A program made the translations under genes and the position numbers. 64,000 nucleotides of DNA from Hydra vulgaris (lineage: Eukaryota; Cnidaria; Hydrozoa; Anthoathecata; Hydridae), in assembly GCF_038396675.1 (NCBI RefSeq), contig NC_088921.1:72366001-72430000 (forward strand), in the 5' to 3' direction. Of the stretch, positions 1 to 64,000 are shown piece after piece (positions within the stretch are counted from its first letter, which is position 1; every line of letters starts with the position of its first letter). Under the pieces are notes generated by a model that was given only the letters and a program-made list of their open reading frames with translations, ran no database searches and was not told the DNA's origin.

Positions 1-3000
1 ATATTCCATTAATCTGCATTTAGCAAAAATATAATTTACCTATATACTATTAATTCGCTTTCAGCAATAATATATAATTTATCTATATACAATTAATTCG
101 CGCTAAGTGAAATTGTAATTCATCCATATACTATCAATTTGCGCTAAGCGAAATATGTAATTCATCTACATTCAGTTAATTTCGCGCCATGCAAAAATAT
201 AAATTATATATATTCTATTAATTTACATTTATCGAAATATAATTTATCTATATAATATTAATTTGCATTTAGCAAAAATATAATTTATCTATAATACAAT
301 TAATCCGCATTTAGCAAAAATATAATTTATCTATAATACAATTAATCCGCATTTAGCAAAAATATAATTTGTTTATATTATATTAATCTGCATTTATCAA
401 AAATATAATTTATCTATATACTATTAATTTGCTTTTAGTAAAAATATAATTTACCTATATAGTATTAATTTACTTTTAGCAAAAATATAGTTTATCTATA
501 TACAATTAGTTTAAACAAAACAAAAAATATAATTTATATATATTCTATTAATTTACACTTAGCGAAAATATAACTTATCTATATACAATTAATTTGCATT
601 TAGCAAAAATATAAATTATATATATTCTATTAATTCTGCATTTAGCGAAAATACAATTTATCTATTATACAAATAATTTGCATTTAGCGAAAATATAATT
701 TATCTATATTCTATTAATTTGCGCTAAGCGAAAATCTAACTTATCTATTATAGTATTAATTTGCATTTAGCTAAATTCTACTTGTCTATATTCTATTAAT
801 TTGCGCTAAGCGAAAATCTAACTTATCTATATACAATTAATTTGCGTTTAGCAAAAATGTAACTTATCTATATTCTATTAATTCGCGTTAAGCAAAAATA
901 TATAAATTATCTATACACTATAAATTCGCGTTTAGCGAAATATAATTTATCTATACAGTATTAATTTGTATTTAACAAAAATATAATTTATCTATCTATA
1001 CTGTATTAATTTGCATTTAACAAAAATATAATTCATGTATATATTATTAATCTGCATTTAACAAAAATATAATTCGTCTATATAGTATTAATTTGCTCAA
1101 TCAAAAATATAATTCATCTATATAGTATTTATTTTGCGTTTAACAAAAATATAATTTATCTATATAGTATTAATTTGCGCTTAACAAAAATGTAATTTAT
1201 CTATACAGTATTAATTTGTGCAAGCTAAAATATAATTCATCTATATAGTGTTAATTTGCATTTAACAAAAACATAATTCATCTATATAGTATTAATTTGC
1301 ATTTAGCAAATATGTAATTTACCTATATAGTGTTAATTTGCATTAAGCAAAAATATAATTTATCTATACAGTATTAATTTGCGTCAAAGAAAAATTTAAT
1401 TTATATATATAAAATTAATTTGCGCTAAATAAAAAATGTAATTTACTTATATACTATTAATTTGCATTTAGCGATATATAATTTACCTATATACGATTAA
1501 TTTGCATTTAGCGAAATATAATTTACCTATATACAATTAATTTGTATTTTAACAAAAATGTAACTTATCTATATAAGATTAATTTGCATTTAACAAAAAT
1601 ATAATTTACCTATATACAAATAATTTGCGCTAAGCAAAAAATATAATTTATATATATAAAATTAATTTACGCTTAGCAAAAATCTAACTTATCTATATAC
1701 AATTAATTTATATTTAGCGAAAATATAAATTATCTATATAATATTAATTTACACAGAGCAAAAAATATAAATTATATATATTCTATTAATTTGTTTTTAG
1801 CGAAAATATAATTTACCTATATACTATTAATTTGCTTTTAGCAAAAATGTAATTTATCTATAATTAATTAATTTGCTTTTAGCGAAAATATAATTTACAT
1901 ATATACTATTAATTTGCATTTAGCGAAAATGTAACTTATCTATAATTAATTAATTCGCGCTAAGCAAAAATATAATTTATCTATATAAGATTAATCTGCG
2001 CTGCGCAAAGTAAAAAATTTAAATTATATATATACTATTAATTTGCTTTTAGCAAAAATGTAATTTACCTATATACTATTAATTTGCTTTTAGCGAAAAT
2101 ATAATTTACCTATATACTATTAATTTGCATTTAGCGAAAATATAATTTGCCTATATGCAAATAATTTTCACTAAGCAAAAATGTAATTTATCTATATACA
2201 AATTATTTTCTTTTAGCGAAAATGTAATTTATCTATTATACAATTAATTTGCGCCAAAACAAAAAATATAAATTATATATATTCTATTAATTTGTGTTGA
2301 GCGAAATATAATTTATCTATACACTCTATTAATTTACATTTAGCAAAAATATAATTCATATGTGCGCTATTAATTTGCGTTGAGCAAAAATACAATTTAT
2401 CTATATACTATTAATTTGCTCTCCAAACAAAAAATATAATTTACCTATAATACAATTAATTTACGTTTAGTAAAAATATAATTTATCTATATAGTATTAA
2501 TTTGCTCTCCAAACAAAAAATATAATTTACCTATAATGCTATTAATTTGCGTTGAGCAAAAATGTAATTTACCTATAATGCTATTAATTTGCGTTGAGTA
2601 AAAATGTAATTTACCTATAATACAATTAATTTGCATTTAGCAAAATGTAATTTATCTATTATACAGATAATTTGCATTTAGCAAAAATATAATTTACCCT
2701 ATATACTATTAACTTGCATTTAGCGAAAATATAATTTAACTATAATACAATTAATTTGCTCTCCAAATAAAAATGTAATTTATCTATTATACAAATAATT
2801 TGCATTTAATAAAAATATAATTTGCCTATATATTATTAATTCTGCATTTGGCGAAAATATATTTTATCTATAATAATATTAATTTACATTTAGTAAAATG
2901 TAATTTACCTATATACTAATAATTTGCATTTAGCGAAAATGTAATTTACCTATATACTATTAATTTGCGCAAAGCAAAAAATATAATTTATCTATATCCT

Positions 3001-6000
3001 ATTAATTTGCATTTAGTGAAAATATAATTTACCTATATACTATTAATCGCATTTAGTGAAAATATAATTTACCTATAATACAATCAATCTGCGTTAAACA
3101 AAAAATGTAATTTATCTATTATACAAATAATTTGCATTTAGCAAAAATATAATTTACCTATATACTATTAATTTGCATCTAGTAAAAATGTAATTTATCT
3201 ATTATACAAATAATTTGCATTCAGCAAAAATGTAATTTATCTATATACTATTAATTTGCATTTAGTAAAAATGTAATTTGCTTATAATACAAATAATTTG
3301 CATTTAGCAAAAATGTAATTTACCTATAATACAAATAATTTGCATTTAGCAAAAATGTAATTTTCCTATAATACAAATAATTTGCATTTAGCAAAAATGT
3401 AATTTACCTATAATACAAATAATTTGCATTTAGCAAAAATGTAATTTACCTATAATACAAATAATTTGCATTTAGCAAAAATGTAATTTACCTATAATGA
3501 TTAGTTTGCGCTAAGCGAAATATATGATTTATCTATATAAGATTAATTCTGTATTTAGTGAAAATATAATTCATCTATATTCTATTAATTTGCATTCATC
3601 AAAAACGTAAATTATCTATATTCTATTAATTTGCGCCAAGCAAAAATATAATTTACTTATATAATATTAATCTGCATTTAGTGAAAATATAATTTACCTA
3701 TAATACAAATAATTTGTATTAGCAAAAATGTAATTTACCTATATACAATTAATTTGCATTAAACAAAAATATAATTTACTTATATAATATTAATCTGCAT
3801 TTAGTGAAAATATAATTTACCTATAATACAAATAATTTGTTATTAAAGAAAAAATGTAATTTACCTATATACTATTAATTTGCGTTTAGCAAAATATATA
3901 ATTTATCTATATACAATTAATTTACGTCAAATAAAAAATATAAATTATATATATATTCTATTAATTTGCGTTTAACGAAATATAATTTGTCTATATACGA
4001 TTAATTTACCTCAACAAAAATATATTTTATATATATTCTATTAATTCTGCATTTAGCAAAAATATAATTTATCTATCTAGTATTAATTCGCGCCAAGCAA
4101 AAATATAAATTATCTATATAAAATTATTTTGCGCTAAACAAAAAATATAATTTATCTATCTAGTATTAATTTGTATTTAGCAAATATGTAATTTATCTAC
4201 TTAGTGTTAATTTGCATTTAGCAAAAATGTAATTTATCTATAACACAAATAATTTACTTTTAACAAAAATATAATTTACCTATAACACAAATAATTTGCG
4301 TTTAGCGAAAATATATATTTATCTATATATTATTAACCTGCTCTCCAAACAAAAATATATTTTATCTATATACTATTAATTTGAGCTAAGCGAAATATAT
4401 ATTTCATCTATATATTATTTATTACATTATCAAAAATATATTTTATCTATATTCTGTTGATTCGCGCCAAACAAAAAATATAATTTACCTATATACTATT
4501 GATTTGAATTTAGCGAAAATATAATTTACCTATATACTATTGATTTGCATTTAGCGAAAATATAATTTACCTATATACTATTAATTTGCATTTATCGAAA
4601 ACGTAATTTATCCATATACTATTATTCATATTAAACAAAAATATAATTCATCTATATATTATTAATTTGCGCAAACAATAAATATAATTTATCTATATTC
4701 TGATTAATTTGCATTTAGCAAAAATATATTTTATCTATATACTATTAATTTGTATTTAGCGAAATATATATGTTATCTATATTCTGATTAATTCGCATTC
4801 AGCAAAAATATATTTTATCTATATACTATTAATTATGCATTTAGCAAAAATATATATTTATATATATATACTATTAATTCTGTATTAGCAAAAATATATT
4901 TTATCTATATACTATTATTTAGCCTTTAGCGAAAATGTAATTTATCTATATATATAATTATTTTTTTGCATTTAGCGAAAATGTAATTTATCTATAATAC
5001 AATTAATTTGTATTTAACAAAAATATAATTTCTCTATTATACAAATAATTTACATCAAGCAAAAATATATAATTTCTCTATAATACAAATAATTTGCATT
5101 TAGCAAAAATATAATTTATCTATAATACAAATAATTTGCGTAAAACAAAAAATGTAATTTGTCTATAATACAAATAATTTGCGTAAAACAAAAATGTAAT
5201 TTATCTATAATACAAATAATTTACGTAAAACAAAAATGTAATTTATCTATAATAATACAAGTAATTTGCGTTAAGCAAAAAACGTAATTTATCTATAATA
5301 CAAATAATTTGCGTTTAGCAAAAATATAATTTATCTATAATACAAGTAATTTGCGTTTAACAAAAATGTAATTTATCTATAATAGAAATAATTTACGTTT
5401 AGCAAAAATATAATTTATCTATAATACAAATAATTTGCGTAAAACAAAAAATATAATTTATCTATAATATAAATAATTTTCTTTTAGCAAAAAAGTAATT
5501 TATCTATAATACAAATAATTCTCGTTTAGCAAAAAATATAATTTATCTATAATGCAAATAATTTGTATTTACCAAAATATAATTTATCTATAATACAAAT
5601 AATTTGTGTAAAACAAAAATATAATTTATTTATAATGCAAATAATTTGTATTTAACAAAATATAATTTATCTATAATACAAATAATTTACGTTTAGCAAA
5701 AATATAATTTATCTATAATACAAATAATTTGCGTTAAGCATAAAAATGTAATTTATCTATAATGCAAATAATTTGCGTTAAGCATAAAAATGTAATTTGT
5801 CTATAATACAAATAATTTGCGTTTAGCAAAAATATAATTTGTCTATAATACAAGTAATTTGCGTTAAGCAAAAAAATGTAATTTATCTATAATACAAATA
5901 ATTTGCATTTTAGCGAAAATGTAATTTATCTATATACAGTTAATTTGCGTTTAATAAAAATATAATTTATCTATAATACAAATAATTTGCGTTTAATAAA

Positions 6001-7620
6001 AAATATAATTTAACTATATACTATTAATTCTGCATTTTACCGAAAATGTAATTTGTCTATAATACAAGTAATTTGTGTTAAGCAAAAAATGTAATTTATC
6101 TATAATATAAATAATTTGCATAAAAACAAAAAATGTAATCTATCTATAATACAAATAATTTTCATAAAAACAAAAAATATAATTTATCAATAATACAAAT
6201 AATTTGTGTTAAACAAAAATATAATTTATCTATAATACAAATAATTTGTATTTAACAAAAATGTAATTTATCTATAATACAAATAATTTGTATTTAGCAA
6301 AAAAATATAATTTATCTATAATACAAATAATTTGCGTAAAACAAAAATGTAATTTATCTATAATAATACAAATAATTTACATTAAGCAAAAATGTAATTT
6401 ATCTATAATACAAATAATTTTCATAAAAACAAAAAAATGTAATTTATCTATAATACAAATAATTTGTGTAAAACAAAAATGTAATTTATCTATAATACAA
6501 ATAATTTACGTTTAACAAAAATGTAATTTACCTATAATACAAATAATTTGCATAAAAATAAAAAATTTATTTATCTATAATACAAATAATTTGCATTTAA
6601 CAAAAATATAATTTCTCTATATTTTACTGATTCACTCTCCAAAAAAAACATAATTACCTATGTAAAATTAATTTACACAAATAAAAAATGTAATTTAACT
6701 ATACATAATTAATTACGCATTTTAGCGAAAATGTAATTTATCTATAATACAAATAATTTGCGTAAAACAAAAAATATAATTTATCTATAATGCAAATAAT
6801 TTTCGTTTAGCAAAAATGTAATTTATCTATAATACAAATAATTCGCGTTTAGCAAAAAATATAATTTATCTATAATGCAAATAATTTTCGTTTAGCAAAA
6901 ATGTAATTTATCTATAATACAAATAATTCGCGTTTAGCAAAAAATATAATTTATCTATAATGCAAATAATTTGTATTTAATAAAATATAATTTATCTATA
7001 ATACAAATTATTTGCATTTAGCAAAAATGTAATTTATCTATAATGCAAATAATTTGTATTTAACAAAATATAATTTATCTATAATACGAATAATTTGTGT
7101 AAAACAGAAACGTAATTTATCTATAATACAAATAATTTGCATTTAGCGAAATTTAATTTATCTATAATGCAAATAATTTGTATTTAACAAAATATAATTT
7201 ATCTATAATACGAATAATTTACGTTTAGCAAAAATATAATTTATCTATATACAATTAATTCACTCTTAGTGAAATATAATTTATCTATATATAATTAATT
7301 TGCGATCAGCAAAATTTTAATTTATCTATAATACAAATAATTTGCATAAACAAAAAATATAATTTAACTATATACTATTAATTCTGTATTTTAGCGAAAA
7401 TGTAATTTATCTATAATAGAAATAATTTGTATTTAGCAAAAAATATAATTTGTCTATAACACAAATAATTTACGTAAAACAAAAAATATAATTTATCTAT
7501 AACACAAATAATTTACTTTTAACAAAAATGTAATTTATCTATAATACAATTTAATTTGCGTTTAATAAAAATATAATTTATCTATATTCTATTAATTTGC
7601 TCTTAGCAAAATATATAACC
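1..7620. repeat. Terminal degenerate tandem repeat array, ~42 bp unit
   Basis: About 180 imperfect copies of a unit of roughly 42 bp fill this stretch. Between 3301 and 3480 successive copies are exactly 42 bp apart. The unit has three parts: TAATTTGCATTTAGC, then AAAAATATAATTTA, then CTATA(T/A)ACTAT or CTATAATACAAA. The part TTTGC-N5-GCAAA can fold into a 5-bp stem with a 5-base loop. Central variants include GCGCTAAGC, GCGCCAAGC, GCATTTAGC and GCTCTCCAAAC. There is no coding pattern, and the short open frames here simply read the repeat. Position at the window edge next to a multigene region suggests a genome terminus, as asfarvirus ends also carry tandem repeats. Confidence 0.93.
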
Positions 7621-7850
7621 AATCTGTATTACATTTAGATTTATTTTTTTTCTTAACCAACATTAATTATCTATGTTGTATTAATATATGTTTATTTTTA
7701 TTTTTAATTTCACATCCAGTAAATATTAATATTTATATGATTTTAATTTTCTAATAATATTACAATAACAACAATATATGAATTTAATTTCTAATTTGAT
7801 ATTATTAAACATATAATGCATGCATATGCTAATTTAATTTATAATGTATA
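7621..7850. other. Unique spacer between the two arrays
   Basis: About 230 bases of AT-rich sequence that fit neither repeat unit. It contains a T8 run at 7646-7653 and a GCATGCATATGC-like word near 7819. I see no open frame of note, RNA gene or family remnant. Confidence 0.7.
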
Positions 7851-9205
7851 ATGTATGATGTAAATATATTACAAGCGTGTAAATTTAATTTGCGCTTGTG
7901 TAAAAATGTGTTACAACAAATTACACATGTTTGCAACTTGTGCAAATTAAATTACACATGTTTGCAACTTGTGCAAATTAAATTACACATGTTTGCAACT
8001 TGTGCAAAATTGTGTTACAACAAATTACACATGTTTGCAACTTGTGCAAATTAAATTACACATGTTTGCAACTTGTGCAAAATTGTGTTACAACAAATTA
8101 CACATGTTTGCAACTTGTGCAAATTAAATTACACATGTTTGCAACTTGTGCAAATTAAATTATACATGTTTGCAACTTGTGCAAAATTGTGTTACAACAA
8201 ATTACACATGTTTGCAACTTGTGCAAAATTGTGTTACAACAAATTACACATGTTTGCAACTTGTGCAAATTAAATTACACATGTTTGCAACTTGTGCAAA
8301 TTAAATTACACATGTTTGCAACTTGTGCAAAATTGTGTTACAACAAATTACACATGTTTGCAACTTGTGCAAATTAAATTACACATGTTTGCAACTTGTG
8401 CAAATTAAATTACACATGTTTGCAACTTGTGCAAAATTGTGTTACAACAAATTACACATGTTTGCAACTTGTGCAAAATTGTGTTACAACAAATTACACA
8501 TGTTTGCAACTTGTGCAAAATTGTGTTACAACAAATTACACATGTTTGCAACTTGTGCAAAATTGTGTTACAACAAATTACACATGTTTGCAACTTGTGC
8601 AAATTAAATTACACATGTTTGCAACTTGTGCAAATTAAATTACACATGTTTGCAACTTGTGCAAAATTGTGTTACAACAAATTACACATGTTTGCAACTT
8701 GTGCAAAATTGTGTTACAACAAATTACACATGTTTGCAACTTGTGCAAATTAAATTACACATGTTTGCAACTTGTGCAAAATTGTGTTACAACAAATTAC
8801 ACGTGTTTGCAACTTGTGCAAATTAAATTACACATGTTTGCAACTTGTGCAAAATTGTGTTACAACAAATTACACGTGTTTGCAACTTGTGCAAATTAAA
8901 TTACACATGTTTGCAACTTGTGCAAAATTGTGTTACAACAAATTACACATGTTTGCAACTTGTGCAAAATTGTGTTACAACAAATTACACATGTTTGCAA
9001 CTTGTGCAAAATTGTGTTACAACAAATTACACATGTTTGCAACTTGTGCAAATTAAATTACACATGTTTGCAACTTGTGCAAATTAAATTACACATGTTT
9101 GCAACTTGTGCAAAATTGTGTTACAACAAATTACACATGTTTGCAACTTGTGCAAAATTGTGTTACAACAAATTACACATGTTTGCAACTTGTGCAAATT
9201 ACAAT
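7851..9205. repeat. Two-unit interleaved tandem array (31 bp and 42 bp)
   Basis: About 34 near-identical copies. Every copy contains TTACACATGTTTGCAACTTGTGCAAA. It is followed either by TTAAA (unit A, 31 bp) or by ATTGTGTTACAACAAA (unit B, 42 bp). Reading from 7921 the order is A A B A B A A B B A A B A A B B B B A A B B A B A B A B B B A A B B. Copies differ by very few bases (TATACATG near 8161; ACACGTG near 8801 and 8873), so the array is young or homogenised. TTTGCA-ACTTG-TGCAAA is a 6-bp stem with a 5-base loop. The overlapping open frames of 65-108 codons on both strands are artefacts of the repeat. Confidence 0.95.
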
Positions 9206-9215
9206 TTTTAAATTC

Positions 9216-9839
9216 TTAATTTTTAAAATTATCATTTAAATTTACATTTACATTCGCTGAATATTCGTCGACATTTTCTTTTTCGCAGCCTATAGTAAAA
9301 CTTTTTCGAATTTTATTTTCCTTTATATCCTTAATGATTTCTTCATTTATATAACATTCTATCAATAAATGTTTACCATCTTTAGTGATATGATATGTAT
9401 TTTCCGGTGTTGATATTTCTAACTCCACTCCGCACCTTTTTAACAAATTATCTAGTTGATTTAATTTATTATTGCGACAAATATAAATTTTATAATCAGA
9501 AAGACCAATAATATATTTATTTTTTTCTAACATATTATCTATCAAATTAACAGCGCATATAATATATTTATTCTTTAAATTAGTAAAAGTATCTCTTACT
9601 ATTTCATGGAAATTTTTATTATTATCGGCATAATATTTAATTATTTCAGTGTTTGTTTTTTTTATTTCTTCTAAATCTGTATTGATATTTTCTTCATTTT
9701 TTGGAGAAATAATAATTTGTGAATTTTCATAATACACTATTTCACCTTTAAATCTCTCATATAAATCATATAGACTATAATGTTCTAATTTAATATCTTT
9801 ATATTTCATTAATTCTTTTGTAGATGATGTAATAGACAT
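9216..9839 (-). pseudogene. MGF paralogue, C-terminally truncated at the repeat array
   Basis: A 207-residue frame showing landmarks 1-4 of the superfamily: SPKNEEN at 46-52, the Asn-x-x-x-Ile-x-x-Tyr helix near 63-70, LLKRCGVE at 132-139 and FTIGCEKE at 181-188. It stops about 45-60 residues short of its nearest relatives (11921-12754 and the gene ending at 10007), so the whole Tyr-Tyr C-terminal module is missing. The stop lies 11 bases from the last repeat copy, which suggests that array growth or recombination removed the 3' end. It may still make a shortened protein. The start ATG follows TTATTTTAAATAAGA, an AT leader like those of its neighbours. Function unknown. Confidence 0.75.
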
Positions 9840-10006
9840 TCTTATTTAAAATAAGTAATATAAAATTTTATTGTTTCTTGATTTATTAAATTATGATATA
9901 TCATCGTCAAATCAATAAACAAATATAATATGTTTGATGAAGCGAAAAAATAAATAATAATTTAAATTATTTTTTTTATTTTTTGCAAACATATATTATA
10001 ATTATT

Positions 10007-10794
10007 TTAATAGATATTAATATTTAATTCATCACGTAAATAATTCAAGAATTTTAGAAGTTTTATTTCTTGTTGATTAAGTTGAATGTTACTATTAATT
10101 TTTATCAATATTTCCCTATAATAACTTTCCATATTAATAGTGTCTAATAAAATCCATATCATATAATTCATAACAAAATTATCGATCACAAAATCTACAT
10201 TTATATTTTCTAAATATTCATCTACATTTTCTTTTTCGCAACCTATAGTAAAATTTCCTTGAATTTCACAATCTCTCACATCTTTTACTATTTTTTCATT
10301 TATATCAAAATCATTTAACAGTGTATTATTGTTTAAAATAATATTATATGTATTTTTTGGCATTAATATATTTAATTCTACTCCGCACTTTTTTAATAAA
10401 TTAGATAATTTATTTAATTTAGTATTTTTAGTTAAATTATTATTTTTATGTCCAGAAAAAGTAGTAAAATATTTATTTCCATTTATTACATCATGTACTA
10501 ACTTAACAACACATATATAATATTTATTCTTTAAGTTAATAAAAATATTTCTGAGTATTCTGTGGAAATTTTTATTATTATCTATATAATTTTCAATGAT
10601 TTCAATATTTGTTTTTTCTATATCTTTTAAATCCACGTTGGTATTTTCTTCGTTTTTGGGAAAATAAAAATTTTTGATTGTTTAGCGCAAATTATTTCAT
10701 TACCGAGTTTTTTAAACGAAGTATAATTAATTAAGTATTCTAATTTAATATTTTTAAATTTTATTGAATTTTCTTTTGATTGTGTGTTGGACAT
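10007..10794 (-). pseudogene. MGF paralogue broken by a frameshift in the Pro-Lys motif
   Basis: The start ATG at 10794 opens a frame that runs as far as the Pro-Lys motif and then hits a stop at 10627-10629. The rest of the protein (10007-10636, landmarks 2-5 including CGVELNI, FTIGCEKENV and a final Gln/Glu-rich helix) continues in another frame. The shift lies in or beside the homopolymer at about 10651-10660, so a sequencing error cannot be excluded. The downstream frame has no ATG before the second helix. Its FTIGCEKENVDEY is shared with 9216-9839, so the two are close duplicates. Confidence 0.75.
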
Positions 10795-10903
10795 TTTTAT
10801 TATAATAGATTTTATTTAAAAATATGGTGCGTTAAATTCAAATCAGCGAAAATAATATTAATTAAATATAAAGCAAAAAAAACAAATTATCATTTAAAAT
10901 CGT

Positions 10904-11785
10904 CTAATAATAATAATCCGAATCAATATTAAGTCCATCATAAATATAATCGAGAAATTTTAGAAATTTTATTTCTTCTTCACTGACTTAAACGTCGTTT
11001 TTTATTTTTTCTATTAATTTAATATAATAATCGTCTAGATTAACGGTTTCTAATAAAAACCATATTATATCATTTATCACCACTTGTTTATAATTAAATT
11101 TATTTGATTTTATTTTATATTCGTCAATGCAAATAATACTGCGTTCATCATTTATGTAATTTACGGAAAAGTTATCAGATCCTGTATAATAATAAGAGTA
11201 GGTTTTTAAATTTATAAAATCTCTGAAAAAGCTATTTTTTTCTTCTTCTTCTCTTATAATTTTTTCCATTTTTCTATATTCAGAATATTCTGATGATAAT
11301 ATTTCTTTATTCTTTTTAATATAATAATAATCATTAGGCGCTAATGTTGATATTCCTACTCCGCATTTCTTTAATATATTATGTAATTTATATGTATTAT
11401 GATACCTCATATTATATCTAAATCCTTCTTTATCGTATCCAGAGTAACCGGTAAAATAAATATCTTTTTCATTCAATATATCATCTACTAATTCGATATA
11501 ACATATTATATATTTATTCTTTAAATTAATAAAAATATCTCTAAATATTTCATGCAAATTTTTTTTATTATCAATATAATCTTTAATTACTTCCATATTT
11601 GTCGTTTTAATTTTTTCTAAGTCAATTTTAGAATTTTCTTCATTCTTTGGAAAGATAATTAAATTTAAATACTTAATGAAATTGATCTTACTATCTTTTT
11701 TTAATTTTATGATTCGAGAAATAGTACATTTTTTAAATTGTACATCTTTATACTGTAACAAATTCGCTTCAGTAGATACTAGCAT
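10904..11785 (-). pseudogene. MGF paralogue with an in-frame TAA before the last helix
   Basis: The 265-residue frame from 11785 ends at TAA (10988-10990). The same frame stays open behind it to TAG at 10904-10906, and that extension encodes the Glu-Glu-rich terminal helix seen intact in 11921-12754. Landmarks: IFPKNEEN at about 44-51, CGVGI in the middle, and a variant of landmark 4 (YYTGSD). The Tyr-Tyr pair (DDYY) lies just before the stop, so only the last helix would be lost. It may be functional as a shortened form. Confidence 0.75.
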
Positions 11786-11920
11786 GTTCCTGATATTTTA
11801 TTTTAAAATGATCGATATAAATTTATTTATTATATTTTTTTCAAAAATAATATAATCAAATATAATATTAGTTAAAGCAAAAAAAAAAATAAATGATCGA
11901 TAACTTAAAAATTTATCTAT

Positions 11921-12754
11921 TTATTTAAATCCAATAATATCTCGACTATTATTAAGTCTGTCGTAAATATAATCAAAGAATTTTAGGAGTTTTATTTCCT
12001 CTTCGTCGAGTTGAATATTATTTTTTATTTTCTTTATCAACTCAAAATAATAATCATTAAGATTAATAGTTTCTAATAAATACCATATTATATCATTTAT
12101 TACTTCATATCTATTATTGTCGAATTTATCTGCCTTTACTTTATGTTTTTTAACATCACATATATTGCTACCTATATAATTTATTATCGGGTTATTTTCC
12201 GCTCTTATATTTTTTTCCATTTTTTTATACTCATCATATTCTGAAGATAATAGTTTTTTGTTTTTTTTAATATAATAATTATCTTCTGGTACTAATGCTT
12301 TTATCTCTACTCCACATTTCCTCAATGTATTATGTAACTTATGTGTGTTACTATAATACATATTTTCTCTATATATTATTCCACCTTCATATTTATATCC
12401 AGAATAACCAGTGAAATACATATTACCATCCAATATGTCGTCTACTAATTCAATATAACATATTATATATTTATTTTTTAGATTAATAAAAATATCCTTA
12501 AGTATCTTATACAGATTTTTTTCATCGTCGACAGTGTTTTTAATTGTTTCTATGTTTGTTGTTTTAATTTTTTCTAAATCGATTTCTGCTTTAGAACTTT
12601 CTTCATTCTTTGGAAAAATAATTAAATTTAAATAATCGACTCTACATATTATATTAACATAATATTTCTTTATTTTAGTTCGAGAAATTGTGCATTTTTT
12701 TAATTGTAGATCTTTATATTGCATCGAAATTTTCTTAGATAGCGGATTTTCCAT
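11921..12754 (-). CDS. MGF paralogue, 277 aa, intact
   Basis: An unbroken reference member for this block. IFPKNEE lies at 46-52, the KTTNIETI helix near 63-70, the LKNKY end of the second helix near 91-95, LRKCGVEI at 143-150, YIGSN at 192-196, the Tyr-Tyr pair at about 234-235 and an acidic helix (LDEEEIKLL) near 248-256. The start follows a TTTTAAAATAA leader. It is most similar to 12888-13802 and 10904-11785. No signal peptide, membrane segment or known enzyme motif is visible. Confidence 0.85.
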   Translation of the reverse strand: MENPLSKKISMQYKDLQLKKCTISRTKIKKYYVNIICRVDYLNLIIFPKNEESSKAEIDLEKIKTTNIETIKNTVDDEKNLYKILKDIFINLKNKYIICYIELVDDILDGNMYFTGYSGYKYEGGIIYRENMYYSNTHKLHNTLRKCGVEIKALVPEDNYYIKKNKKLLSSEYDEYKKMEKNIRAENNPIINYIGSNICDVKKHKVKADKFDNNRYEVINDIIWYLLETINLNDYYFELIKKIKNNIQLDEEEIKLLKFFDYIYDRLNNSRDIIGFK

Positions 12755-12887
12755 TATTTATTTTAAAATAACTAATGTAGATTTATTTAGTATACTTTTT
12801 TAAAATTAATGCGCCAAAATAATAGCTATAAATAAATATAATCTTTGTTAGACGAAAAAAATAATAATTTAAAATTTATCTATTTAT

Positions 12888-13802
12888 TTAATCTGAACTA
12901 CAATCAATTACAGCAATGTTTGGATGATAATTAAGTCTGTCGTAAATATAATCAAAGAATTTCAGGAGTTTTATTTCCTCTTCGTCGAGTTGTATATTAT
13001 TTTTTACTTTCTCTATCAAGTCAAAATAATAATAACCAAGATTTATAGTTTCTAATAAATACCATATTATACCATTTATTACTTTATATCTATTGTCGAA
13101 TTTATCAACTTCAGTTTCATGTTCTTCATCAATATCATATTCATCACAATCTGTAAGATAACGTATTCCAAAATTACTAATTTTATTTTCATATTTTTCA
13201 TCAGTATTATATTCATTGCAACCTATACGAGTCATTCTTGGGTTATCTTCAGCACTCATATTCCTTTCCATTCTTTCATACTCATTATATTCTGATGATA
13301 AATAGTTTTCGTTTTTTTTGATATGATAAGTATCTTTTGGTATTAATACATTTATCTTTACTCCACATTTTTTCAACATATTATTTAATTTTCCTGTATT
13401 TTTACAATTCCATTCTTTTCTATAAGATGATCCATAATCATATTCATATCCAGAGTAACCAGTAAAATAAATATCACCATTCGATATATTATTTATTAAT
13501 TCAATATAATATATCGTATATTTATTATTGATATTAATAAAAATATCTTTAAGCATTTTATGCATATTTTTTTCATCGTCGACATTATTTTTAATTATTT
13601 CTATATTTGTTTTTTTAATTTTTTCTAAATCCTCATCATAATTTTCTTTATTCTTTGGAAAAATAATTAAATTTAAATATTTAAAACCACGGATTATCTC
13701 GGGTTTATTAAGCTTTGTAATTTCAAATTGATAAAGTATACATATTTTTGGTTGTAGATCTTTATATTGCAGTGAAATTTCTTTAGATTGAATATTTTCC
13801 AT
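12888..13802 (-). CDS. MGF paralogue, 304 aa, with an internal duplication
   Basis: Intact member, about 27 residues longer than its neighbour 11921-12754. The extra length lies at landmark 4, where a segment starting at Cys195 (pattern C-N-E-Y, then D-E, then E, ending in Phe211) is repeated 24 residues later from Cys219 to Phe235 (C-D-E-Y, D-E-E, E, F). Other landmarks are IFPKNKEN near 47-54, LKKCGVKI near 143-150, and the acidic terminal helix. The ATG follows TTTTTTTAAAATAA. Function unknown. Confidence 0.85.
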   Translation of the reverse strand: MENIQSKEISLQYKDLQPKICILYQFEITKLNKPEIIRGFKYLNLIIFPKNKENYDEDLEKIKKTNIEIIKNNVDDEKNMHKMLKDIFININNKYTIYYIELINNISNGDIYFTGYSGYEYDYGSSYRKEWNCKNTGKLNNMLKKCGVKINVLIPKDTYHIKKNENYLSSEYNEYERMERNMSAEDNPRMTRIGCNEYNTDEKYENKISNFGIRYLTDCDEYDIDEEHETEVDKFDNRYKVINGIIWYLLETINLGYYYFDLIEKVKNNIQLDEEEIKLLKFFDYIYDRLNYHPNIAVIDCSSD

Positions 13803-13976
13803 TATTTATTTTAAAAAAATTAATGCAGATTTATTTATTATATTTTATTCAAAATTAATATATTAGAATTAAAACTATAATTAAATATAATCTCAGTTAA
13901 GCTAAAAAAAAAATAAATAGTAATTTATATTATTATTTATTTTTTTTATTTGTTTTTATTAATCAATATGATCAAT

Positions 13977-14756
13977 TCAATTGAGTTTAGCGCATAAATA
14001 ATTTAAGAATTTTAAAAGTTTTTTGTCCTCTTTATTTAGTTTATTTAACTTAATATTATAACCTCATATAGCTCCTACAAAATCAGAATAATACTTTTTC
14101 AAGTTGACGATACTTAACAAAGAATATATTATATCATTTTTAACAATTCATTTTTTAATATCATTTACAACCTTTGGATGATAATCACTAGCAATATCTG
14201 CTTTATCACATCCTATAGTAAAACTTCCTTGAATTTTATTCTCTTTTACATTTTTTTCGATACGAATATATGCATTGAAGTCGTTTAAATAATCTATATG
14301 ATTTCTGGATGTATAAATTTTATCATCGTTTGGTACTAATATTTCTAACTGCACTCCACATTTTCTCAATAAAATATCTAATTTATTCAATAAAATTTGA
14401 CCAGATTTTTTAATTAAAGATTCAGAATAACCATTAAAATAACAATCTCCTTTTGTTTCATTATATACTTCTTCTATAATATATATATTATGTTTATTAC
14501 TTAAATTAATTAAAATATCTTTAAGTATTTCATTGAAGTTTTTATTATTATATATATAATTTTCAAGTATTTTAATATTTTGAGTTTCTATATATTGATC
14601 AGTAAACATAGTAGATTCTTTATTTTTCTCAGCTATAACTAATTTTATCTGTTTAATAATATTATCTCCATGATCGTTTTTATTTTCATATTCAACAATG
14701 TTGATTACATCATGACTAATATTCGCATATAACATTGACATTTCTTTATTTCTCAT
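13977..14756 (-). pseudogene. MGF paralogue with two in-frame TGA codons near the 3' end
   Basis: The frame reads landmarks 1-4 (a diverged AEKNKES in place of Pro-Lys, LLRKCGVQLEIL, FTIGCDKAD) and stops at TGA 14148-14150. The same frame continues past a second TGA at 14064-14066 to TGA 13977-13979, and the extension encodes the Tyr-Tyr module and a Lys/Glu-rich last helix. I place the start at the ATG at 14756 because its N-terminus aligns with those of neighbours. An ATG at 14798 would add a basic 14-residue extension. Paralogues elsewhere are interrupted by TAA and TAG as well, and TGG is used for Trp, so TGA reassignment is unlikely. Confidence 0.7.
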
Positions 14757-14953
14757 AATGTTAGTTCTTTTTTTAAATAATAAACGCGATAACATCATGA
14801 TAAATTTATTTTCTTTAGCAATTGCTTAAAATATAATAAACAATAATAAAATCAATAAACATATATATGAAAACAAAAAAAATAAATAACACTATATACT
14901 ATTCACTATTATTTATTTTTTTTGTTTAATGCAATGTAATATTTACAAATTAA

Positions 14954-15757
14954 TTAATCAATTTCAATAAACTTCATAAACATTAAAAGCTGTTTTTCTT
15001 CTTTACTAAGATAAGATTTAATCTTTAGTTTAAGTATTAATTCTGAATAAACTGAGGATAAACCTAATATATTTATTAAAAACCAACTATTGTTGTCTAT
15101 TTTATATGTTTTAGTTTCGATATTATTTATTATTTTTTCCATATCATTATTGAGATAAATTTCATTAACATCTTTATCAATATCAGATCCTACTACTATG
15201 TTATTACATATATTATTATTTTTTATATATTTAGCCATAGTTTTTTTATACATATTAATATCGTCTTTTTCGCACTTACTTTTATAATTATAAGCATCGC
15301 ATGCATTTTCTGATATAAACACCTTTGTCTTTATACCGTATCTTCCCAACGTGTTATTTAAAGAATATAAATAATAGTCGTCATTGTATATATCATGTTC
15401 ATAAGTATTATAATAATAAATAGTATCATTATGTTTTGCTTTTATTGTTACTCGCTCTACGGCGAACAAAATAAATTCATTTTTAAATTTAGTCAAAATA
15501 GCATTAATCAAAGAATAAATATTTTTGTTCTCATTAATGTAATTTTTAATAATTTTTAAATTAGTTATTTTCACATTTTCATAATCAATATTATCATCTT
15601 TTTCATCTTTCGAAATAACAATTATAAATGCTTCTTTTATTACTCTAATGTTATTTTCTTCTACTGTGAATTTATAGATAGGAGAAAGCTTAAATTTATC
15701 ATTCGCATTATTAATGATGAATGATATCGATTGGGATTCTAATGTTAAATTTTCCAT
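14954..15757 (-). CDS. MGF paralogue, 267 aa, diverged
   Basis: Intact but the most diverged gene of the first block. The Pro-Lys motif is Ile-Ser-Lys (VISKDEKDD, about 47-55), landmark 3 is LGRYGIKTKVF, and landmark 4 is VVGSD near 197. The final helix is LSKEEKQLLMFM. It is the last - strand gene before the divergent switch to the + strand block. An AATTCAAAT word (reverse of the AATTTGAATT promoter element) sits at 15816-15824, 58 bases before the start. Confidence 0.8.
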   Translation of the reverse strand: MENLTLESQSISFIINNANDKFKLSPIYKFTVEENNIRVIKEAFIIVISKDEKDDNIDYENVKITNLKIIKNYINENKNIYSLINAILTKFKNEFILFAVERVTIKAKHNDTIYYYNTYEHDIYNDDYYLYSLNNTLGRYGIKTKVFISENACDAYNYKSKCEKDDINMYKKTMAKYIKNNNICNNIVVGSDIDKDVNEIYLNNDMEKIINNIETKTYKIDNNSWFLINILGLSSVYSELILKLKIKSYLSKEEKQLLMFMKFIEID

Positions 15758-15955
15758 TTCTTTTTCTTTTTAAATATCTGACTAATATGATAATTTATTA
15801 TTGTTCATTCGATCAAATTCAAATAGATGAATAGATTATTTATTTCTTTAATTTATCTAGGATATATGATGTTCATCGATTTGATTTTAACATTTCATAA
15901 TTTAATAAACTGAAATAAATCATTATATATATATTTACTATCTTTAAACGAAAAA

Positions 15956-16708
15956 ATGGATATTCTAAAATCAAAAGATGAACTCACACTTAACAATGAT
16001 ATACGGTATAATTTTACATTTCATCGTTCTAAAGATTGTGAAGCGTTTTTAGTAGCATGTCCTAAAATTAGTACAAATCATAGTTATAATTCAAAGGAAG
16101 ATTATGATAATATTAAAAAAATAATAGCTGATAATCTGGAAGTAATAAAAAACTATATAAATGATGATAAAGATCTTAATGAATTAATTAGATCTATGTT
16201 TCTCAATTTAAAGGATAAATATATATTATTTCTATTAAAAGATATAGATGAACATTCAATTGGAAATTCGTATTTAACTGGTTTCAAAGAATATAAACAA
16301 GATACTATATGTGGAGAACATTTAAAGGCGTTAGATAATTTATTAAAAAAATATAAGGTAAAATTAGAAGTATTTATACCTGAAAATGATTATCATATGA
16401 TTGAAAATAATATAGTAATGTCAGTATACGCTCAAGTGTACGAAAAAATCATAAAAGACGTTGAGCAGAATCATATTTATGAAAGTTTCACTATAGGAAG
16501 TGATGAATGCGACATTGAAAAAGAAAATACGTATATTGAAAAAAACCACAATGAATGTAGTACTAAATATCAATGTCCTTTAATTTATATGACTTATCTA
16601 GAAAATTATTATATAGAATTAATCAATAAAATGGTAAATAATACTCTTAACGAAGAAGAGAATAAAATTATGGAATTTTTAAATTTAATTAAATTTTATT
16701 ATGTTTAA
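15956..16708 (+). CDS. MGF paralogue, 250 aa, first + strand member
   Basis: VACPKIST at 33-40 replaces the usual hydrophobic Pro-Lys motif. The second helix ends LNLKDKY near 83-89, LLKKYKVKLEVFIPEN spans about 129-144 and FTIGSDECD is at 178-186. The Tyr-Tyr pair and the NEEENKIMEFL helix end the protein. FTIGSDECD resembles the FTIGC(E/D)K of the - strand block, while the NDDKDLNELIRS helix resembles the + strand genes that follow, so it bridges the two subfamilies. GATTTGATTT lies at 15878-15887, 68 bases upstream. Confidence 0.85.
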   Translation: MDILKSKDELTLNNDIRYNFTFHRSKDCEAFLVACPKISTNHSYNSKEDYDNIKKIIADNLEVIKNYINDDKDLNELIRSMFLNLKDKYILFLLKDIDEHSIGNSYLTGFKEYKQDTICGEHLKALDNLLKKYKVKLEVFIPENDYHMIENNIVMSVYAQVYEKIIKDVEQNHIYESFTIGSDECDIEKENTYIEKNHNECSTKYQCPLIYMTYLENYYIELINKMVNNTLNEEENKIMEFLNLIKFYYV

Positions 16709-16753
16709 ATAATATATTTAATTGAATAAAACAAACTAATCAAAATAAAAATA

Positions 16754-16801
16754 AAAATAAATAATAATAATATAATATATATTATTATTATTTATTTTTT
16801 T
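16754..16801. terminator. 21-bp perfect hairpin ending in T7
   Basis: Bases 16754-16774 pair perfectly with 16778-16798, leaving a 3-base loop. The right arm runs into T7 (16795-16801), and the left arm begins with A residues, so a T-run would also be made on the other strand. It lies 45 bases after the stop of 15956-16708. Asfarvirus transcripts end in runs of T, so this is a likely transcript end. Confidence 0.65.
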
Positions 16802-17049
16802 ATTTAGAGCTAACATTTATATATATATATAAATTCATTTATCTGGAAAATTTATATTTCGAAAGCAAATGAGTCAAATATATATTATAGGAGATTTCGC
16901 GTAAGCGATAAAAGCATTTAAATCCAATAATTTAAAATATATAAAAAGTAAGTATACATTAAAATACTTAATCTTATAAATTTTTTTTAACATTCAACGT
17001 TAAAATACTTAACATTATTGTTTTTATTTTTGTCACATATTATGTTAAT

Positions 17050-17059
17050 AATTTGATTT
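17050..17059 (+). promoter_or_regulatory. AATTTGATTT promoter element
   Basis: Exact AATTTGATTT, 59 bases before the ATG at 17119, followed by TATATATA. The start codon itself follows TTTTAAATAAAATA. The same pair of words precedes the next four genes. Confidence 0.55.
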
Positions 17060-17118
17060 TATATATATTACTTAACGATAACATATAATTTATTGTATTC
17101 GCCATTTTAAATAAAATA

Positions 17119-17955
17119 ATGGAGGCTGAACCGCATAAATTAAAATTTGGAAATATTGGAACTCACGAGATTAGCATTAATATAGAAAATTCAAACGAAC
17201 GTGAAGGTAATATATTATTTGTCAACTATTCAAAAGATAAAACATATTATGAATTATCGCCGGAAGATTTAGAAGATAAAATAAAACAAATACAAAAAGA
17301 TAATATAATGACAATCAAATATTATATAGAAAATAATAAAGATCTTAATGAATTAACTAAATCTATATTACTTAATTTAAAAAATAAATACATATCATCT
17401 TTAATCTATTCGATAGAAGAAAAATTTTCTCTTGAAGATAGTATTGATATTCCTCATTGTTGGCGTATATATGATACCAATAATTTGTATTTAACTACCT
17501 GCTCTGAATATAAAAATGAAGAAGATGATACATGTTGTAGTAGATCTATGAATAAGTTAGATAAAATGTTAAAAAAATACGGAATACAAATAGATGTGTT
17601 TACGACTAAAAATAAATATAAATATAGTATAATAGAATATGGATTTTCTCTCTCGGAGTATGCATTCTGTAAAGCATATAAAAGTTTCGAGAAACATCTT
17701 ATGAAAGATAATGTTTATAAGATTTTAACTTTAGGTGATGATAAGCATAATTTTAATACCAAAAAGGAAAATGTAAATGATGAAAAAAACTACGATAAAT
17801 GCTGGCTATGTGGAACTCTCTTAATGGATATGATTCATTTAAAAAATTATTATTTAGGTTATATGAATGATGATGAAGAGATAAATAGTATCGTTAATAA
17901 CGAAGAAAAGCAAAAAATAATAGAATTTTTAGAGTCTATTAGATTAGATTCTTAA
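17119..17955 (+). CDS. MGF paralogue, 278 aa, with a CxxC near the C-terminus
   Basis: Opens the tandem subfamily that runs to 22482, marked by a KLKFGN N-terminus. The Pro-Lys motif is reduced to YSKDK (37-41). NNKDLNELTKSILLNLKNKY spans about 72-91, LKKYGIQIDVF is at 151-161 and LTLGDDKH at 203-210. Cys228-Trp-Leu-Cys231 just before the Tyr-Tyr module, with a Cys-Cys at 139-140, could bind a metal, but the pattern is only partly kept in sister genes. Function unknown. Confidence 0.85.
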   Translation: MEAEPHKLKFGNIGTHEISINIENSNEREGNILFVNYSKDKTYYELSPEDLEDKIKQIQKDNIMTIKYYIENNKDLNELTKSILLNLKNKYISSLIYSIEEKFSLEDSIDIPHCWRIYDTNNLYLTTCSEYKNEEDDTCCSRSMNKLDKMLKKYGIQIDVFTTKNKYKYSIIEYGFSLSEYAFCKAYKSFEKHLMKDNVYKILTLGDDKHNFNTKKENVNDEKNYDKCWLCGTLLMDMIHLKNYYLGYMNDDEEINSIVNNEEKQKIIEFLESIRLDS

Positions 17956-18008
17956 ATAGATAAATTAAAAAAAACAAATAATGAATGATAGATTTATATT
18001 ATTATTTA

Positions 18009-18015
18009 TTTTTTT
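18009..18015 (+). terminator. T7 transcript-end signal
   Basis: Seven T in the right arm of an imperfect palindrome, about 55 bases after the stop at 17955. Confidence 0.5.
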
Positions 18016-18222
18016 ATTTGTCAATTACGCACCAGAAATTTATAATCTCGAGAGCAAATCAGTTAATATATATCATAATTACCTACCCGAAGTGAATTTT
18101 ATATATATGAGAAAAAGGTAATTAAACACATATTTAAACGTTATTCATTATAGATTCTCAATATTATATTTGTTATTATCATTTTCATTTAAGTTTCAGA
18201 TATATATATATATTATCTTAAT

Positions 18223-18232
18223 AATTTGATTT
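18223..18232 (+). promoter_or_regulatory. AATTTGATTT promoter element
   Basis: Exact word followed by TATATATATT, 48 bases before the ATG at 18281, which follows TTTTTAAATAAAATA. Confidence 0.55.
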
Positions 18233-18280
18233 TATATATATTATTATAAATTAAAATATTTATTATTTTTAAATAAAATA

Positions 18281-19076
18281 ATGTATGATATAGAGAATCA
18301 ACCTAAATTAAAATTTGGAAATTATTATGCTTATATGATTGGTATTAATGATGTATATTCGGATAATGACAAACGCAGAGATAGTATATCGTTAGCTCAT
18401 TATCCAAAAGGTAAAACATATTATGATCATGAAGAATTTCCAAAAGATATAGAAGATGAAATAAAACAAATAGAAGAAAATAATATAAAAACAATAAAAT
18501 ATTATATAAATAATAATAAAGATCTTAATGAGTTAACTAAATCTATATTACTCAATTTAAAAAACGAATATATAACTTCTTTATTTAATTCTACTGAATT
18601 ATTTAACTACTCCAAAGAAGAATCTCTTCATCTTTGTGAAAATTGGTATTTAACTAGTTGTTCTGAATATAATTATGAAGAAAATTATGCATCTCGTACT
18701 AAATGTTTAAATAATTTAAATAACGTATTAAAAAATTATAGAATAGAAATAGATGTATTAACAACAAAAAATAAATATAAATATGATATAATCAAAAATG
18801 GAAATTATCTCAAAACAACTATTGCATATGAAAATTTTGAGAAAGATATTAAAAAGGATGATCTATATAAAATTTTCACTCTAGGTGATGATAAATTTCA
18901 CTCTGAAAATAAAGATGTGAATAATCTATGTGTGGTTTGCGAAGACTTATTACTAGATATGATTTGTTTAACTGATTATTATTGGAAATTAATGAAAGAT
19001 AATCAAAAAAAATATTATTCTTAGTGAAGAAGAGCAAAAAATAATAGAATATTTAGAATCAATCAAAATAATTTAA
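18281..19076 (+). pseudogene. MGF paralogue with a 3' frameshift in an A8 run
   Basis: Starts with the same MYDIENQPKLKFGN as 20550-21347. YPKGK is at about 41-45, landmark 4 is FTLGDDKFH, and NNLCVVC precedes the Tyr-Tyr module. The frame leaves the family alignment at the A8 run 19005-19012 and stops at 19022-19024. The Glu-Glu-rich terminal helix continues in another frame to TAA at 19074-19076. Only the last helix is affected. A homopolymer sequencing error is a simple alternative to a real mutation. Confidence 0.75.
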
Positions 19077-19112
19077 ACCAATAACAAGTAATATATATAT
19101 TAATATTTCATT

Positions 19113-19121
19113 TATTTTTTT
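19113..19121 (+). terminator. T9 transcript-end signal
   Basis: Nine T followed by CGCTTATAAG, the common poly-T then GC arrangement, downstream of 18281-19076. Confidence 0.5.
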
Positions 19122-19330
19122 TTCGCTTATAAGTTAAATATATATTTAACGATTTTGAAAATAAATTGATTAAATTATATTATCATCACTGATATGTAGA
19201 AGGTTTTACGTTAATCAATGAATATATTATATATATAAAAAGGGAGAATAACGAATTATCATTAATTATAGATTTTTTGATCTACTTAATATAATAATTT
19301 TTTATTCTACTTTATATATATTATATTGAT

Positions 19331-19340
19331 AATTTGATTT
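19331..19340 (+). promoter_or_regulatory. AATTTGATTT promoter element
   Basis: Exact word 46 bases before the ATG at 19387, which follows TTTTTAAATAGATA. Confidence 0.55.
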
Positions 19341-19386
19341 ATATGTTTTATTTAAAATTATATTATTTGTTGTTTTTAAATAGATA

Positions 19387-20211
19387 ATGGATAAATATAT
19401 AGAATTGAATAAATTAAGATTTAAAAATATTGGAGATTACGCGATTAAATTTAATATAGTATTATACCCAGACAATAAACGTATAGATAATTTATTATTA
19501 ATTTTCTTTCTAAAAAATAAAGATTACTTGGAATCGTCAAATAATGACGACATAAAAAATAAATTAAAACAAATAGAAGAAGATAATATAAAAACAATAA
19601 ATTATCACATAAAGAATAATAAAGATCTTAATGAATTAACTAAATCTATTTTATTTAATCTGCAAAACGAATATATATCATCTTTAGTTAATTTAACAAA
19701 AGAAAAATCTTTTTGCTCTTCAGCTACTGTTAATTTCTATCTTAATAATTGTATTGATAATTTTTACCTAACTAGTTGTCCTGAATATAAAAATGAAGAA
19801 AATAAAATATGTTGTAGTGAAAATTTAAATATTTTAAATAATTTAGACAAAATATTAAAGAAATATCAAATAAAAATAAACATATTAGCGACAAAAAACA
19901 AATATAAACATTATATAATTAAAGATAAACTTTATCTTTTAGAATTAGAAAATGCGCTATATAAGTTATTTGATGATTTCAAAAAAGATCTTAATGAAGA
20001 TAATTTTTATGAAATTTTTACTCTAGGTGATGATAAATTTAATTTCGAAAAAGAAAATATGGATGATAGATGTCGTGAATATTTATTAATGAATATGATT
20101 AATTTAACTGACTATTATTGGAAATTAATGAATGATAAATACAATAATATTATTCTTACCGAAGAAGAGCAAAAAATAATAGAATATTTAGAATCAATCA
20201 AAATAAATTAA
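19387..20211 (+). CDS. MGF paralogue, 274 aa, intact
   Basis: Intact member of the tandem subfamily. Landmark 1 is FFLKNKDY (40-47, Pro replaced by Leu). NNKDLNELTKSILFNLQNEY covers about 77-96, LKKYQIKINIL 157-167 and FTLGDDKF 211-218. The protein ends with LTDYYWKLM and LTEEEQKIIEYLESI. An extra NFYLNNCIDNFYLT segment at about 116-129, absent from 17119-17955, is shared only with 20550-21347 and 21673-22482, so these three arose from the most recent duplications. Confidence 0.87.
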   Translation: MDKYIELNKLRFKNIGDYAIKFNIVLYPDNKRIDNLLLIFFLKNKDYLESSNNDDIKNKLKQIEEDNIKTINYHIKNNKDLNELTKSILFNLQNEYISSLVNLTKEKSFCSSATVNFYLNNCIDNFYLTSCPEYKNEENKICCSENLNILNNLDKILKKYQIKINILATKNKYKHYIIKDKLYLLELENALYKLFDDFKKDLNEDNFYEIFTLGDDKFNFEKENMDDRCREYLLMNMINLTDYYWKLMNDKYNNIILTEEEQKIIEYLESIKIN

Positions 20212-20247
20212 ACAATAACAAGTAATATATATTAATATTTTCATTTA

Positions 20248-20256
20248 TTTTTTTTT
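20248..20256 (+). terminator. T9 transcript-end signal
   Basis: Nine T followed by GCTTATAAGC, 37 bases after the stop at 20211. Confidence 0.5.
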
Positions 20257-20451
20257 GCTTATAAGCTAAAATATATTTAATGATTTTCGAAAATAAATAG
20301 ATTAAATATATATTATCATCACTAATATGTAGAAGTTTTACGTTAATCGATGAATATATTATACATATATAAAGAGAATAGCGAATATATTATTTAATTA
20401 ATTATCATTAATTATAGATTTTTTTACGTATTTAATATAATAATTTTTTAT

Positions 20452-20483
<32 letters not shown>

Positions 20484-20492
20484 TGCGTTGAT

Positions 20493-20502
20493 AATTTGAT
20501 TT
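20493..20502 (+). promoter_or_regulatory. AATTTGATTT promoter element
   Basis: Exact word 47 bases before the chosen ATG at 20550. It overlaps an in-frame ATA/ATG extension of the gene, which argues against the longer start. Confidence 0.55.
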
Positions 20503-20549
20503 ATATATCTTATTTAAAATTACAGTATTTGTTGTTTTTAAATAAAATA

Positions 20550-21347
20550 ATGTATGATATAGAGAATCAACCTAAACTAAAATTCGGAAATATTGACGAT
20601 CACGCGTTTAGAATTAATGTAGTATTACATCCAGATAATAAATGTGAAGATAATTTATTATTAATTTTCTTTCCAAAGGATATATATTACTTGGAATCAT
20701 CAGATGACGACATAAGTAATGATTTAGAACAAATAGAAGAAAATAATATAAAAACAATAAAATATTATATAAATAATAATAAAGATCTTAATGAATTAAC
20801 TAAATCTATTTTACTTAATCTGCAAAATGAATATATATCATCTCTAGTTAATTTGACAGAAGAAAAATCCCTTTATTCTTCTCGTACTGTCAATTTCTAT
20901 CTTAGTAATTGTATTGATAATTTTTATCTGACTAATTCTTCTGAATATAAAATATGTTGTAGTGAAAATTTAAATATTTTAAATAATTTAGATAAAATAT
21001 TGAAAAAATATGAAATAAAAATAAATGTGTTAGCAACAAAAAATAAATACAAATATTATATGATTAATGAACGTTATCATTCAGAATTTGAAAATGCACT
21101 CTATAAATTATTCGATGATTTTAAAAAAGATCTTAAGAAAGATGACTTTTATGAGATTTTCACTTTAGGCGACAATAAGCATTATTTCGAAAAGGAAAAT
21201 ATGAATGATAGATGTCTTGAATATTTATTAATGGATATGATTAATTTAACTAATTATTATTGGAGTTTAAAATTTGATAAATACAATAATATTCTTAGCG
21301 AAGAAGAGCAAAAAATGATAGAATTCTTAGAATCCATTAAACTATAA
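20550..21347 (+). CDS. MGF paralogue, 265 aa, intact
   Basis: Start chosen at 20550 because it gives the MYDIENQPKLKFGN N-terminus of 18281 and the standard leader TTTTTAAATAAAATA. An upstream in-frame ATG at 20496 would begin inside the promoter element. It has FFPKDIYY as landmark 1, LKKYEIKINVL as landmark 3, FTLGDNKHYF as landmark 4, LTNYYWSLK, and LSEEEQKMIEFLESI at the end. Its first 14 codons match 18281 while its middle matches 19387, suggesting recombination or gene conversion between tandem copies. Confidence 0.87.
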   Translation: MYDIENQPKLKFGNIDDHAFRINVVLHPDNKCEDNLLLIFFPKDIYYLESSDDDISNDLEQIEENNIKTIKYYINNNKDLNELTKSILLNLQNEYISSLVNLTEEKSLYSSRTVNFYLSNCIDNFYLTNSSEYKICCSENLNILNNLDKILKKYEIKINVLATKNKYKYYMINERYHSEFENALYKLFDDFKKDLKKDDFYEIFTLGDNKHYFEKENMNDRCLEYLLMDMINLTNYYWSLKFDKYNNILSEEEQKMIEFLESIKL

Positions 21348-21389
21348 AATAGAATAAAATACATATTATATTATTATTATTATTATTTA

Positions 21390-21396
21390 TTTTTTT
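21390..21396 (+). terminator. T7 transcript-end signal
   Basis: Seven T followed by GCTTATAAGC, 42 bases after the stop at 21347. Confidence 0.5.
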
Positions 21397-21614
21397 GCTT
21401 ATAAGCCAAAATATGAAAAATTATAATTTAAAGAGTGATTTATTAAATACACATATTATTACTGACATTAGCAAATTTTACATTAAATGATAAATATACT
21501 ATATATAAAAAAGAATAAAAGCAAATACTTTATTTAATTAATGAATAATCATTATAAATTTTTAATATATTCGATATTGTAATTTTCTTATTCAACTTTA
21601 TATATTATCTTAAA

Positions 21615-21624
21615 AATTTGATTT
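21615..21624 (+). promoter_or_regulatory. AATTTGATTT promoter element
   Basis: Exact word 48 bases before the ATG at 21673, which follows TTTTCAGATAAAATA. Confidence 0.55.
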
Positions 21625-21672
21625 ATATATCTTATTTTTAAAATATAATATTTACTATTTTCAGATAAAATA

Positions 21673-22482
21673 ATGGACGCTGTAGAATTGAATAAATTAA
21701 AATTCGAAAACATTAGAAATTACACGATTATTGTCAGTAGAATATTATACTCAGATAATAAATGCGAAGATAATATATCATTATTTTTCTTTCCAAAAGA
21801 TAAATATCACGTAGAATCATCAAACGATGATGATATAAAAAATAAATTAAAACAAATAGAAGAAGATAATATAAAAACAATAAAATATTATATAAATAAT
21901 AATAAAGATCTTAATGAATTAATTAAATCTATATTACTTAATTTGCAAAATGAATATATATCATCTCTAGTTAATTTGACACAAGAAAAATCCTCTTATT
22001 CTGGTACTATTAATTTCTATTTGAATAATTGTATTGATAATTTTTATCTGACTAATTGTTCTGAATATAAAAATGAAGAAAATAAATTATGTTTTAGTGA
22101 AAATTCAAATGTTTTAAATGATTTAGACAAAATGTTAAAGAAATATGAAATAAAAATAAACGTGTTAGCGACAAAAAATGAATATAAATATTATATAATT
22201 AAAGATAGACTTTATTTTTCAGAAAACGCATTAAATAAATCACTTGATTATTTCGAAAAAGATCTTAAGAAAGAAAATCTTTATAAGATTTTCACTTTAG
22301 GCGATAGTGAGTTTCATTCTAAAGAAGAAAACAATAATCATAGATATCGTGAGTATTTATTAATGGACATGATTCATTTGACCGATTATTATTGGAAATT
22401 AATGGAAGATAAACGCAAAAATGTTATTCTTACTGAAGAAGAGCAAAAAATAATAGAATTCTTAGAATCTATTATATTATAA
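21673..22482 (+). CDS. MGF paralogue, 269 aa, intact
   Basis: Last member of the KLKF tandem subfamily. FFPKDKYH forms landmark 1, NNKDLNELIKSILLNLQNEY landmark 2, LKKYEIKINVLATKN landmark 3 and FTLGDSEFH landmark 4. The end is LTDYYWKLM then LTEEEQKIIEFLESI. The gene plus its upstream gap makes a unit of about 1.12 kb, matching the spacing of the two genes before it (1.11 and 1.16 kb). Confidence 0.87.
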   Translation: MDAVELNKLKFENIRNYTIIVSRILYSDNKCEDNISLFFFPKDKYHVESSNDDDIKNKLKQIEEDNIKTIKYYINNNKDLNELIKSILLNLQNEYISSLVNLTQEKSSYSGTINFYLNNCIDNFYLTNCSEYKNEENKLCFSENSNVLNDLDKMLKKYEIKINVLATKNEYKYYIIKDRLYFSENALNKSLDYFEKDLKKENLYKIFTLGDSEFHSKEENNNHRYREYLLMDMIHLTDYYWKLMEDKRKNVILTEEEQKIIEFLESIIL

Positions 22483-22518
22483 AATGGAATAAAATATATA
22501 TTATATTATTATTATTTA

Positions 22519-22527
22519 TTTTTTTTT
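22519..22527 (+). terminator. T9 transcript-end signal
   Basis: Nine T after an ATTATTATTATTTA stretch, 37 bases past the stop at 22482. Confidence 0.5.
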
Positions 22528-22647
22528 GTTAAAGAGCAATAATGATTATGTATCTTATTATGTTTATCAATTTTAATTTGGAAATTTATATTTACAAAAT
22601 TATCATTTCGCTCTTTAATTGATTATTTTGTGTTAAGAGTAATTAAG

Positions 22648-23361
22648 ATGGATTCATTAATAAAAGAATTAAAATTCAATTATCAAGAATACATGAAAGA
22701 AAGTAAGTATATAATTAAAGACTACTTATTATCTCCTGTTTTAATATTACTACCAAATAATAAATCTATTCTTGAAAATAATGTAAGTATGATAAGTAAC
22801 AATAATATTAAATTAATTAAAAAGCATCTAAAGAATGAAAACGATATTAAAATTATCGCGAAAGCTATAATAATAAAATTTATAAATGAATATAGAATGT
22901 ATTTAATAACAGAGTTATTTTGCGAGTGCAAAGATAATGGCGAATATCTGAACGCATATTTAGTATATAACGATACATTCATTAAACAAAATAAATTCTA
23001 TTTAGTGTTTATATATAAATTGATAAATCTATTATACGAACTAAATCTGCAAATGAGCGTAATATTACCTGTAATGCATCTGAAAAAAATAAGTAAACTT
23101 ATCGATAATAATTTTAAAACAATTACAGATAATAACATTAAATCAATAATAACTATAGGTGATGAAAAAATCAGCGATGAAAATATAAAATTTATCGAAA
23201 ACTCCTATCCATGGACTTATGAGTCTATTAATAATAATTATCTGCTAAATATATTAGAAATATATGATTATTATAGCGCGCTAAAAAGCAAAAAAAATTA
23301 TGATTTGAGCGTCGAAGATATATTATTTATTAAATTTTGCGAATACATTTCGCCGCGATAA
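22648..23361 (+). CDS. MGF paralogue, 237 aa, diverged
   Basis: Starts a second subfamily within the + block. I take the ATG at 22648 (MDSLIKELKF) because an upstream ATG/TTG at 22630 gives a six-residue extension not seen in relatives. Landmark 1 is LLPNNKS, followed by NNIKLIKKHL. Landmark 3 is LLYELNLQMSVILP, landmark 4 ITIGDEK, and the end is NILEIYDYYSAL then LSVEDILFIKFCEYIS. The last nine residues are shared with 23491-24300, linking the two. The opposite-strand frame at 22722-22982 is a shadow. Confidence 0.82.
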   Translation: MDSLIKELKFNYQEYMKESKYIIKDYLLSPVLILLPNNKSILENNVSMISNNNIKLIKKHLKNENDIKIIAKAIIIKFINEYRMYLITELFCECKDNGEYLNAYLVYNDTFIKQNKFYLVFIYKLINLLYELNLQMSVILPVMHLKKISKLIDNNFKTITDNNIKSIITIGDEKISDENIKFIENSYPWTYESINNNYLLNILEIYDYYSALKSKKNYDLSVEDILFIKFCEYISPR

Positions 23362-23419
23362 AAATCGATAGAGAAATAAACTCAATATCTATTATTATTT
23401 GTTTTAATTAATGTATATC

Positions 23420-23429
23420 AATTTGAATT
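23420..23429 (+). promoter_or_regulatory. AATTTGAATT promoter element
   Basis: One-base variant of the common promoter word, 61 bases before the ATG at 23491 and followed by CATATATAA. Confidence 0.5.
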
Positions 23430-23490
23430 CATATATAACATATTAAATTTAAATATCATTTTAATTGAATTATATATATATAGCGTAATT

Positions 23491-24300
23491 ATGTCTGATG
23501 ATAATAGTCTCAATAAATTTTTACAGAAAATTGAACCCATTAATGACAATAATTATTATATGATAAGAAGTAAAATGATCTCTAACGAATGGTTTGCGCC
23601 AAATATAATATTTGTGCCAAAAAATAAAAGTTCTTTAAATAATAATTGCGCTAAAGGAATAGTAAATTTTGAAACTATAATGAAATATTTAACTGCTAAA
23701 GGCGACTTTGAAGATATTATTAAAACTATAATGAATAAATTTATTGATAATTATGAGGCTATTTCGTTCTTGACTAAAGAACCTTGTAGTAAAGATTATT
23801 CCTACCAAAAATCGATATATATATCATCTTATTATATTGATAATTTTCGCGGCAATAATGATGTTGTTTTGCGTAATCCATTACGTCTGGGATATATATA
23901 TGATTTAATTAAGTTATTGAGTAAATCTAAATTAAAAATGCCATGTAAAATATTAAGAGGCACTTATTATAATGTGAATGAAATGATCGAAAGCCATACT
24001 AATCGTTCTATAGGGTCAGTCGATAAATGTGTTTGCTCTGATAAAGAATCTGAATATCATTCATGTCCTTCATTAAAATGTGATATATTTAATATTGGTA
24101 TGCAAAACTTTACTGAAGATGAATTATATAATCTTAAACGCATCGATTTGATAAAGGATGATAGAGACACAGATTATTTATTACATATATTTGGAATATA
24201 CGAATTTTATGATGATTTAACAACTAAAAGTATTCTTCGTGGCTATAAATTAACTCCAGAAGGCAAATTATTCGTAAAATTTTGCGAACATATTTCATAA
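23491..24300 (+). CDS. MGF paralogue, 269 aa, with a four-Cys motif
   Basis: Landmark 1 is FVPKNKS (about 47-53), landmark 3 is LIKLLSKSKLKMPCKIL and landmark 4 is IFNIGMQNF. Just before landmark 4 is a Cys-x-Cys-x9-Cys-x4-Cys motif (KCVC ... SCPSLKC), kept with identical spacing in 24857-25669. That suggests a metal-binding insertion special to this pair. The end is LLHIFGIYEFYDDL and LTPEGKLFVKFCEHIS. A repeat cluster follows this gene, as it does its sister. Confidence 0.84.
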   Translation: MSDDNSLNKFLQKIEPINDNNYYMIRSKMISNEWFAPNIIFVPKNKSSLNNNCAKGIVNFETIMKYLTAKGDFEDIIKTIMNKFIDNYEAISFLTKEPCSKDYSYQKSIYISSYYIDNFRGNNDVVLRNPLRLGYIYDLIKLLSKSKLKMPCKILRGTYYNVNEMIESHTNRSIGSVDKCVCSDKESEYHSCPSLKCDIFNIGMQNFTEDELYNLKRIDLIKDDRDTDYLLHIFGIYEFYDDLTTKSILRGYKLTPEGKLFVKFCEHIS

Positions 24301-24856
24301 TAAGAAAAATATAAAAAATTTTAATAAAACAAAAAAAAAAAAAATATTAATGATAATACAATATTTATTATTAATATTTATTTTTTGTTGTCTGCTGTCT
24401 GCGACGCTAAGCAAAATAAATTACTATTATAATAACTTATCATATTAACTATTTATTGTCTACTAAGAAGCGAAATAAATTACTATTACTATAACCTATT
24501 ATGTTAACTATTTCTCGTTGGCGACGCCAAACAAAATATAAACTAAATATGATATTTATTTTTTTGCTGTCTGCGACGCTTAACAAAATATAATGATGGA
24601 ATTTTTATTTTTTTGCTGTCTGCGACGCTTAACAAAATATAATGATGGAATTTTTATTTTGCGAACTAATTTTACTGCATAATATATTTCGCTCTCTAGA
24701 TAAAAAAAATTTATAATACCAACAATATCATTATTTGCGCTAAAATGTGTTCAAATTCATATATACTGATTTGAATATATATATAATATATTTAAAATAT
24801 TGAGTACAATAATTTTAAATTATCACCATCATTAAAAAGTAATATATATAATTATC
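24301..24856. repeat. CTGTCTGCGACGC repeat cluster
   Basis: Starts with an A14 run and an imperfect AATATTAAT hairpin, then several degenerate copies of a unit built on GCTGTCTGCGACGC followed by (T/A)AAGCAAAATA. Two copies (from 24566 and 24615) are 49 bases apart and nearly identical. Others near 24391, 24455 and 24513 are decayed. The rest to 24856 is the AT-rich promoter region of the next gene. No coding frame seen. Confidence 0.75.
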
Positions 24857-25669
24857 ATGTCGACTAATAATGTTGTTGATAATGATTTAAATGATATTGA
24901 AACACTTAATGATAAATCTTATATAATAAGAAGTGATAAAATTCCTTATGAAAATTTTGGACCAAATATGTTAATTTCACCGAAGAATAAAAATGATCTC
25001 AATTGTAATAAACTTATAGGGACAAAAAATTTTACAATAATAATGAAATATTTATTTGCCAAAAAAGACTTTAAAGAAATTGTTAAAACTATGATGAATA
25101 AATTTATTAAGAATTATGAAGCTATTTCATTCCTTACTCTTAAAAAATATGTTAACGATGAGAATAATCAAATGTTTTGGTATTATACAGGTTATTATAT
25201 TGATGAATCTGACTTTAATAATAATATTATTTCACTTAATCCGTTACGTTTGAAATATATATATAATTTAATTAAATTATTAAATCAATTTAATTTAATA
25301 ATGCCATGTAAAATTTTAAAAGATTTTGGTATTGTAAATGATCTAATAAAAAGCAAAAATGATTATTCTATAATCAATTCAGTGGATAAATGCGTTTGTA
25401 ATGATAAAAAACTCGAACATCATCAATGTTCTACATTAGGGTGTGATATATATAATATAGGAATGAAAAAATTTACTGACGATGAATTATTTTGTATTAA
25501 AATTAGCTAGTTAACAAATGAGAATGAAGATGATAATTATTTATTGCATATATTTGGGATATACGAATTCTATGTTAATTTATTAGGTAAAAAGGATAGT
25601 GAATTAACACCCGAAGGTAAATTATTTGTAAAATTGTGTGAATATATTTCGAAAGGAGAAAAAATATAA
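24857..25669 (+). pseudogene. MGF paralogue with an in-frame TAG, four-Cys motif
   Basis: Sister of 23491-24300 with ISPKNKN as landmark 1 and the same Cys-x-Cys-x9-Cys-x4-Cys motif before YNIGMKKF. The frame stops at TAG 25508-25510, immediately after FTDDELFCIKIS. It stays open behind the stop to TAA at 25667-25669, encoding the FGIYEFY and LTPEGKLFVKLCEYIS module found intact in the sister. A single in-frame stop thus removes the C-terminal helical module. Readthrough, or a functional short form, cannot be excluded. Confidence 0.77.
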
Positions 25670-26560
25670 GAAAATTCTGATAAGAGTTAAATAATATAAA
25701 GCGAAAAAAAAATAAATATTTATTATTAATATTTATTTTTTTGCTGTCTGCTGTCTGCGACGCTAGCGAAATATTAAACTAAATGTGTTCTTATTTTATT
25801 TACTGTCTGCGACGCTAGCGAAATATTAAACTAAATGTGTTCTTATTTTATTTACTGTCTGAGACGCTAGCGAAATATTAAACTAAATGTGTTCTTATTT
25901 TATTTACTGTCTGCGACGCTAGCGAAATAAATTACTATTACAATAACTTATTTCTTGTTGTTTGCGAAGCAAGTAAAATAAATTACTATTACAATAACTT
26001 ATTTCTTGCTGTCTGCGACGCCAAATAAAAATAAACTAAATGAATTCTTATTTTCTTGTTATCTGAGACTCTAAGAAAATATAGAATAAATTTATTCTCA
26101 TTTTTTTTTGTTGTCTGCGACGCCAAATGAATATAAACTAAATGTGTTCTTATTTAAATTAAAAATTATTTTTGTTAAATATAAAATCAATATACAATAA
26201 TTTATAAATAATATATTTTTGCTAAAAATAGAACATTAATAATGTTGATAATATACATTATTCTTTATTTCGGGCTTTAATACTTATACATTATTAATAT
26301 TTTTTAATCGCTAAATGTAAAATTAAACAAATATATATATATTAATTTCGCCGCGCTAAGCCCGAAAATAATACTATATAATTTATTATATTTTCGCATT
26401 AATGAAATTTAACACTATATAAAAAATATTTATCATTATTTATTTTTGCGCTTATCTTCATATTATATTACATTAATGAATATATAATATGTTTATCGAT
26501 TTTATTTTAACGTTATATCTTATAAAATATACTTAAATTTTTGCTTACTTAATTAATACG
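25670..26560. repeat. 52-bp tandem repeats plus degenerate copies
   Basis: After the hairpin at 25706-25742 comes a tandem repeat built on ACTGTCTGCGACGCTAGCGA, followed by AATATTAAACTAAATGTG and TTCTTATTTTATTT. Copies begin near 25750, 25802, 25854 and 25906 (exact 52-bp steps), followed by four or more degenerate copies to about 26150. The remainder, 26160-26560, is AT-rich with a 10-bp GC-rich inverted repeat (26268-26277 and 26358-26367) and the promoter region of the next gene. No coding frame seen. Confidence 0.85.
25706..25742. terminator. 15-bp hairpin with poly-A/poly-T arms
   Basis: 25706-25720 pairs perfectly with 25728-25742, loop of 7. The right arm ends in T7 followed by GC, and the left is preceded by GCG. 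It sits 37 bases beyond the end of the preceding broken gene. Confidence 0.6.
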
Positions 26561-27246
26561 ATGGATAAATTTTTATTTGCGAATTCAGTCGACTGTATTA
26601 TAACATATTTTACTACAGATGAAGAAGAACTTATAATACCAACAATATTACTATTAGTCCCCAAGGAAAGAAAAAATATCAGCGCTAATGATATATCAAA
26701 ATTTAATATAGATCTCATCGAAAAATATTTAAATAAAAATGAAAAAGATTTCGAGCATCAGTTAATTAAAAATATTTTAGCTAAATTTATACGCGAATAT
26801 ATTCCATGTTTGTTTGAACTAAGATTGAGCTATAATCACTTTCCCGCCAAAGTATATTATTACATGCATTGCAAATCTATAAGAGGTGATTATCCTAACT
26901 CACATGTAATGTTTTATAGGTTGAACAATAAATTATCCGACTATGGATTAACTATGTCTATAATCGCGCCAAAAAATAATTTTAAAGCAGATGAAACAAA
27001 TAATAATGGTAAAGAGAATGCGAAAGACTTAGAGATGATATTAAACATGGTTTTTATAAAAGTTACATTATAGGTAATGAGAATTATGACAATGAAATAA
27101 AAAGTTTTTATAGAACAGATAATAATAATGAAATTATATTACGCGTGTTAAAAATCGACCATCGTTTTCATGAACTATTAAAGAAAATTTCCCGCACTGA
27201 AGAAGAAGAAAAATTTATTTTATTTGCTAAAAACTTGATGTTATAA
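26561..27246 (+). pseudogene. MGF paralogue with a frameshift before landmark 4
   Basis: The frame from 26561 reads LLVPKERK as landmark 1, FNIDLIEKYL, and a YRLNNKLSDYGLTMSIIAP landmark 3, then leaves the family pattern and stops at TAG 27071-27073. A frame beginning at about 27035 carries the Ile-Gly landmark and the acidic terminal helix to TAA at 27244-27246. The change lies between about 27020 and 27045. It is the last gene of the + block and is convergent with 27341-28048. Confidence 0.77.
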
Positions 27247-27261
27247 TCGTAAAAATTCAAT

Positions 27262-27331
27262 AATATAAATATAAAAAAAATATATATATCAATATAACTA
27301 GTATATTGTTATTTATATTTTTTATTAATTT
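27262..27331. terminator. Hairpin-rich convergent junction
   Basis: CAATATA-ACTAG-TATATTG (27290-27308) is flanked by A8 on the left and by TTATTTATATTTTTTATT on the right, giving an imperfect long palindrome between two genes that end toward each other. It probably terminates transcripts from both sides. Confidence 0.5.
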
Positions 27332-27340
27332 TTAATTTAT

Positions 27341-28048
27341 CTAAATAATTCTAAGCTTATCTAGATAATTCATAATTTTTCCATCATTATCTTTTCTTTT
27401 TTCGGGATTGTCAATATAATAATCATATAGTCTTTCGAGACCCATCATTTCTAATAATAAATTTTTATTGTATGGAATTTTATATTTATCACGCGACTTT
27501 ATTTCTTTTATATCATCCTCACTATATTCAAAAAGTCCCATTTTATCTTCATAATTATAATTTTTATTTACTATATCTTCTATAATATTTTTATGATTAA
27601 AATTATAATTATAATAACTATCACCTTTATAGATTTTTATCTTTACATCCATTGATTTATTAAATTTATACAAGAAGTTATTAAAATCGTGTAATAAGTC
27701 GGAATGTTTAGATATTTTCTTTAAAATCTTTTCCTCATTGCAATCATTTTTAACGATTATAATAAAATATATATAATATTCATCTATTAATTTACTTAAA
27801 GCGGCGCCTAATACTTCAAGAGGATCTTTATTGTTTTCTATACAATACTGTATAAGTCGAAGATTTTTATCCATAACGGTTTTAATATTATCTTCATAAT
27901 AGTTAATAATAACATTATTAAGATCCTTTAAATTATATTCGTTTGGTACTATTGATATTATAGATTTTTCATGATAATAAAAAGTGTTTATATGACTTTT
28001 TGTAATATTATAATCATCCTTAATGAATTCAACCTTTAACTCAGACAT
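27341..28048 (-). CDS. MGF paralogue, 235 aa
   Basis: First of the second - strand block and the least like its neighbours. Landmark 1 is SIVPNEYN, landmark 2 is NLRLIQYCIENNKDPLEVL, landmark 3 is FLYKFNKSMDVKIKIYKGD, and landmark 4 is lost or altered (MGLFEYSEDD). The end is LLLEMMGLERLYDYYID followed by a short final helix. A short AAATCAAAT word lies only 24 bases before the start (28073-28081), closer than in most genes. Confidence 0.8.
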   Translation of the reverse strand: MSELKVEFIKDDYNITKSHINTFYYHEKSIISIVPNEYNLKDLNNVIINYYEDNIKTVMDKNLRLIQYCIENNKDPLEVLGAALSKLIDEYYIYFIIIVKNDCNEEKILKKISKHSDLLHDFNNFLYKFNKSMDVKIKIYKGDSYYNYNFNHKNIIEDIVNKNYNYEDKMGLFEYSEDDIKEIKSRDKYKIPYNKNLLLEMMGLERLYDYYIDNPEKRKDNDGKIMNYLDKLRII

Positions 28049-28203
28049 CTTTCTTTAATTTTGTTCAATTTAAAATCAAATATATAAACATAATAATAAT
28101 TAGTCGCCAAGCAGAAAAAAAATATAAATAATATTAATATGATCATTATTATTTATTTTATTATAATAATATTGACGTGATAATTATTGTGTGATTTATT
28201 ACG

Positions 28204-28944
28204 TTAATTAATTTTTAGATTTTCAAGTAATTCTATCATTTTTATATTAATTTCTTCATTGCCTGATATACGTGAATTAAAATCTTTTATACTTTCGATA
28301 AAATGATTAAGTCCTATTATATTTAATAATATTCCATTATCAAAATCATTTATGTTATATTTAAATGATTTTATTATTCTTATTATTTTCTTTAGAATAT
28401 TTTCTCCACCTATAGTAGCGAAATAATATTCATCATTATTAGTTTCTATATTTTCTATTATATTATTATAATAATCATGATAATTAATATCATCATAATG
28501 ATCAATATAAGCATTTTCATTATTTTCAATTATCATCACCAATTTCATCTTTTTTTTGTATTTTTTTAAATTATTTGTTAATTTATAAAGATAATTAATA
28601 TAATGATTATATTCGTTTAATTTGTTAACTTTGTCTAAACAATTTTTATCTTTCTTTGAATATATAAATAAACATAAATGATAATTTTCTATCATAATAT
28701 CTAAAAGATTCTCAAATATTTTATCGGCTTTTATATGATCATCTATATGATATATAGCTAAAAATTTAAGATTAGCGAACTTAGCGGCAATACGCATCAA
28801 AGAATAATCTTTATCTTTAACCATTTTTTTCTTTGGAATTAATTTAACGATAGCAAAATCATCTTTAAATCTATAACTAAAGTGTTCTTTAAAAACATTG
28901 AATACTTCAGGTAAATTAATAAATGGGGTTTCACCAATAGACAT
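28204..28944 (-). CDS. MGF paralogue, 246 aa, intact
   Basis: Reference member of the block 28.2-34.1 kb, defined by an N-terminus ending LPEVFNVF, a VKLIPKKK landmark 1, a CLFIYSKKD strand, a LYKLTNNLKKYKKKMKLVMIIE landmark 3, the segment YHDYYNNIIENIETNNDEYYFATIGG and a C-terminus ILLNIIGLNHF with MIELLENLKIN. An N-x-x-Y-Y-F/I-x-T-I-G landmark 4 replaces FTIG. Neighbours on both sides are clear tandem duplicates. No transmembrane segment is seen. Confidence 0.85.
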   Translation of the reverse strand: MSIGETPFINLPEVFNVFKEHFSYRFKDDFAIVKLIPKKKMVKDKDYSLMRIAAKFANLKFLAIYHIDDHIKADKIFENLLDIMIENYHLCLFIYSKKDKNCLDKVNKLNEYNHYINYLYKLTNNLKKYKKKMKLVMIIENNENAYIDHYDDINYHDYYNNIIENIETNNDEYYFATIGGENILKKIIRIIKSFKYNINDFDNGILLNIIGLNHFIESIKDFNSRISGNEEINIKMIELLENLKIN

Positions 28945-29144
28945 TATATTTAAATTAATCTTTTCTAGTCACGCGAATATAAAATATATATATATATTTA
29001 TACTTATACTTGTTTAAATTTAAAACATATTAATTCAAATCAATTAATGAGTGAACTAACGCTAATTTAAATTAAATCGCCGCCAAGCAAAAAATAAAAT
29101 ATTAGCATGAAAGTTATTATTATTCATATATTATTTTTATTATA

Positions 29145-29918
29145 TTAATTAATTTTTAATTTTTCTAGCAATTTTATCATTTTAATATTTTGTTTTTTAA
29201 TTTCTTTAATTTCTTTTGCTTGTGAATATAAAGCATAATTATTTGAATTATGTTTTTTTATAAAATCTACCGTATCTTCAAGCGCTGTAAAATTTATTAA
29301 TATTTTATCATTAATAGGATAATTATCATATTTAGACGATTATATTTTTCTTATAATCTTTTTCTTTAGATTATCATCTTGGCCACCTATAGTGGTATAA
29401 TAATATTCATTATTATTTGTCTCTATATTTTTTATGATATTGTTATAATAATCATAATAATTAACATCATCTTGAGCGATAAAAGCGTTTTTAGGATCTT
29501 CTAATATCATTACAACTTCCATTTGTTTTTTATATTTGTTTAGCTTATTAGTTAATTTATATAAATATTTAAGATAATAACTATATTCATTTAATTTGCT
29601 AACTTTATTTAAACAATTTTCATCTTTCGCCGAATATACAAACAAACATAAATTATAATTTTCTATAATAAAATCTAAAAAAACTTCAAATATTCCATCG
29701 GTTCTTATTTTATTTTCTGCACTATATTTAATTAAGAATACAAGATTAACATATGTAATAAAAATATATGCTATTTTATATAATTTATTTTTAATCAGCA
29801 TTTTTTTCGGAATTAATTTAACTATAATAAAACTATCTTTAAATTCATCATTAAAGTATGACGTAAAAACATTGAATACTTTAGATATAGTGATGAACGA
29901 AAGTTTATCAACAGACAT
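29145..29918 (-). pseudogene. MGF paralogue with an in-frame TAA before the last module
   Basis: Closest relative of 28204-28944. The 192-residue frame holds VKLIPKKM, LYKLTNKLNKYKKQMEVVMILE and YYTTIGGQ, then stops at TAA 29340-29342. The same frame continues to TAA at 29145-29147 and encodes a long Lys/Glu-rich terminal helix ending MIKLLEKLKIN like its neighbour. Only the C-terminal module is separated by the stop. Confidence 0.77.
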
Positions 29919-30151
29919 TATATTAAATTAATATTTTCTTGTAGCGCTAATATAGAACATATATATATTTACTTATACTTGTTTAAATTTAAGACATATA
30001 AATTCAAATCGATCAATGAATTAATTGAAGTTAATTTAAATTAGATCGCCGCCAAGCAAAAAAATATAAATAATAATAAGTATTATATTTTTGTTGTTTA
30101 TCTATTATCTTAATTAAATTTAATTAATATGTTTAAGCGTTGAAGGAATTT

Positions 30152-30845
30152 TTATATATATTTCGATAATAACATTCCTTCTATCATCCCTTCACCATCG
30201 TATTTTAAAAATTCATAAATTATAGCTTCAATAGAATCATCATTAATAGCTAATAAATCTAATAATTCACCATAATTTATTTTATCGTAACAAAGATCAT
30301 ATAATTTTACCGTCTTTATATCTTCTTCATTGTATTTTTTATCACCTATAGTAGTTATGTAATATTCATTATTATTCGTTTTTATTTTCTCTAATATTAT
30401 TATGATATTCATATTTATCATTAATTAAATAAATATTATTAAGATTTTCTATTATCACTACGACTTTCATTTGTTTTTTATATTTATATAATATATTTGC
30501 AAACTTATATAAACCGCAAACGTAATTACTATATTCCATTAATTTTTCTCTTTCATCCAAACAATCATTTTCTTCTTTCGGGTATATAAATAAACATAGA
30601 TGATAATTTTTTATAATTTCAGTTAATATTCTTTCGAATATTTTATCAAATCTTTTGTGATAAATAATATCATTTTTCATCATCGATAAATAAATTGATC
30701 TAGAGCTTTCATAAAGAAAAACATTTCCTTTTTTATTTGGATTATTTTCTTTTGAAATTAATATTGGCACAACATAATTATCTTTTAATTCAAGAACTTT
30801 AAATATATTTGATAATAATTTATATGAAGTATCGCAACTAGACAT
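30152..30845 (-). pseudogene. MGF paralogue split by a frameshift
   Basis: The 157-residue N-terminal frame (30372-30845) carries a PILISKENN landmark 1, CLFIYPKEEN and LYKFANILYKYKKQMKVVVIIE. A second frame (30152-30421) carries EYYITTIGDKKY and the C-terminal helices. The two overlap at 30372-30421, where the family alignment passes from one to the other. A single indel explains it. Confidence 0.77.
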
Positions 30846-31046
30846 TTCTTTTAAGCGAAACTTTCAGTTAATAATAGAAGAGATTGAAATATAATATAAT
30901 TCTTTAAATATAAAATTTATAGATTCAAATTAATTTGCGCGCTGAATAATATCATTTTACCTAAAATTCGCCGCCAAGCAAAAAATATAAATAATAATAA
31001 CTGTTAAGTCATTATTATTTATATTTTTTTTATTTATTTGTTTATT

Positions 31047-31829
31047 TTATTTATTAAAAACAAGAGATTTAAGAATAGATAGTTTCTTTTCATTTTCTGC
31101 TTTAATATTCTCCGACACATAAAGTTTAATTTTATCTGGTATAGAATCAGAAATTTCTTCTTCTCCAACAATTGAGGGCAAACAATGTAATTCTTTATAT
31201 GTATAGGTATCTAAAGCTATTGTGGATAATATTAAATAATTATCTAATGGATCATATAAATTTTTCTTTGATGTTATTTTATCAATTTTCTCATTATTGT
31301 GTTTTATTTCTCCTATATAATATGTCGCGTATTTATGGTGATTTTTTCTTATTTCCTTTTTAATTTCATTATGATAATTTTCGATATTTTCGAGTTTTTC
31401 ATAATCTCCTGGAATTATTATGACATTCATTGTTTTTTTATATTCATTTAATTTGTTTTCTAACTTATACAATGAATATATATAATAATTATATTCAGCA
31501 TTTTTTATTTTTTTATTTAAACAATCTTTATTTATTTTTGAGTATACGAATATACATAAATAATAATCATCTATGAATTTATCTAAAATTCTTTCTACAA
31601 CTTTAGTTGTTTCTTCGTTATCTTCAATCGAATATTTATGTAACATTCTGAAATTATTGGCAAGTGTTAAAGAATAGTCAGAATCACAATTTTTTTCCTT
31701 TTCATTGTTGTCTTTTTTTGGTATTAATGCTATAATGACAAAACTATCATCTTCATAATCATCCCTTTTCGATTTACAAATGGTAAATACATTTGGTATA
31801 GTAATAAATTGGTCTTTAAAAGCGGACAT
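31047..31829 (-). CDS. MGF paralogue, 260 aa, intact
   Basis: Intact member of the second - block with IALIPKKD, CIFVYSKINKDCL and LYKLENKLNEYKKTMNVIIIPGDYE. Landmark 4 is YATYYIGEIKH. The Tyr-Tyr pair is replaced by a LDTYTYKEL segment, and the C-terminal module is longer and acidic (VGEEEISD) with a final KLSILKSL helix. The opposite-strand frame at 31172-31363 is a shadow. Confidence 0.83.
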   Translation of the reverse strand: MSAFKDQFITIPNVFTICKSKRDDYEDDSFVIIALIPKKDNNEKEKNCDSDYSLTLANNFRMLHKYSIEDNEETTKVVERILDKFIDDYYLCIFVYSKINKDCLNKKIKNAEYNYYIYSLYKLENKLNEYKKTMNVIIIPGDYEKLENIENYHNEIKKEIRKNHHKYATYYIGEIKHNNEKIDKITSKKNLYDPLDNYLILSTIALDTYTYKELHCLPSIVGEEEISDSIPDKIKLYVSENIKAENEKKLSILKSLVFNK

Positions 31830-32024
31830 ATTATTAAATTAAAAGTGTTTTTCTTATTAGCGCTAATAATATATATCAACTTATTATTCTTTATTGACAT
31901 ATTATAAATATAAATTCAAATAAACAAATAAGTGAAATAAAATAATTAATATATCAATTTTAGATGAGCGCGGCTAAGTAAGAAAAAAAAATACAATTAT
32001 ATATTGATTAAATTTATTTTTTCA

Positions 32025-32927
32025 TCAATATTTTATTTCTTTCAACTCGAGAGCTTTAAGAGCAGATAAAATTTTTCTTCCTTGTGAATTTAAAATAATA
32101 TCAGGAAATTCTTCACCAGTTTTATTATTTTCACGATACATGTTTATAAGTTTTGTTATATTATCATAATCAATATGTATTAATCTTATATAAAGACGTT
32201 CATATGATGTTCTATCGTTTAAATAATAGATGTATTCATCTAATGCTAATATACTTAATAATAATCTGCCTTTGTAATAAAAATCATCATAGTAAATCCT
32301 ATAAATAAATTCTTTCATTTTTTCTATATCCTTGTCATAATCTAGATATTCTTTATTTCCTATAGTGGTAGCGAAATATTTATTTTTATTTGTTTCTATA
32401 TTATCTCTAACGTTATCATAATAGATACGATATCTTTCACTATTATAATAATTTTTATCATTGTCAAATTTTTCACATTCTTTATATTTTTCTACAATTA
32501 TAATTACATCCATTAATTTTTTATGTTTATATAATTTATTTGTTAACTTATATAAGCAGTGAAGATAATAATTATAATTAGCGCTTAATTGATTTGTTAT
32601 ATCGAAAAATTCTTCTTCATTATTTAAATATATGAATAAACATAAATAATAGTCTTTGATTAAAGTATCTAAAACACTTTCAACTATTTTAGTGAAAAAT
32701 TCGTCATCATCGAATGAATAATTTTCAAATGCAGCAATATTTTTATCCTTGATAAAATCATAATCCGAATAAAAAAGTCTTTTGTAAGATTCTTTTATTC
32801 CATTATCTTTTTTTTTTGGAATTAATCTTGGTATAATGAAATTACCTTTTGTCTTATCTGGAATTTCCCATCTAAAAATATCAATAACATATGGTAAAGT
32901 AACTAGCGAAATTTTAGTATTAGTCAT
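32025..32927 (-). CDS. MGF paralogue, 300 aa, intact
   Basis: One of two adjacent near-copies (with 33156-34052). Landmarks: ARLIPKKKD-type motif, a SVLDTLIKDYYLCLFIYLNNE strand, LYKLTNKLYKHKKLMDVIIIVEKY, ATTIGNKEYLDYDKDIEKM, and LLSILALDEYIYYL. The C-terminus is extended by about 50 residues with IDMYRENNKTGEE-like sequence and a final ILSALKALEL helix. The pair is the longest in the block. Confidence 0.86.
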   Translation of the reverse strand: MTNTKISLVTLPYVIDIFRWEIPDKTKGNFIIPRLIPKKKDNGIKESYKRLFYSDYDFIKDKNIAAFENYSFDDDEFFTKIVESVLDTLIKDYYLCLFIYLNNEEEFFDITNQLSANYNYYLHCLYKLTNKLYKHKKLMDVIIIVEKYKECEKFDNDKNYYNSERYRIYYDNVRDNIETNKNKYFATTIGNKEYLDYDKDIEKMKEFIYRIYYDDFYYKGRLLLSILALDEYIYYLNDRTSYERLYIRLIHIDYDNITKLINMYRENNKTGEEFPDIILNSQGRKILSALKALELKEIKY

Positions 32928-33155
32928 TATCTAAATTCAGACTTTGATTTCTAATTTACTTAAATTTAAGTAAATATATTTATCTACTTTTTATTTAATT
33001 ATGATGATTTAAAAATCAAATTATTAGCTAATTAAAACATTACAGTATATATTAAATAATCGCCACGAAAAAATAATATAATATTTAATATTTATATTAA
33101 TTTTCATATATTTGCGCTAATTAATTATTTATAAAGTAAGTATGGTTTTCGGTTT

Positions 33156-34052
33156 TTAATCTATTTTTTCTAACTTAAGAGCTTTAAGAGCAGATAAAAT
33201 TTTTCTTCCTTGCGAATTCAAAATGATATGAGGAAGTTCTTCACCGGTTTTATTATTTTCACGATACATATCTATAACAGCTTTTATTCTATCATGATTG
33301 ATACTTGGATTCCTTTTATAAAGACATTCATATGATGTTCTATCTTTTAAATACTCGATATATTCATCTAGTGATAATATTTTCAATAACAATATACCAT
33401 TGTAATAACAATCATCATAGTAAGTAATATGCATAAATTCTTTCATTTTTTCAATATCTTTGTCATAATTTAAATACTCTTCATTTCCTATAGTGGTGAT
33501 GAAATATTTATCTTTATTTCTTTTTATATTATTTCTAATGTCATCATAATGAATATAATATCTTTCACTATTATAATAATTTTCATTAACATGAAATTTT
33601 TCATATTCTTTATATTTTTCTACGATTATTTTCACGTCCATTGATCTTCCGTGTTTATTCAATTTATTTGTTAACTTATATAAACAATGAAGATAATAAT
33701 AATAATAATTATCACTCAATCGATTTGTTATATCGAGAAATTCTTTTTCATTATTTAAATATATGAATATACATAAATAATAATCTCTTATTAAAACATC
33801 TAAAACATTTTCGATTATTTTAGTGAATGATTCATCATCATCGAAAGAATAATTTTCAAATGCGGCAATATTTTTATTCTTGACAGAATGATATTCCAAA
33901 TATAAACTCCTATCTTGATATTCATCTTTATGTTTTTCTTTTGGAATTAATCTTGCTATGATGAAATTACCTTTTGTCTTATCCGGAATTTCACATCTAA
34001 AAATATCAATAACTTGAGGTAAAGTGACTAGCGAAATTTCAGTATTGGTCAT
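33156..34052 (-). CDS. MGF paralogue, 298 aa, intact, twin of the previous gene
   Basis: Shares most of its sequence with 32025-32927, including the N-terminus MTN-TEISLVTLPQVIDIF, RLIPKEK, ENYSFDDDE, TTIGNEEYL and the terminal SQGRKILSALKAL. This is the clearest recent duplication among the - strand genes. It is the last gene before a divergent switch, and an AATCAAAAT word sits near 34143. Confidence 0.86.
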   Translation of the reverse strand: MTNTEISLVTLPQVIDIFRCEIPDKTKGNFIIARLIPKEKHKDEYQDRSLYLEYHSVKNKNIAAFENYSFDDDESFTKIIENVLDVLIRDYYLCIFIYLNNEKEFLDITNRLSDNYYYYYLHCLYKLTNKLNKHGRSMDVKIIVEKYKEYEKFHVNENYYNSERYYIHYDDIRNNIKRNKDKYFITTIGNEEYLNYDKDIEKMKEFMHITYYDDCYYNGILLLKILSLDEYIEYLKDRTSYECLYKRNPSINHDRIKAVIDMYRENNKTGEELPHIILNSQGRKILSALKALKLEKID

Positions 34053-34423
34053 TATTTGATTTAAGATTCTACTTTATAATTCACTCAAAGTATAAATAAA
34101 TAATTTATCTATTTATATTTATTTAAAATATAAAAATTAATAATCAAAATATTAGTGGGTTAAAATGCGACAATTCATATTAAATAAACATCAATAATTA
34201 AAAACAATATTAATGATAATAATTATTTTATTTACTTACAATAATAATTTATTTTATATAAATATATATATTTATTTGTTTTATTTAATGTTAATAAATT
34301 AAAAATTCAGAAATTAGCGCGGGTATTATTTAACATATGATTCGTCAAGATTTTAATCAATCTGAATTTATATATATTAAATTATAAAGATCACTATAAC
34401 AATATAATATATTTCGCGCCAAA
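34053..34423. other. Divergent intergenic promoter region
   Basis: Lies between the start codons of two genes that point away from each other. It contains AATCAAAAT near 34143 for the - side and CAATCTGAATT (34358-34368) 55 bases before the + strand ATG, plus AT-rich palindromic words. No gene seen. Confidence 0.55.
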
Positions 34424-35161
34424 ATGGTAGAAATTATAATAGAAGATTTAACGCTTAGCTATAAATTATCCTTTTATCCGCTTCGCGGCCATGGTTATAA
34501 TGAATTCAAGCAGTTATATTTGGTCCCAGTGAAAAAGAAAAAATCTGCTCTGGAAAGAGATTACAATAAAATAGCGCAAAAAAATGAAGAGATTATAAAA
34601 AGCTATCTTAATTCTAATAATGAAAAAAACTTCAAAGAAATAGCTAAATCTGTTTTGACTCAATTCATTGATAATTATGATATAATATTATTAGCTATTA
34701 AGCAAAATCCAGATGAACCAAGAAAATCTACTTATGCTAGCTATTATAAATACATATGCGCTAGCAAAGATAATTCATGGTTAGGTTATTTATATAAATT
34801 AAATAATATGTTATACGAATTTGGGCTAAAAATGCGAATAAAAATACCAACAAACTCATATGATTTTTATGAGTTGTCAACATCTAGATATGAAAGACTT
34901 ATAAAAGATGTAGAAAGTAAATGTTATGATGAATACGTAATAGGTGATAAAAAATATGCAGGCAGAATTAGTAAAGTAGAAAAACAAATTAAATCTGATT
35001 TATTGGCGCGAGGAGATGGCATTAAATTGTTTGATGATGCGTTTTTATTAACAATAATGAATTTAAATTTATATTATATCGAGCTGAAATATAGTATGTG
35101 TAAAATGACTGAAGATAAAATAAAAATGAAAAATCTTATTGAAAGATATTTATTAATATAA
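34424..35161 (+). CDS. MGF paralogue, 245 aa, intact
   Basis: Opens the + block 34.4-38.0 kb. Landmark 1 is LVPVKKKK, landmark 2 is KNEEIIKSYLNSNNEKNFKE, a FIDNYDIILLAI strand follows, then a WLGYLYKLNNMLYEFGLKMRIKIP landmark 3. Landmark 4 is EYVIGDKKY. The end, LLTIMNLNLYYIEL, has the Tyr-Tyr pair, and the last residues RYLLI match 35305-36045. The Trp-Leu-Gly before landmark 3 marks this subfamily. Confidence 0.85.
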   Translation: MVEIIIEDLTLSYKLSFYPLRGHGYNEFKQLYLVPVKKKKSALERDYNKIAQKNEEIIKSYLNSNNEKNFKEIAKSVLTQFIDNYDIILLAIKQNPDEPRKSTYASYYKYICASKDNSWLGYLYKLNNMLYEFGLKMRIKIPTNSYDFYELSTSRYERLIKDVESKCYDEYVIGDKKYAGRISKVEKQIKSDLLARGDGIKLFDDAFLLTIMNLNLYYIELKYSMCKMTEDKIKMKNLIERYLLI

Positions 35162-35304
35162 TTTATTATCTAACGAAAAATAACAAATATATAATATATT
35201 TTTTTTTCGCTCTTACATGTTTACTTATTTGACAATTTATAATTTATTATTAAATAGAGCTCAAATTAATATATAATAGCATATATTTAAAATATTTGCT
35301 TAAA

Positions 35305-36045
35305 ATGAATGAAATCTTAGTCAGAGGTGATAAAATAATAGATTTAGACTCCTTTGATTTATGTTATTGTCTTGATGGCAAAATTAAATGCAAAACTTTA
35401 AATTTAATACTTACACCAAATGGAAAAACAATGCTAAAAAACAATGATATAAGTGAAATAGAAAAATATAATTCGAGCATTATAGATAAATATATAGATG
35501 AAGGTCAGAGTCTCGAAGAAATAGCTAGAGCCGCATTAATAAAAACAATGAGATATTATGATATATCTCTCTTATCTGTTAAAACTATAACATTAGAAAA
35601 TGGAGAAGTCAAGTATATACATAAAAGTTTTTATAAGAATTTAAAAAAAATGGATTATCAGTCATGGTTAGGTGCTTTATATGTATTGAATAATAAATTA
35701 TTCAATTTCAATTTAACGATTGATATAAAAATACCAAAAGATAGATATGATTTGTCAGAAGATCTATGGGGACGTTGTAAATATAAAAAGCTAATAAAAG
35801 ATTTAAAAAATAATAAATACGATATTTTTACAATAGGGCATAAATACTTTATCAACGAAACAGAATATCATGATTCTTTTATATACAGTAGAATCAATAA
35901 CCAATTTAATTTACGACTTATATTAATTGCTATGGAAATAGAATCATACTATAGTAATATGTTAACAAGTTCGTTATTTGATAGTAAATGCGATGATAAA
36001 ATTAAAGAAAAAATAAAATTAATAGATAAACATCTTCTTATTTGA
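35305..36045 (+). CDS. MGF paralogue, 246 aa, intact
   Basis: Start placed at 35305 (MNEILVRGDKI), matching the MNNILINKNKI and MNDVLINKNKI starts of the next two genes, rather than at a codon nine bases earlier. Landmark 1 is LTPNGK, landmark 3 WLGALYVLNNKLFNFNLTIDIKIPKDRY, landmark 4 FTIGHKYF, and the end is AMEIESYYSNM then a LIDKHLLI tail. The opposite-strand frame at 35658-35855 is a shadow. Confidence 0.86.
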   Translation: MNEILVRGDKIIDLDSFDLCYCLDGKIKCKTLNLILTPNGKTMLKNNDISEIEKYNSSIIDKYIDEGQSLEEIARAALIKTMRYYDISLLSVKTITLENGEVKYIHKSFYKNLKKMDYQSWLGALYVLNNKLFNFNLTIDIKIPKDRYDLSEDLWGRCKYKKLIKDLKNNKYDIFTIGHKYFINETEYHDSFIYSRINNQFNLRLILIAMEIESYYSNMLTSSLFDSKCDDKIKEKIKLIDKHLLI

Positions 36046-36151
36046 TTAAATTTAAAAATATTACAGAAAATATCTAGTAATTAACTAAAAACAAATAAAA
36101 ATAAATATATACATATATATATATATATATTTATTTTTTTTATTTCTGTTA

Positions 36152-36161
36152 AATTTGATTA
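36152..36161 (+). promoter_or_regulatory. AATTTGATTA promoter element
   Basis: Variant of the common word, 53 bases before the ATG at 36215. The same TTAAATTTGATTATTTAT appears before the next gene. Confidence 0.5.
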
Positions 36162-36214
36162 TTTATGAATTCATATAAAGTAGTATTTTTTAAACATATG
36201 TTGAAATTAATAAA

Positions 36215-37111
36215 ATGAATAATATTTTGATAAACAAAAATAAAATATCTGTTTTAGACGCTTATGATTTTTATTATTCTATTAAACATAAAAATAAGCA
36301 TGAAAATTTATATTTAATATTAACCCCGAAAAAAACAATAATAAACAACGATAATATAAGTGAAGTTGAAATAAGAGAAAACAATATAAGCATTATAGAA
36401 AGATACATCAATGAAGGAAAAGATCTTAGAGATATAGTTAAAGTTGCATTAAAGAAAATAATAGAATATTATGATATATCTATGTTATATATTAAAAGTA
36501 TATATTTGGAGAATGGCGATAAGAAATATATACATAAAAAGTTTCATGAAGATTTAGACACTATTGATCATCGGATATGGTTAAATCCTTTATGGTTGTT
36601 AAATAATACGTTATATGATTTCAATATAATATATGATATAAAAATACCAAAAAGTAATTATGATTGTTTTATAAATAAAATATATGGGCATGAATATTAT
36701 GACTATAAAAACATTATTGATGATATAAAAAACAATAATTATGATACATTAAAAATAGGCGAAAGACTTTTCGCCGAACTAAAAGAATATTATAATTCGC
36801 ACATAATTCGCAGAAACAATAATATTTATCCTAATTCTAGTGTTTCTTTTATATTAGATATGATGGAGATAGATAGATATTACGACTATATAAAAAAAAA
36901 TCCACGCTTATTATATGATACTTTAAATAATAGTGAAGATTGCAAAAAAATTAAGAAACGACTTATTGAACTCGGATCTAATGAATCCAATCTTAACGTC
37001 GAAAAAATAAAAGAAATATTAACGCAAATTGAAAAATATTTCTTGATTATCAATCAAGATTTATGTATGGGTATGGTAAATAAAACATTATTAAAAAAAT
37101 ATAAACGATGA
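36215..37111 (+). CDS. MGF paralogue, 298 aa, with a C-terminal extension
   Basis: LTPKKT is landmark 1, NNISIIERYINEGKDLRDI landmark 2, WLNPLWLLNNTLYDFNIIYDIKIPKSNY landmark 3 and LKIGERLF landmark 4. After the usual IEKYFLI end the frame runs on for about 20 residues (from NQDLCMGM), which its relatives lack. That suggests a lost stop codon or a small 3' rearrangement. The AATTTGATTA element is at 36152-36161. Confidence 0.85.
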   Translation: MNNILINKNKISVLDAYDFYYSIKHKNKHENLYLILTPKKTIINNDNISEVEIRENNISIIERYINEGKDLRDIVKVALKKIIEYYDISMLYIKSIYLENGDKKYIHKKFHEDLDTIDHRIWLNPLWLLNNTLYDFNIIYDIKIPKSNYDCFINKIYGHEYYDYKNIIDDIKNNNYDTLKIGERLFAELKEYYNSHIIRRNNNIYPNSSVSFILDMMEIDRYYDYIKKNPRLLYDTLNNSEDCKKIKKRLIELGSNESNLNVEKIKEILTQIEKYFLIINQDLCMGMVNKTLLKKYKR

Positions 37112-37155
37112 TAATTAATATATATAATCATTATTTATTTTTTTTCATTTATGTT

Positions 37156-37165
37156 AAATTTGATT
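37156..37165 (+). promoter_or_regulatory. AATTTGATTA promoter element
   Basis: 56 bases before the ATG at 37222, identical in context to the element before 36215. Confidence 0.5.
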
Positions 37166-37221
37166 ATTTATAAATTAAATATAAAGTACTAATCGCGCTA
37201 AAATATATTAAAATTAATAAA

Positions 37222-38046
37222 ATGAATGATGTTTTAATAAACAAAAATAAAATATTTCAATTACAAGCATTTTGTTTAAATCATCCTATCAATAATGAAA
37301 ATAATAAAAGAAGTTTCTATTTAGTACTAACTCCAAACGGAAAAACAACAATGAATGATAATAATATAAGTGAAATTGAAATAAGAAAAAACAATATAAG
37401 TATTATAGATAAATACGTCAGTGAAGTAAAAAATCTTAAAGATATAGCTAAAGCTGCATTAAAAAAAATAATAGAATATTATGATGTATCTTTGTTATCT
37501 ATTGAAACTATAAAGTTGGAAAATGGTTATTTTAAAAACATACATAAAAGTGTTTATAAAGATTTTATTAAAACAACGGATTATCTATCATGGATAGGTT
37601 CTTTATATATATTAAATAATTTGTTATATCATTTTAATTTAACGATTGATATAAAAATACCAAAAAATAATTATGGTATTCTTGAAGAAATATTGTTATA
37701 CGAAAATAATTATTGTGGAGTTCTTATGAATTATATAAAAAACGGCCATTATGATGAATTCACGATAGGGCAAAAACTCTTCACTGAAGAACATGAATGT
37801 TATAATTCTTTCATATCTGATAGAATTGAAAATGAATTTGATGATTTCTGTCTTATATTAGAAATGATGGAAATAGAAGTATTTTATGATGATATAGCTA
37901 TATATTTATTATCTGAAATTATAGATGATGAAGGTCGCGAAAAAATCAAAAAACATCTTATTGAACTTGGATTAAGTGAATCTAATCTTAGTAGTGAAAA
38001 TTTTAATGAAATATTAACGAAAATTAAGAAATATTTTCTTATCTAA
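37222..38046 (+). CDS. MGF paralogue, 274 aa, intact
   Basis: Near-twin of 36215-37111: LTPNGKTT, NNISIIDKYVSEVKNLKDI, WIGSLYILNNLLYHFNLTIDIKIPKNNY and FTIGQKLF. It ends KIKKYFLI at the point where its twin reads on. Both twins share a LIELG(L/S)xESNL segment in an enlarged C-terminal module absent from 35305-36045. It is the last gene of its block and is convergent with 38107-38958. Confidence 0.86.
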   Translation: MNDVLINKNKIFQLQAFCLNHPINNENNKRSFYLVLTPNGKTTMNDNNISEIEIRKNNISIIDKYVSEVKNLKDIAKAALKKIIEYYDVSLLSIETIKLENGYFKNIHKSVYKDFIKTTDYLSWIGSLYILNNLLYHFNLTIDIKIPKNNYGILEEILLYENNYCGVLMNYIKNGHYDEFTIGQKLFTEEHECYNSFISDRIENEFDDFCLILEMMEIEVFYDDIAIYLLSEIIDDEGREKIKKHLIELGLSESNLSSENFNEILTKIKKYFLI

Positions 38047-38047
38047 T

Positions 38048-38088
38048 TAAAAAAAATATATTATCATTATTATTTATATTTTTTTTTA
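38048..38088. terminator. A-run/T-run hairpin at a convergent junction
   Basis: AAAAAAAATATA on the left and TATATTTTTTTTT on the right can pair between two genes that end toward each other, giving a T-run on each strand. Confidence 0.5.
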
Positions 38089-38106
38089 TCATGTATAATT
38101 TCTCGA

Positions 38107-38958
38107 TTAAATAGTCATAAAATATTTTTCTATTAATTTAATTAGTTTTTTCACATTATCGATCAACTTATCAGTTTTATTATAAACATATTTAAAACCA
38201 TTTTCTGAATTTATTAATCTTTCTTCAAGATCAATTAAACTATTCCAAGCAAATCCAGGATAGATTATACGAATTAAAGCCCATTTTCTTTTATTAATTT
38301 TTTCTTCTATTTCATATTCTTTTTTTGTTAATTCTATAATTTTATCACTTCATTTTTTTTCACCTAATGTGTAAATAGCGCAGTCTTTGTTTTTAAAAAC
38401 ATCAATTAGATTTTCAAGATCATTACTATTCCACCATGATGAATAATCATACCTTGTATTTACATCCAAAGGCATCTTTAATCGCGCAGTTAATCCAAAT
38501 TCATATAGTATATTATTGAATTTGCTTAGCCAAAATATACTTTCATTATCTTCTATTATATATTTATGAAAATTCACAAATATATCATTGTGTTCATCAT
38601 TTTTTCTATCATAGTTATCATAATTATTAAAATAATCTGGATCGGTGGTAATTTCTTTACCATAAGGTTTGCATCTTTGACGACCTAATAAGTAAAAATC
38701 ATAATTATTTATTAAATTTTTTAAAGTAAATTTTGCGAATTTTTTAAATTCTTCTTCCTCACATCCAATGTAATTTTTAAATATTTCTACGTTTTTATTT
38801 CTTATCATTTCAATATTATCAGGCGAAATTTGTTTTGAGTTTTTAGAAATAATAACTAAAACTATACCATTAATACCATTATTATAATATGGATATCTAT
38901 GTGTTAAATAACTAATGTTGACCAATTTCTTAAATATTATTTGAGGTTTATCACTCAT
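38107..38958 (-). pseudogene. MGF paralogue with an in-frame TGA just after landmark 4
   Basis: The 202-residue frame reads a VIISKNSK landmark 1, KNVEIFKNYIG, LINNYDFYLLG, WLSKFNNILYEFGLTARLKMP and AIYTLGEKK, then stops at TGA 38350-38352. The same frame stays open to TAA at 38107-38109 and encodes an unusual C-terminal module with several Trp and a Lys/Asp-rich final helix. Trp-Leu before landmark 3 ties it to the + block on its left. AAATCAAAT (38?-offset 39038-39046) lies 79 bases before the start. Confidence 0.75.
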
Positions 38959-39129
38959 TTTATAAATTTTCGCTCGAACTTTAATTAGATAAACAAATAT
39001 AATATATATATGTCAATTATTTATTTCACTATTTACAAAATCAAATAAGCAAATAACAAAAAAACAATCTAAATAATTCATCGAATAAATGCAAAAAAAA
39101 AATATATTCATAATAATTTATTTATATTA

Positions 39130-39879
39130 TTATTTGTTTTTAAACATATTTATCATAATAGAATAAATAAATTTTATAACAGTTCGATAGTTATTAATAT
39201 TATTATTATAATAATTCTTTCCCAACGTTTTATAAAAATCAATCATTTTGTATAATTCCATCGCTTCAAGTATTATTTGGAATTTGAATTGACTTAACGT
39301 CAAAAAATTTCTTTTTTTCTCGACGCGATCAAATAAGATATCTATGTTTTCATCATTATAAAATTTTCCTTTGTTATGTAAATTTTCATTATGACCCAAC
39401 ATAAGAAAATTGAGTTTATCAATCGAATTTTGCGGCTCTAAATGACTAGAATCATTTTCAGCAAATATAATTTTCATAGTCAATTGATATTTAGATAATG
39501 TTTTATGTATTATCTTAAATTGAGTCAGAAACAATTCATTTTGTTTTATATATTTTTCAAAGCTCTCATATTCGTGAGTAACACCTGAGGAGTTTATTTC
39601 TACTCGCGCGGAAGTTATAAATATATCAAAATCTTCTATAAATCTAGCCAATATATCTTTGGTTATATTGTCGAAGTTATTCTCATTGTTATTAATATAT
39701 TCATTTATTATTTTTACGTTTTCAATCGTTAATAATACTCTATCTATATCTCTAACTTTCTTATTATTAATATTTATGTTTTTCTTTGGCGTGTATTTAA
39801 ATATAAATTCACGATACGCATTATGATATAATTCCAATTTAAATGAGTGTTCAGTATAGCTGAACATAAGTTTGCTCAT
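39130..39879 (-). CDS. MGF paralogue, 249 aa, intact
   Basis: Landmark 1 is FKYTPKKN, landmark 2 NVKIINEYINNNENNFDNI, a RFIEDFDIFI strand, landmark 3 FKIIHKTLSKYQLTMKIIFAEND and landmark 4 LNFLMLGHNE. The end is ILEAMELYKMIDFYKTL. This is the only intact gene of the 38.1-42.0 kb block. AAATCAAATT at 39946-39955 is 66 bases before the start. No known domain. Confidence 0.83.
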   Translation of the reverse strand: MSKLMFSYTEHSFKLELYHNAYREFIFKYTPKKNININNKKVRDIDRVLLTIENVKIINEYINNNENNFDNITKDILARFIEDFDIFITSARVEINSSGVTHEYESFEKYIKQNELFLTQFKIIHKTLSKYQLTMKIIFAENDSSHLEPQNSIDKLNFLMLGHNENLHNKGKFYNDENIDILFDRVEKKRNFLTLSQFKFQIILEAMELYKMIDFYKTLGKNYYNNNINNYRTVIKFIYSIMINMFKNK

Positions 39880-40004
39880 TTTTAACTAATTGCCCGCGCC
39901 AAAAAGCAAATATATATTATATTATTTTTAATTTATAATATATTTAAATCAAATTAACGAAAATCAACCGAAAAAACTAATATCATAATCGCGCGCCAAG
40001 CAGT

Positions 40005-40046
40005 AAAAAAAATAAATAAATATTCTTATCATTATTTATTTTTTTT
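40005..40046 (-). terminator. 15-bp hairpin after the next broken gene
   Basis: 40005-40019 pairs perfectly with 40032-40046, loop of 12. On the - strand it gives T8 after the end of 40127-40956. It is preceded by the GC-rich word GCGCGCCAAGC at 39991-40001. Confidence 0.55.
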
Positions 40047-40126
40047 TGTTTTGCGTCGAAATTTTATCAATTTACTAATTATAATTCACAATAACTCTGT
40101 TTTTCATCATCTGATAACATAGATAA

Positions 40127-40956
40127 TTAGACTTTTAAGACATGATTTTTTCCATCAATCATATCATGTATTAAAGGAGGACATTCAGATATATATATAT
40201 AATCATTATAAATATTTATTTTTTTATTATATTCAATTTCCTTTTCTAAAATAATTTTTTTTATGAAATAATATATTTTAGCGCGACATTCTTCTTCATT
40301 GAATTTTATTGTTGCATTTGAATCATCGAAATAAATATAATCATTAAATATTTCCATAGTGTCGAAAAGAGTATATATATCTATTGAATTATCTTTTATT
40401 ATTTCGATGCGCTCTCTAATATCATCATCATAAATATACTTATTATAATATAAAGAACTATTAGCACCTAATGTAATATAATTATAATTATCATGACTCA
40501 TTCCATCATAAACAGGAATTAATTTTATTGTTAAATTATATTTGCTTAAAATTTTATGCAAATTATGGAAAATCGCTAAATATTCTTTGTTTTTCTTGAC
40601 GCACTCATAAAAATTTATAGGTTCATTATATATGTAAAAATCTTCATAAATTTCTTTATCTATTTTTTTAACTTCAATATATATATGGTTTTCTTCAGCA
40701 AATCTTGTAACAATATCTCTAAAAGTGTCGCCAAAATCATTTTCGGCGCCATTATCAACACAATTTATTATAGATATGATATTTTCTGTATGTGTTTTTC
40801 TAGCAAGGTAATCTATAGAAAATTCACTCTGTAAACATTTTGCTTTGTATTATATTTCATTTCGAAGCTATAATAATTTTCAACATTATCGTCTGGAAAG
40901 ATAATTTTTACTTCCTTTATACCATTTTCTCCTTTAACTAATATTATATTATTCAT
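40127..40956 (-). pseudogene. MGF paralogue with a 5' frameshift
   Basis: The ATG at 40956 opens a frame that covers an IIFPDD landmark 1 and stops at TAG 40813-40815. The remaining family landmarks follow in another frame through 40127: an Asn-Cys-Val-Asp helix segment, LHKILSKYNLTIKLIPVYDG and YITLGANSS. Within the second frame no ATG lies near its beginning. The shift is at about 40815-40835. It is a near-copy of 41065-41988. Confidence 0.75.
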
Positions 40957-41064
40957 TTTGCCTAAGTATTATTTTTTTTGCTAATAAAGTCAAATAAATA
41001 TTTAAACAAAAAAATCTTACATTATTTGCTATTAATTATTTTGGGGTCGTCTATGAGTGCACTA

Positions 41065-41988
41065 TTATATTATATATTCTTTATATGAGTGAGTTAATGT
41101 AACTAAGTTTGGATCTACTGATAAACTATGTGTATAATGTATAGGAACATAATTTATGCATTTGATAAAATAATTATCAAGACAATTAAAATACTTAATA
41201 TCTTTATTATATTTTTCATTATTACCTGATATTATTCTGTTAATGAAATAATAAACTTTATTATAAGAACTTCTAAGGAAAATAGCAGACACCATATCAA
41301 ATCTATGTATATTGTAAGTATCAAGATAATGGTAGTAATTGAATACATCAACGAGTTTAAAAAAGCGTATATATATCGAAAGAATTTATTTCCATTTCTT
41401 CAATTATATCTTTAACGTTATCGTCGCAATTATCTTTATTATAATTTAGCGGATTTTTGACTCCTATAGTAATAAAATCTGTTCTACTAATGGATTGATC
41501 AAATTCTTTTTGCGTTTCTTTATATGTTGGAAATATTCTTATTGTCAAATATACTTAGACAAAATATTATGCAGATTATAAAATATAGCGGAAAATTCTT
41601 TATTTTCTTTAATATAATCATTTAAATTAATTAATTCAGTCTTTTTAGAAGTTGTTCCGTTAAGTCTCTTATGATATGTAATTTTTTTCGCCTCTACATG
41701 TATGTTACATTTATTAATTATATTAACTATAAGTCTTCTAGCTATTTTTTCAAAATTTTCGCAATTATTATCAACGCAATTTACCATCGAATATACAGTT
41801 TCTTTCATGATCTTCAAAACATATACTTTATCTTCATAATCTACATGATAATATTTATCTTTTGGAGTATGCGATAACTTAATATTAATACGACATGTAT
41901 AATTATCATCCTTTTTTATAATAATGCTTTTGAATAATTTATTTTCAATCTTTTCATTAGTGACAACTTCATAGTGATTATTACTCAT
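41065..41988 (-). pseudogene. MGF paralogue broken by at least two frameshifts
   Basis: Three overlapping or adjoining frames carry successive parts of one family protein: 41545-41988 (HTPKDK landmark 1, NIINKCNIHVEAKK, LHNILSKY), 41357-41548 (ITIGVKNPLNYN landmark 4) and 41065-41295 (C-terminal module). Breaks lie near 41545 and between about 41296 and 41356. It is the most decayed long remnant in the window. The opposite-strand frame at 41671-41877 is a shadow. Confidence 0.75.
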
Positions 41989-42198
41989 CTTATGTAATTT
42001 ACTTATCTATTAAATTAGAAGTAAATTTTGCCAGAGAAAATTAGTATTATATTTAAAATTAAATTCATGCCGCGAAAATAAAAATCTTACTAGTATAATA
42101 ATAAATCTATAATTATATGCGTTTGACGCATTTAAACATATAATATTTTAATCACGCTATTTGCTTAAATCCAACATATAATATTGTTTTGATTTATA

Positions 42199-43011
42199 AT
42201 GTTAAATTCAAACATTAATATTAGATTTTTACATTATCGTTATATGATGAAATCTAAGATTTTAAAATTTAAAATACCTATAACTCATATAATGTTCACT
42301 GAACAAAGGACAAACTGGATCGAATTAAATGAAGATTCTTTTCATATATTTTTCACTCATAAGAAATTTACAAATATCAATGAAAGCATAAAAGATTATA
42401 TTGTTTACAATAATTACTTTAAAAAAGAAAATCTACAAATAATTTCGCGCCATATTAACGATAAAACTAATGTTAGCGCGAAAAATACAATAAAGAACAT
42501 ATTAATTTAATTAGCTAATAATTATATAATGCATATATTAGTGTCAAATAAATATAAAAATTTACATAGCGCGTTAAAAGAAGATTATGTTAAATTCGAA
42601 CATGATAGCAGCGATGAGTTGAGTGTGTTCAATAAAATTTTACACTATTTCGGCGTTACAATGCCTGTTTATAATTTAAATCTAGAGAAATATTATGAAT
42701 CAATATACTCGAGCAATATTGATCGTTCTAAATACGATGATAGTGTTGGTATATATAATTTGGACCCAGAAGTCATTAATGATAATAATATTTTTACTGT
42801 TCTCGGCGAAAATAAAGTAATAATGAATTTAAATAATAAATATAATATTGAAAATTTTGTCTTTAATAGACAAAACAATAATATATCATTTGTATTAAAA
42901 ACTATCTTAGAACGTATTTTTTATATTTCATATAACCATCAAACAAAGGATAAAATATATAATGAAAAGTTTAAAGAATTTATCGATAAGCATGTATTTG
43001 ATAAAAAATAA
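42199..43011 (+). pseudogene. MGF paralogue with an in-frame TAA in the second helix
   Basis: One continuous reading frame from 42199 to 43011 except for TAA at 42508-42510. An ATG at 42529 in the same frame could restart translation of the second part. Landmarks: FFTHKKF (1), LHYFGVTMPVYNLN (3) and IFTVLGENKVI (4). The intact twin 43108-43923 has Leu-Asp-Phe-Ala across the stop site. The subfamily is marked by Thr-His-Lys in place of Pro-Lys. Its start follows TTTTGATTTATA. Confidence 0.77.
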
Positions 43012-43107
43012 ATGAATAATAAATTACATTATTTAATTTTTTCCAATTTAAACATTGTTTTGATTTTCTTATATACTATTTTAATTTTTGATTAATATCT
43101 CTCTCTA

Positions 43108-43923
43108 ATGGATTCTCAAACATTACCATTTCAACTGCGTATTGATTATGATATGTTTATACAGCAAAGATTTAGTATTGATACTAATTTATATAGTAAA
43201 AGATTTAATATATTTTTCACACATAAAAGATTTATAGATTGTAGTGAAACTTCGGAGAATTATATATCTTACAATGAATATATAGATAAATATAATATAA
43301 ATTTAATATTAGAACATATTATCGATGATATTAAAATAGATATGAAAAATACAATAAAAAATATGTTATTGGATTTTGCTAAGAATTATATAATACATAT
43401 AGTAACGCCGATCGAATATAGAAATCACCGTGTTGTAAAATTAAATCATATGGATTCAAAGCTCGAATTTCGCGGAAGTGATGAAATTAGTATATTAAAT
43501 AAGTTTTTTAATTACTTTGGAGTTACTATGCCTATGTATAATTTAGATCCTAACGAATTCACTAAACAAGCTAAAGCTAATCGATATATTAATCATAAAG
43601 CTGGATCTTTTGTTGGTGTATATAATTTAGGACCAGAAATTATAAATGATAATAATATTTTTGATATACTTGGTAAAAACAGTGTAATAAAAAATATAAG
43701 AAATAAAGAATATAACATTGAGAATTTTACAATTATTCATTATAAAAATAATTCCCGCTCAAGATATATATTAGATATGATCTTAAATTCTTGCGTTTTA
43801 AAATTAGATTATAAATCACTTGAACTAGAACGTTATTATGACGTTAAAGATAAATCACTCGTTGATAAATTTCACGCTTTTATTGTAAAATATATGATCG
43901 AATATAAAGAAATGTTCCACTAA
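43108..43923 (+). CDS. MGF paralogue, 271 aa, intact
   Basis: Intact twin of 42199-43011: FFTHKRF landmark 1 at about 36-42, NTIKNMLLDFAKNY landmark 2, FFNYFGVTMPMYNLD landmark 3, GVYNLGPEIINDNNIFDILGKNSVI landmark 4 region (given in parts: GVYNLGPEIIND and IFDILGKN), then a basic C-terminal module. Landmarks 3 and 4 are farther apart than in other blocks. Function unknown. Confidence 0.83.
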   Translation: MDSQTLPFQLRIDYDMFIQQRFSIDTNLYSKRFNIFFTHKRFIDCSETSENYISYNEYIDKYNINLILEHIIDDIKIDMKNTIKNMLLDFAKNYIIHIVTPIEYRNHRVVKLNHMDSKLEFRGSDEISILNKFFNYFGVTMPMYNLDPNEFTKQAKANRYINHKAGSFVGVYNLGPEIINDNNIFDILGKNSVIKNIRNKEYNIENFTIIHYKNNSRSRYILDMILNSCVLKLDYKSLELERYYDVKDKSLVDKFHAFIVKYMIEYKEMFH

Positions 43924-44159
43924 TAAATGTAAATTATATATTAAGCTTTATAATATTTATTTTTTTGCTGATTAGCGCGAAAGAACAATATATTATATTT
44001 ATTTATAATTTATTATATCTTATTTTATTTGAATATATAATTTATTACTCTAATATATTAAGTTATTTAAATCGTGTTTCTTTATAAATAGATTATAAAT
44101 AGATAATAGTTAATAAATTTATTTAGCCAAGAAAAAGAATTTAAAGTATCTATTAAAAA

Positions 44160-44881
44160 ATGAGCGAATTGAAACTTAAACCTAAGATCTACGCTCTTAC
44201 TTTCGTGGATGTTGAGAATGATCCTTTAAAGAAGATATATGGAATTAACAAAATGTATGCGTTATTTTGCACCTTCAAAGAATCAGATATATTAAAAAAA
44301 GAAATAATTAATTATTATTCATACACTAGTGATATATTAAAATCTAATGTTAAAGTAATTAAAGATTATTATATTTCTAAGGATGAAATAGATTATTATG
44401 ATATGTGTCGACAAATACTTATGAATTTAGCAGATAATTATAGATTTCATATTATGATAGGAAGTAAAAACAACATTGAACAATCGATAAGATGATACGA
44501 GCAAATTGTTAAAGATGATTATGAATATAGATTGAGTATACTTTATTCGTTTAACAAAATTTTCAATCGTTATCAAGTAAAAATTCCTGTTTATATATTG
44601 AATCTCGACGAAGATTATGAATTTATAGATGAAAGTAATTTGAAAGATTTTATCGTGGATACTAAAAATAATACTGAGATTTTCACTGTGTTAGGCGATA
44701 ATGTTAAAGTAGATAAATTAGATGATGTATTCGATGATGAAAATTTCAAGCTTAACAATTATAAACATATTAAATTTCTATATGAATTGACAACTTTAGT
44801 TGGGATCCCCTCAATAATCATGATTTTGATTTAAAAGGCAAAATTGTTATAAAGGAAATGTATAAACATCTATTTGGTTAA
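44160..44881 (+). pseudogene. MGF paralogue with an in-frame TGA and a 3' frameshift
   Basis: A diverged relative of the two preceding genes. The frame from 44160 has an FCTFKES landmark 1 and stops at TGA 44493-44495. The same frame reopens (44532-44834) with YSFNKIFNRYQVKIPVYILNLD and IFTVLGDNVKV. Near 44800-44815 the family pattern moves to another frame, ending at TAA 44879-44881. Two independent lesions make this a pseudogene rather than a readthrough gene. Confidence 0.75.
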
Positions 44882-44929
44882 CAATTATAAAATTTTATAT
44901 ATCTTTAACGCATTGGCGCGCGGAATGAA

Positions 44930-44980
44930 AAAAAAATATAAATAATAACATAAATTTAATGTTATTATTTATATTTTTTT
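44930..44980. terminator. 22-bp perfect hairpin between convergent genes
   Basis: 44930-44951 pairs perfectly with 44959-44980 around a 7-base loop, with A7 at the left end and T7 at the right end. It lies between the ends of 44160-44881 (+) and 45042-45887 (-), so it can provide a T-run on either strand. A GC-rich word GGCGCGCGG lies just before it. Confidence 0.7.
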
Positions 44981-45041
44981 ATATTTAATATAAATCATAT
45001 ATAAAAGTTTAATTGAGGTGAACGCTATTCATCGATTTTCA

Positions 45042-45887
45042 CTATCTCCGCAATATGCAATATGCAAATATGTTTCTAATAAACTGACTTAATTTTTTTT
45101 CTTCTTCAATTTCAGAGTCAGTAAGATTAATTTCACAATCCGCTATCGACATAGCGTCAATTATTAATTTGCTAAATTGGAATGCATTATAATATTCTTT
45201 AGGGCAAGAATCATAATATGAGTCTAAAATAGACTCTTTCCCTAACTTTATATAATGACATTTTCCATTTTTTATATCTTCTCTCATATTTTCATCGCAT
45301 TTATAGCATTTATATCTACGATAACGATAACATTCGTTGCATTTATTTAATCTATTTGTTTCAATAAAAACATTAAATGATATATCAATGTTTTTGGCTT
45401 CTTTATCTAAAACACTCATAGCTGAATAAAATTCTTGCATTATGATTCCATTATAATCTATTTTAGTTTGTTTTTGATTTTTACTATTAATATCCTTATT
45501 GATATCTAATGTTATATAGAAATTATCTATGAAATTTTTAATCAATTTTCTTTTGATGGATTTATAATTTACTTCATTATTCTCTATTAATTTTTTTCTC
45601 ATTTTAATGTTTTTGAAATATTCATCATCGTATTTATTATAGTTATTTTTTATTTTATGTTCAAGTTTCGATATTTTATCCTTTTTAAGAATATATTTAT
45701 CATAATATGATCGACAAACTTCATTAACACTCATCATATTCCTTAAAGAATTAATTTTATCATTTTCATTTATATTGTCGACGTTAAAACCTTTATTAAT
45801 GGGAATATAATGTATTACATAAGTATTATAATCTAAATTTAGTACTAAGTATCCGTTTTTAAAATCAGAATAAACAAAATTACTCAT
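45042..45887 (-). CDS. MGF paralogue, 281 aa, with a CX2C-X7-CX2C insertion
   Basis: Landmark 1 is HYIPINK (26-32), landmark 4 is HYIKLGKES (211-219) and the C-terminal module has LIIDAMSIADCEINL. Between landmarks 3 and 4 sits an insertion with Cys183-x2-Cys186-x7-Cys194-x2-Cys197, rich in Tyr and Arg, and a further Cys210. The spacing suits a zinc ribbon or knuckle. A Lys-rich helix at about 65-120 is longer than in other members. AATTCAAAT (45931-45939) is 43 bases before the start. Confidence 0.83.
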   Translation of the reverse strand: MSNFVYSDFKNGYLVLNLDYNTYVIHYIPINKGFNVDNINENDKINSLRNMMSVNEVCRSYYDKYILKKDKISKLEHKIKNNYNKYDDEYFKNIKMRKKLIENNEVNYKSIKRKLIKNFIDNFYITLDINKDINSKNQKQTKIDYNGIIMQEFYSAMSVLDKEAKNIDISFNVFIETNRLNKCNECYRYRRYKCYKCDENMREDIKNGKCHYIKLGKESILDSYYDSCPKEYYNAFQFSKLIIDAMSIADCEINLTDSEIEEEKKLSQFIRNIFAYCILRR

Positions 45888-46018
45888 TTTCTTTTAAATT
45901 ATTAGCACGCGATTAAATAATATTTATTAAAATTCAAATCAATATATATAAAAAATAATTAAATGCGCTAATAGCAAAAAAAATAATATATATATTTATG
46001 TTTATATTTGTCTTTAAA

Positions 46019-46756
46019 TTATTCACTAGATTCTTCTTTAAATAAGCTTGTAACAAATTTTTCTATGTTTTCAATATCCTTTCTATCTTTATAAAATGAA
46101 TATAAAGGCATATTATTTAATATAATATCTCTATCTAATTTAAAATGATAAGAATCTTCTGGGTTTAATTTAATATAATTTTTCTTCATTGTTTCATCAT
46201 CTTCAGTTATATTATATCCTTTACCAATCATTATAAAATCAGTATTAACATCATTAAATTTATCAACGTCGTATTGAATATCTCTTTCATAAATATCTCC
46301 TGTAATTTTAATAGAAATGTCGGCTTTAATTAATTGATTATGTAAATCATAAAAGAAATAATATAGATATGGCATTATTTTCGCTTCTTTAGAATTTATT
46401 CTAATGTATTCACAATCATAGCTATTACTAGAAGATTTACGTATTCTTAAGTTTATATAGAAGTCTTTAAAAAACGTCTCAATTAAGTTTTTCTTAAAAA
46501 TAATATCTTTTTCTTTACAGGTAATTGGATCTAAATTATTTCTTTCTTCAATGTATTTAGAATATATATTTAAATTATGATCAAATATATTTTTTTTATG
46601 TTCTCTTTCAGTTGGTTCGCCTCTCACTATATTAGTATAAACAGATTTAGGAATTAAATCTAAAATAAATACATAATAATTATTATCAACATCGTAATAT
46701 AATCTTTTGATGCATGATGTATTTACATCCATATTTGCGTTATTAAATTTAAACAT
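46019..46756 (-). CDS. MGF paralogue, 245 aa, intact
   Basis: Landmark 1 is LDLIPKSVY (about 33-41), landmark 2 is NLNIYSKYIEE, landmark 3 is FFYDLHNQLIKADISIKI and landmark 4 is DFIMIGKGYN. The Tyr-Tyr pair is missing, and the C-terminus (DIENIEKFVTSLF) is short. It sits between two diverged members and shares the Asn-Ile-Tyr-Ser helix with no close twin. Confidence 0.8.
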   Translation of the reverse strand: MFKFNNANMDVNTSCIKRLYYDVDNNYYVFILDLIPKSVYTNIVRGEPTEREHKKNIFDHNLNIYSKYIEERNNLDPITCKEKDIIFKKNLIETFFKDFYINLRIRKSSSNSYDCEYIRINSKEAKIMPYLYYFFYDLHNQLIKADISIKITGDIYERDIQYDVDKFNDVNTDFIMIGKGYNITEDDETMKKNYIKLNPEDSYHFKLDRDIILNNMPLYSFYKDRKDIENIEKFVTSLFKEESSE

Positions 46757-46879
46757 GTTAGTGATTAATTGAGAGCGTTAAAGTGAATATTGTGAATCGT
46801 TTAATTATAAATATTAAATTCAAAATTAAATATGGCGAATTGAATACAATATCAACAATATATTATTATTTGTATTATA

Positions 46880-47677
46880 TTATACGAAATGATATTCAAT
46901 GATATTACTAATATTATTTTGCAAAAGTTCTCGCTCTAATATATAATAGACACTTTTTTCGCAAATATATTCAATTGATTCATCTGTTAAAATATTCTTA
47001 GAACATTTACTATATTCTTTATTCAATGATTTCATTATAGAAATCAGAAATTCCTTCACAATATCAACATCTAATTCATTTCTTGAATCATCATCGTAAT
47101 CATATATATATCTGTCTATTTCGTCTGATGTTCCTAATTTAACGTGTTTATATCGACTAATGTCTTTTTTAATGAATCTTATATTTCTAGATAAAATATC
47201 ACATTCATATGGAGTAATCATGAAAACATCTATAATAACACCTATTTCGCGCGCAATTGTATCTAGTGTGAATAATATATCTTTATACTGAAGACTATCG
47301 TCGCAAATATCTTTAAGTTTTACTTTGCGGCATTTATCAGAACCTTTACTTTCTTTGTAAGCGATTATATAATAATTATCTATTATGTCTTTAAACATCT
47401 TTACAAATAAATCAATATAAATATTGTGAATATTTAAAGGAACCTGATCGTTTATCACACATTCAAAAGATAATTTTTTAGAACAATATTTGTTAATTTC
47501 GTCTATATCTTTATAATATTTATCAATGTTAAAGTTATGCGGCTTATTGTCGCATTTATTCCACTTCAAATATGAAGTTAAATAATACTTATATTTTGGC
47601 CTTTTTTTAATTTTAATGTCGTTATTATAAAATGATCTATAATTTGGCGCGATAAATTTAGAGGATATTTTGCCCAT
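46880..47677 (-). CDS. MGF paralogue, 265 aa, diverged
   Basis: Assigned to the family from landmark 4 (YKHVKLGTSDEID), the LDTIAREIGVIIDVFMITP landmark 3 and overall size. Landmark 1 has lost the Pro-Lys (SYLKWNK). The protein has several Cys (CSKKLSFEC, KCRK, KCSK) without a clear metal pattern. Membership is less certain than for neighbours. The start follows a GCGCGATAAATTT-side region with no exact promoter word. Confidence 0.7.
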   Translation of the reverse strand: MGKISSKFIAPNYRSFYNNDIKIKKRPKYKYYLTSYLKWNKCDNKPHNFNIDKYYKDIDEINKYCSKKLSFECVINDQVPLNIHNIYIDLFVKMFKDIIDNYYIIAYKESKGSDKCRKVKLKDICDDSLQYKDILFTLDTIAREIGVIIDVFMITPYECDILSRNIRFIKKDISRYKHVKLGTSDEIDRYIYDYDDDSRNELDVDIVKEFLISIMKSLNKEYSKCSKNILTDESIEYICEKSVYYILERELLQNNISNIIEYHFV

Positions 47678-47814
47678 AATTTTTCACGCAATTTCATTAA
47701 TATGTTTTCACTTTAAATAATATATTATTCAAAATAGCGCACAATCAAGAGAGTGATGCTGATGATAAATTAATACGTTTCCTTATTTTTTTTGCTTTGG
47801 CGCGCATGATTAAC

Positions 47815-47824
47815 AATTTGACTT
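47815..47824 (+). promoter_or_regulatory. AATTTGACTT promoter element
   Basis: One-base variant, 45 bases before the ATG at 47870. Confidence 0.45.
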
Positions 47825-47869
47825 TAACAATAGATAATTAAATAAATCGAATAATTAAATATTTTAAAT

Positions 47870-48610
47870 ATGGCTAATATCGCTGGATTAAAATTTCACT
47901 TATTTGGCGACATTGATAATGAACAAAAATACAGTACAAAATCTAATTCAGCTAGTCAAGCTCGGATAGAATCTTATCATATAGAGATGTTCTTCATACC
48001 GAAAAATCTAAGTAATATTATATATAATTCAGAAGAAGCAGATAAAATAGCATATGAGAATATATCTATATTAGATAATATTTATAAAACATATAATCAA
48101 GATCAACTTGTAAATCTAAGAAAAGACATATTTAAAGAAATAAAACGAATATATGTTTTATTTGGATCTATGTTTAGTAATATGCAAATATTTAGAAACT
48201 CTAAAATATCATATGAATCAATTTATTCTATGGAAGATCATAAATATAACTATAATTTCGTTAAAATAAATCATCAAGCTAATGAATCTTCTTGTCTTCT
48301 AGATTTTTATACATCAATATATCCATTGAATGTTAATAAATATTACAATAATCATTATAATAAAGATATCACTAAAAAGAAAAGAGTCGAAAAAATCACT
48401 CTAGGACTTATAAAATCTAGATCTGTTGAAAGCGTTAAAAAGAAAGAACGTAATGAAGATAAATATTATAGATATGATCAAATTTCTTTATCCAGTATTA
48501 TAATATTTCTAACTGGAATTGACAGATTATATTGCAAATACAAAGAAAATAGAGAAAATATAGAAAAAATAATCAGAGTTATTAAGAGAATTTCAAATGA
48601 ATATATTTAA
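47870..48610 (+). CDS. MGF paralogue, 246 aa, intact
   Basis: First gene of the last + block. Landmark 1 is FFIPKNLS (about 41-48), landmark 2 is ENISILDNIYK, landmark 3 is reduced to SCLLDFYTSIYPLNVNKYY and landmark 4 is KITLGLIKSRS. The end, IIIFLTGIDRLYCKY, is shared in form with LKFLTGIENAYK of 48745-49482, so the pair are duplicates. No known domain. Confidence 0.82.
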   Translation: MANIAGLKFHLFGDIDNEQKYSTKSNSASQARIESYHIEMFFIPKNLSNIIYNSEEADKIAYENISILDNIYKTYNQDQLVNLRKDIFKEIKRIYVLFGSMFSNMQIFRNSKISYESIYSMEDHKYNYNFVKINHQANESSCLLDFYTSIYPLNVNKYYNNHYNKDITKKKRVEKITLGLIKSRSVESVKKKERNEDKYYRYDQISLSSIIIFLTGIDRLYCKYKENRENIEKIIRVIKRISNEYI

Positions 48611-48639
48611 TTCACATATATAATTATAAACATATTATG

Positions 48640-48646
48640 TTTTTTT
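48640..48646 (+). terminator. T7 transcript-end signal
   Basis: Seven T then GCTC, 29 bases after the stop at 48610. Confidence 0.45.
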
Positions 48647-48676
48647 GCTCAATTTTTTATTTCGAACATATTAAAC

Positions 48677-48686
48677 AATTTGAATT
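48677..48686 (+). promoter_or_regulatory. AATTTGAATT promoter element
   Basis: 58 bases before the ATG at 48745. This supports that ATG over the upstream in-frame TTG at 48715. Confidence 0.5.
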
Positions 48687-48744
48687 TATTATTAGTATCT
48701 AAATTGGCTAGTATTTGAAAAAATTAATATATACATTATTAATC

Positions 48745-49482
48745 ATGGGAAAAAAAGATGATAAAAAAATAGAATTCTTTGTTACGCCGAAAAATTTCAG
48801 CGTAATAATAAAGGAAAAAAACGCTTCAAATAATGATGATTATATAGTATTATATTTTATACAAAATAAAAGAGTATTATATAGTCATTATTCTTTTAAC
48901 GGTACAAAATATTTAAGCGATAATATATATTTATTCAATAACTTTTATGTAAAAAGTGATGAAAAAAACCATCAAGAAATAAGAAAAGATATGTTAGAAA
49001 AAATAAAAAACGAATATACTATATTCATGTACAGATCAAATAATTCAAATACCTGTGGAAATTGTATGATTACATCAAATGATATATTTAAGACAAATAA
49101 TGGAAAACTAGAAATAGATGATAAGTTTGTTATATTAAACGATCAAGCATATGAAGCTGGAATTACTATTGATTTATATAGTTCTCCGATTCCTCTAAAT
49201 TTACATAAATACAAAAATGAAATTAAACATATTAGTGCGAAAAAAGCTAAAGAAAACACTGTAAAAATTTCATTAGGTAATGTAAAATCAGCTACAAACA
49301 TAAAAGAAAAAACATTAAATAATCATGATAATAATTATTTAACATTATCCTCAATTTTAAAATTCCTCACTGGAATTGAAAACGCTTATAAGAATAATAG
49401 CGAAATTTCTATTAGTAAGATTAAATCGGAAGAAATTAAAAACGCAATTAAAAATATTGAAATAGTTATGGGCGAGTGTTGA
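48745..49482 (+). CDS. MGF paralogue, 245 aa, intact
   Basis: Start set at the ATG at 48745 (MGKKDDKK). Landmark 1 is FVTPKNFS very near the N-terminus (about 13-20), so the first strand is shorter than usual. There is a TCGNC motif near the middle, an ILNDQAYEAGITIDLYSSPIPLN landmark 3 and a KISLGNVKSA landmark 4. Its second residue is Gly, so N-myristoylation is possible, but the next residues (KKDDKK) are poor for it. Confidence 0.82.
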   Translation: MGKKDDKKIEFFVTPKNFSVIIKEKNASNNDDYIVLYFIQNKRVLYSHYSFNGTKYLSDNIYLFNNFYVKSDEKNHQEIRKDMLEKIKNEYTIFMYRSNNSNTCGNCMITSNDIFKTNNGKLEIDDKFVILNDQAYEAGITIDLYSSPIPLNLHKYKNEIKHISAKKAKENTVKISLGNVKSATNIKEKTLNNHDNNYLTLSSILKFLTGIENAYKNNSEISISKIKSEEIKNAIKNIEIVMGEC

Positions 49483-49528
49483 TATTAATAATGAAAGTTT
49501 CTTATAAATTAAATATAATATATAAATA

Positions 49529-49538
49529 TTTTTTTTTT
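49529..49538 (+). terminator. T10 transcript-end signal
   Basis: Ten T followed by GCTAAATTTT, 46 bases past the stop at 49482. Confidence 0.5.
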
Positions 49539-49715
49539 GCTAAATTTTAATTAGCAAGTTAGATGAAATCATTAATTAATTATTATGTTATATCTTTATC
49601 TGATTATAGAAAATTAATAATTTATATAAAGAAAATTCATTCTTATGGTCCTCTATATAATTAATAAACATAGATGTAAAATAGATATATATATTTTATT
49701 TTCTTTGATCTAATA

Positions 49716-49725
49716 AATTTGATTT
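49716..49725 (+). promoter_or_regulatory. AATTTGATTT promoter element
   Basis: Exact word followed by ATATAATTAAATAATTAAA, 46 bases before the ATG at 49772. Confidence 0.55.
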
Positions 49726-49771
49726 ATATAATTAAATAATTAAACAAAGACTTATAAAATTAATAGCTAAA

Positions 49772-50494
49772 ATGAGCGAATTAATATTATCAAAGTTGCC
49801 ATTTAACGCTTTTAGATATGTAAGTTGCGACTTACAAGAAAGATCTATAGTACGCTTCCAACCTAAAAATTATGATGAAATGCATATAGATGGCATAGCT
49901 GAGAAAAAAATTATTTTGCGAAAAAACATGGATATTATCAATAATATTTATGCTAATGCTAGTGATGAAAAATTAAAAGAAGTAAAAATTCAGCTCTTAA
50001 ATAGATTAGCTAATGAGTATGTTATATACATGCGAAAACAGCCTTGCAATAAAGTACACGATAATAATAATTTAATATCATATTTTGATGTAGTTAATAA
50101 TTCCGACTTAAAGAAAAATACTAAACCATTATTATTTAAATTAAATGACGACGCTATTAAAGCTGGCGCGCTAATAAGTATATTAATAAATAGATATATA
50201 CCTGGTCAAAATCAATATCGCAATTATTATAATGATAATGGTTACATTAAATATGTGCTGGGCAAAAATACCTCAAACGAAATAGAATCTAGCGCGGAAT
50301 TTAATGATTGCAATTTCTCGACTAATTATTCGTTAACAGATATATTATTGTATTTAGTATTATTCTTTTATTACAAATATAATGATAATGTGTCAAATAA
50401 ATCTAATAAATATCTTATCGATAGTAAAGAAGACGAAGATGACTTAAAAAAGGCAATAATTACTTTACATAAAATAGCAGAAATAGAGTTATAA
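49772..50494 (+). CDS. MGF paralogue, 240 aa, intact
   Basis: Landmark 1 is VRFQPKNYD (about 27-35), landmark 2 is KNMDIINNIYANASDEKLKEVK, a LANEYVIYMRK strand, landmark 3 LFKLNDDAIKAGALISILIN, landmark 4 IKYVLGKNTSNE, and LTDILLYLVLFFYYKY with the Tyr-Tyr pair. The LTDILLYLVLFFYY stretch is hydrophobic enough to look like a short membrane segment but aligns with the soluble helix of relatives. Confidence 0.84.
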   Translation: MSELILSKLPFNAFRYVSCDLQERSIVRFQPKNYDEMHIDGIAEKKIILRKNMDIINNIYANASDEKLKEVKIQLLNRLANEYVIYMRKQPCNKVHDNNNLISYFDVVNNSDLKKNTKPLLFKLNDDAIKAGALISILINRYIPGQNQYRNYYNDNGYIKYVLGKNTSNEIESSAEFNDCNFSTNYSLTDILLYLVLFFYYKYNDNVSNKSNKYLIDSKEDEDDLKKAIITLHKIAEIEL

Positions 50495-50515
50495 ATAAAT
50501 AAATAAAATATAATA

Positions 50516-50524
50516 TTTTTTTTT
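50516..50524 (+). terminator. T9 transcript-end signal
   Basis: Nine T then GCTTATAT, 21 bases after the stop at 50494. Confidence 0.5.
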
Positions 50525-50594
50525 GCTTATATTTCTTTTTGATTTTAGTCGAACTATAGTTAAATAATCGCTCGATATAAAATTATTTTATAAG

Positions 50595-51269
50595 ATGGCC
50601 GAATTTATCTATAGAATTGATAAAGAGATTAAAATCAGATCTAACAAAAGAAAACAAGAATATTATATAAAAATCGCCGGATTTCCAGCTATACTATCTG
50701 GCTTCTATTATATATTGTTTTTGGCGCCAAAAGTTAAATTGACTAAAATAAACAACATAGAAATTAAAGAAGACAATGAATATGATTATACTGAGTCCGT
50801 CAGAGAAAAAAATAAAAATATCCATAAATGGCTAGATAATATAGATGAACTAAGAAAAATATTTTTGCAAGATATAGCGGATACATATGATTTATATATT
50901 TGCAAATATAATCTGAATAACGAATATATCGAAGTTAAGTCAGATTATATACCTAATAGAGCAAAAGAAGTATTTTTTCTTCTAAGCAATATAGATGAAC
51001 ACGCGCTAAAATGCGGCGTGAAGATGAAGGTATGTATTAACATAGATTATTTCGCCAAAAGCCGCGATAGCAAAAAAATGAAAGATGTTAAGCCGGATTT
51101 TATAACTATAGGAGCCGCAAAAAAAAATAGACCTGTTCCCATCGATAAATTATATATGGGAAAATTACAGCCGTTTGGATTATTTGAATTAATGTATAAA
51201 ACTATGTGCTTACGAGTTTACTCCTCTATAGATATAGATAAAATATTATTTAAAATCGACCAGATATAA
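50595..51269 (+). CDS. MGF paralogue, 224 aa, intact
   Basis: Landmark 1 is LFLAPKVK (about 41-48), landmark 2 is EKNKNIHKWLDNIDEL, a DIADTYDLYICKYN strand, landmark 3 LLSNIDEHALKCGVKMKVCIN and landmark 4 FITIGAAKKN. The end, LYKTMCLRVYSSIDID, lacks the acidic last helix. DTYDLYICKY is shared with 51316-51993 and 52628-53284, which makes these three a subfamily. GC content is visibly higher than in genes nearer the terminus. Confidence 0.84.
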   Translation: MAEFIYRIDKEIKIRSNKRKQEYYIKIAGFPAILSGFYYILFLAPKVKLTKINNIEIKEDNEYDYTESVREKNKNIHKWLDNIDELRKIFLQDIADTYDLYICKYNLNNEYIEVKSDYIPNRAKEVFFLLSNIDEHALKCGVKMKVCINIDYFAKSRDSKKMKDVKPDFITIGAAKKNRPVPIDKLYMGKLQPFGLFELMYKTMCLRVYSSIDIDKILFKIDQI

Positions 51270-51287
51270 TTATAAATATAACATATA

Positions 51288-51296
51288 TTTTTTTTT
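51288..51296 (+). terminator. T9 transcript-end signal
   Basis: Nine T then CGCTAGC, 18 bases after the stop at 51269. Confidence 0.5.
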
Positions 51297-51315
51297 CGCT
51301 AGCAAATATTTCATC

Positions 51316-51993
51316 TTGATCTATTTGATTATTATATTATTAATTAAAGCAAATAAAATAACTATTTTCAAATATGATGATCTATTATTCGTATATCTAC
51401 AGAATAGATATGATGATATATGTGATGAATTTCACAATTATACTTTAATTTTCCACCCAAAGAAAAAGAAAATAATAAATGATGATAGCCGCATAGAATA
51501 TTTATATAACATGATGATAGCTAATAGTAGATCACTAAGTACTTACTTTGGCGCCGATAAACAAATTCTTAAGACGCTAAAACGCGGCATATTAGTCGAT
51601 ATATCAAATGTATATGATATATATATATGTAAATATAACGCTAAAAGAAAATATTCAGATGTTACTTGGCAAGATATAATGAATATAGATAATGATTTTA
51701 AGCATAGATTTATATGCGAGCTCAATCAAGAACTATTTAATAGCGGCGTTAAATTTAATCTAATAATAGCCGATTACATTCGTGATAATGATAATAACTT
51801 GACATTGAAATATAATATAGAGCTCGGCTCTACGGCCTCGAAAAATTATCTGCCGCGCAAATATAGTGCCGAAAATTACAATAAATTAAAATTTAACGGA
51901 CTAAGTTTATTTGCTATATTTTTTAATGTGCTGCGCTTACAAGAAGCTAACAATGATATATTAAAACTTATAGCTGAAATATGTGAAACATAG
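51316..51993 (+). pseudogene. MGF paralogue without a usable ATG
   Basis: The frame contains IFHPKKKK, a MMIANSRSLSTYFGA helix, VYDIYICKYN, LNQELFNSGVKFNLIIAD and IELGSTASKN, and is unbroken to its stop. It has no ATG before the Pro-Lys motif: the only early initiator-like codon is TTG at 51316, and the first ATG is about 70 codons in. In the sister 52628-53284 an ATG stands where this gene has AATAACTATTTTC. It may be a start-codon loss or a case of unusual initiation. Confidence 0.65.
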
Positions 51994-52257
51994 ATAATTT
52001 TAATTGATAATAATAAAATAACTATATTTATGCGTGATGATAAGCCTTACTCAATAGAATATTAAATTTATGACATTCGTCATCAATTTAATTTTTTATC
52101 CAAATACGTATAAGACAATTCTTTCTAATGGCTCCTTCATAAATATATTATTAATTATATTATAAAGAAAAATACTTAATATTAAGTTCATTTCTTTATG
52201 CAAATAAAAACGACAGATATTAACAGATATATCAAATTTTTATGAACTATTCTCTAT
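51994..52257. pseudogene. Possible decayed 5' half of the next MGF remnant
   Basis: No open frame, but the words AATAAAATAACTATATTTATG (51 bases from 52012) and an Ile-Phe-Tyr-Pro-like frame near 52087 resemble the start and Pro-Lys region of the neighbouring subfamily. Weak evidence only. Confidence 0.3.
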
Positions 52258-52581
52258 ATGAAACACAAAAGAATGCAATATTCAAGCGAACAAGAAGATA
52301 TAATAGATGCCAATGATAATTTTAAATTTAATTTTATACTCTTCGATAGCGGCATTAGATTGAAAATTAAGTTATATATAAAAGATAATGAAAATATAGA
52401 AGTTAGTTTCACTGTAACAAAAAATTATGTTCTACATATATATATTGCATTGAAGAATAAGCAAGAAACTAAAGTCAATTTATTAAATATAATTCTAAAA
52501 ATAATGAAATTATATAATAGTAATTGCGATCGTAGAATATTAGAACTTATAAGTAAATATACAATTAATAGCGTAATATAA
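52258..52581 (+). pseudogene. MGF C-terminal fragment, 107 aa
   Basis: Resembles only the second half of a family member: a FDSGIRLKIKLYIKD strand region (landmark 3), a SFTVTKN segment where landmark 4 should be, without the Gly, and a LLNIILKIMKLYNS end like the FNIIINTMCL end of 52628-53284. No Pro-Lys module is in frame. The T9 at 52593-52601 follows. It is probably the remnant of a full gene that started near 52010. Confidence 0.55.
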
Positions 52582-52592
52582 ATAATATTTAA

Positions 52593-52601
52593 TTTTTTTT
52601 T
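52593..52601 (+). terminator. T9 transcript-end signal
   Basis: Nine T, 12 bases after the stop at 52581 and 27 bases before the next ATG. That leaves almost no room for a separate promoter for 52628. Confidence 0.45.
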
Positions 52602-52627
52602 ATCTTTACAGAAACAAATAATATAAT

Positions 52628-53284
52628 ATGTTTAGATACGCATCACATAGATTTCTTTGTTTTTACGCTAGCTTTAGCGAGAATGCTAGATTCTTAATAA
52701 GCGGCAATGATGATTATTATATAATCCTTCATCCTAAAAAAATAGATGATTTTAAAGAAGATAAGAATTCATTGGAAAAAAAATATACAAGTAAAATAAA
52801 AGAAGATAACTTAAAGATGCTAAATAGTTACTTTGGTGCCAGCAAAAAAGTTCTTAAAATTCTAAAGAAGAAAATTATGGAAGATGTTATAAATACTTAT
52901 GATTTTTATTTTTGCAAATATCATTATGATAAGGATACTGGCGAGTATAAATATATTCCTGTTAGCGCGGCCGACTTAACTAATAAGAGTTATATTTATT
53001 ATATATTGCGCGAATTAATAAAACAATTTAAAAAAGCAGATATAACAATAAAAGCTTATATTACTGATTACTTCGATGAGCGAAATTTCGCCAAAATAAA
53101 TTCGGCGCCGGACTTTAACACTATCGATCTAATAATGCCACGGCGCGGCTACAGTTATAGTAAACATTCTAATGATTTAATATTCAATGATATATCACTG
53201 TTCAATATAATAATAAATACAATGTGTTTGACGGATTGTGGTGATAGTAAAATATTAAAATTAATAAAAGATATATCTAAATAA
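52628..53284 (+). CDS. MGF paralogue, 218 aa, intact
   Basis: Landmark 1 is IILHPKKID (about 31-39), landmark 2 is KEDNLKMLNSYFGASKKVLKIL, VINTYDFYFCKYH, landmark 3 LIKQFKKADITIKAYITDYF and landmark 4 DFNTIDLIMPRRG, where Gly has become Asp. The end is LFNIIINTMCLTDCGDSKILKLI. The SYFGA helix is shared with 51316-51993 (TYFGA). One of the shortest intact members. Confidence 0.83.
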   Translation: MFRYASHRFLCFYASFSENARFLISGNDDYYIILHPKKIDDFKEDKNSLEKKYTSKIKEDNLKMLNSYFGASKKVLKILKKKIMEDVINTYDFYFCKYHYDKDTGEYKYIPVSAADLTNKSYIYYILRELIKQFKKADITIKAYITDYFDERNFAKINSAPDFNTIDLIMPRRGYSYSKHSNDLIFNDISLFNIIINTMCLTDCGDSKILKLIKDISK

Positions 53285-53355
53285 AAAGATTTTATTATAT
53301 TTTGCGAAATTAGCTACGATTGATAACAATAATTTTTGGATTGTTTATTTATCTA

Positions 53356-53365
53356 AATTTGATTT
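53356..53365 (+). promoter_or_regulatory. AATTTGATTT promoter element
   Basis: Exact word 51 bases before the ATG at 53417. Confidence 0.55.
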
Positions 53366-53416
53366 ATCTGTTAATAAGTTAAATCAATATTAACATATTG
53401 TAATTATATTTTAATA

Positions 53417-54346
53417 ATGTCAAGCGCCGCCTCAGTGAAAAATATTGAAGACGGTTCTCCTCCTACAAAAAAAAGAAAATGTATTATATATAAATCTAAT
53501 GATGAATCAAATAAAACACGCACTGGTAAATTTCAATATGATAAAATTACTCCAGCAATTAGTTTTTCCATGGAAGACATCATACTTGACTCAAAAGAGC
53601 CAAATAAAAAATATAAAATTACTCTTAGTTTATGGCCAAAAGAATTTAATTCAATATTTATTAGAATGGGACAAAATGATGCTATTACAGGCTATCATAA
53701 TCATAAACCAAAATGGAACGAAGAAGCTATAAAAATGTTGAAATATTATCGTATATTACGTGGAAATAACTTAAGAGAGATATTAGATCACCATTATCTT
53801 TTTCCATATAATGTTTTAAATAAAAGAGAAGTAAAAAAACAATTTTTAGAACATTTAAGAGACGATTATAATATATTTCTATTTAAGAAAGAAAATGATA
53901 CTGGAAAATTTTCAGGTATGACTTTATGTGAATTAATTGATTGTAATGGTAGATTTAAAAATATATTGTATGATATAGATAAATCTGCTAAGGAATTTGG
54001 AATATTATTACCAATCATTATTGAAAATCTCAATGATATTAGTACTTTTGGAAAACTTATAGATAATTATATTAAAACTGATAAAAACAATAATGATGAG
54101 AAAAAATTTCACTCATTTAATATTGGATATCATGAAGAAGTGTTTAATAGATTTTATGATTCGAAAAAATACTACACAAATAATGATGGAGATCTAACTA
54201 AAAGTTTTAATTTAAATGAAATTATATTTAGATTACTTTGTCTAAGTGGTAATAAAGGATATCATGAATTAAAGGAAAATTTCCTCGACGAAAGCGAATA
54301 TGATTTAGAAAAAGCAAAAAAATTTATCGATTATATTTGTGATTAA
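53417..54346 (+). CDS. MGF paralogue, 309 aa, with a nuclear-localisation-like N-terminus
   Basis: The largest family member. About 45 extra N-terminal residues precede the normal fold and include SPPTKKRKC (14-22), which fits a classical monopartite nuclear import signal. Landmarks: LSLWPKEFN (1), EEAIKMLKYYRIL (2), DIDKSAKEFGILLPIIIENL (3), FNIGYHEE (4), and a C-terminal LNEIIFRLLCLSG with a Leu/Glu-rich last helix. The +1 frame at 53445-53732 is a shadow. An intact extra module suggests a distinct role or location. Confidence 0.84.
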   Translation: MSSAASVKNIEDGSPPTKKRKCIIYKSNDESNKTRTGKFQYDKITPAISFSMEDIILDSKEPNKKYKITLSLWPKEFNSIFIRMGQNDAITGYHNHKPKWNEEAIKMLKYYRILRGNNLREILDHHYLFPYNVLNKREVKKQFLEHLRDDYNIFLFKKENDTGKFSGMTLCELIDCNGRFKNILYDIDKSAKEFGILLPIIIENLNDISTFGKLIDNYIKTDKNNNDEKKFHSFNIGYHEEVFNRFYDSKKYYTNNDGDLTKSFNLNEIIFRLLCLSGNKGYHELKENFLDESEYDLEKAKKFIDYICD

Positions 54347-54374
54347 TTAAAATAATTTATATTTAATTTAAATA

Positions 54375-54381
54375 TTTTTTT
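54375..54381 (+). terminator. T7 transcript-end signal
   Basis: Seven T, 28 bases after the stop at 54346. Confidence 0.4.
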
Positions 54382-54408
54382 CTTTATTTATTATACTATT
54401 AGACAATA

Positions 54409-54418
54409 AATTTGATTT
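54409..54418 (+). promoter_or_regulatory. AATTTGATTT promoter element
   Basis: Exact word 50 bases before the ATG at 54469. Confidence 0.55.
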
Positions 54419-54468
54419 AACCAAACATAGATAAATTAAATATATAATTATATTATTATATTATATAA

Positions 54469-55260
54469 ATGGCCGAAAATCAAAATACAATAAATAACGA
54501 AAATGATGAGATTAATGATTTAAAATTCTCTTATAATCTTATTATGAACTCTAATGTTCTCGAAATACTTAATGAATCAGTTAAATTTGATGAAGGCGAG
54601 AAAGAATATGATTATTATTTATCACACGTAGTGAAAATGGACAAAGAAATTATATGTAAAAACTGGAATGATGTTAAATGTATTCCATGCTGTGAAACTT
54701 TCATTCGTGAAAGATATCTAGAATGTATAAAAAATGATAATTTATTAATGCTAGACAAAATACTTAATAAAGCTAAATTTAATAAAGAATTATGTAGAAA
54801 AATAAAAGAAAAAATTATAAATGATATTGATGATTATTATAATATAGCATTGTTTAAAAAAGATAGGGGAGGTGATAATAGTACTTATGATTTTGTTACG
54901 ATGAATGAAATATTTGACAGTCAATTCAATTATACTTATCTTTTACATGATTTTAATAAAAACATAAAAGATTTAAATAATGGAAAAAAGATAAAAATTT
55001 ACACTGAAATTGCGTTTACTATTCCTAACATTAGAGCATTATATCATAATGCTGATTGCTTATTAAAAGAACTTACTTATATTGAGATCGGAGATTTGAC
55101 TCCTGATAATAAATATGATTATGATATTACGGACAAAAAAATTAATAAGTTTAGTTTATACAACATAGTCTTACGGTTATTTAATTTAGAACATTTAGAC
55201 CCTAATAATCAAAAAGACGCAAAATATTTAAATTTGATCGCTAACATTTGTAGTTGTTAG
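54469..55260 (+). CDS. MGF paralogue, 263 aa, diverged
   Basis: Landmark 1 is not clear (YYLSHVVKMDKEI occupies its place), with a Cys-rich CIPCCETF after it. Landmark 2 is NDNLLMLDKILNKAKF, then IDDYYNIALFKKD, landmark 3 LHDFNKNIKDLNNGKKIKIYTEI and landmark 4 TYIEIGDLTPDN. The C-terminal FSLYNIVLRLFNLEHL matches FNLNEIIFRLLCLSG of 53417-54346, which identifies it as that gene's duplicate without the basic N-terminus. Confidence 0.8.
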   Translation: MAENQNTINNENDEINDLKFSYNLIMNSNVLEILNESVKFDEGEKEYDYYLSHVVKMDKEIICKNWNDVKCIPCCETFIRERYLECIKNDNLLMLDKILNKAKFNKELCRKIKEKIINDIDDYYNIALFKKDRGGDNSTYDFVTMNEIFDSQFNYTYLLHDFNKNIKDLNNGKKIKIYTEIAFTIPNIRALYHNADCLLKELTYIEIGDLTPDNKYDYDITDKKINKFSLYNIVLRLFNLEHLDPNNQKDAKYLNLIANICSC

Positions 55261-55286
55261 AGATATTTAACGATATTATATATATA

Positions 55287-55295
55287 TTTTTTTTT
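55287..55295 (+). terminator. T9 transcript-end signal
   Basis: Nine T then GTTAAATTTC, 26 bases after the stop at 55260. Confidence 0.5.
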
Positions 55296-55371
55296 TGTTA
55301 AATTTCATAGGTATAATAGATTATCTGTTTAAATTTATATTTTATTATTAATAAACTATATTATTACATTA

Positions 55372-55991
55372 ATGATGAACAAATTATTTATGAAGCTAAA
55401 AATAAATTATTTAAGATTATTAACTTAAATGGATCTATACGCACTGATTATTCCGATATTATTTTAAAAGAAGATCCTAAATACAATTATCATATGGTAA
55501 TATTTCCGAAAGAAATACAAATATATAAATATAATACACATGAAGATTATTTAAAAAACACAAAAATGAAGAAAGCCGATAAGATTGATATATTTACACT
55601 TTACTCGCCCCACTCTCGTGAAGACATTGAATTAACTAAAAAAGCACTAAAGTTCGTAAAAGAAAATTATATACTTTGTATGTGTAAAACAAATAAAAGA
55701 AATAATATATTTACTAACGTTAAAGATTTTAGCGAAATAACACATAATATTGATATATTTAATAATTATTTATATACTTTAAATGATTTATCATATAGAG
55801 CCAATATAATAATACCTTTGTATGTTATAGTTAAATCTAATAATGTCAACAATGATGATTTGTTTAAAAGAGACATTGTAACTATTAATTTAGGCTCTAG
55901 CGCGCCAAAAGAAAACAAGAAAACATTGAATAATAATTCTCATGATCTTTTCGACTTATTTAATATAATAATTAATTTGTTAATGTTATAG
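55372..55991 (+). pseudogene. MGF paralogue with a 5' frameshift or an internal start
   Basis: From the ATG at 55494 a 165-residue frame begins directly at the Pro-Lys motif (MVIFPKEIQ) and continues with ADKIDIFTLYS, VKENYILCMCKTN, LYTLNDLSYRANIIIPLYVI and VTINLGSSAPKE to LFNIIINLLML. The same frame is open upstream to about 55310 without an ATG, while a good ATG-ATG at 55372-55377 lies in another frame. So either the first module was lost by a frameshift near the start, or translation begins at 55494. Confidence 0.65.
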
Positions 55992-56083
55992 AGAATTAAC
56001 GTGAGCGCATTAATAAATCATTATATAATTTAATGTAATTGACTGATTATTGGCGGCGCCAAATATATTTTTTTGCTTAAATT

Positions 56084-56093
56084 AATTTGACAT
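56084..56093 (+). promoter_or_regulatory. AATTTGACAT promoter element
   Basis: Variant word 42 bases before the ATG at 56136, preceded by TTTTTTTGCTTAAATT. Confidence 0.4.
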
Positions 56094-56135
56094 TAACATA
56101 ATTATATTAAAATAACACTATTAATAGCTAGCAAA

Positions 56136-56762
56136 ATGAGTCAATTTATTTTTGCTAAAAATGCCGAATATAATATACTTAGTCATAGTGACAAAAAAAG
56201 CAGATATTATTTCTTAAATCTGCTTCCCAAAAAAATAGATAAAGTCGCCTCAAAAAACATTAAAGAATATTTAGACAATATAAGAAATAATAATATAAAC
56301 GTGCTTGGTGGCCGAGGTGATTACTCTGCTTCTTTCGGCGAAGTCAAAACACAACTTATAAATAAATTCATAGATGAGTATTATATATATATGACATCAT
56401 ATGAGAAAAACAACAATGTTAGAGAAAAAACAGATAAATATATAAAACTAACTTCAGTTGATATTATAAATAGGAAAAATGAGTTCTCTAGTCTTCTGTA
56501 TGATATAAATTCTCACTTATATCAGGTTGGCGCGAAGGCTGAAATATTTTTCACTAATAATCCTTCTGATATTATTATAGCTTCAAAGGAATTAGATTCT
56601 ATTAAAATAGGAACCGCTAAAGCGAAAAATAATAGTTGCGGATGCTTAACTAAAACTTGTATTTGCGACTTTGGATTATGTAATATATTAATTAAAATAC
56701 TACATCTCACGCGCGCTGACGAGCGCGAATGTGAGCTAATAGATAGAATATTAATGAGTTAG
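56136..56762 (+). CDS. MGF paralogue, 208 aa, last of the family
   Basis: Landmark 1 is LNLLPKKID (about 27-35), landmark 2 is NNINVLGGRGDYSASFGEVKTQL, a FIDEYYIYMTS strand, landmark 3 LLYDINSHLYQVGAKAEIFFTNN and landmark 4 SIKIGTAKAKN. A CGCLTKTCICDFGLC segment after landmark 4 places four Cys (C-x-C, C-x-C, C) where relatives have none, and could bind metal. It ends with LCNILIKILHL. It borders the conserved genes. The opposite-strand frame at 56522-56710 is a shadow. Confidence 0.84.
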   Translation: MSQFIFAKNAEYNILSHSDKKSRYYFLNLLPKKIDKVASKNIKEYLDNIRNNNINVLGGRGDYSASFGEVKTQLINKFIDEYYIYMTSYEKNNNVREKTDKYIKLTSVDIINRKNEFSSLLYDINSHLYQVGAKAEIFFTNNPSDIIIASKELDSIKIGTAKAKNNSCGCLTKTCICDFGLCNILIKILHLTRADERECELIDRILMS

Positions 56763-56808
56763 CGTGCTTGATAAATACAAATAAATAAATTTATGTATAT
56801 ATTATTTA

Positions 56809-56816
56809 TTTTTTTT
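56809..56816 (+). terminator. T8 transcript-end signal at the family/core boundary
   Basis: Eight T then CGTTATC after ATATTATTTA, 46 bases past the stop at 56762. The left side AAATAAATAAATT gives a weak palindrome. The rest of 56763-57052 is AT-rich with nothing recognisable. Confidence 0.5.
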
Positions 56817-57052
56817 CGTTATCATAAAAAAATAATATATATCTTGTTATTTATATTCAATTATTCATTCAACTCTCTTTCTGTTATTAAGCAAATATAT
56901 ATATAAATTGGTAAACACAAACAATGACCAAATAAACGAAATACTTTTGAAATGTTTTCAAATATGAGTGTAAATATCAAATATATTATACCAAAACAAA
57001 CACAAAAGCTGTAATAAATAGATAGAAAACAATCTTTGCATTCTATACATAT

Positions 57053-57235
57053 TTAACTAATACATTCACATCGTTTTTTATTATCGTTATTTGATTTTAC
57101 TATTGTATTACCAGAATAATCATAAGATGGTTGTTCATTGATAATATCAACAGTTTCTAAATTAGCATTATTTTCATTTAAATTTTGTTTTTCGACATCA
57201 TACTCAATCTTGTCATTAGTATTAAAATTATCCAT
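57053..57235 (-). CDS. Small acidic hypothetical protein, 60 aa
   Basis: A short, hydrophilic, Asn/Glu/Asp-rich frame with no similarity to the superfamily landmarks. It ends KKRCECIS, so two Cys lie close to the C-terminus beside a basic pair. That is reminiscent of lipid-modified tails, but it is not a proper CaaX box. An AATTCAAAT promoter-like word is at 57274-57282, 38 bases before the ATG, which supports it being a real gene. Function unknown. Confidence 0.5.
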   Translation of the reverse strand: MDNFNTNDKIEYDVEKQNLNENNANLETVDIINEQPSYDYSGNTIVKSNNDNKKRCECIS

Positions 57236-57330
57236 TTATATTATATAACGAATGTTTAAAAATATCATGATGAAATTCAAATATATAAAAAAATAGATTT
57301 TATATTTATATTGTAGATGTTAAGCGCGAA

Positions 57331-58434
57331 TTAATAATAAGGAACATTTAAATTAGATGCTACATGAGCTTTTACATCTCTTAATTTACAAGCAGATATT
57401 ATTATTTTTTTCGCGTCAACCCAATCACTCGCTACTTGTATAGTCGGCACTATAAATGTTATCGCCCAATAACCAAATGTGTTACCATCATATTCTTTTT
57501 CTAGATCCTCGAAAGTCTGCGCCATTTTACTGTTTGGCCCGGTTAAGTCAATTCTAGTATCTGTGTTTTGGCAAAATTTTGAAAAGATCGTGTGTGTAGG
57601 AATTCTATAATTTAGCATATCATTGTTAAAAACTATAGGATTACCAACTTCATCATATGCTATAGAAGCGCTCCCATCTGCGTTCTTATTGTATTTAAAA
57701 TTAGTTTTAACGTGAAATCTAACGAAATCAGCTTCTGGTGATTGATGATTTAATGTCGAGCATTTTCCTAATCGTAATCTATTTTTATTTAAGTCATTTA
57801 TCTGATTTTCGTTTAAAAATTTGTTAAAGTGATATAATATATTATTACCTAAATTATTCATAAGCAACATCGCCTCAAATGAAATATTTTCTTTGTTGGC
57901 CAAAAATATAAATTTTGGAGATTTATTTGTAAATGCTAACACTTGAGCATTTTCCTCGTCAAAAGGTTTTTGAATACTGAAATAACCAGGAATCCTAATA
58001 GAAAATTTTAATAATTCTGGTACTGATATATAGTTGTTTATAATTTTGCATAAAGAATAATCTGTATTATCACTGAATTCACCTGTAGTAACAGGTTTAA
58101 GAATATTCCATTCAATATTAAATTTCTTTATATTTATCTTAGGAAGGGGCTTTTTAACGTTTTTACTATTATTTTTTTCATTCTTCTTTTTAGCTTCTGA
58201 AATAGATATTAATTCATACTTGGTGTTTATAAAGCCACTATTTTTTGCTATTAACATCTGAATATAAGCGAATCGTGTGTAATTATCATAACCAAATCTA
58301 TCTGGAATAACATTAGGATCATTATATTGTTCGGGTGTAATTATTATATCATAATCAATTGGATTACTATTAGTGTTAGCCGGGTTTAAATTTCTATAGT
58401 AATTAATAGGTATAATATTAATATTATCGTTCAT
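57331..58434 (-). CDS. CP312R-like protein, 367 aa (by position)
   Basis: Assigned as the counterpart of asfarvirus CP312R (reported as a single-stranded DNA-binding protein) mainly because it follows the RPB10-like gene on the same strand, as CP312R does. The sequence shows a tail-less soluble protein: a disordered Lys/Asn-rich stretch at about 83-98 (KKKNEKNNSKNVKKPLPK), then alternating strands and helices with FSIRIPGYFSIQKPF, ADFVRFHVKTNFKY and GYWAITFIVPTIQVASDWVDA. These could form a strand-rich nucleic-acid-binding fold, but no diagnostic residue is seen. AATTCAAAT at 58481-58489 lies 46 bases before the start. Confidence 0.5.
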   Translation of the reverse strand: MNDNINIIPINYYRNLNPANTNSNPIDYDIIITPEQYNDPNVIPDRFGYDNYTRFAYIQMLIAKNSGFINTKYELISISEAKKKNEKNNSKNVKKPLPKINIKKFNIEWNILKPVTTGEFSDNTDYSLCKIINNYISVPELLKFSIRIPGYFSIQKPFDEENAQVLAFTNKSPKFIFLANKENISFEAMLLMNNLGNNILYHFNKFLNENQINDLNKNRLRLGKCSTLNHQSPEADFVRFHVKTNFKYNKNADGSASIAYDEVGNPIVFNNDMLNYRIPTHTIFSKFCQNTDTRIDLTGPNSKMAQTFEDLEKEYDGNTFGYWAITFIVPTIQVASDWVDAKKIIISACKLRDVKAHVASNLNVPYY

Positions 58435-58503
58435 TGTAAATGTTTAGATTACATTAAAAAAATAAAATTTCTTTCAAATTAATTCAAATATTGTGAATTA
58501 ATG

Positions 58504-58770
58504 TTATAGTATTATTTTCGGCTTAGGTATATTATTTTGCACAAAATGACTATAAACTTGAGACATGAATTTCAAACAACAAACATCATAATTACTCATA
58601 GGCACTTTATCATCTACATTGCTTTTATATAAACGAGATATATATTGCCTTTTATCAAAGTCATCCATAGTGCGTGAAAATATATAATTAATTATATATT
58701 TACCGCAATTATCGCATCTAAGAAGAAAATTTCCATTTTTTTCTTCTTTATTAATATTTTTTTGCTCCAT
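58504..58770 (-). CDS. RNA polymerase subunit RPB10-like, 88 aa
   Basis: Small DNA-directed RNA polymerase subunit of the RPB10/RpoN family, which binds one zinc and helps assemble the large subunits. LLRCDNCGKYI gives Cys19-x2-Cys22-Gly-Lys, and NYDVCCLKFM gives the paired Cys64-Cys65 followed by a basic/hydrophobic Met. These four Cys are the family's zinc site. The asfarvirus homologue is CP80R, about 80 residues, next to CP530R. Here there is a 14-residue hydrophilic N-terminal extension (NINKEEKNG). A TATTCAAATT word at 58825-58834 lies 54 bases upstream. Confidence 0.85.
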   Translation of the reverse strand: MEQKNINKEEKNGNFLLRCDNCGKYIINYIFSRTMDDFDKRQYISRLYKSNVDDKVPMSNYDVCCLKFMSQVYSHFVQNNIPKPKIIL

Positions 58771-58897
58771 AGTTTATATATATGAAATTTATAACAAATT
58801 AAACATATTAATGTAATTTCTAAATATTCAAATTTAGCAAAAATAGAAAAAAAATATACATATATATAATATTTAAATAAATATTAAGAGATTATTA

Positions 58898-60136
58898 TTA
58901 AAGTTCATTAATTTCTTTTTCATTTGCTTCCTCATATCTATTACTGTTTGAGTTATTTATTGTACTCAGAATTACATCACTATTATAAAATTTGCTAAAT
59001 ATTTCGCTATTTTTATTTTCTTCTTTCATCATTTTGCTTAGCAGTAATTTTTTACTAATGTTATCGCCGCCGCGGCTATACATATTTAGCACAAAATGCT
59101 TCATATAAGTAAGATCACTTAAATCATCTCTGTCGTTATCTTCTTTGGTCAGCAAATAAAATCTCATCATATCTGTTATTAACATACAACAGCCGCTAAC
59201 TTCGTTGTTTTTAAATAAACCATTATATCTATTTTTGCTAAAATCTATATACATATCTATCAATTCTTCTACGTTTCTAAAATTCGGCGTAAGATCTACT
59301 CTTCGGCAGCCTTTAAGCGCTAATCTTAAAGTATCTCTATATAAAGTTTTACCTGACATGCTCTTATCGAATGAACCATCCCAGTTTTCAATTTCTGTGT
59401 CGCTAAGCAGCCCAACGCAAGGTGCTATTAGTGATAATATAGTTACATAAGGAGAAAATGATAATCGCTCACATAGAGCAGTATTATAATTTAAACAATT
59501 ATTTCCTTTGTTAACATTAATAAAGCAGTATTTAATTAGCGAGCTAGCTAAATTATATATTAAATCTATATCCTTCTCTTTCTTTGAGCTGCTCTCAACT
59601 ACAACCCATGTCGTGAGAAATTTGCGCAAAGAGTATCCAGTGAACTTAACAGAATTAAAGCCAGCGCCGTTTTTAACATTAGATATAAGTATTTTATTTG
59701 CTACTTTTTGCTCATCTTTGTCTGGGGAGCCAATATCTGGTTTATATGTTTTATTGTTGACTTTAGGCGCGCCAACATACAGAAATATTTTAGTTGGTAT
59801 TATCACTAAGTTTTCTTTCTTGCTAATATCAGTGTTATCATATATCACGACTGGTTTGCCCCAAATTATAGTAACGCTCGAATCTAATACTGTTTCTTTA
59901 TAATCGATTTTTTCTCCGTTTTCGCCTTCGTTATTGAATACATATAAATTTTCTGGCCTAAATTCGCTAAATACATTTAATGGCGGCGCAAATACGTCTA
60001 GTATATAATCACCTTTACGCCGCCTAAGTTTAGTTAGCAGATTAATATCGTTTATTTTGTCTAAAACGTGCGTTAATTTCTTTTCCTTTAAGTATTTGAT
60101 TAAATTGTCTATCGCCTCGTTAGATGGATTAGACAT
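58898..60136 (-). CDS. pp62-like structural polyprotein, 412 aa
   Basis: Probable counterpart of asfarvirus pp62 (CP530R), a core-shell precursor cut at Gly-Gly-X by the viral SUMO-like protease. Support is position: opposite in strand to the pp220 gene and directly followed by RPB10. There is one clean site, RGG-D, after Gly357, leaving a 55-residue acidic C-terminal piece. The first ASFV cut is, as I recall, after residue 158; here residues 157-159 read Gly-Ala-Gly (KNGAGFN). That would give p15-, p35- and p8-like products of about 158, 199 and 55 residues, in a protein some 120 shorter than ASFV pp62. GC content is higher than in the MGF genes. Opposite-strand frames at 59205-59450 and 59508-59903 are shadows. 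Confidence 0.65.
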   Translation of the reverse strand: MSNPSNEAIDNLIKYLKEKKLTHVLDKINDINLLTKLRRRKGDYILDVFAPPLNVFSEFRPENLYVFNNEGENGEKIDYKETVLDSSVTIIWGKPVVIYDNTDISKKENLVIIPTKIFLYVGAPKVNNKTYKPDIGSPDKDEQKVANKILISNVKNGAGFNSVKFTGYSLRKFLTTWVVVESSSKKEKDIDLIYNLASSLIKYCFINVNKGNNCLNYNTALCERLSFSPYVTILSLIAPCVGLLSDTEIENWDGSFDKSMSGKTLYRDTLRLALKGCRRVDLTPNFRNVEELIDMYIDFSKNRYNGLFKNNEVSGCCMLITDMMRFYLLTKEDNDRDDLSDLTYMKHFVLNMYSRGGDNISKKLLLSKMMKEENKNSEIFSKFYNSDVILSTINNSNSNRYEEANEKEINEL

Positions 60137-60180
60137 TTGTTTTATATAGAAAAAATAAAATATAAATTGATTGTTCTCTC

Positions 60181-61125
60181 TTAGATCAAATCACATTTGG
60201 TCTTAGAAATATCTTTCATATTTTTATGTATTATTATTTGCTTTATACTTTGTATATCAGCATCAATCATAAGAAATATTTCGCTTGAATAAATATCATG
60301 ATGAGTATTGTTTCTTATCATAGTGTTTAAGTAAACCCTTAACTTATCTCTCATATAAAGAGATACTTTGCGCGCTGTTAATATTTTATTTATGTATTTT
60401 CTATAGCTTTTATTATAGTATTCATATAGATCGACATCAATTATTTGCGCTATAAAGTTTTTAAATTCTTCTTGATGAATTCTTTCATCTGTTTTAGTTA
60501 TAACATTACTTTTTCTTTTATGTATATTTATAATTTTCGCGCTCATATTATATTTATCTTCTATTTCTTGAAGTTTATATATTTCTTCTTTTATCTTGCT
60601 TCTATCTTCGTCGTCTTCTGTATTATAAACTATAAAAGTATCAATAGCATCTTCTGAATATTTAATATCATTACAATTACATACTTCAGGGTAATCAACA
60701 TGTTTATCTGTTAATTGTTTTACGTTAAAATAAATACGAGATGACGCGAATATAATCGTTTTATCATTTAAAGTATTTGGAATATTTAGAGGATCATGTG
60801 AGTGCGGCTTTATATAGCATTTAATATAAACTTCGCGCAAATTGTCGTTTAATATTATGTTTAAATAACAACTATGATATTTTTTTTTCACTACAACATC
60901 TATGTAATTAAGTATATTTTTCTCATTTACTATATCGACCGGATTAATATTTTCACTTTTAATTTTTAATTTATCGATAAGATCTGAAGCATTATATTCG
61001 TCTAATATATATTCATTGTAGCCGCCGCGTTGTAGTTTTTTATTGAATAATTCAGTTGAAAAATGCTTAATTATTAAATTATGTTTTGTGTTTTTGGCGC
61101 AAAATTTAGTTAATATCTTTAGCAT
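60181..61125 (-). CDS. Unrecognised protein, 314 aa, with a Gly-Gly-Tyr site
   Basis: Not a superfamily member and not recognised. The N-terminus is basic with a hydrophobic patch (KHNLIIKHFS). Residues 31-37 read LQRGGYN, a possible Gly-Gly-X protease site that would release a 35-residue basic peptide. The middle has CYIKPHSHDPLNIP and VCNCND (Cys-x-Cys), then an acidic/basic coiled stretch (DEDRSKIKEEIYKLQEIEDKY) and a Tyr/Lys-rich C-terminal third. It lies between the pp62-like and phosphatase genes, near where ASFV has CP204L (p30), but I see no likeness to support that. The opposite-strand frame at 60445-60657 is a shadow. Confidence 0.7.
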   Translation of the reverse strand: MLKILTKFCAKNTKHNLIIKHFSTELFNKKLQRGGYNEYILDEYNASDLIDKLKIKSENINPVDIVNEKNILNYIDVVVKKKYHSCYLNIILNDNLREVYIKCYIKPHSHDPLNIPNTLNDKTIIFASSRIYFNVKQLTDKHVDYPEVCNCNDIKYSEDAIDTFIVYNTEDDEDRSKIKEEIYKLQEIEDKYNMSAKIINIHKRKSNVITKTDERIHQEEFKNFIAQIIDVDLYEYYNKSYRKYINKILTARKVSLYMRDKLRVYLNTMIRNNTHHDIYSSEIFLMIDADIQSIKQIIIHKNMKDISKTKCDLI

Positions 61126-61328
61126 GTTATTGTTTTTTTTATCGCAAAATTTTTCTATTTTATATTCAATCTGAATATTATTTTTCCCGCTATTTTCGGA
61201 AAGGCAGACATCATTATCTATAAAGTAATTAAATTATTATATTTTTAATATCGTTAACTAATCAAATTATTTTAATAAATTTGCTAATTGGCGCCGAATA
61301 AATTTTATATTTTTAAGACTTTAAAAAA
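61126..61328. promoter_or_regulatory. Divergent promoter region
   Basis: About 200 bases between two start codons pointing away from each other. It holds TATATTCAATCTGAATATT near 61160 (a palindromic form of the promoter word), and TTTTATATTTTTAAGACTTTAAAAAA directly before the + strand ATG. A GGCGCCG word is at 61290-61296. Confidence 0.4.
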
Positions 61329-61892
61329 ATGTTCGGCGATTCAGGTTCTCACTTCAATAAGTTGCTAGTTAGAATAACAGATAATATATATTTAGGAAAT
61401 GTATTTTCCGCGATCGAGCACTCTATGAGTGATATGTTTGGCTTAATAGTAACAGTTATGACACCCTGTGAAATATCTAATGATAATTACGATATAAAAA
61501 ACAATATGCGAATATATAATAGTAAATTTCACAGTGAAGAGAATGTAAAGGTGCATTTAATTTATCATTTAGAAGATTCATTAAACACTAATGATCTCAA
61601 TGAATATAACATAGAAAAAATTTGTGCACATATAGATGGACATTTACAATCCGCTGATAAGCCTAACAAAAATGTATTAATTCATTGTATGGCCGGAATG
61701 AATCGCAGCGTTAGTTTAATAATAGCATACTTGCTCAGAAAAAAAGAATACAATGAACTTGGCTTTTATGGGATTAAACAAATGATTTTAGATAAACGCG
61801 GCGGCCAAATAGTTACTAACGGATTTTTCGAGAAATTCTTGTTAGAGTATGAACAAATAATGAGAAAAAAAATCAATGAAAATAGTTTATAA
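61329..61892 (+). CDS. Dual-specificity protein phosphatase, 187 aa
   Basis: Removes phosphate from phosphotyrosine and phosphoserine/threonine through a Cys nucleophile. The signature HCMAGMNRS (119-127) gives Cys120 and Arg126 in the H-C-x5-R-S pattern. The N-terminal RITDNIYLGN (15-24) is the typical opening strand and YLG turn of the family, and Asp83 in HLEDSLNTND is a candidate general acid. At 187 residues it is a bare catalytic domain without a targeting tail. Related enzymes are known in poxviruses (virion H1-type phosphatases) and other large DNA viruses. I know of none in ASFV at this locus, so it may be an acquisition. The opposite-strand frame at 61766-61951 is a shadow. Confidence 0.9.
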   Translation: MFGDSGSHFNKLLVRITDNIYLGNVFSAIEHSMSDMFGLIVTVMTPCEISNDNYDIKNNMRIYNSKFHSEENVKVHLIYHLEDSLNTNDLNEYNIEKICAHIDGHLQSADKPNKNVLIHCMAGMNRSVSLIIAYLLRKKEYNELGFYGIKQMILDKRGGQIVTNGFFEKFLLEYEQIMRKKINENSL

Positions 61893-62022
61893 TTAATTAT
61901 TAATATTAATTTATTTGCGGCCGCGCAAAGCGGCTTATAAATTATTATCATAATATGTAATATTCAGCGATAATTATATATTGTAATATTTTTTTTTATA
62001 TATAAAATACTCGTATTTAAAG
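61893..62022. promoter_or_regulatory. Intergenic region before the polyprotein gene
   Basis: Contains TTTGCGGCCGCGCAAAGCGG near 61913, a GC-rich imperfect palindrome, T9 at 61989-61997 that may end the phosphatase transcript, and TATATATAAAATACTCGTATTTAAAG directly before the ATG, a TATA-like element of the kind expected for a late gene. Confidence 0.5.
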
Positions 62023-64000
62023 ATGAGTATGTTTAATAGTTTAAAACAAGGATTAGCAAGTTATGGAATAGGCTTGAAAAACGACACAAGCAGATTTATA
62101 AATGAACAGGGGCGAAAATTGGGCGCTATAGTTGATAGGACATTATCTGGCGGCGAGGGGCACTTTAATAATACAAACGATTATGATATTTCGCAGCTAT
62201 TATCAAAAGTATATGCTGACACTAGAATACCAAAAACAGATGTTATTAAATTAGTCAAAACACTATATGCAATATTAAAGCCAATAGTGTTAGAGCTAAA
62301 ACTGCCTAATAATATGCGCGAAATAGATTCTATAAACGAAGATAATGTTTTTAATCTTCTTCGCGGCTCTATTAACGCTATCAGTTCTATTATAGATTAT
62401 AAGTCAGAAGATTTAAAAGTAATGGATAACATAAGAAATATAGCCGCTAACATAAAAAATACAATTAACCAGCACGGGTTATTAGATATCACTGAGGTAG
62501 AGCCGCAAAAAATATTATTGCAATGTGTGCAATCTTTATCTTTGATTGTGCCTGAAATTAAGCTCGCCTTTATAGATAAAATGAAAGATATTGAGCTGCT
62601 AATTAAGAATCAAAAGATAATCGAAGAAGCAACAGATAAATATCTAGAAGACATCATAGAAAAATACATGCCAGAAGAAGAAAAGGAAACAACAAAATCT
62701 ATACTTATGCAAAAAAATAACTTAATAGATAAATATACTAAAACGCTCACCGAGATTATAGTCAATCACAAACATCTACTCAACGACGCCGATCAGTTTG
62801 ACAAATCTTATGTTAATGTTATTAAGGATTTATCTAAAGATTATAATATTAACACCGATAGTATACTTAATATACTTAAGATGACTAAAGATGTTTCTAT
62901 GACAGCTAAAATAATTTGTAATTTCCTCGAGAAAATAAATATGAGCACAAAAGAATATAAAGAAAGTCGCGAGTATTCTGACTTCAAGGAAAAAGTTAGA
63001 ACTAAATTTATAAAGCTGCAAAGCGAGGGCAAATTATCAGGCGCGGATATTGTTAAGTTTAATAAATATATGAGTGTATTCGTCGAGCCAACATTTGTGA
63101 TGGACATGAAAGATAATATTAATAATCAAATGGGAGGCGCTAGATTTATCGAATTTGAGAACGTCATAGATGTTATCGACAAAAAAGATCAAAGCTCATC
63201 TAGTGTTGTAATTAAGATGATAGAGAAATCGATTATAAAGAAACACAATAATTTGCTGATGAATATAGAGGCGCTAATAAAAGATTCTTTGAATAACACG
63301 TCTTTTGATATTACTGTTGACTCAGATAAACAATTTAATGCTATATCTAACGCGCTAAGATCGATGCCTGATATATCTCGCATACAAAATATATGCTATG
63401 CTTTGCTAGGATATACAAATAATTTTGACGCTATTCTTTTGGCTAAAGGTTATTTGTATTCGCTGGACGAAATTAAGCACGCGTGTGATGAGTTAAAGGC
63501 CTCGGCTAGAGATAAAAGCAATCCGGAAAAAGTTACAATTAGTATTGATGATCTTAAGGAGACAATAAAAAATGGAGTGGAGATAATTAAAAAAGAATAT
63601 CCTATTAAAGATATAAATCAGAATAAATTGGTTAATGTTTATAAGAAAGTAGTTAGTGGCGGAGCCAATAATGCGACTGATGATACTGAAGATAGCAAGG
63701 ACAATAATGTTAAACCTTTTGTAAATATTGAGAATCCAAACAAAAAGAAGAATATAAATTCTAATAACTCAGATGATTATGTTAAGCTAGATATCGTTAA
63801 AAACGTAGATAAGAAATCTGGCGCTGTTGAGACTGAGCGATTCGCTATAGGGCGCCAATCATTAGTTGATGCTGACATTGTTAGCCCGCAAGATCTAGCT
63901 AATATATTAGTCGCTAGAATCGAGCAAAAAAGAAATGTGCTTTCTAATGCTAATTCGTTTATAAAAAATGTTAGCGATAATGCTTATAAGACAAATATCG
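62023..64000 (+). CDS. pp220-like core-shell polyprotein, N-terminal 659 aa (runs off the window)
   Basis: The open frame runs from ATG 62023 to the window end without a stop. Gly-Gly-X sites are SGG-E after Gly44, MGG-A after Gly372 and SGG-A after Gly547. As I recall, ASFV pp220 (CP2475L) is cut after residue 44 and near residues 369 and 520 to give p5, p34, p14 and p37, so three sites fall close to expected positions. The pieces here would be 44, 328 and 175 residues, then a fourth unfinished one. The predicted products are mostly helical and Lys/Asp-rich, as for the core shell. Unlike ASFV pp220, residue 2 is Ser, so there is no N-myristoylation signal. Opposite-strand frames at 62830-63107 and 63189-63383 are shadows. 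Confidence 0.82.
   Translation, partial: MSMFNSLKQGLASYGIGLKNDTSRFINEQGRKLGAIVDRTLSGGEGHFNNTNDYDISQLLSKVYADTRIPKTDVIKLVKTLYAILKPIVLELKLPNNMREIDSINEDNVFNLLRGSINAISSIIDYKSEDLKVMDNIRNIAANIKNTINQHGLLDITEVEPQKILLQCVQSLSLIVPEIKLAFIDKMKDIELLIKNQKIIEEATDKYLEDIIEKYMPEEEKETTKSILMQKNNLIDKYTKTLTEIIVNHKHLLNDADQFDKSYVNVIKDLSKDYNINTDSILNILKMTKDVSMTAKIICNFLEKINMSTKEYKESREYSDFKEKVRTKFIKLQSEGKLSGADIVKFNKYMSVFVEPTFVMDMKDNINNQMGGARFIEFENVIDVIDKKDQSSSSVVIKMIEKSIIKKHNNLLMNIEALIKDSLNNTSFDITVDSDKQFNAISNALRSMPDISRIQNICYALLGYTNNFDAILLAKGYLYSLDEIKHACDELKASARDKSNPEKVTISIDDLKETIKNGVEIIKKEYPIKDINQNKLVNVYKKVVSGGANNATDDTEDSKDNNVKPFVNIENPNKKKNINSNNSDDYVKLDIVKNVDKKSGAVETERFAIGRQSLVDADIVSPQDLANILVARIEQKRNVLSNANSFIKNVSDNAYKTNI

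What the first reader, a model, noticed from the sequence alone, without database searches (positions are those of the whole stretch)
9216..56762. One superfamily of about 49 paralogues fills 47 kb
Every gene between the terminal arrays and the core seems to derive from a single ancestor. Each keeps a Pro-Lys strand motif, an Asn-x-x-x-Ile helix, a Leu-rich helix leading to a strand ending in Pro, an Ile/Leu-Gly strand end, and a C-terminal helical module, usually with Tyr-Tyr. I cannot link it to any named family, including ankyrin-type ASFV multigene families. An expansion of this size usually reflects a host arms race, but the role is unknown. This is the best candidate for an undescribed system in the window.
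Basis: partly seen in the sequence, partly recalled or inferred. Interest (0 to 1): 0.88.

Follow-up and report, generated by a model that had tools for sequence, protein, structure and literature searches.

The report
Viral gene family filling 47 kb
A stretch of large-virus DNA inside an animal chromosome assembly (most likely of the freshwater polyp Hydra) carries nearly fifty copies of one protein family that matched nothing in the libraries searched, probably a diversified set of small proteins used against host defences.

Summary
Of 49 gene loci between 9,216 and 56,762, 46 match a leave-one-out superfamily profile above all 49 control ORFs; two are borderline and one 107-aa fragment fails. 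Left and right profiles detect each other (hhalign 95.8%, score 63.5; shuffled maximum 13.8), and structure models from non-overlapping alignments share most of their strand and helix order. Plain HMM searches did not join the right-hand blocks, so the link rests on profile-profile and fold evidence. No convincing relative appeared in Pfam, the PDB, BFVD (one model) or two capped searches of 5.8 billion proteins.

New context: the window lies in a 911.5-Mb, 15-contig assembly (inferred Hydra vulgaris AEP), inside a virus-like block of roughly 180 kb; host repeat sequence was found beyond both sides, but the exact edges were not. Most genes have poly-T runs after their stops, paralogue pairs show purifying selection, and the nearest relative is usually the neighbour. 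Most likely they are soluble intracellular binding proteins aimed at varied host factors, like other viral multigene families; targets are unknown. The kind of system is known; the protein family, and perhaps the fold, is new.

The parts
1..7618 (.). Tandem array, about 180 copies of a 42-bp AT-rich unit
   Evidence: TRF
7895..9198 (.). Second tandem array, different unit, abuts the first family gene
   Evidence: TRF
9216..9839 (-). family locus 1 (207 aa)
   Evidence: leave-one-out profile score 118
10007..10815 (-). family locus 2, in two pieces
   Evidence: score 155 for piece 10010-10681
10988..11785 (-). family locus 3
   Evidence: score 132
11921..12754 (-). family locus 4; protein modelled
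   Evidence: score 166; model pLDDT 81.6
12888..13802 (-). family locus 5
   Evidence: score 146
14148..14798 (-). family locus 6, C-terminal module missing
   Evidence: score 85; alignment
14954..15757 (-). family locus 7
   Evidence: score 83
15956..16708 (+). family locus 8
   Evidence: score 134
17119..17955 (+). family locus 9
   Evidence: score 125
18281..19024 (+). family locus 10
   Evidence: score 150
19387..20211 (+). family locus 11
   Evidence: score 152
20550..21347 (+). family locus 12 (ATG chosen by me; one search lists a TTG at 20496)
   Evidence: score 164; own-genome hits only at C2:72.34-72.39 Mb
21673..22482 (+). family locus 13
   Evidence: score 159
22648..23361 (+). family locus 14 (ATG chosen by me)
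   Evidence: score 91
23491..24300 (+). family locus 15
   Evidence: score 67
24857..25510 (+). family locus 16, short
   Evidence: score 58
26561..27073 (+). family locus 17, short
   Evidence: score 71
27341..28048 (-). family locus 18
   Evidence: score 69
28204..28944 (-). family locus 19
   Evidence: score 74
29148..29918 (-). family locus 20, in two pieces
   Evidence: score 94 for piece 29343-29927
30152..30845 (-). family locus 21, in two pieces
   Evidence: scores 29 and 50
31047..31829 (-). family locus 22
   Evidence: score 88
32025..32927 (-). family locus 23
   Evidence: score 110
33156..34052 (-). family locus 24
   Evidence: score 96
34424..35161 (+). family locus 25
   Evidence: score 110
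35305..36045 (+). family locus 26 (ATG chosen by me)
   Evidence: score 107
36215..37111 (+). family locus 27
   Evidence: score 102
37222..38046 (+). family locus 28
   Evidence: score 113
38350..38958 (-). family locus 29, C-terminal module missing
   Evidence: score 64; alignment
39130..39879 (-). family locus 30
   Evidence: score 47
40127..40849 (-). family locus 31 (stop-to-stop extent)
   Evidence: score 43
41360..41988 (-). family locus 32, in two pieces
   Evidence: score 31 for piece 41548-42006
42199..43011 (+). family locus 33, in two pieces, borderline
   Evidence: scores 15.0 and 18.8; 43% identical to locus 34
43108..43923 (+). family locus 34, weak
   Evidence: score 25.7; A1-A4 profile score 29 against shuffled maximum 14.9
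44160..44834 (+). family locus 35, in two pieces, weak
   Evidence: scores 26.5 and 26.0
45042..45887 (-). family locus 36
   Evidence: score 38
46019..46756 (-). family locus 37
   Evidence: score 32
46880..47677 (-). family locus 38, weak
   Evidence: score 26.6
47870..48610 (+). family locus 39
   Evidence: score 36
48745..49482 (+). family locus 40 (ATG chosen by me)
   Evidence: score 44
49772..50494 (+). family locus 41
   Evidence: score 33
50595..51269 (+). family locus 42
   Evidence: score 42
51316..51993 (+). family locus 43; start uncertain (TTG listed; I used 51343, an ATT, in alignments and)
   Evidence: score 30; start codons
52258..52581 (+). candidate locus 44, fragment, NOT supported by profile
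   Evidence: score 12.3, below its shuffles; linked only by BLAST
52628..53284 (+). family locus 45; protein modelled
   Evidence: score 64; model pLDDT 70.4
53417..54346 (+). family locus 46
   Evidence: score 45; no homologue among 1,035 candidates
54469..55260 (+). family locus 47, borderline
   Evidence: score 21.1
55494..55991 (+). family locus 48
   Evidence: score 45
56136..56762 (+). family locus 49, next to the non-family genes
   Evidence: score 61
61329..61892 (+). neighbour: dual-specificity phosphatase gene
   Evidence: PF00782, E 2.2e-14
62023..63999 (+). neighbour: start of an open frame of about 2,330 codons with Gly-Gly motifs that continues past the window
   Evidence: relative P0005 at 54% identity over 39% of the queried part

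Best explanation
Shown: one protein superfamily of about 49 loci fills 47 kb of a virus-like block in an animal-sized chromosome assembly; members share a predicted alpha/beta core with C-terminal helices, mostly lack a strong hydrophobic segment, mostly have poly-T runs after their stops, show pairwise purifying selection, and are usually most similar to a neighbouring gene, with the closest pairs in the left two-thirds and only remote ones near the neighbouring non-family genes. Inferred: they are soluble intracellular binding proteins (adaptors or decoys, not enzymes), separately transcribed by viral machinery and spread by local duplication, each copy tuned to a different host factor or variant, so that copy number and divergence give host range and defence evasion, as with other multigene families of large DNA viruses.
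For: One family. Virus-like block in a host chromosome. Poly-T ends: first run of seven or more T within 100 nt of the stop in 27 of 42 family genes (A runs 10 of 42); 1 sense T7 in the coding DNA of 46 genes against 6.1 in synonymous shuffles, lowest of 200 shuffles 1. Local duplication: the best paralogue is the adjacent gene in 24 of the 39 genes with a hit at E < 1e-3 (42 tested; 4.8% by chance); best-hit identity 29-75% in 28 left genes, 23-37% in 14 right genes, some over short stretches. Constraint: dN/dS 0.27-0.78 in 35 of 36 listed pairs, one not computable; only pairs up to four genes apart and over 35% identical were listed. Soluble: maximum 19-residue hydropathy 0.50-1.67 in 42 proteins, one above 1.6. 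No enzyme-like signature: apart from one Asn, one Lys and Tyr, conserved positions are hydrophobic or structural.
Against: No target, expression or phenotype data; no positive selection shown. A near-invariant Asn (39 of 40) and Lys (36 of 40) leave a ligand or catalytic role open. 15 of 42 family genes lack a T7 within 100 nt, A runs in coding DNA are also below their shuffles (68 against 79.0, sd 4.9), and only 6 of 16 sampled non-family genes have a downstream T7. The dS estimates are simple Nei-Gojobori on AT-rich DNA. If locus 43 starts at its TTG, its N-terminus is hydrophobic. The virus is unclassified: no match in the block for DNA_pol_B, Capsid_NCLDV or D5_N.
Confidence: 0.45

Rival explanations
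1. Not one but two to four superfamilies: the 9-42 kb block is one family and the 42-57 kb genes are other AT-rich families that only look alike.
For: Iterated HMM search from six right-hand seeds finds only 1-3 members; A3-A4 profiles do not match (score 12.6, reached by 16 of 30 shuffles) and A2-A4 is weak; loci at 42-45 kb score 15-26.5; the Leu position is kept in only 7 of 12 right-hand rows.
Against: A1-A2 score 63.5 and A2-A3 68.2 against shuffled maxima 13.8 and 16.7; models from separate alignments agree in 79 of 103 aligned residues against 0.27-0.54 with offsets; 49 controls never exceed 18.5.
Confidence: 0.12
2. Virion or nucleoprotein family: many related structural subunits rather than host-directed proteins.
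For: Many copies, conserved core, soluble.
Against: Best-hit identity down to 23% and six split loci fit dispensable accessory genes better; mean net charge -0.7, range -15 to +9 in 41 proteins, argues against DNA packaging.
Confidence: 0.15
3. Enzyme family, for example an alpha-beta-beta-alpha hydrolase.
For: The two models draw PP2C-type phosphatases or 20S proteasome subunits as weak Foldseek top hits; one Asn is nearly invariant.
Confidence: 0.1
4. The block is not integrated: an infecting virus's contig was placed in the chromosome by the assembler.
For: Most genes are open; no read data; the exact left and right edges were not seen; an N gap lies at 72.55 Mb.
Against: No N in L066, L067 or L068. 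Host repeats lie beyond both sides: a Tc3-type transposase in L068 (E 4e-12) and a repeat in L067 shared at 91% with chromosome C14 (L055).
Confidence: 0.12
5. Host-kept genes: the animal uses the family itself, for example in antiviral immunity.
For: Purifying selection.
Against: About 20% GC, long single-exon frames among virus-like genes and poly-T ends; selection may pre-date integration; two close-relative searches find the family only in this block.
Confidence: 0.05

Closest known systems
African swine fever virus multigene families (MGF100/110/300/360/505)
   Same: Paralogue clusters near the ends of a DNA virus genome of up to about 190 kb; host-response functions and variable binding surfaces (PMC13342108, passages seen). 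Poly-T gene ends in ASFV are recalled; no paper found here showed them.
   Different: No ankyrin- or ASFV-named Pfam match in 41 of 49 loci scanned; one superfamily of about 49 instead of five clusters; no sequence link found.
Poxvirus terminal families (ankyrin/F-box, Bcl-2-like, BTB-kelch; recalled)
   Same: Location near genome ends, local duplication (recalled).
   Different: No recurrent match to such domains in 41 of 49 loci (one member hits Orthopox_F7 at E 0.076); no fold match.
NCLDV-like inserts in Hydra vulgaris (PMC5294986, passages seen)
   Same: Large-virus DNA in a Hydra genome; the paper cites earlier descriptions of larger inserts and its table places Hydra sequences with Mimiviridae.
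   Different: Whether this block is one of those inserts was not tested; three core-gene models did not match in the block.
Unnamed contig of 216,277 bp (ENA source) encoding P0005
   Same: Relative of the polyprotein-like gene next to the family, 54% identity over 39% of the query.
   Different: Its other genes could not be reached; two capped family searches returned no protein.

Membership tests
ASFV multigene families | Profile similarity to a known MGF or ankyrin model | tested here: not met
   Pfam scan of 28 + 13 members (41 of 49 loci): no model hit by more than two members, best E 0.0033, none ankyrin- or ASFV-named. That Pfam holds ASFV MGF models is recalled.
ASFV multigene families | Clusters near the ends of the viral genome | tested here: inconclusive
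   The family abuts tandem arrays, but virus-like DNA continues beyond them.
Asfarviridae-like virus | Long polyprotein with Gly-Gly sites (pp220-like) | tested here: inconclusive
   Open frame of about 2,330 codons with Gly-Gly motifs seen by eye; no convincing Pfam or PDB match; similarity to pp220 itself not tested, idea recalled.
Nucleocytoviricota | Core genes: DNA polymerase B, major capsid protein, D5 helicase-primase | tested here: inconclusive
   PF00136: 17 matches, none in the block; PF04451: none, but no control rang; PF08706: none, 3 of 14 controls rang. Divergent genes would be missed.
Nucleocytoviricota | Own multisubunit RNA polymerase | not tested
   PF00562 search was sent repeatedly and never answered.
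Poxvirus terminal families | Ankyrin, BTB/kelch or Bcl-2-like domain | tested here: not met
   No such Pfam match in 41 of 49 loci; no fold match in the PDB (both models) or BFVD (first model).
Expanded multigene family of a large DNA virus (general kind) | Neighbouring copies most alike, graded divergence, constrained frames | tested here: met

The most novel reading that the evidence does not exclude
An undescribed protein fold serves as the single scaffold of a virus's host-interaction arsenal: about 49 paralogues of one binding module in an unclassified large DNA virus of a cnidarian, caught in the host chromosome with most members still open.
Probability: 0.35. Interest if true: 0.85.

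Novelty: new variant of a known kind. Interest (0 to 1): 0.62.

Why it matters
Large DNA viruses of early-branching animals are hardly known (my judgement). A well-predicted fold without detectable match, repeated about 49 times, would be a new example of one scaffold turned into many host-directed proteins. If the host is Hydra, expression, targets and the age of the insertion become directly testable in a laboratory animal.

Tried and rejected
Ankyrin, ASFV or poxvirus families: no match. Plain HMM iteration fails for the right-hand blocks, so profile-profile comparison with controls was used. Sequence searches of the PDB with the two family profiles gave only insignificant hits (E 0.058 and 0.13 at best). 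An enzyme reading of Foldseek's top hits was set aside. IMG/VR scans with the 412-aa neighbour, P0005, P0004 and the 367-aa neighbour gave no relative; no family member was scanned there. The phage collection held no relative of P0004. Protein searches with the left family alignment (7,991 candidates scored) and with 53417 (1,035 candidates) gave no hit. No tRNA genes in the window. Right-flank ORFs that looked transposon-like by eye have no Pfam match (5 of 5); the host character of that side rests on a repeat shared with C14 (1 of 22 loci from other chromosomes). Literature searches on giant-virus, NCLDV or asfarvirus-like elements in Hydra or cnidarians listed no paper that I recognised as describing this element; I saw listings, and passages of PMC5294986, which says that inserts in Hydra had been described before.
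Full report
WHAT WAS CHECKED. The finding claims that about 49 paralogues of one superfamily fill 9,216-56,762. Open frames and BLAST give one component of 41 segments plus small clusters of 4, 4 and 3. Iterated HMM search, with 2,037 decoys and no decoy hit, links 31-33 of 47 segments of 150 aa or more from six left and middle seeds, but six right-hand seeds stay at 1-3. By plain HMMs only the 9-42 kb part is one family.

PROFILE COMPARISON. Alignments of the left block (A1, 28 members), right block (A2, 9), a trio at 47.9-50.5 kb (A3) and a pair at 42.5-43.9 kb (A4) were compared by hhalign, with 30 column shuffles and a reversed copy each. Scores, shuffled maximum in brackets: A1-A2 63.5 (13.8), A2-A3 68.2 (16.7), A1-A3 36.8 (13.4), A1-A4 29.1 (14.9), A2-A4 26.1 (17.4), A3-A4 12.6 (18.6, no link). 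Single segments against leave-one-out profiles: 48 of 57 segments, from 46 of 49 loci, score 25.7 or more. All 49 non-family control ORFs (90-700 aa, many overlapping or antisense) score 18.5 or less against the full profile, while three pieces in L010, about 24 kb left of the window, score 50-143 and belong to the family. One locus (52258) fails; 42199 and 54469 are borderline.

WHERE IT IS. The window is C2:72,366,001-72,430,000 of a 911.5-Mb assembly of 15 contigs. A Hydra paper gives transposable elements as 596 Mb or 65.3% of the Hydra vulgaris AEP genome, i.e. about 913 Mb (PMC12220107, section 5 read), which fits; the host name is my inference. That paper's main text has no occurrence of 'giant virus', 'NCLDV' or 'endogenous viral'. 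Samples on both sides show low-GC, gene-dense DNA to about 72.50 Mb. Beyond it, L067 has no N; its ORFs have no Pfam match, but its last 418 bases share a repeat with chromosome C14 (91% over 257 and 97% over 72 bases). On the left, L068 (72.312-72.319 Mb) holds a Tc3-type transposase piece (E 4e-12). The exact edges were not found; the block is roughly 180 kb. Own-genome searches with two single members gave 10 matches each, all within this block; they reach close relatives only and counts are lower bounds.

WHAT VIRUS. Beside the family lie a dual-specificity phosphatase gene and an open frame of about 2,330 codons with Gly-Gly motifs, which stops once and is followed in the same frame by another open stretch. 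Its only relative among 7,990 scored candidates is P0005, 993 aa, 54% identity over 39% of the query, on a 216-kb ENA contig. Three core-gene Pfam models did not match in the block, so the virus is unclassified here, and 'viral' rests on gene layout, composition, the polyprotein-like gene and the repeats; a pp220-like polyprotein is a lead from memory.

HOW THE GENES BEHAVE. T runs of seven or more start within 100 nt of the stop in 27 of 42 family genes (A runs in 10 of 42); one sense T7 occurs in the coding DNA of 46 genes against 6.1 expected, but A runs there are also below expectation (68 against 79.0). In 16 sampled genes outside the window none has a sense T7 and 6 have one downstream. 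A TTTGATT word lies upstream in 17 of 46 genes. Listed paralogue pairs have dN/dS 0.27-0.78. The nearest relative is the adjacent gene in 24 of 39. Best-hit identity is 29-75% in 28 left genes and 23-37% in 14 right genes; the closest pairs lie at 10-34 kb, not right at the array. In 42 proteins one 19-residue window is slightly above 1.6 in hydropathy; for locus 43 the tested sequence leaves out a hydrophobic stretch that a TTG start would add.

READING. The evidence supports a mostly soluble, separately transcribed family that grew by local duplication, the remote copies nearest the non-family genes. That the proteins bind and neutralise host factors is inferred by comparison with other viral multigene families (PMC13342108, passages seen), not shown. 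The kind of system is known; the protein family is new to the libraries searched.

Noticed in passing
L013 1-4000 (C2:72,450,001-72,454,000): A second small tandem family on the minus strand: three of the five ORFs are related (33-63% identity); none scores as a member of the 49-locus family (at most 18.5).
   Followed up: partly
L009 and L067; window 24395-26035: An intergenic repeat with the word CTGTCTGCGACGC recurs in L009 and at 24.4-26.0 kb of the window; L009 and the right edge (L067 1-3000) share repeats at 75-97% identity.
   Followed up: partly
L066 5978-6552 and L010 166-740: A 575-bp stretch occurs twice, 2.2 kb apart, at 100% identity: a very recent duplication inside the viral block.
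   Followed up: no
L038 1-999 (C2:72,327,001-72,328,000): A long open frame with a TRAF/MATH domain (E 1.4e-9) near the left edge; viral or host origin not settled.
   Followed up: no
window 1-7618: The 42-bp unit consensus of the large array holds an inverted TTTGC...GCAAA word.
   Followed up: no
L012 3-5999: The polyprotein-like frame stops once and is followed in the same frame by another open stretch; a broken gene or two genes. Not read through.
   Followed up: no
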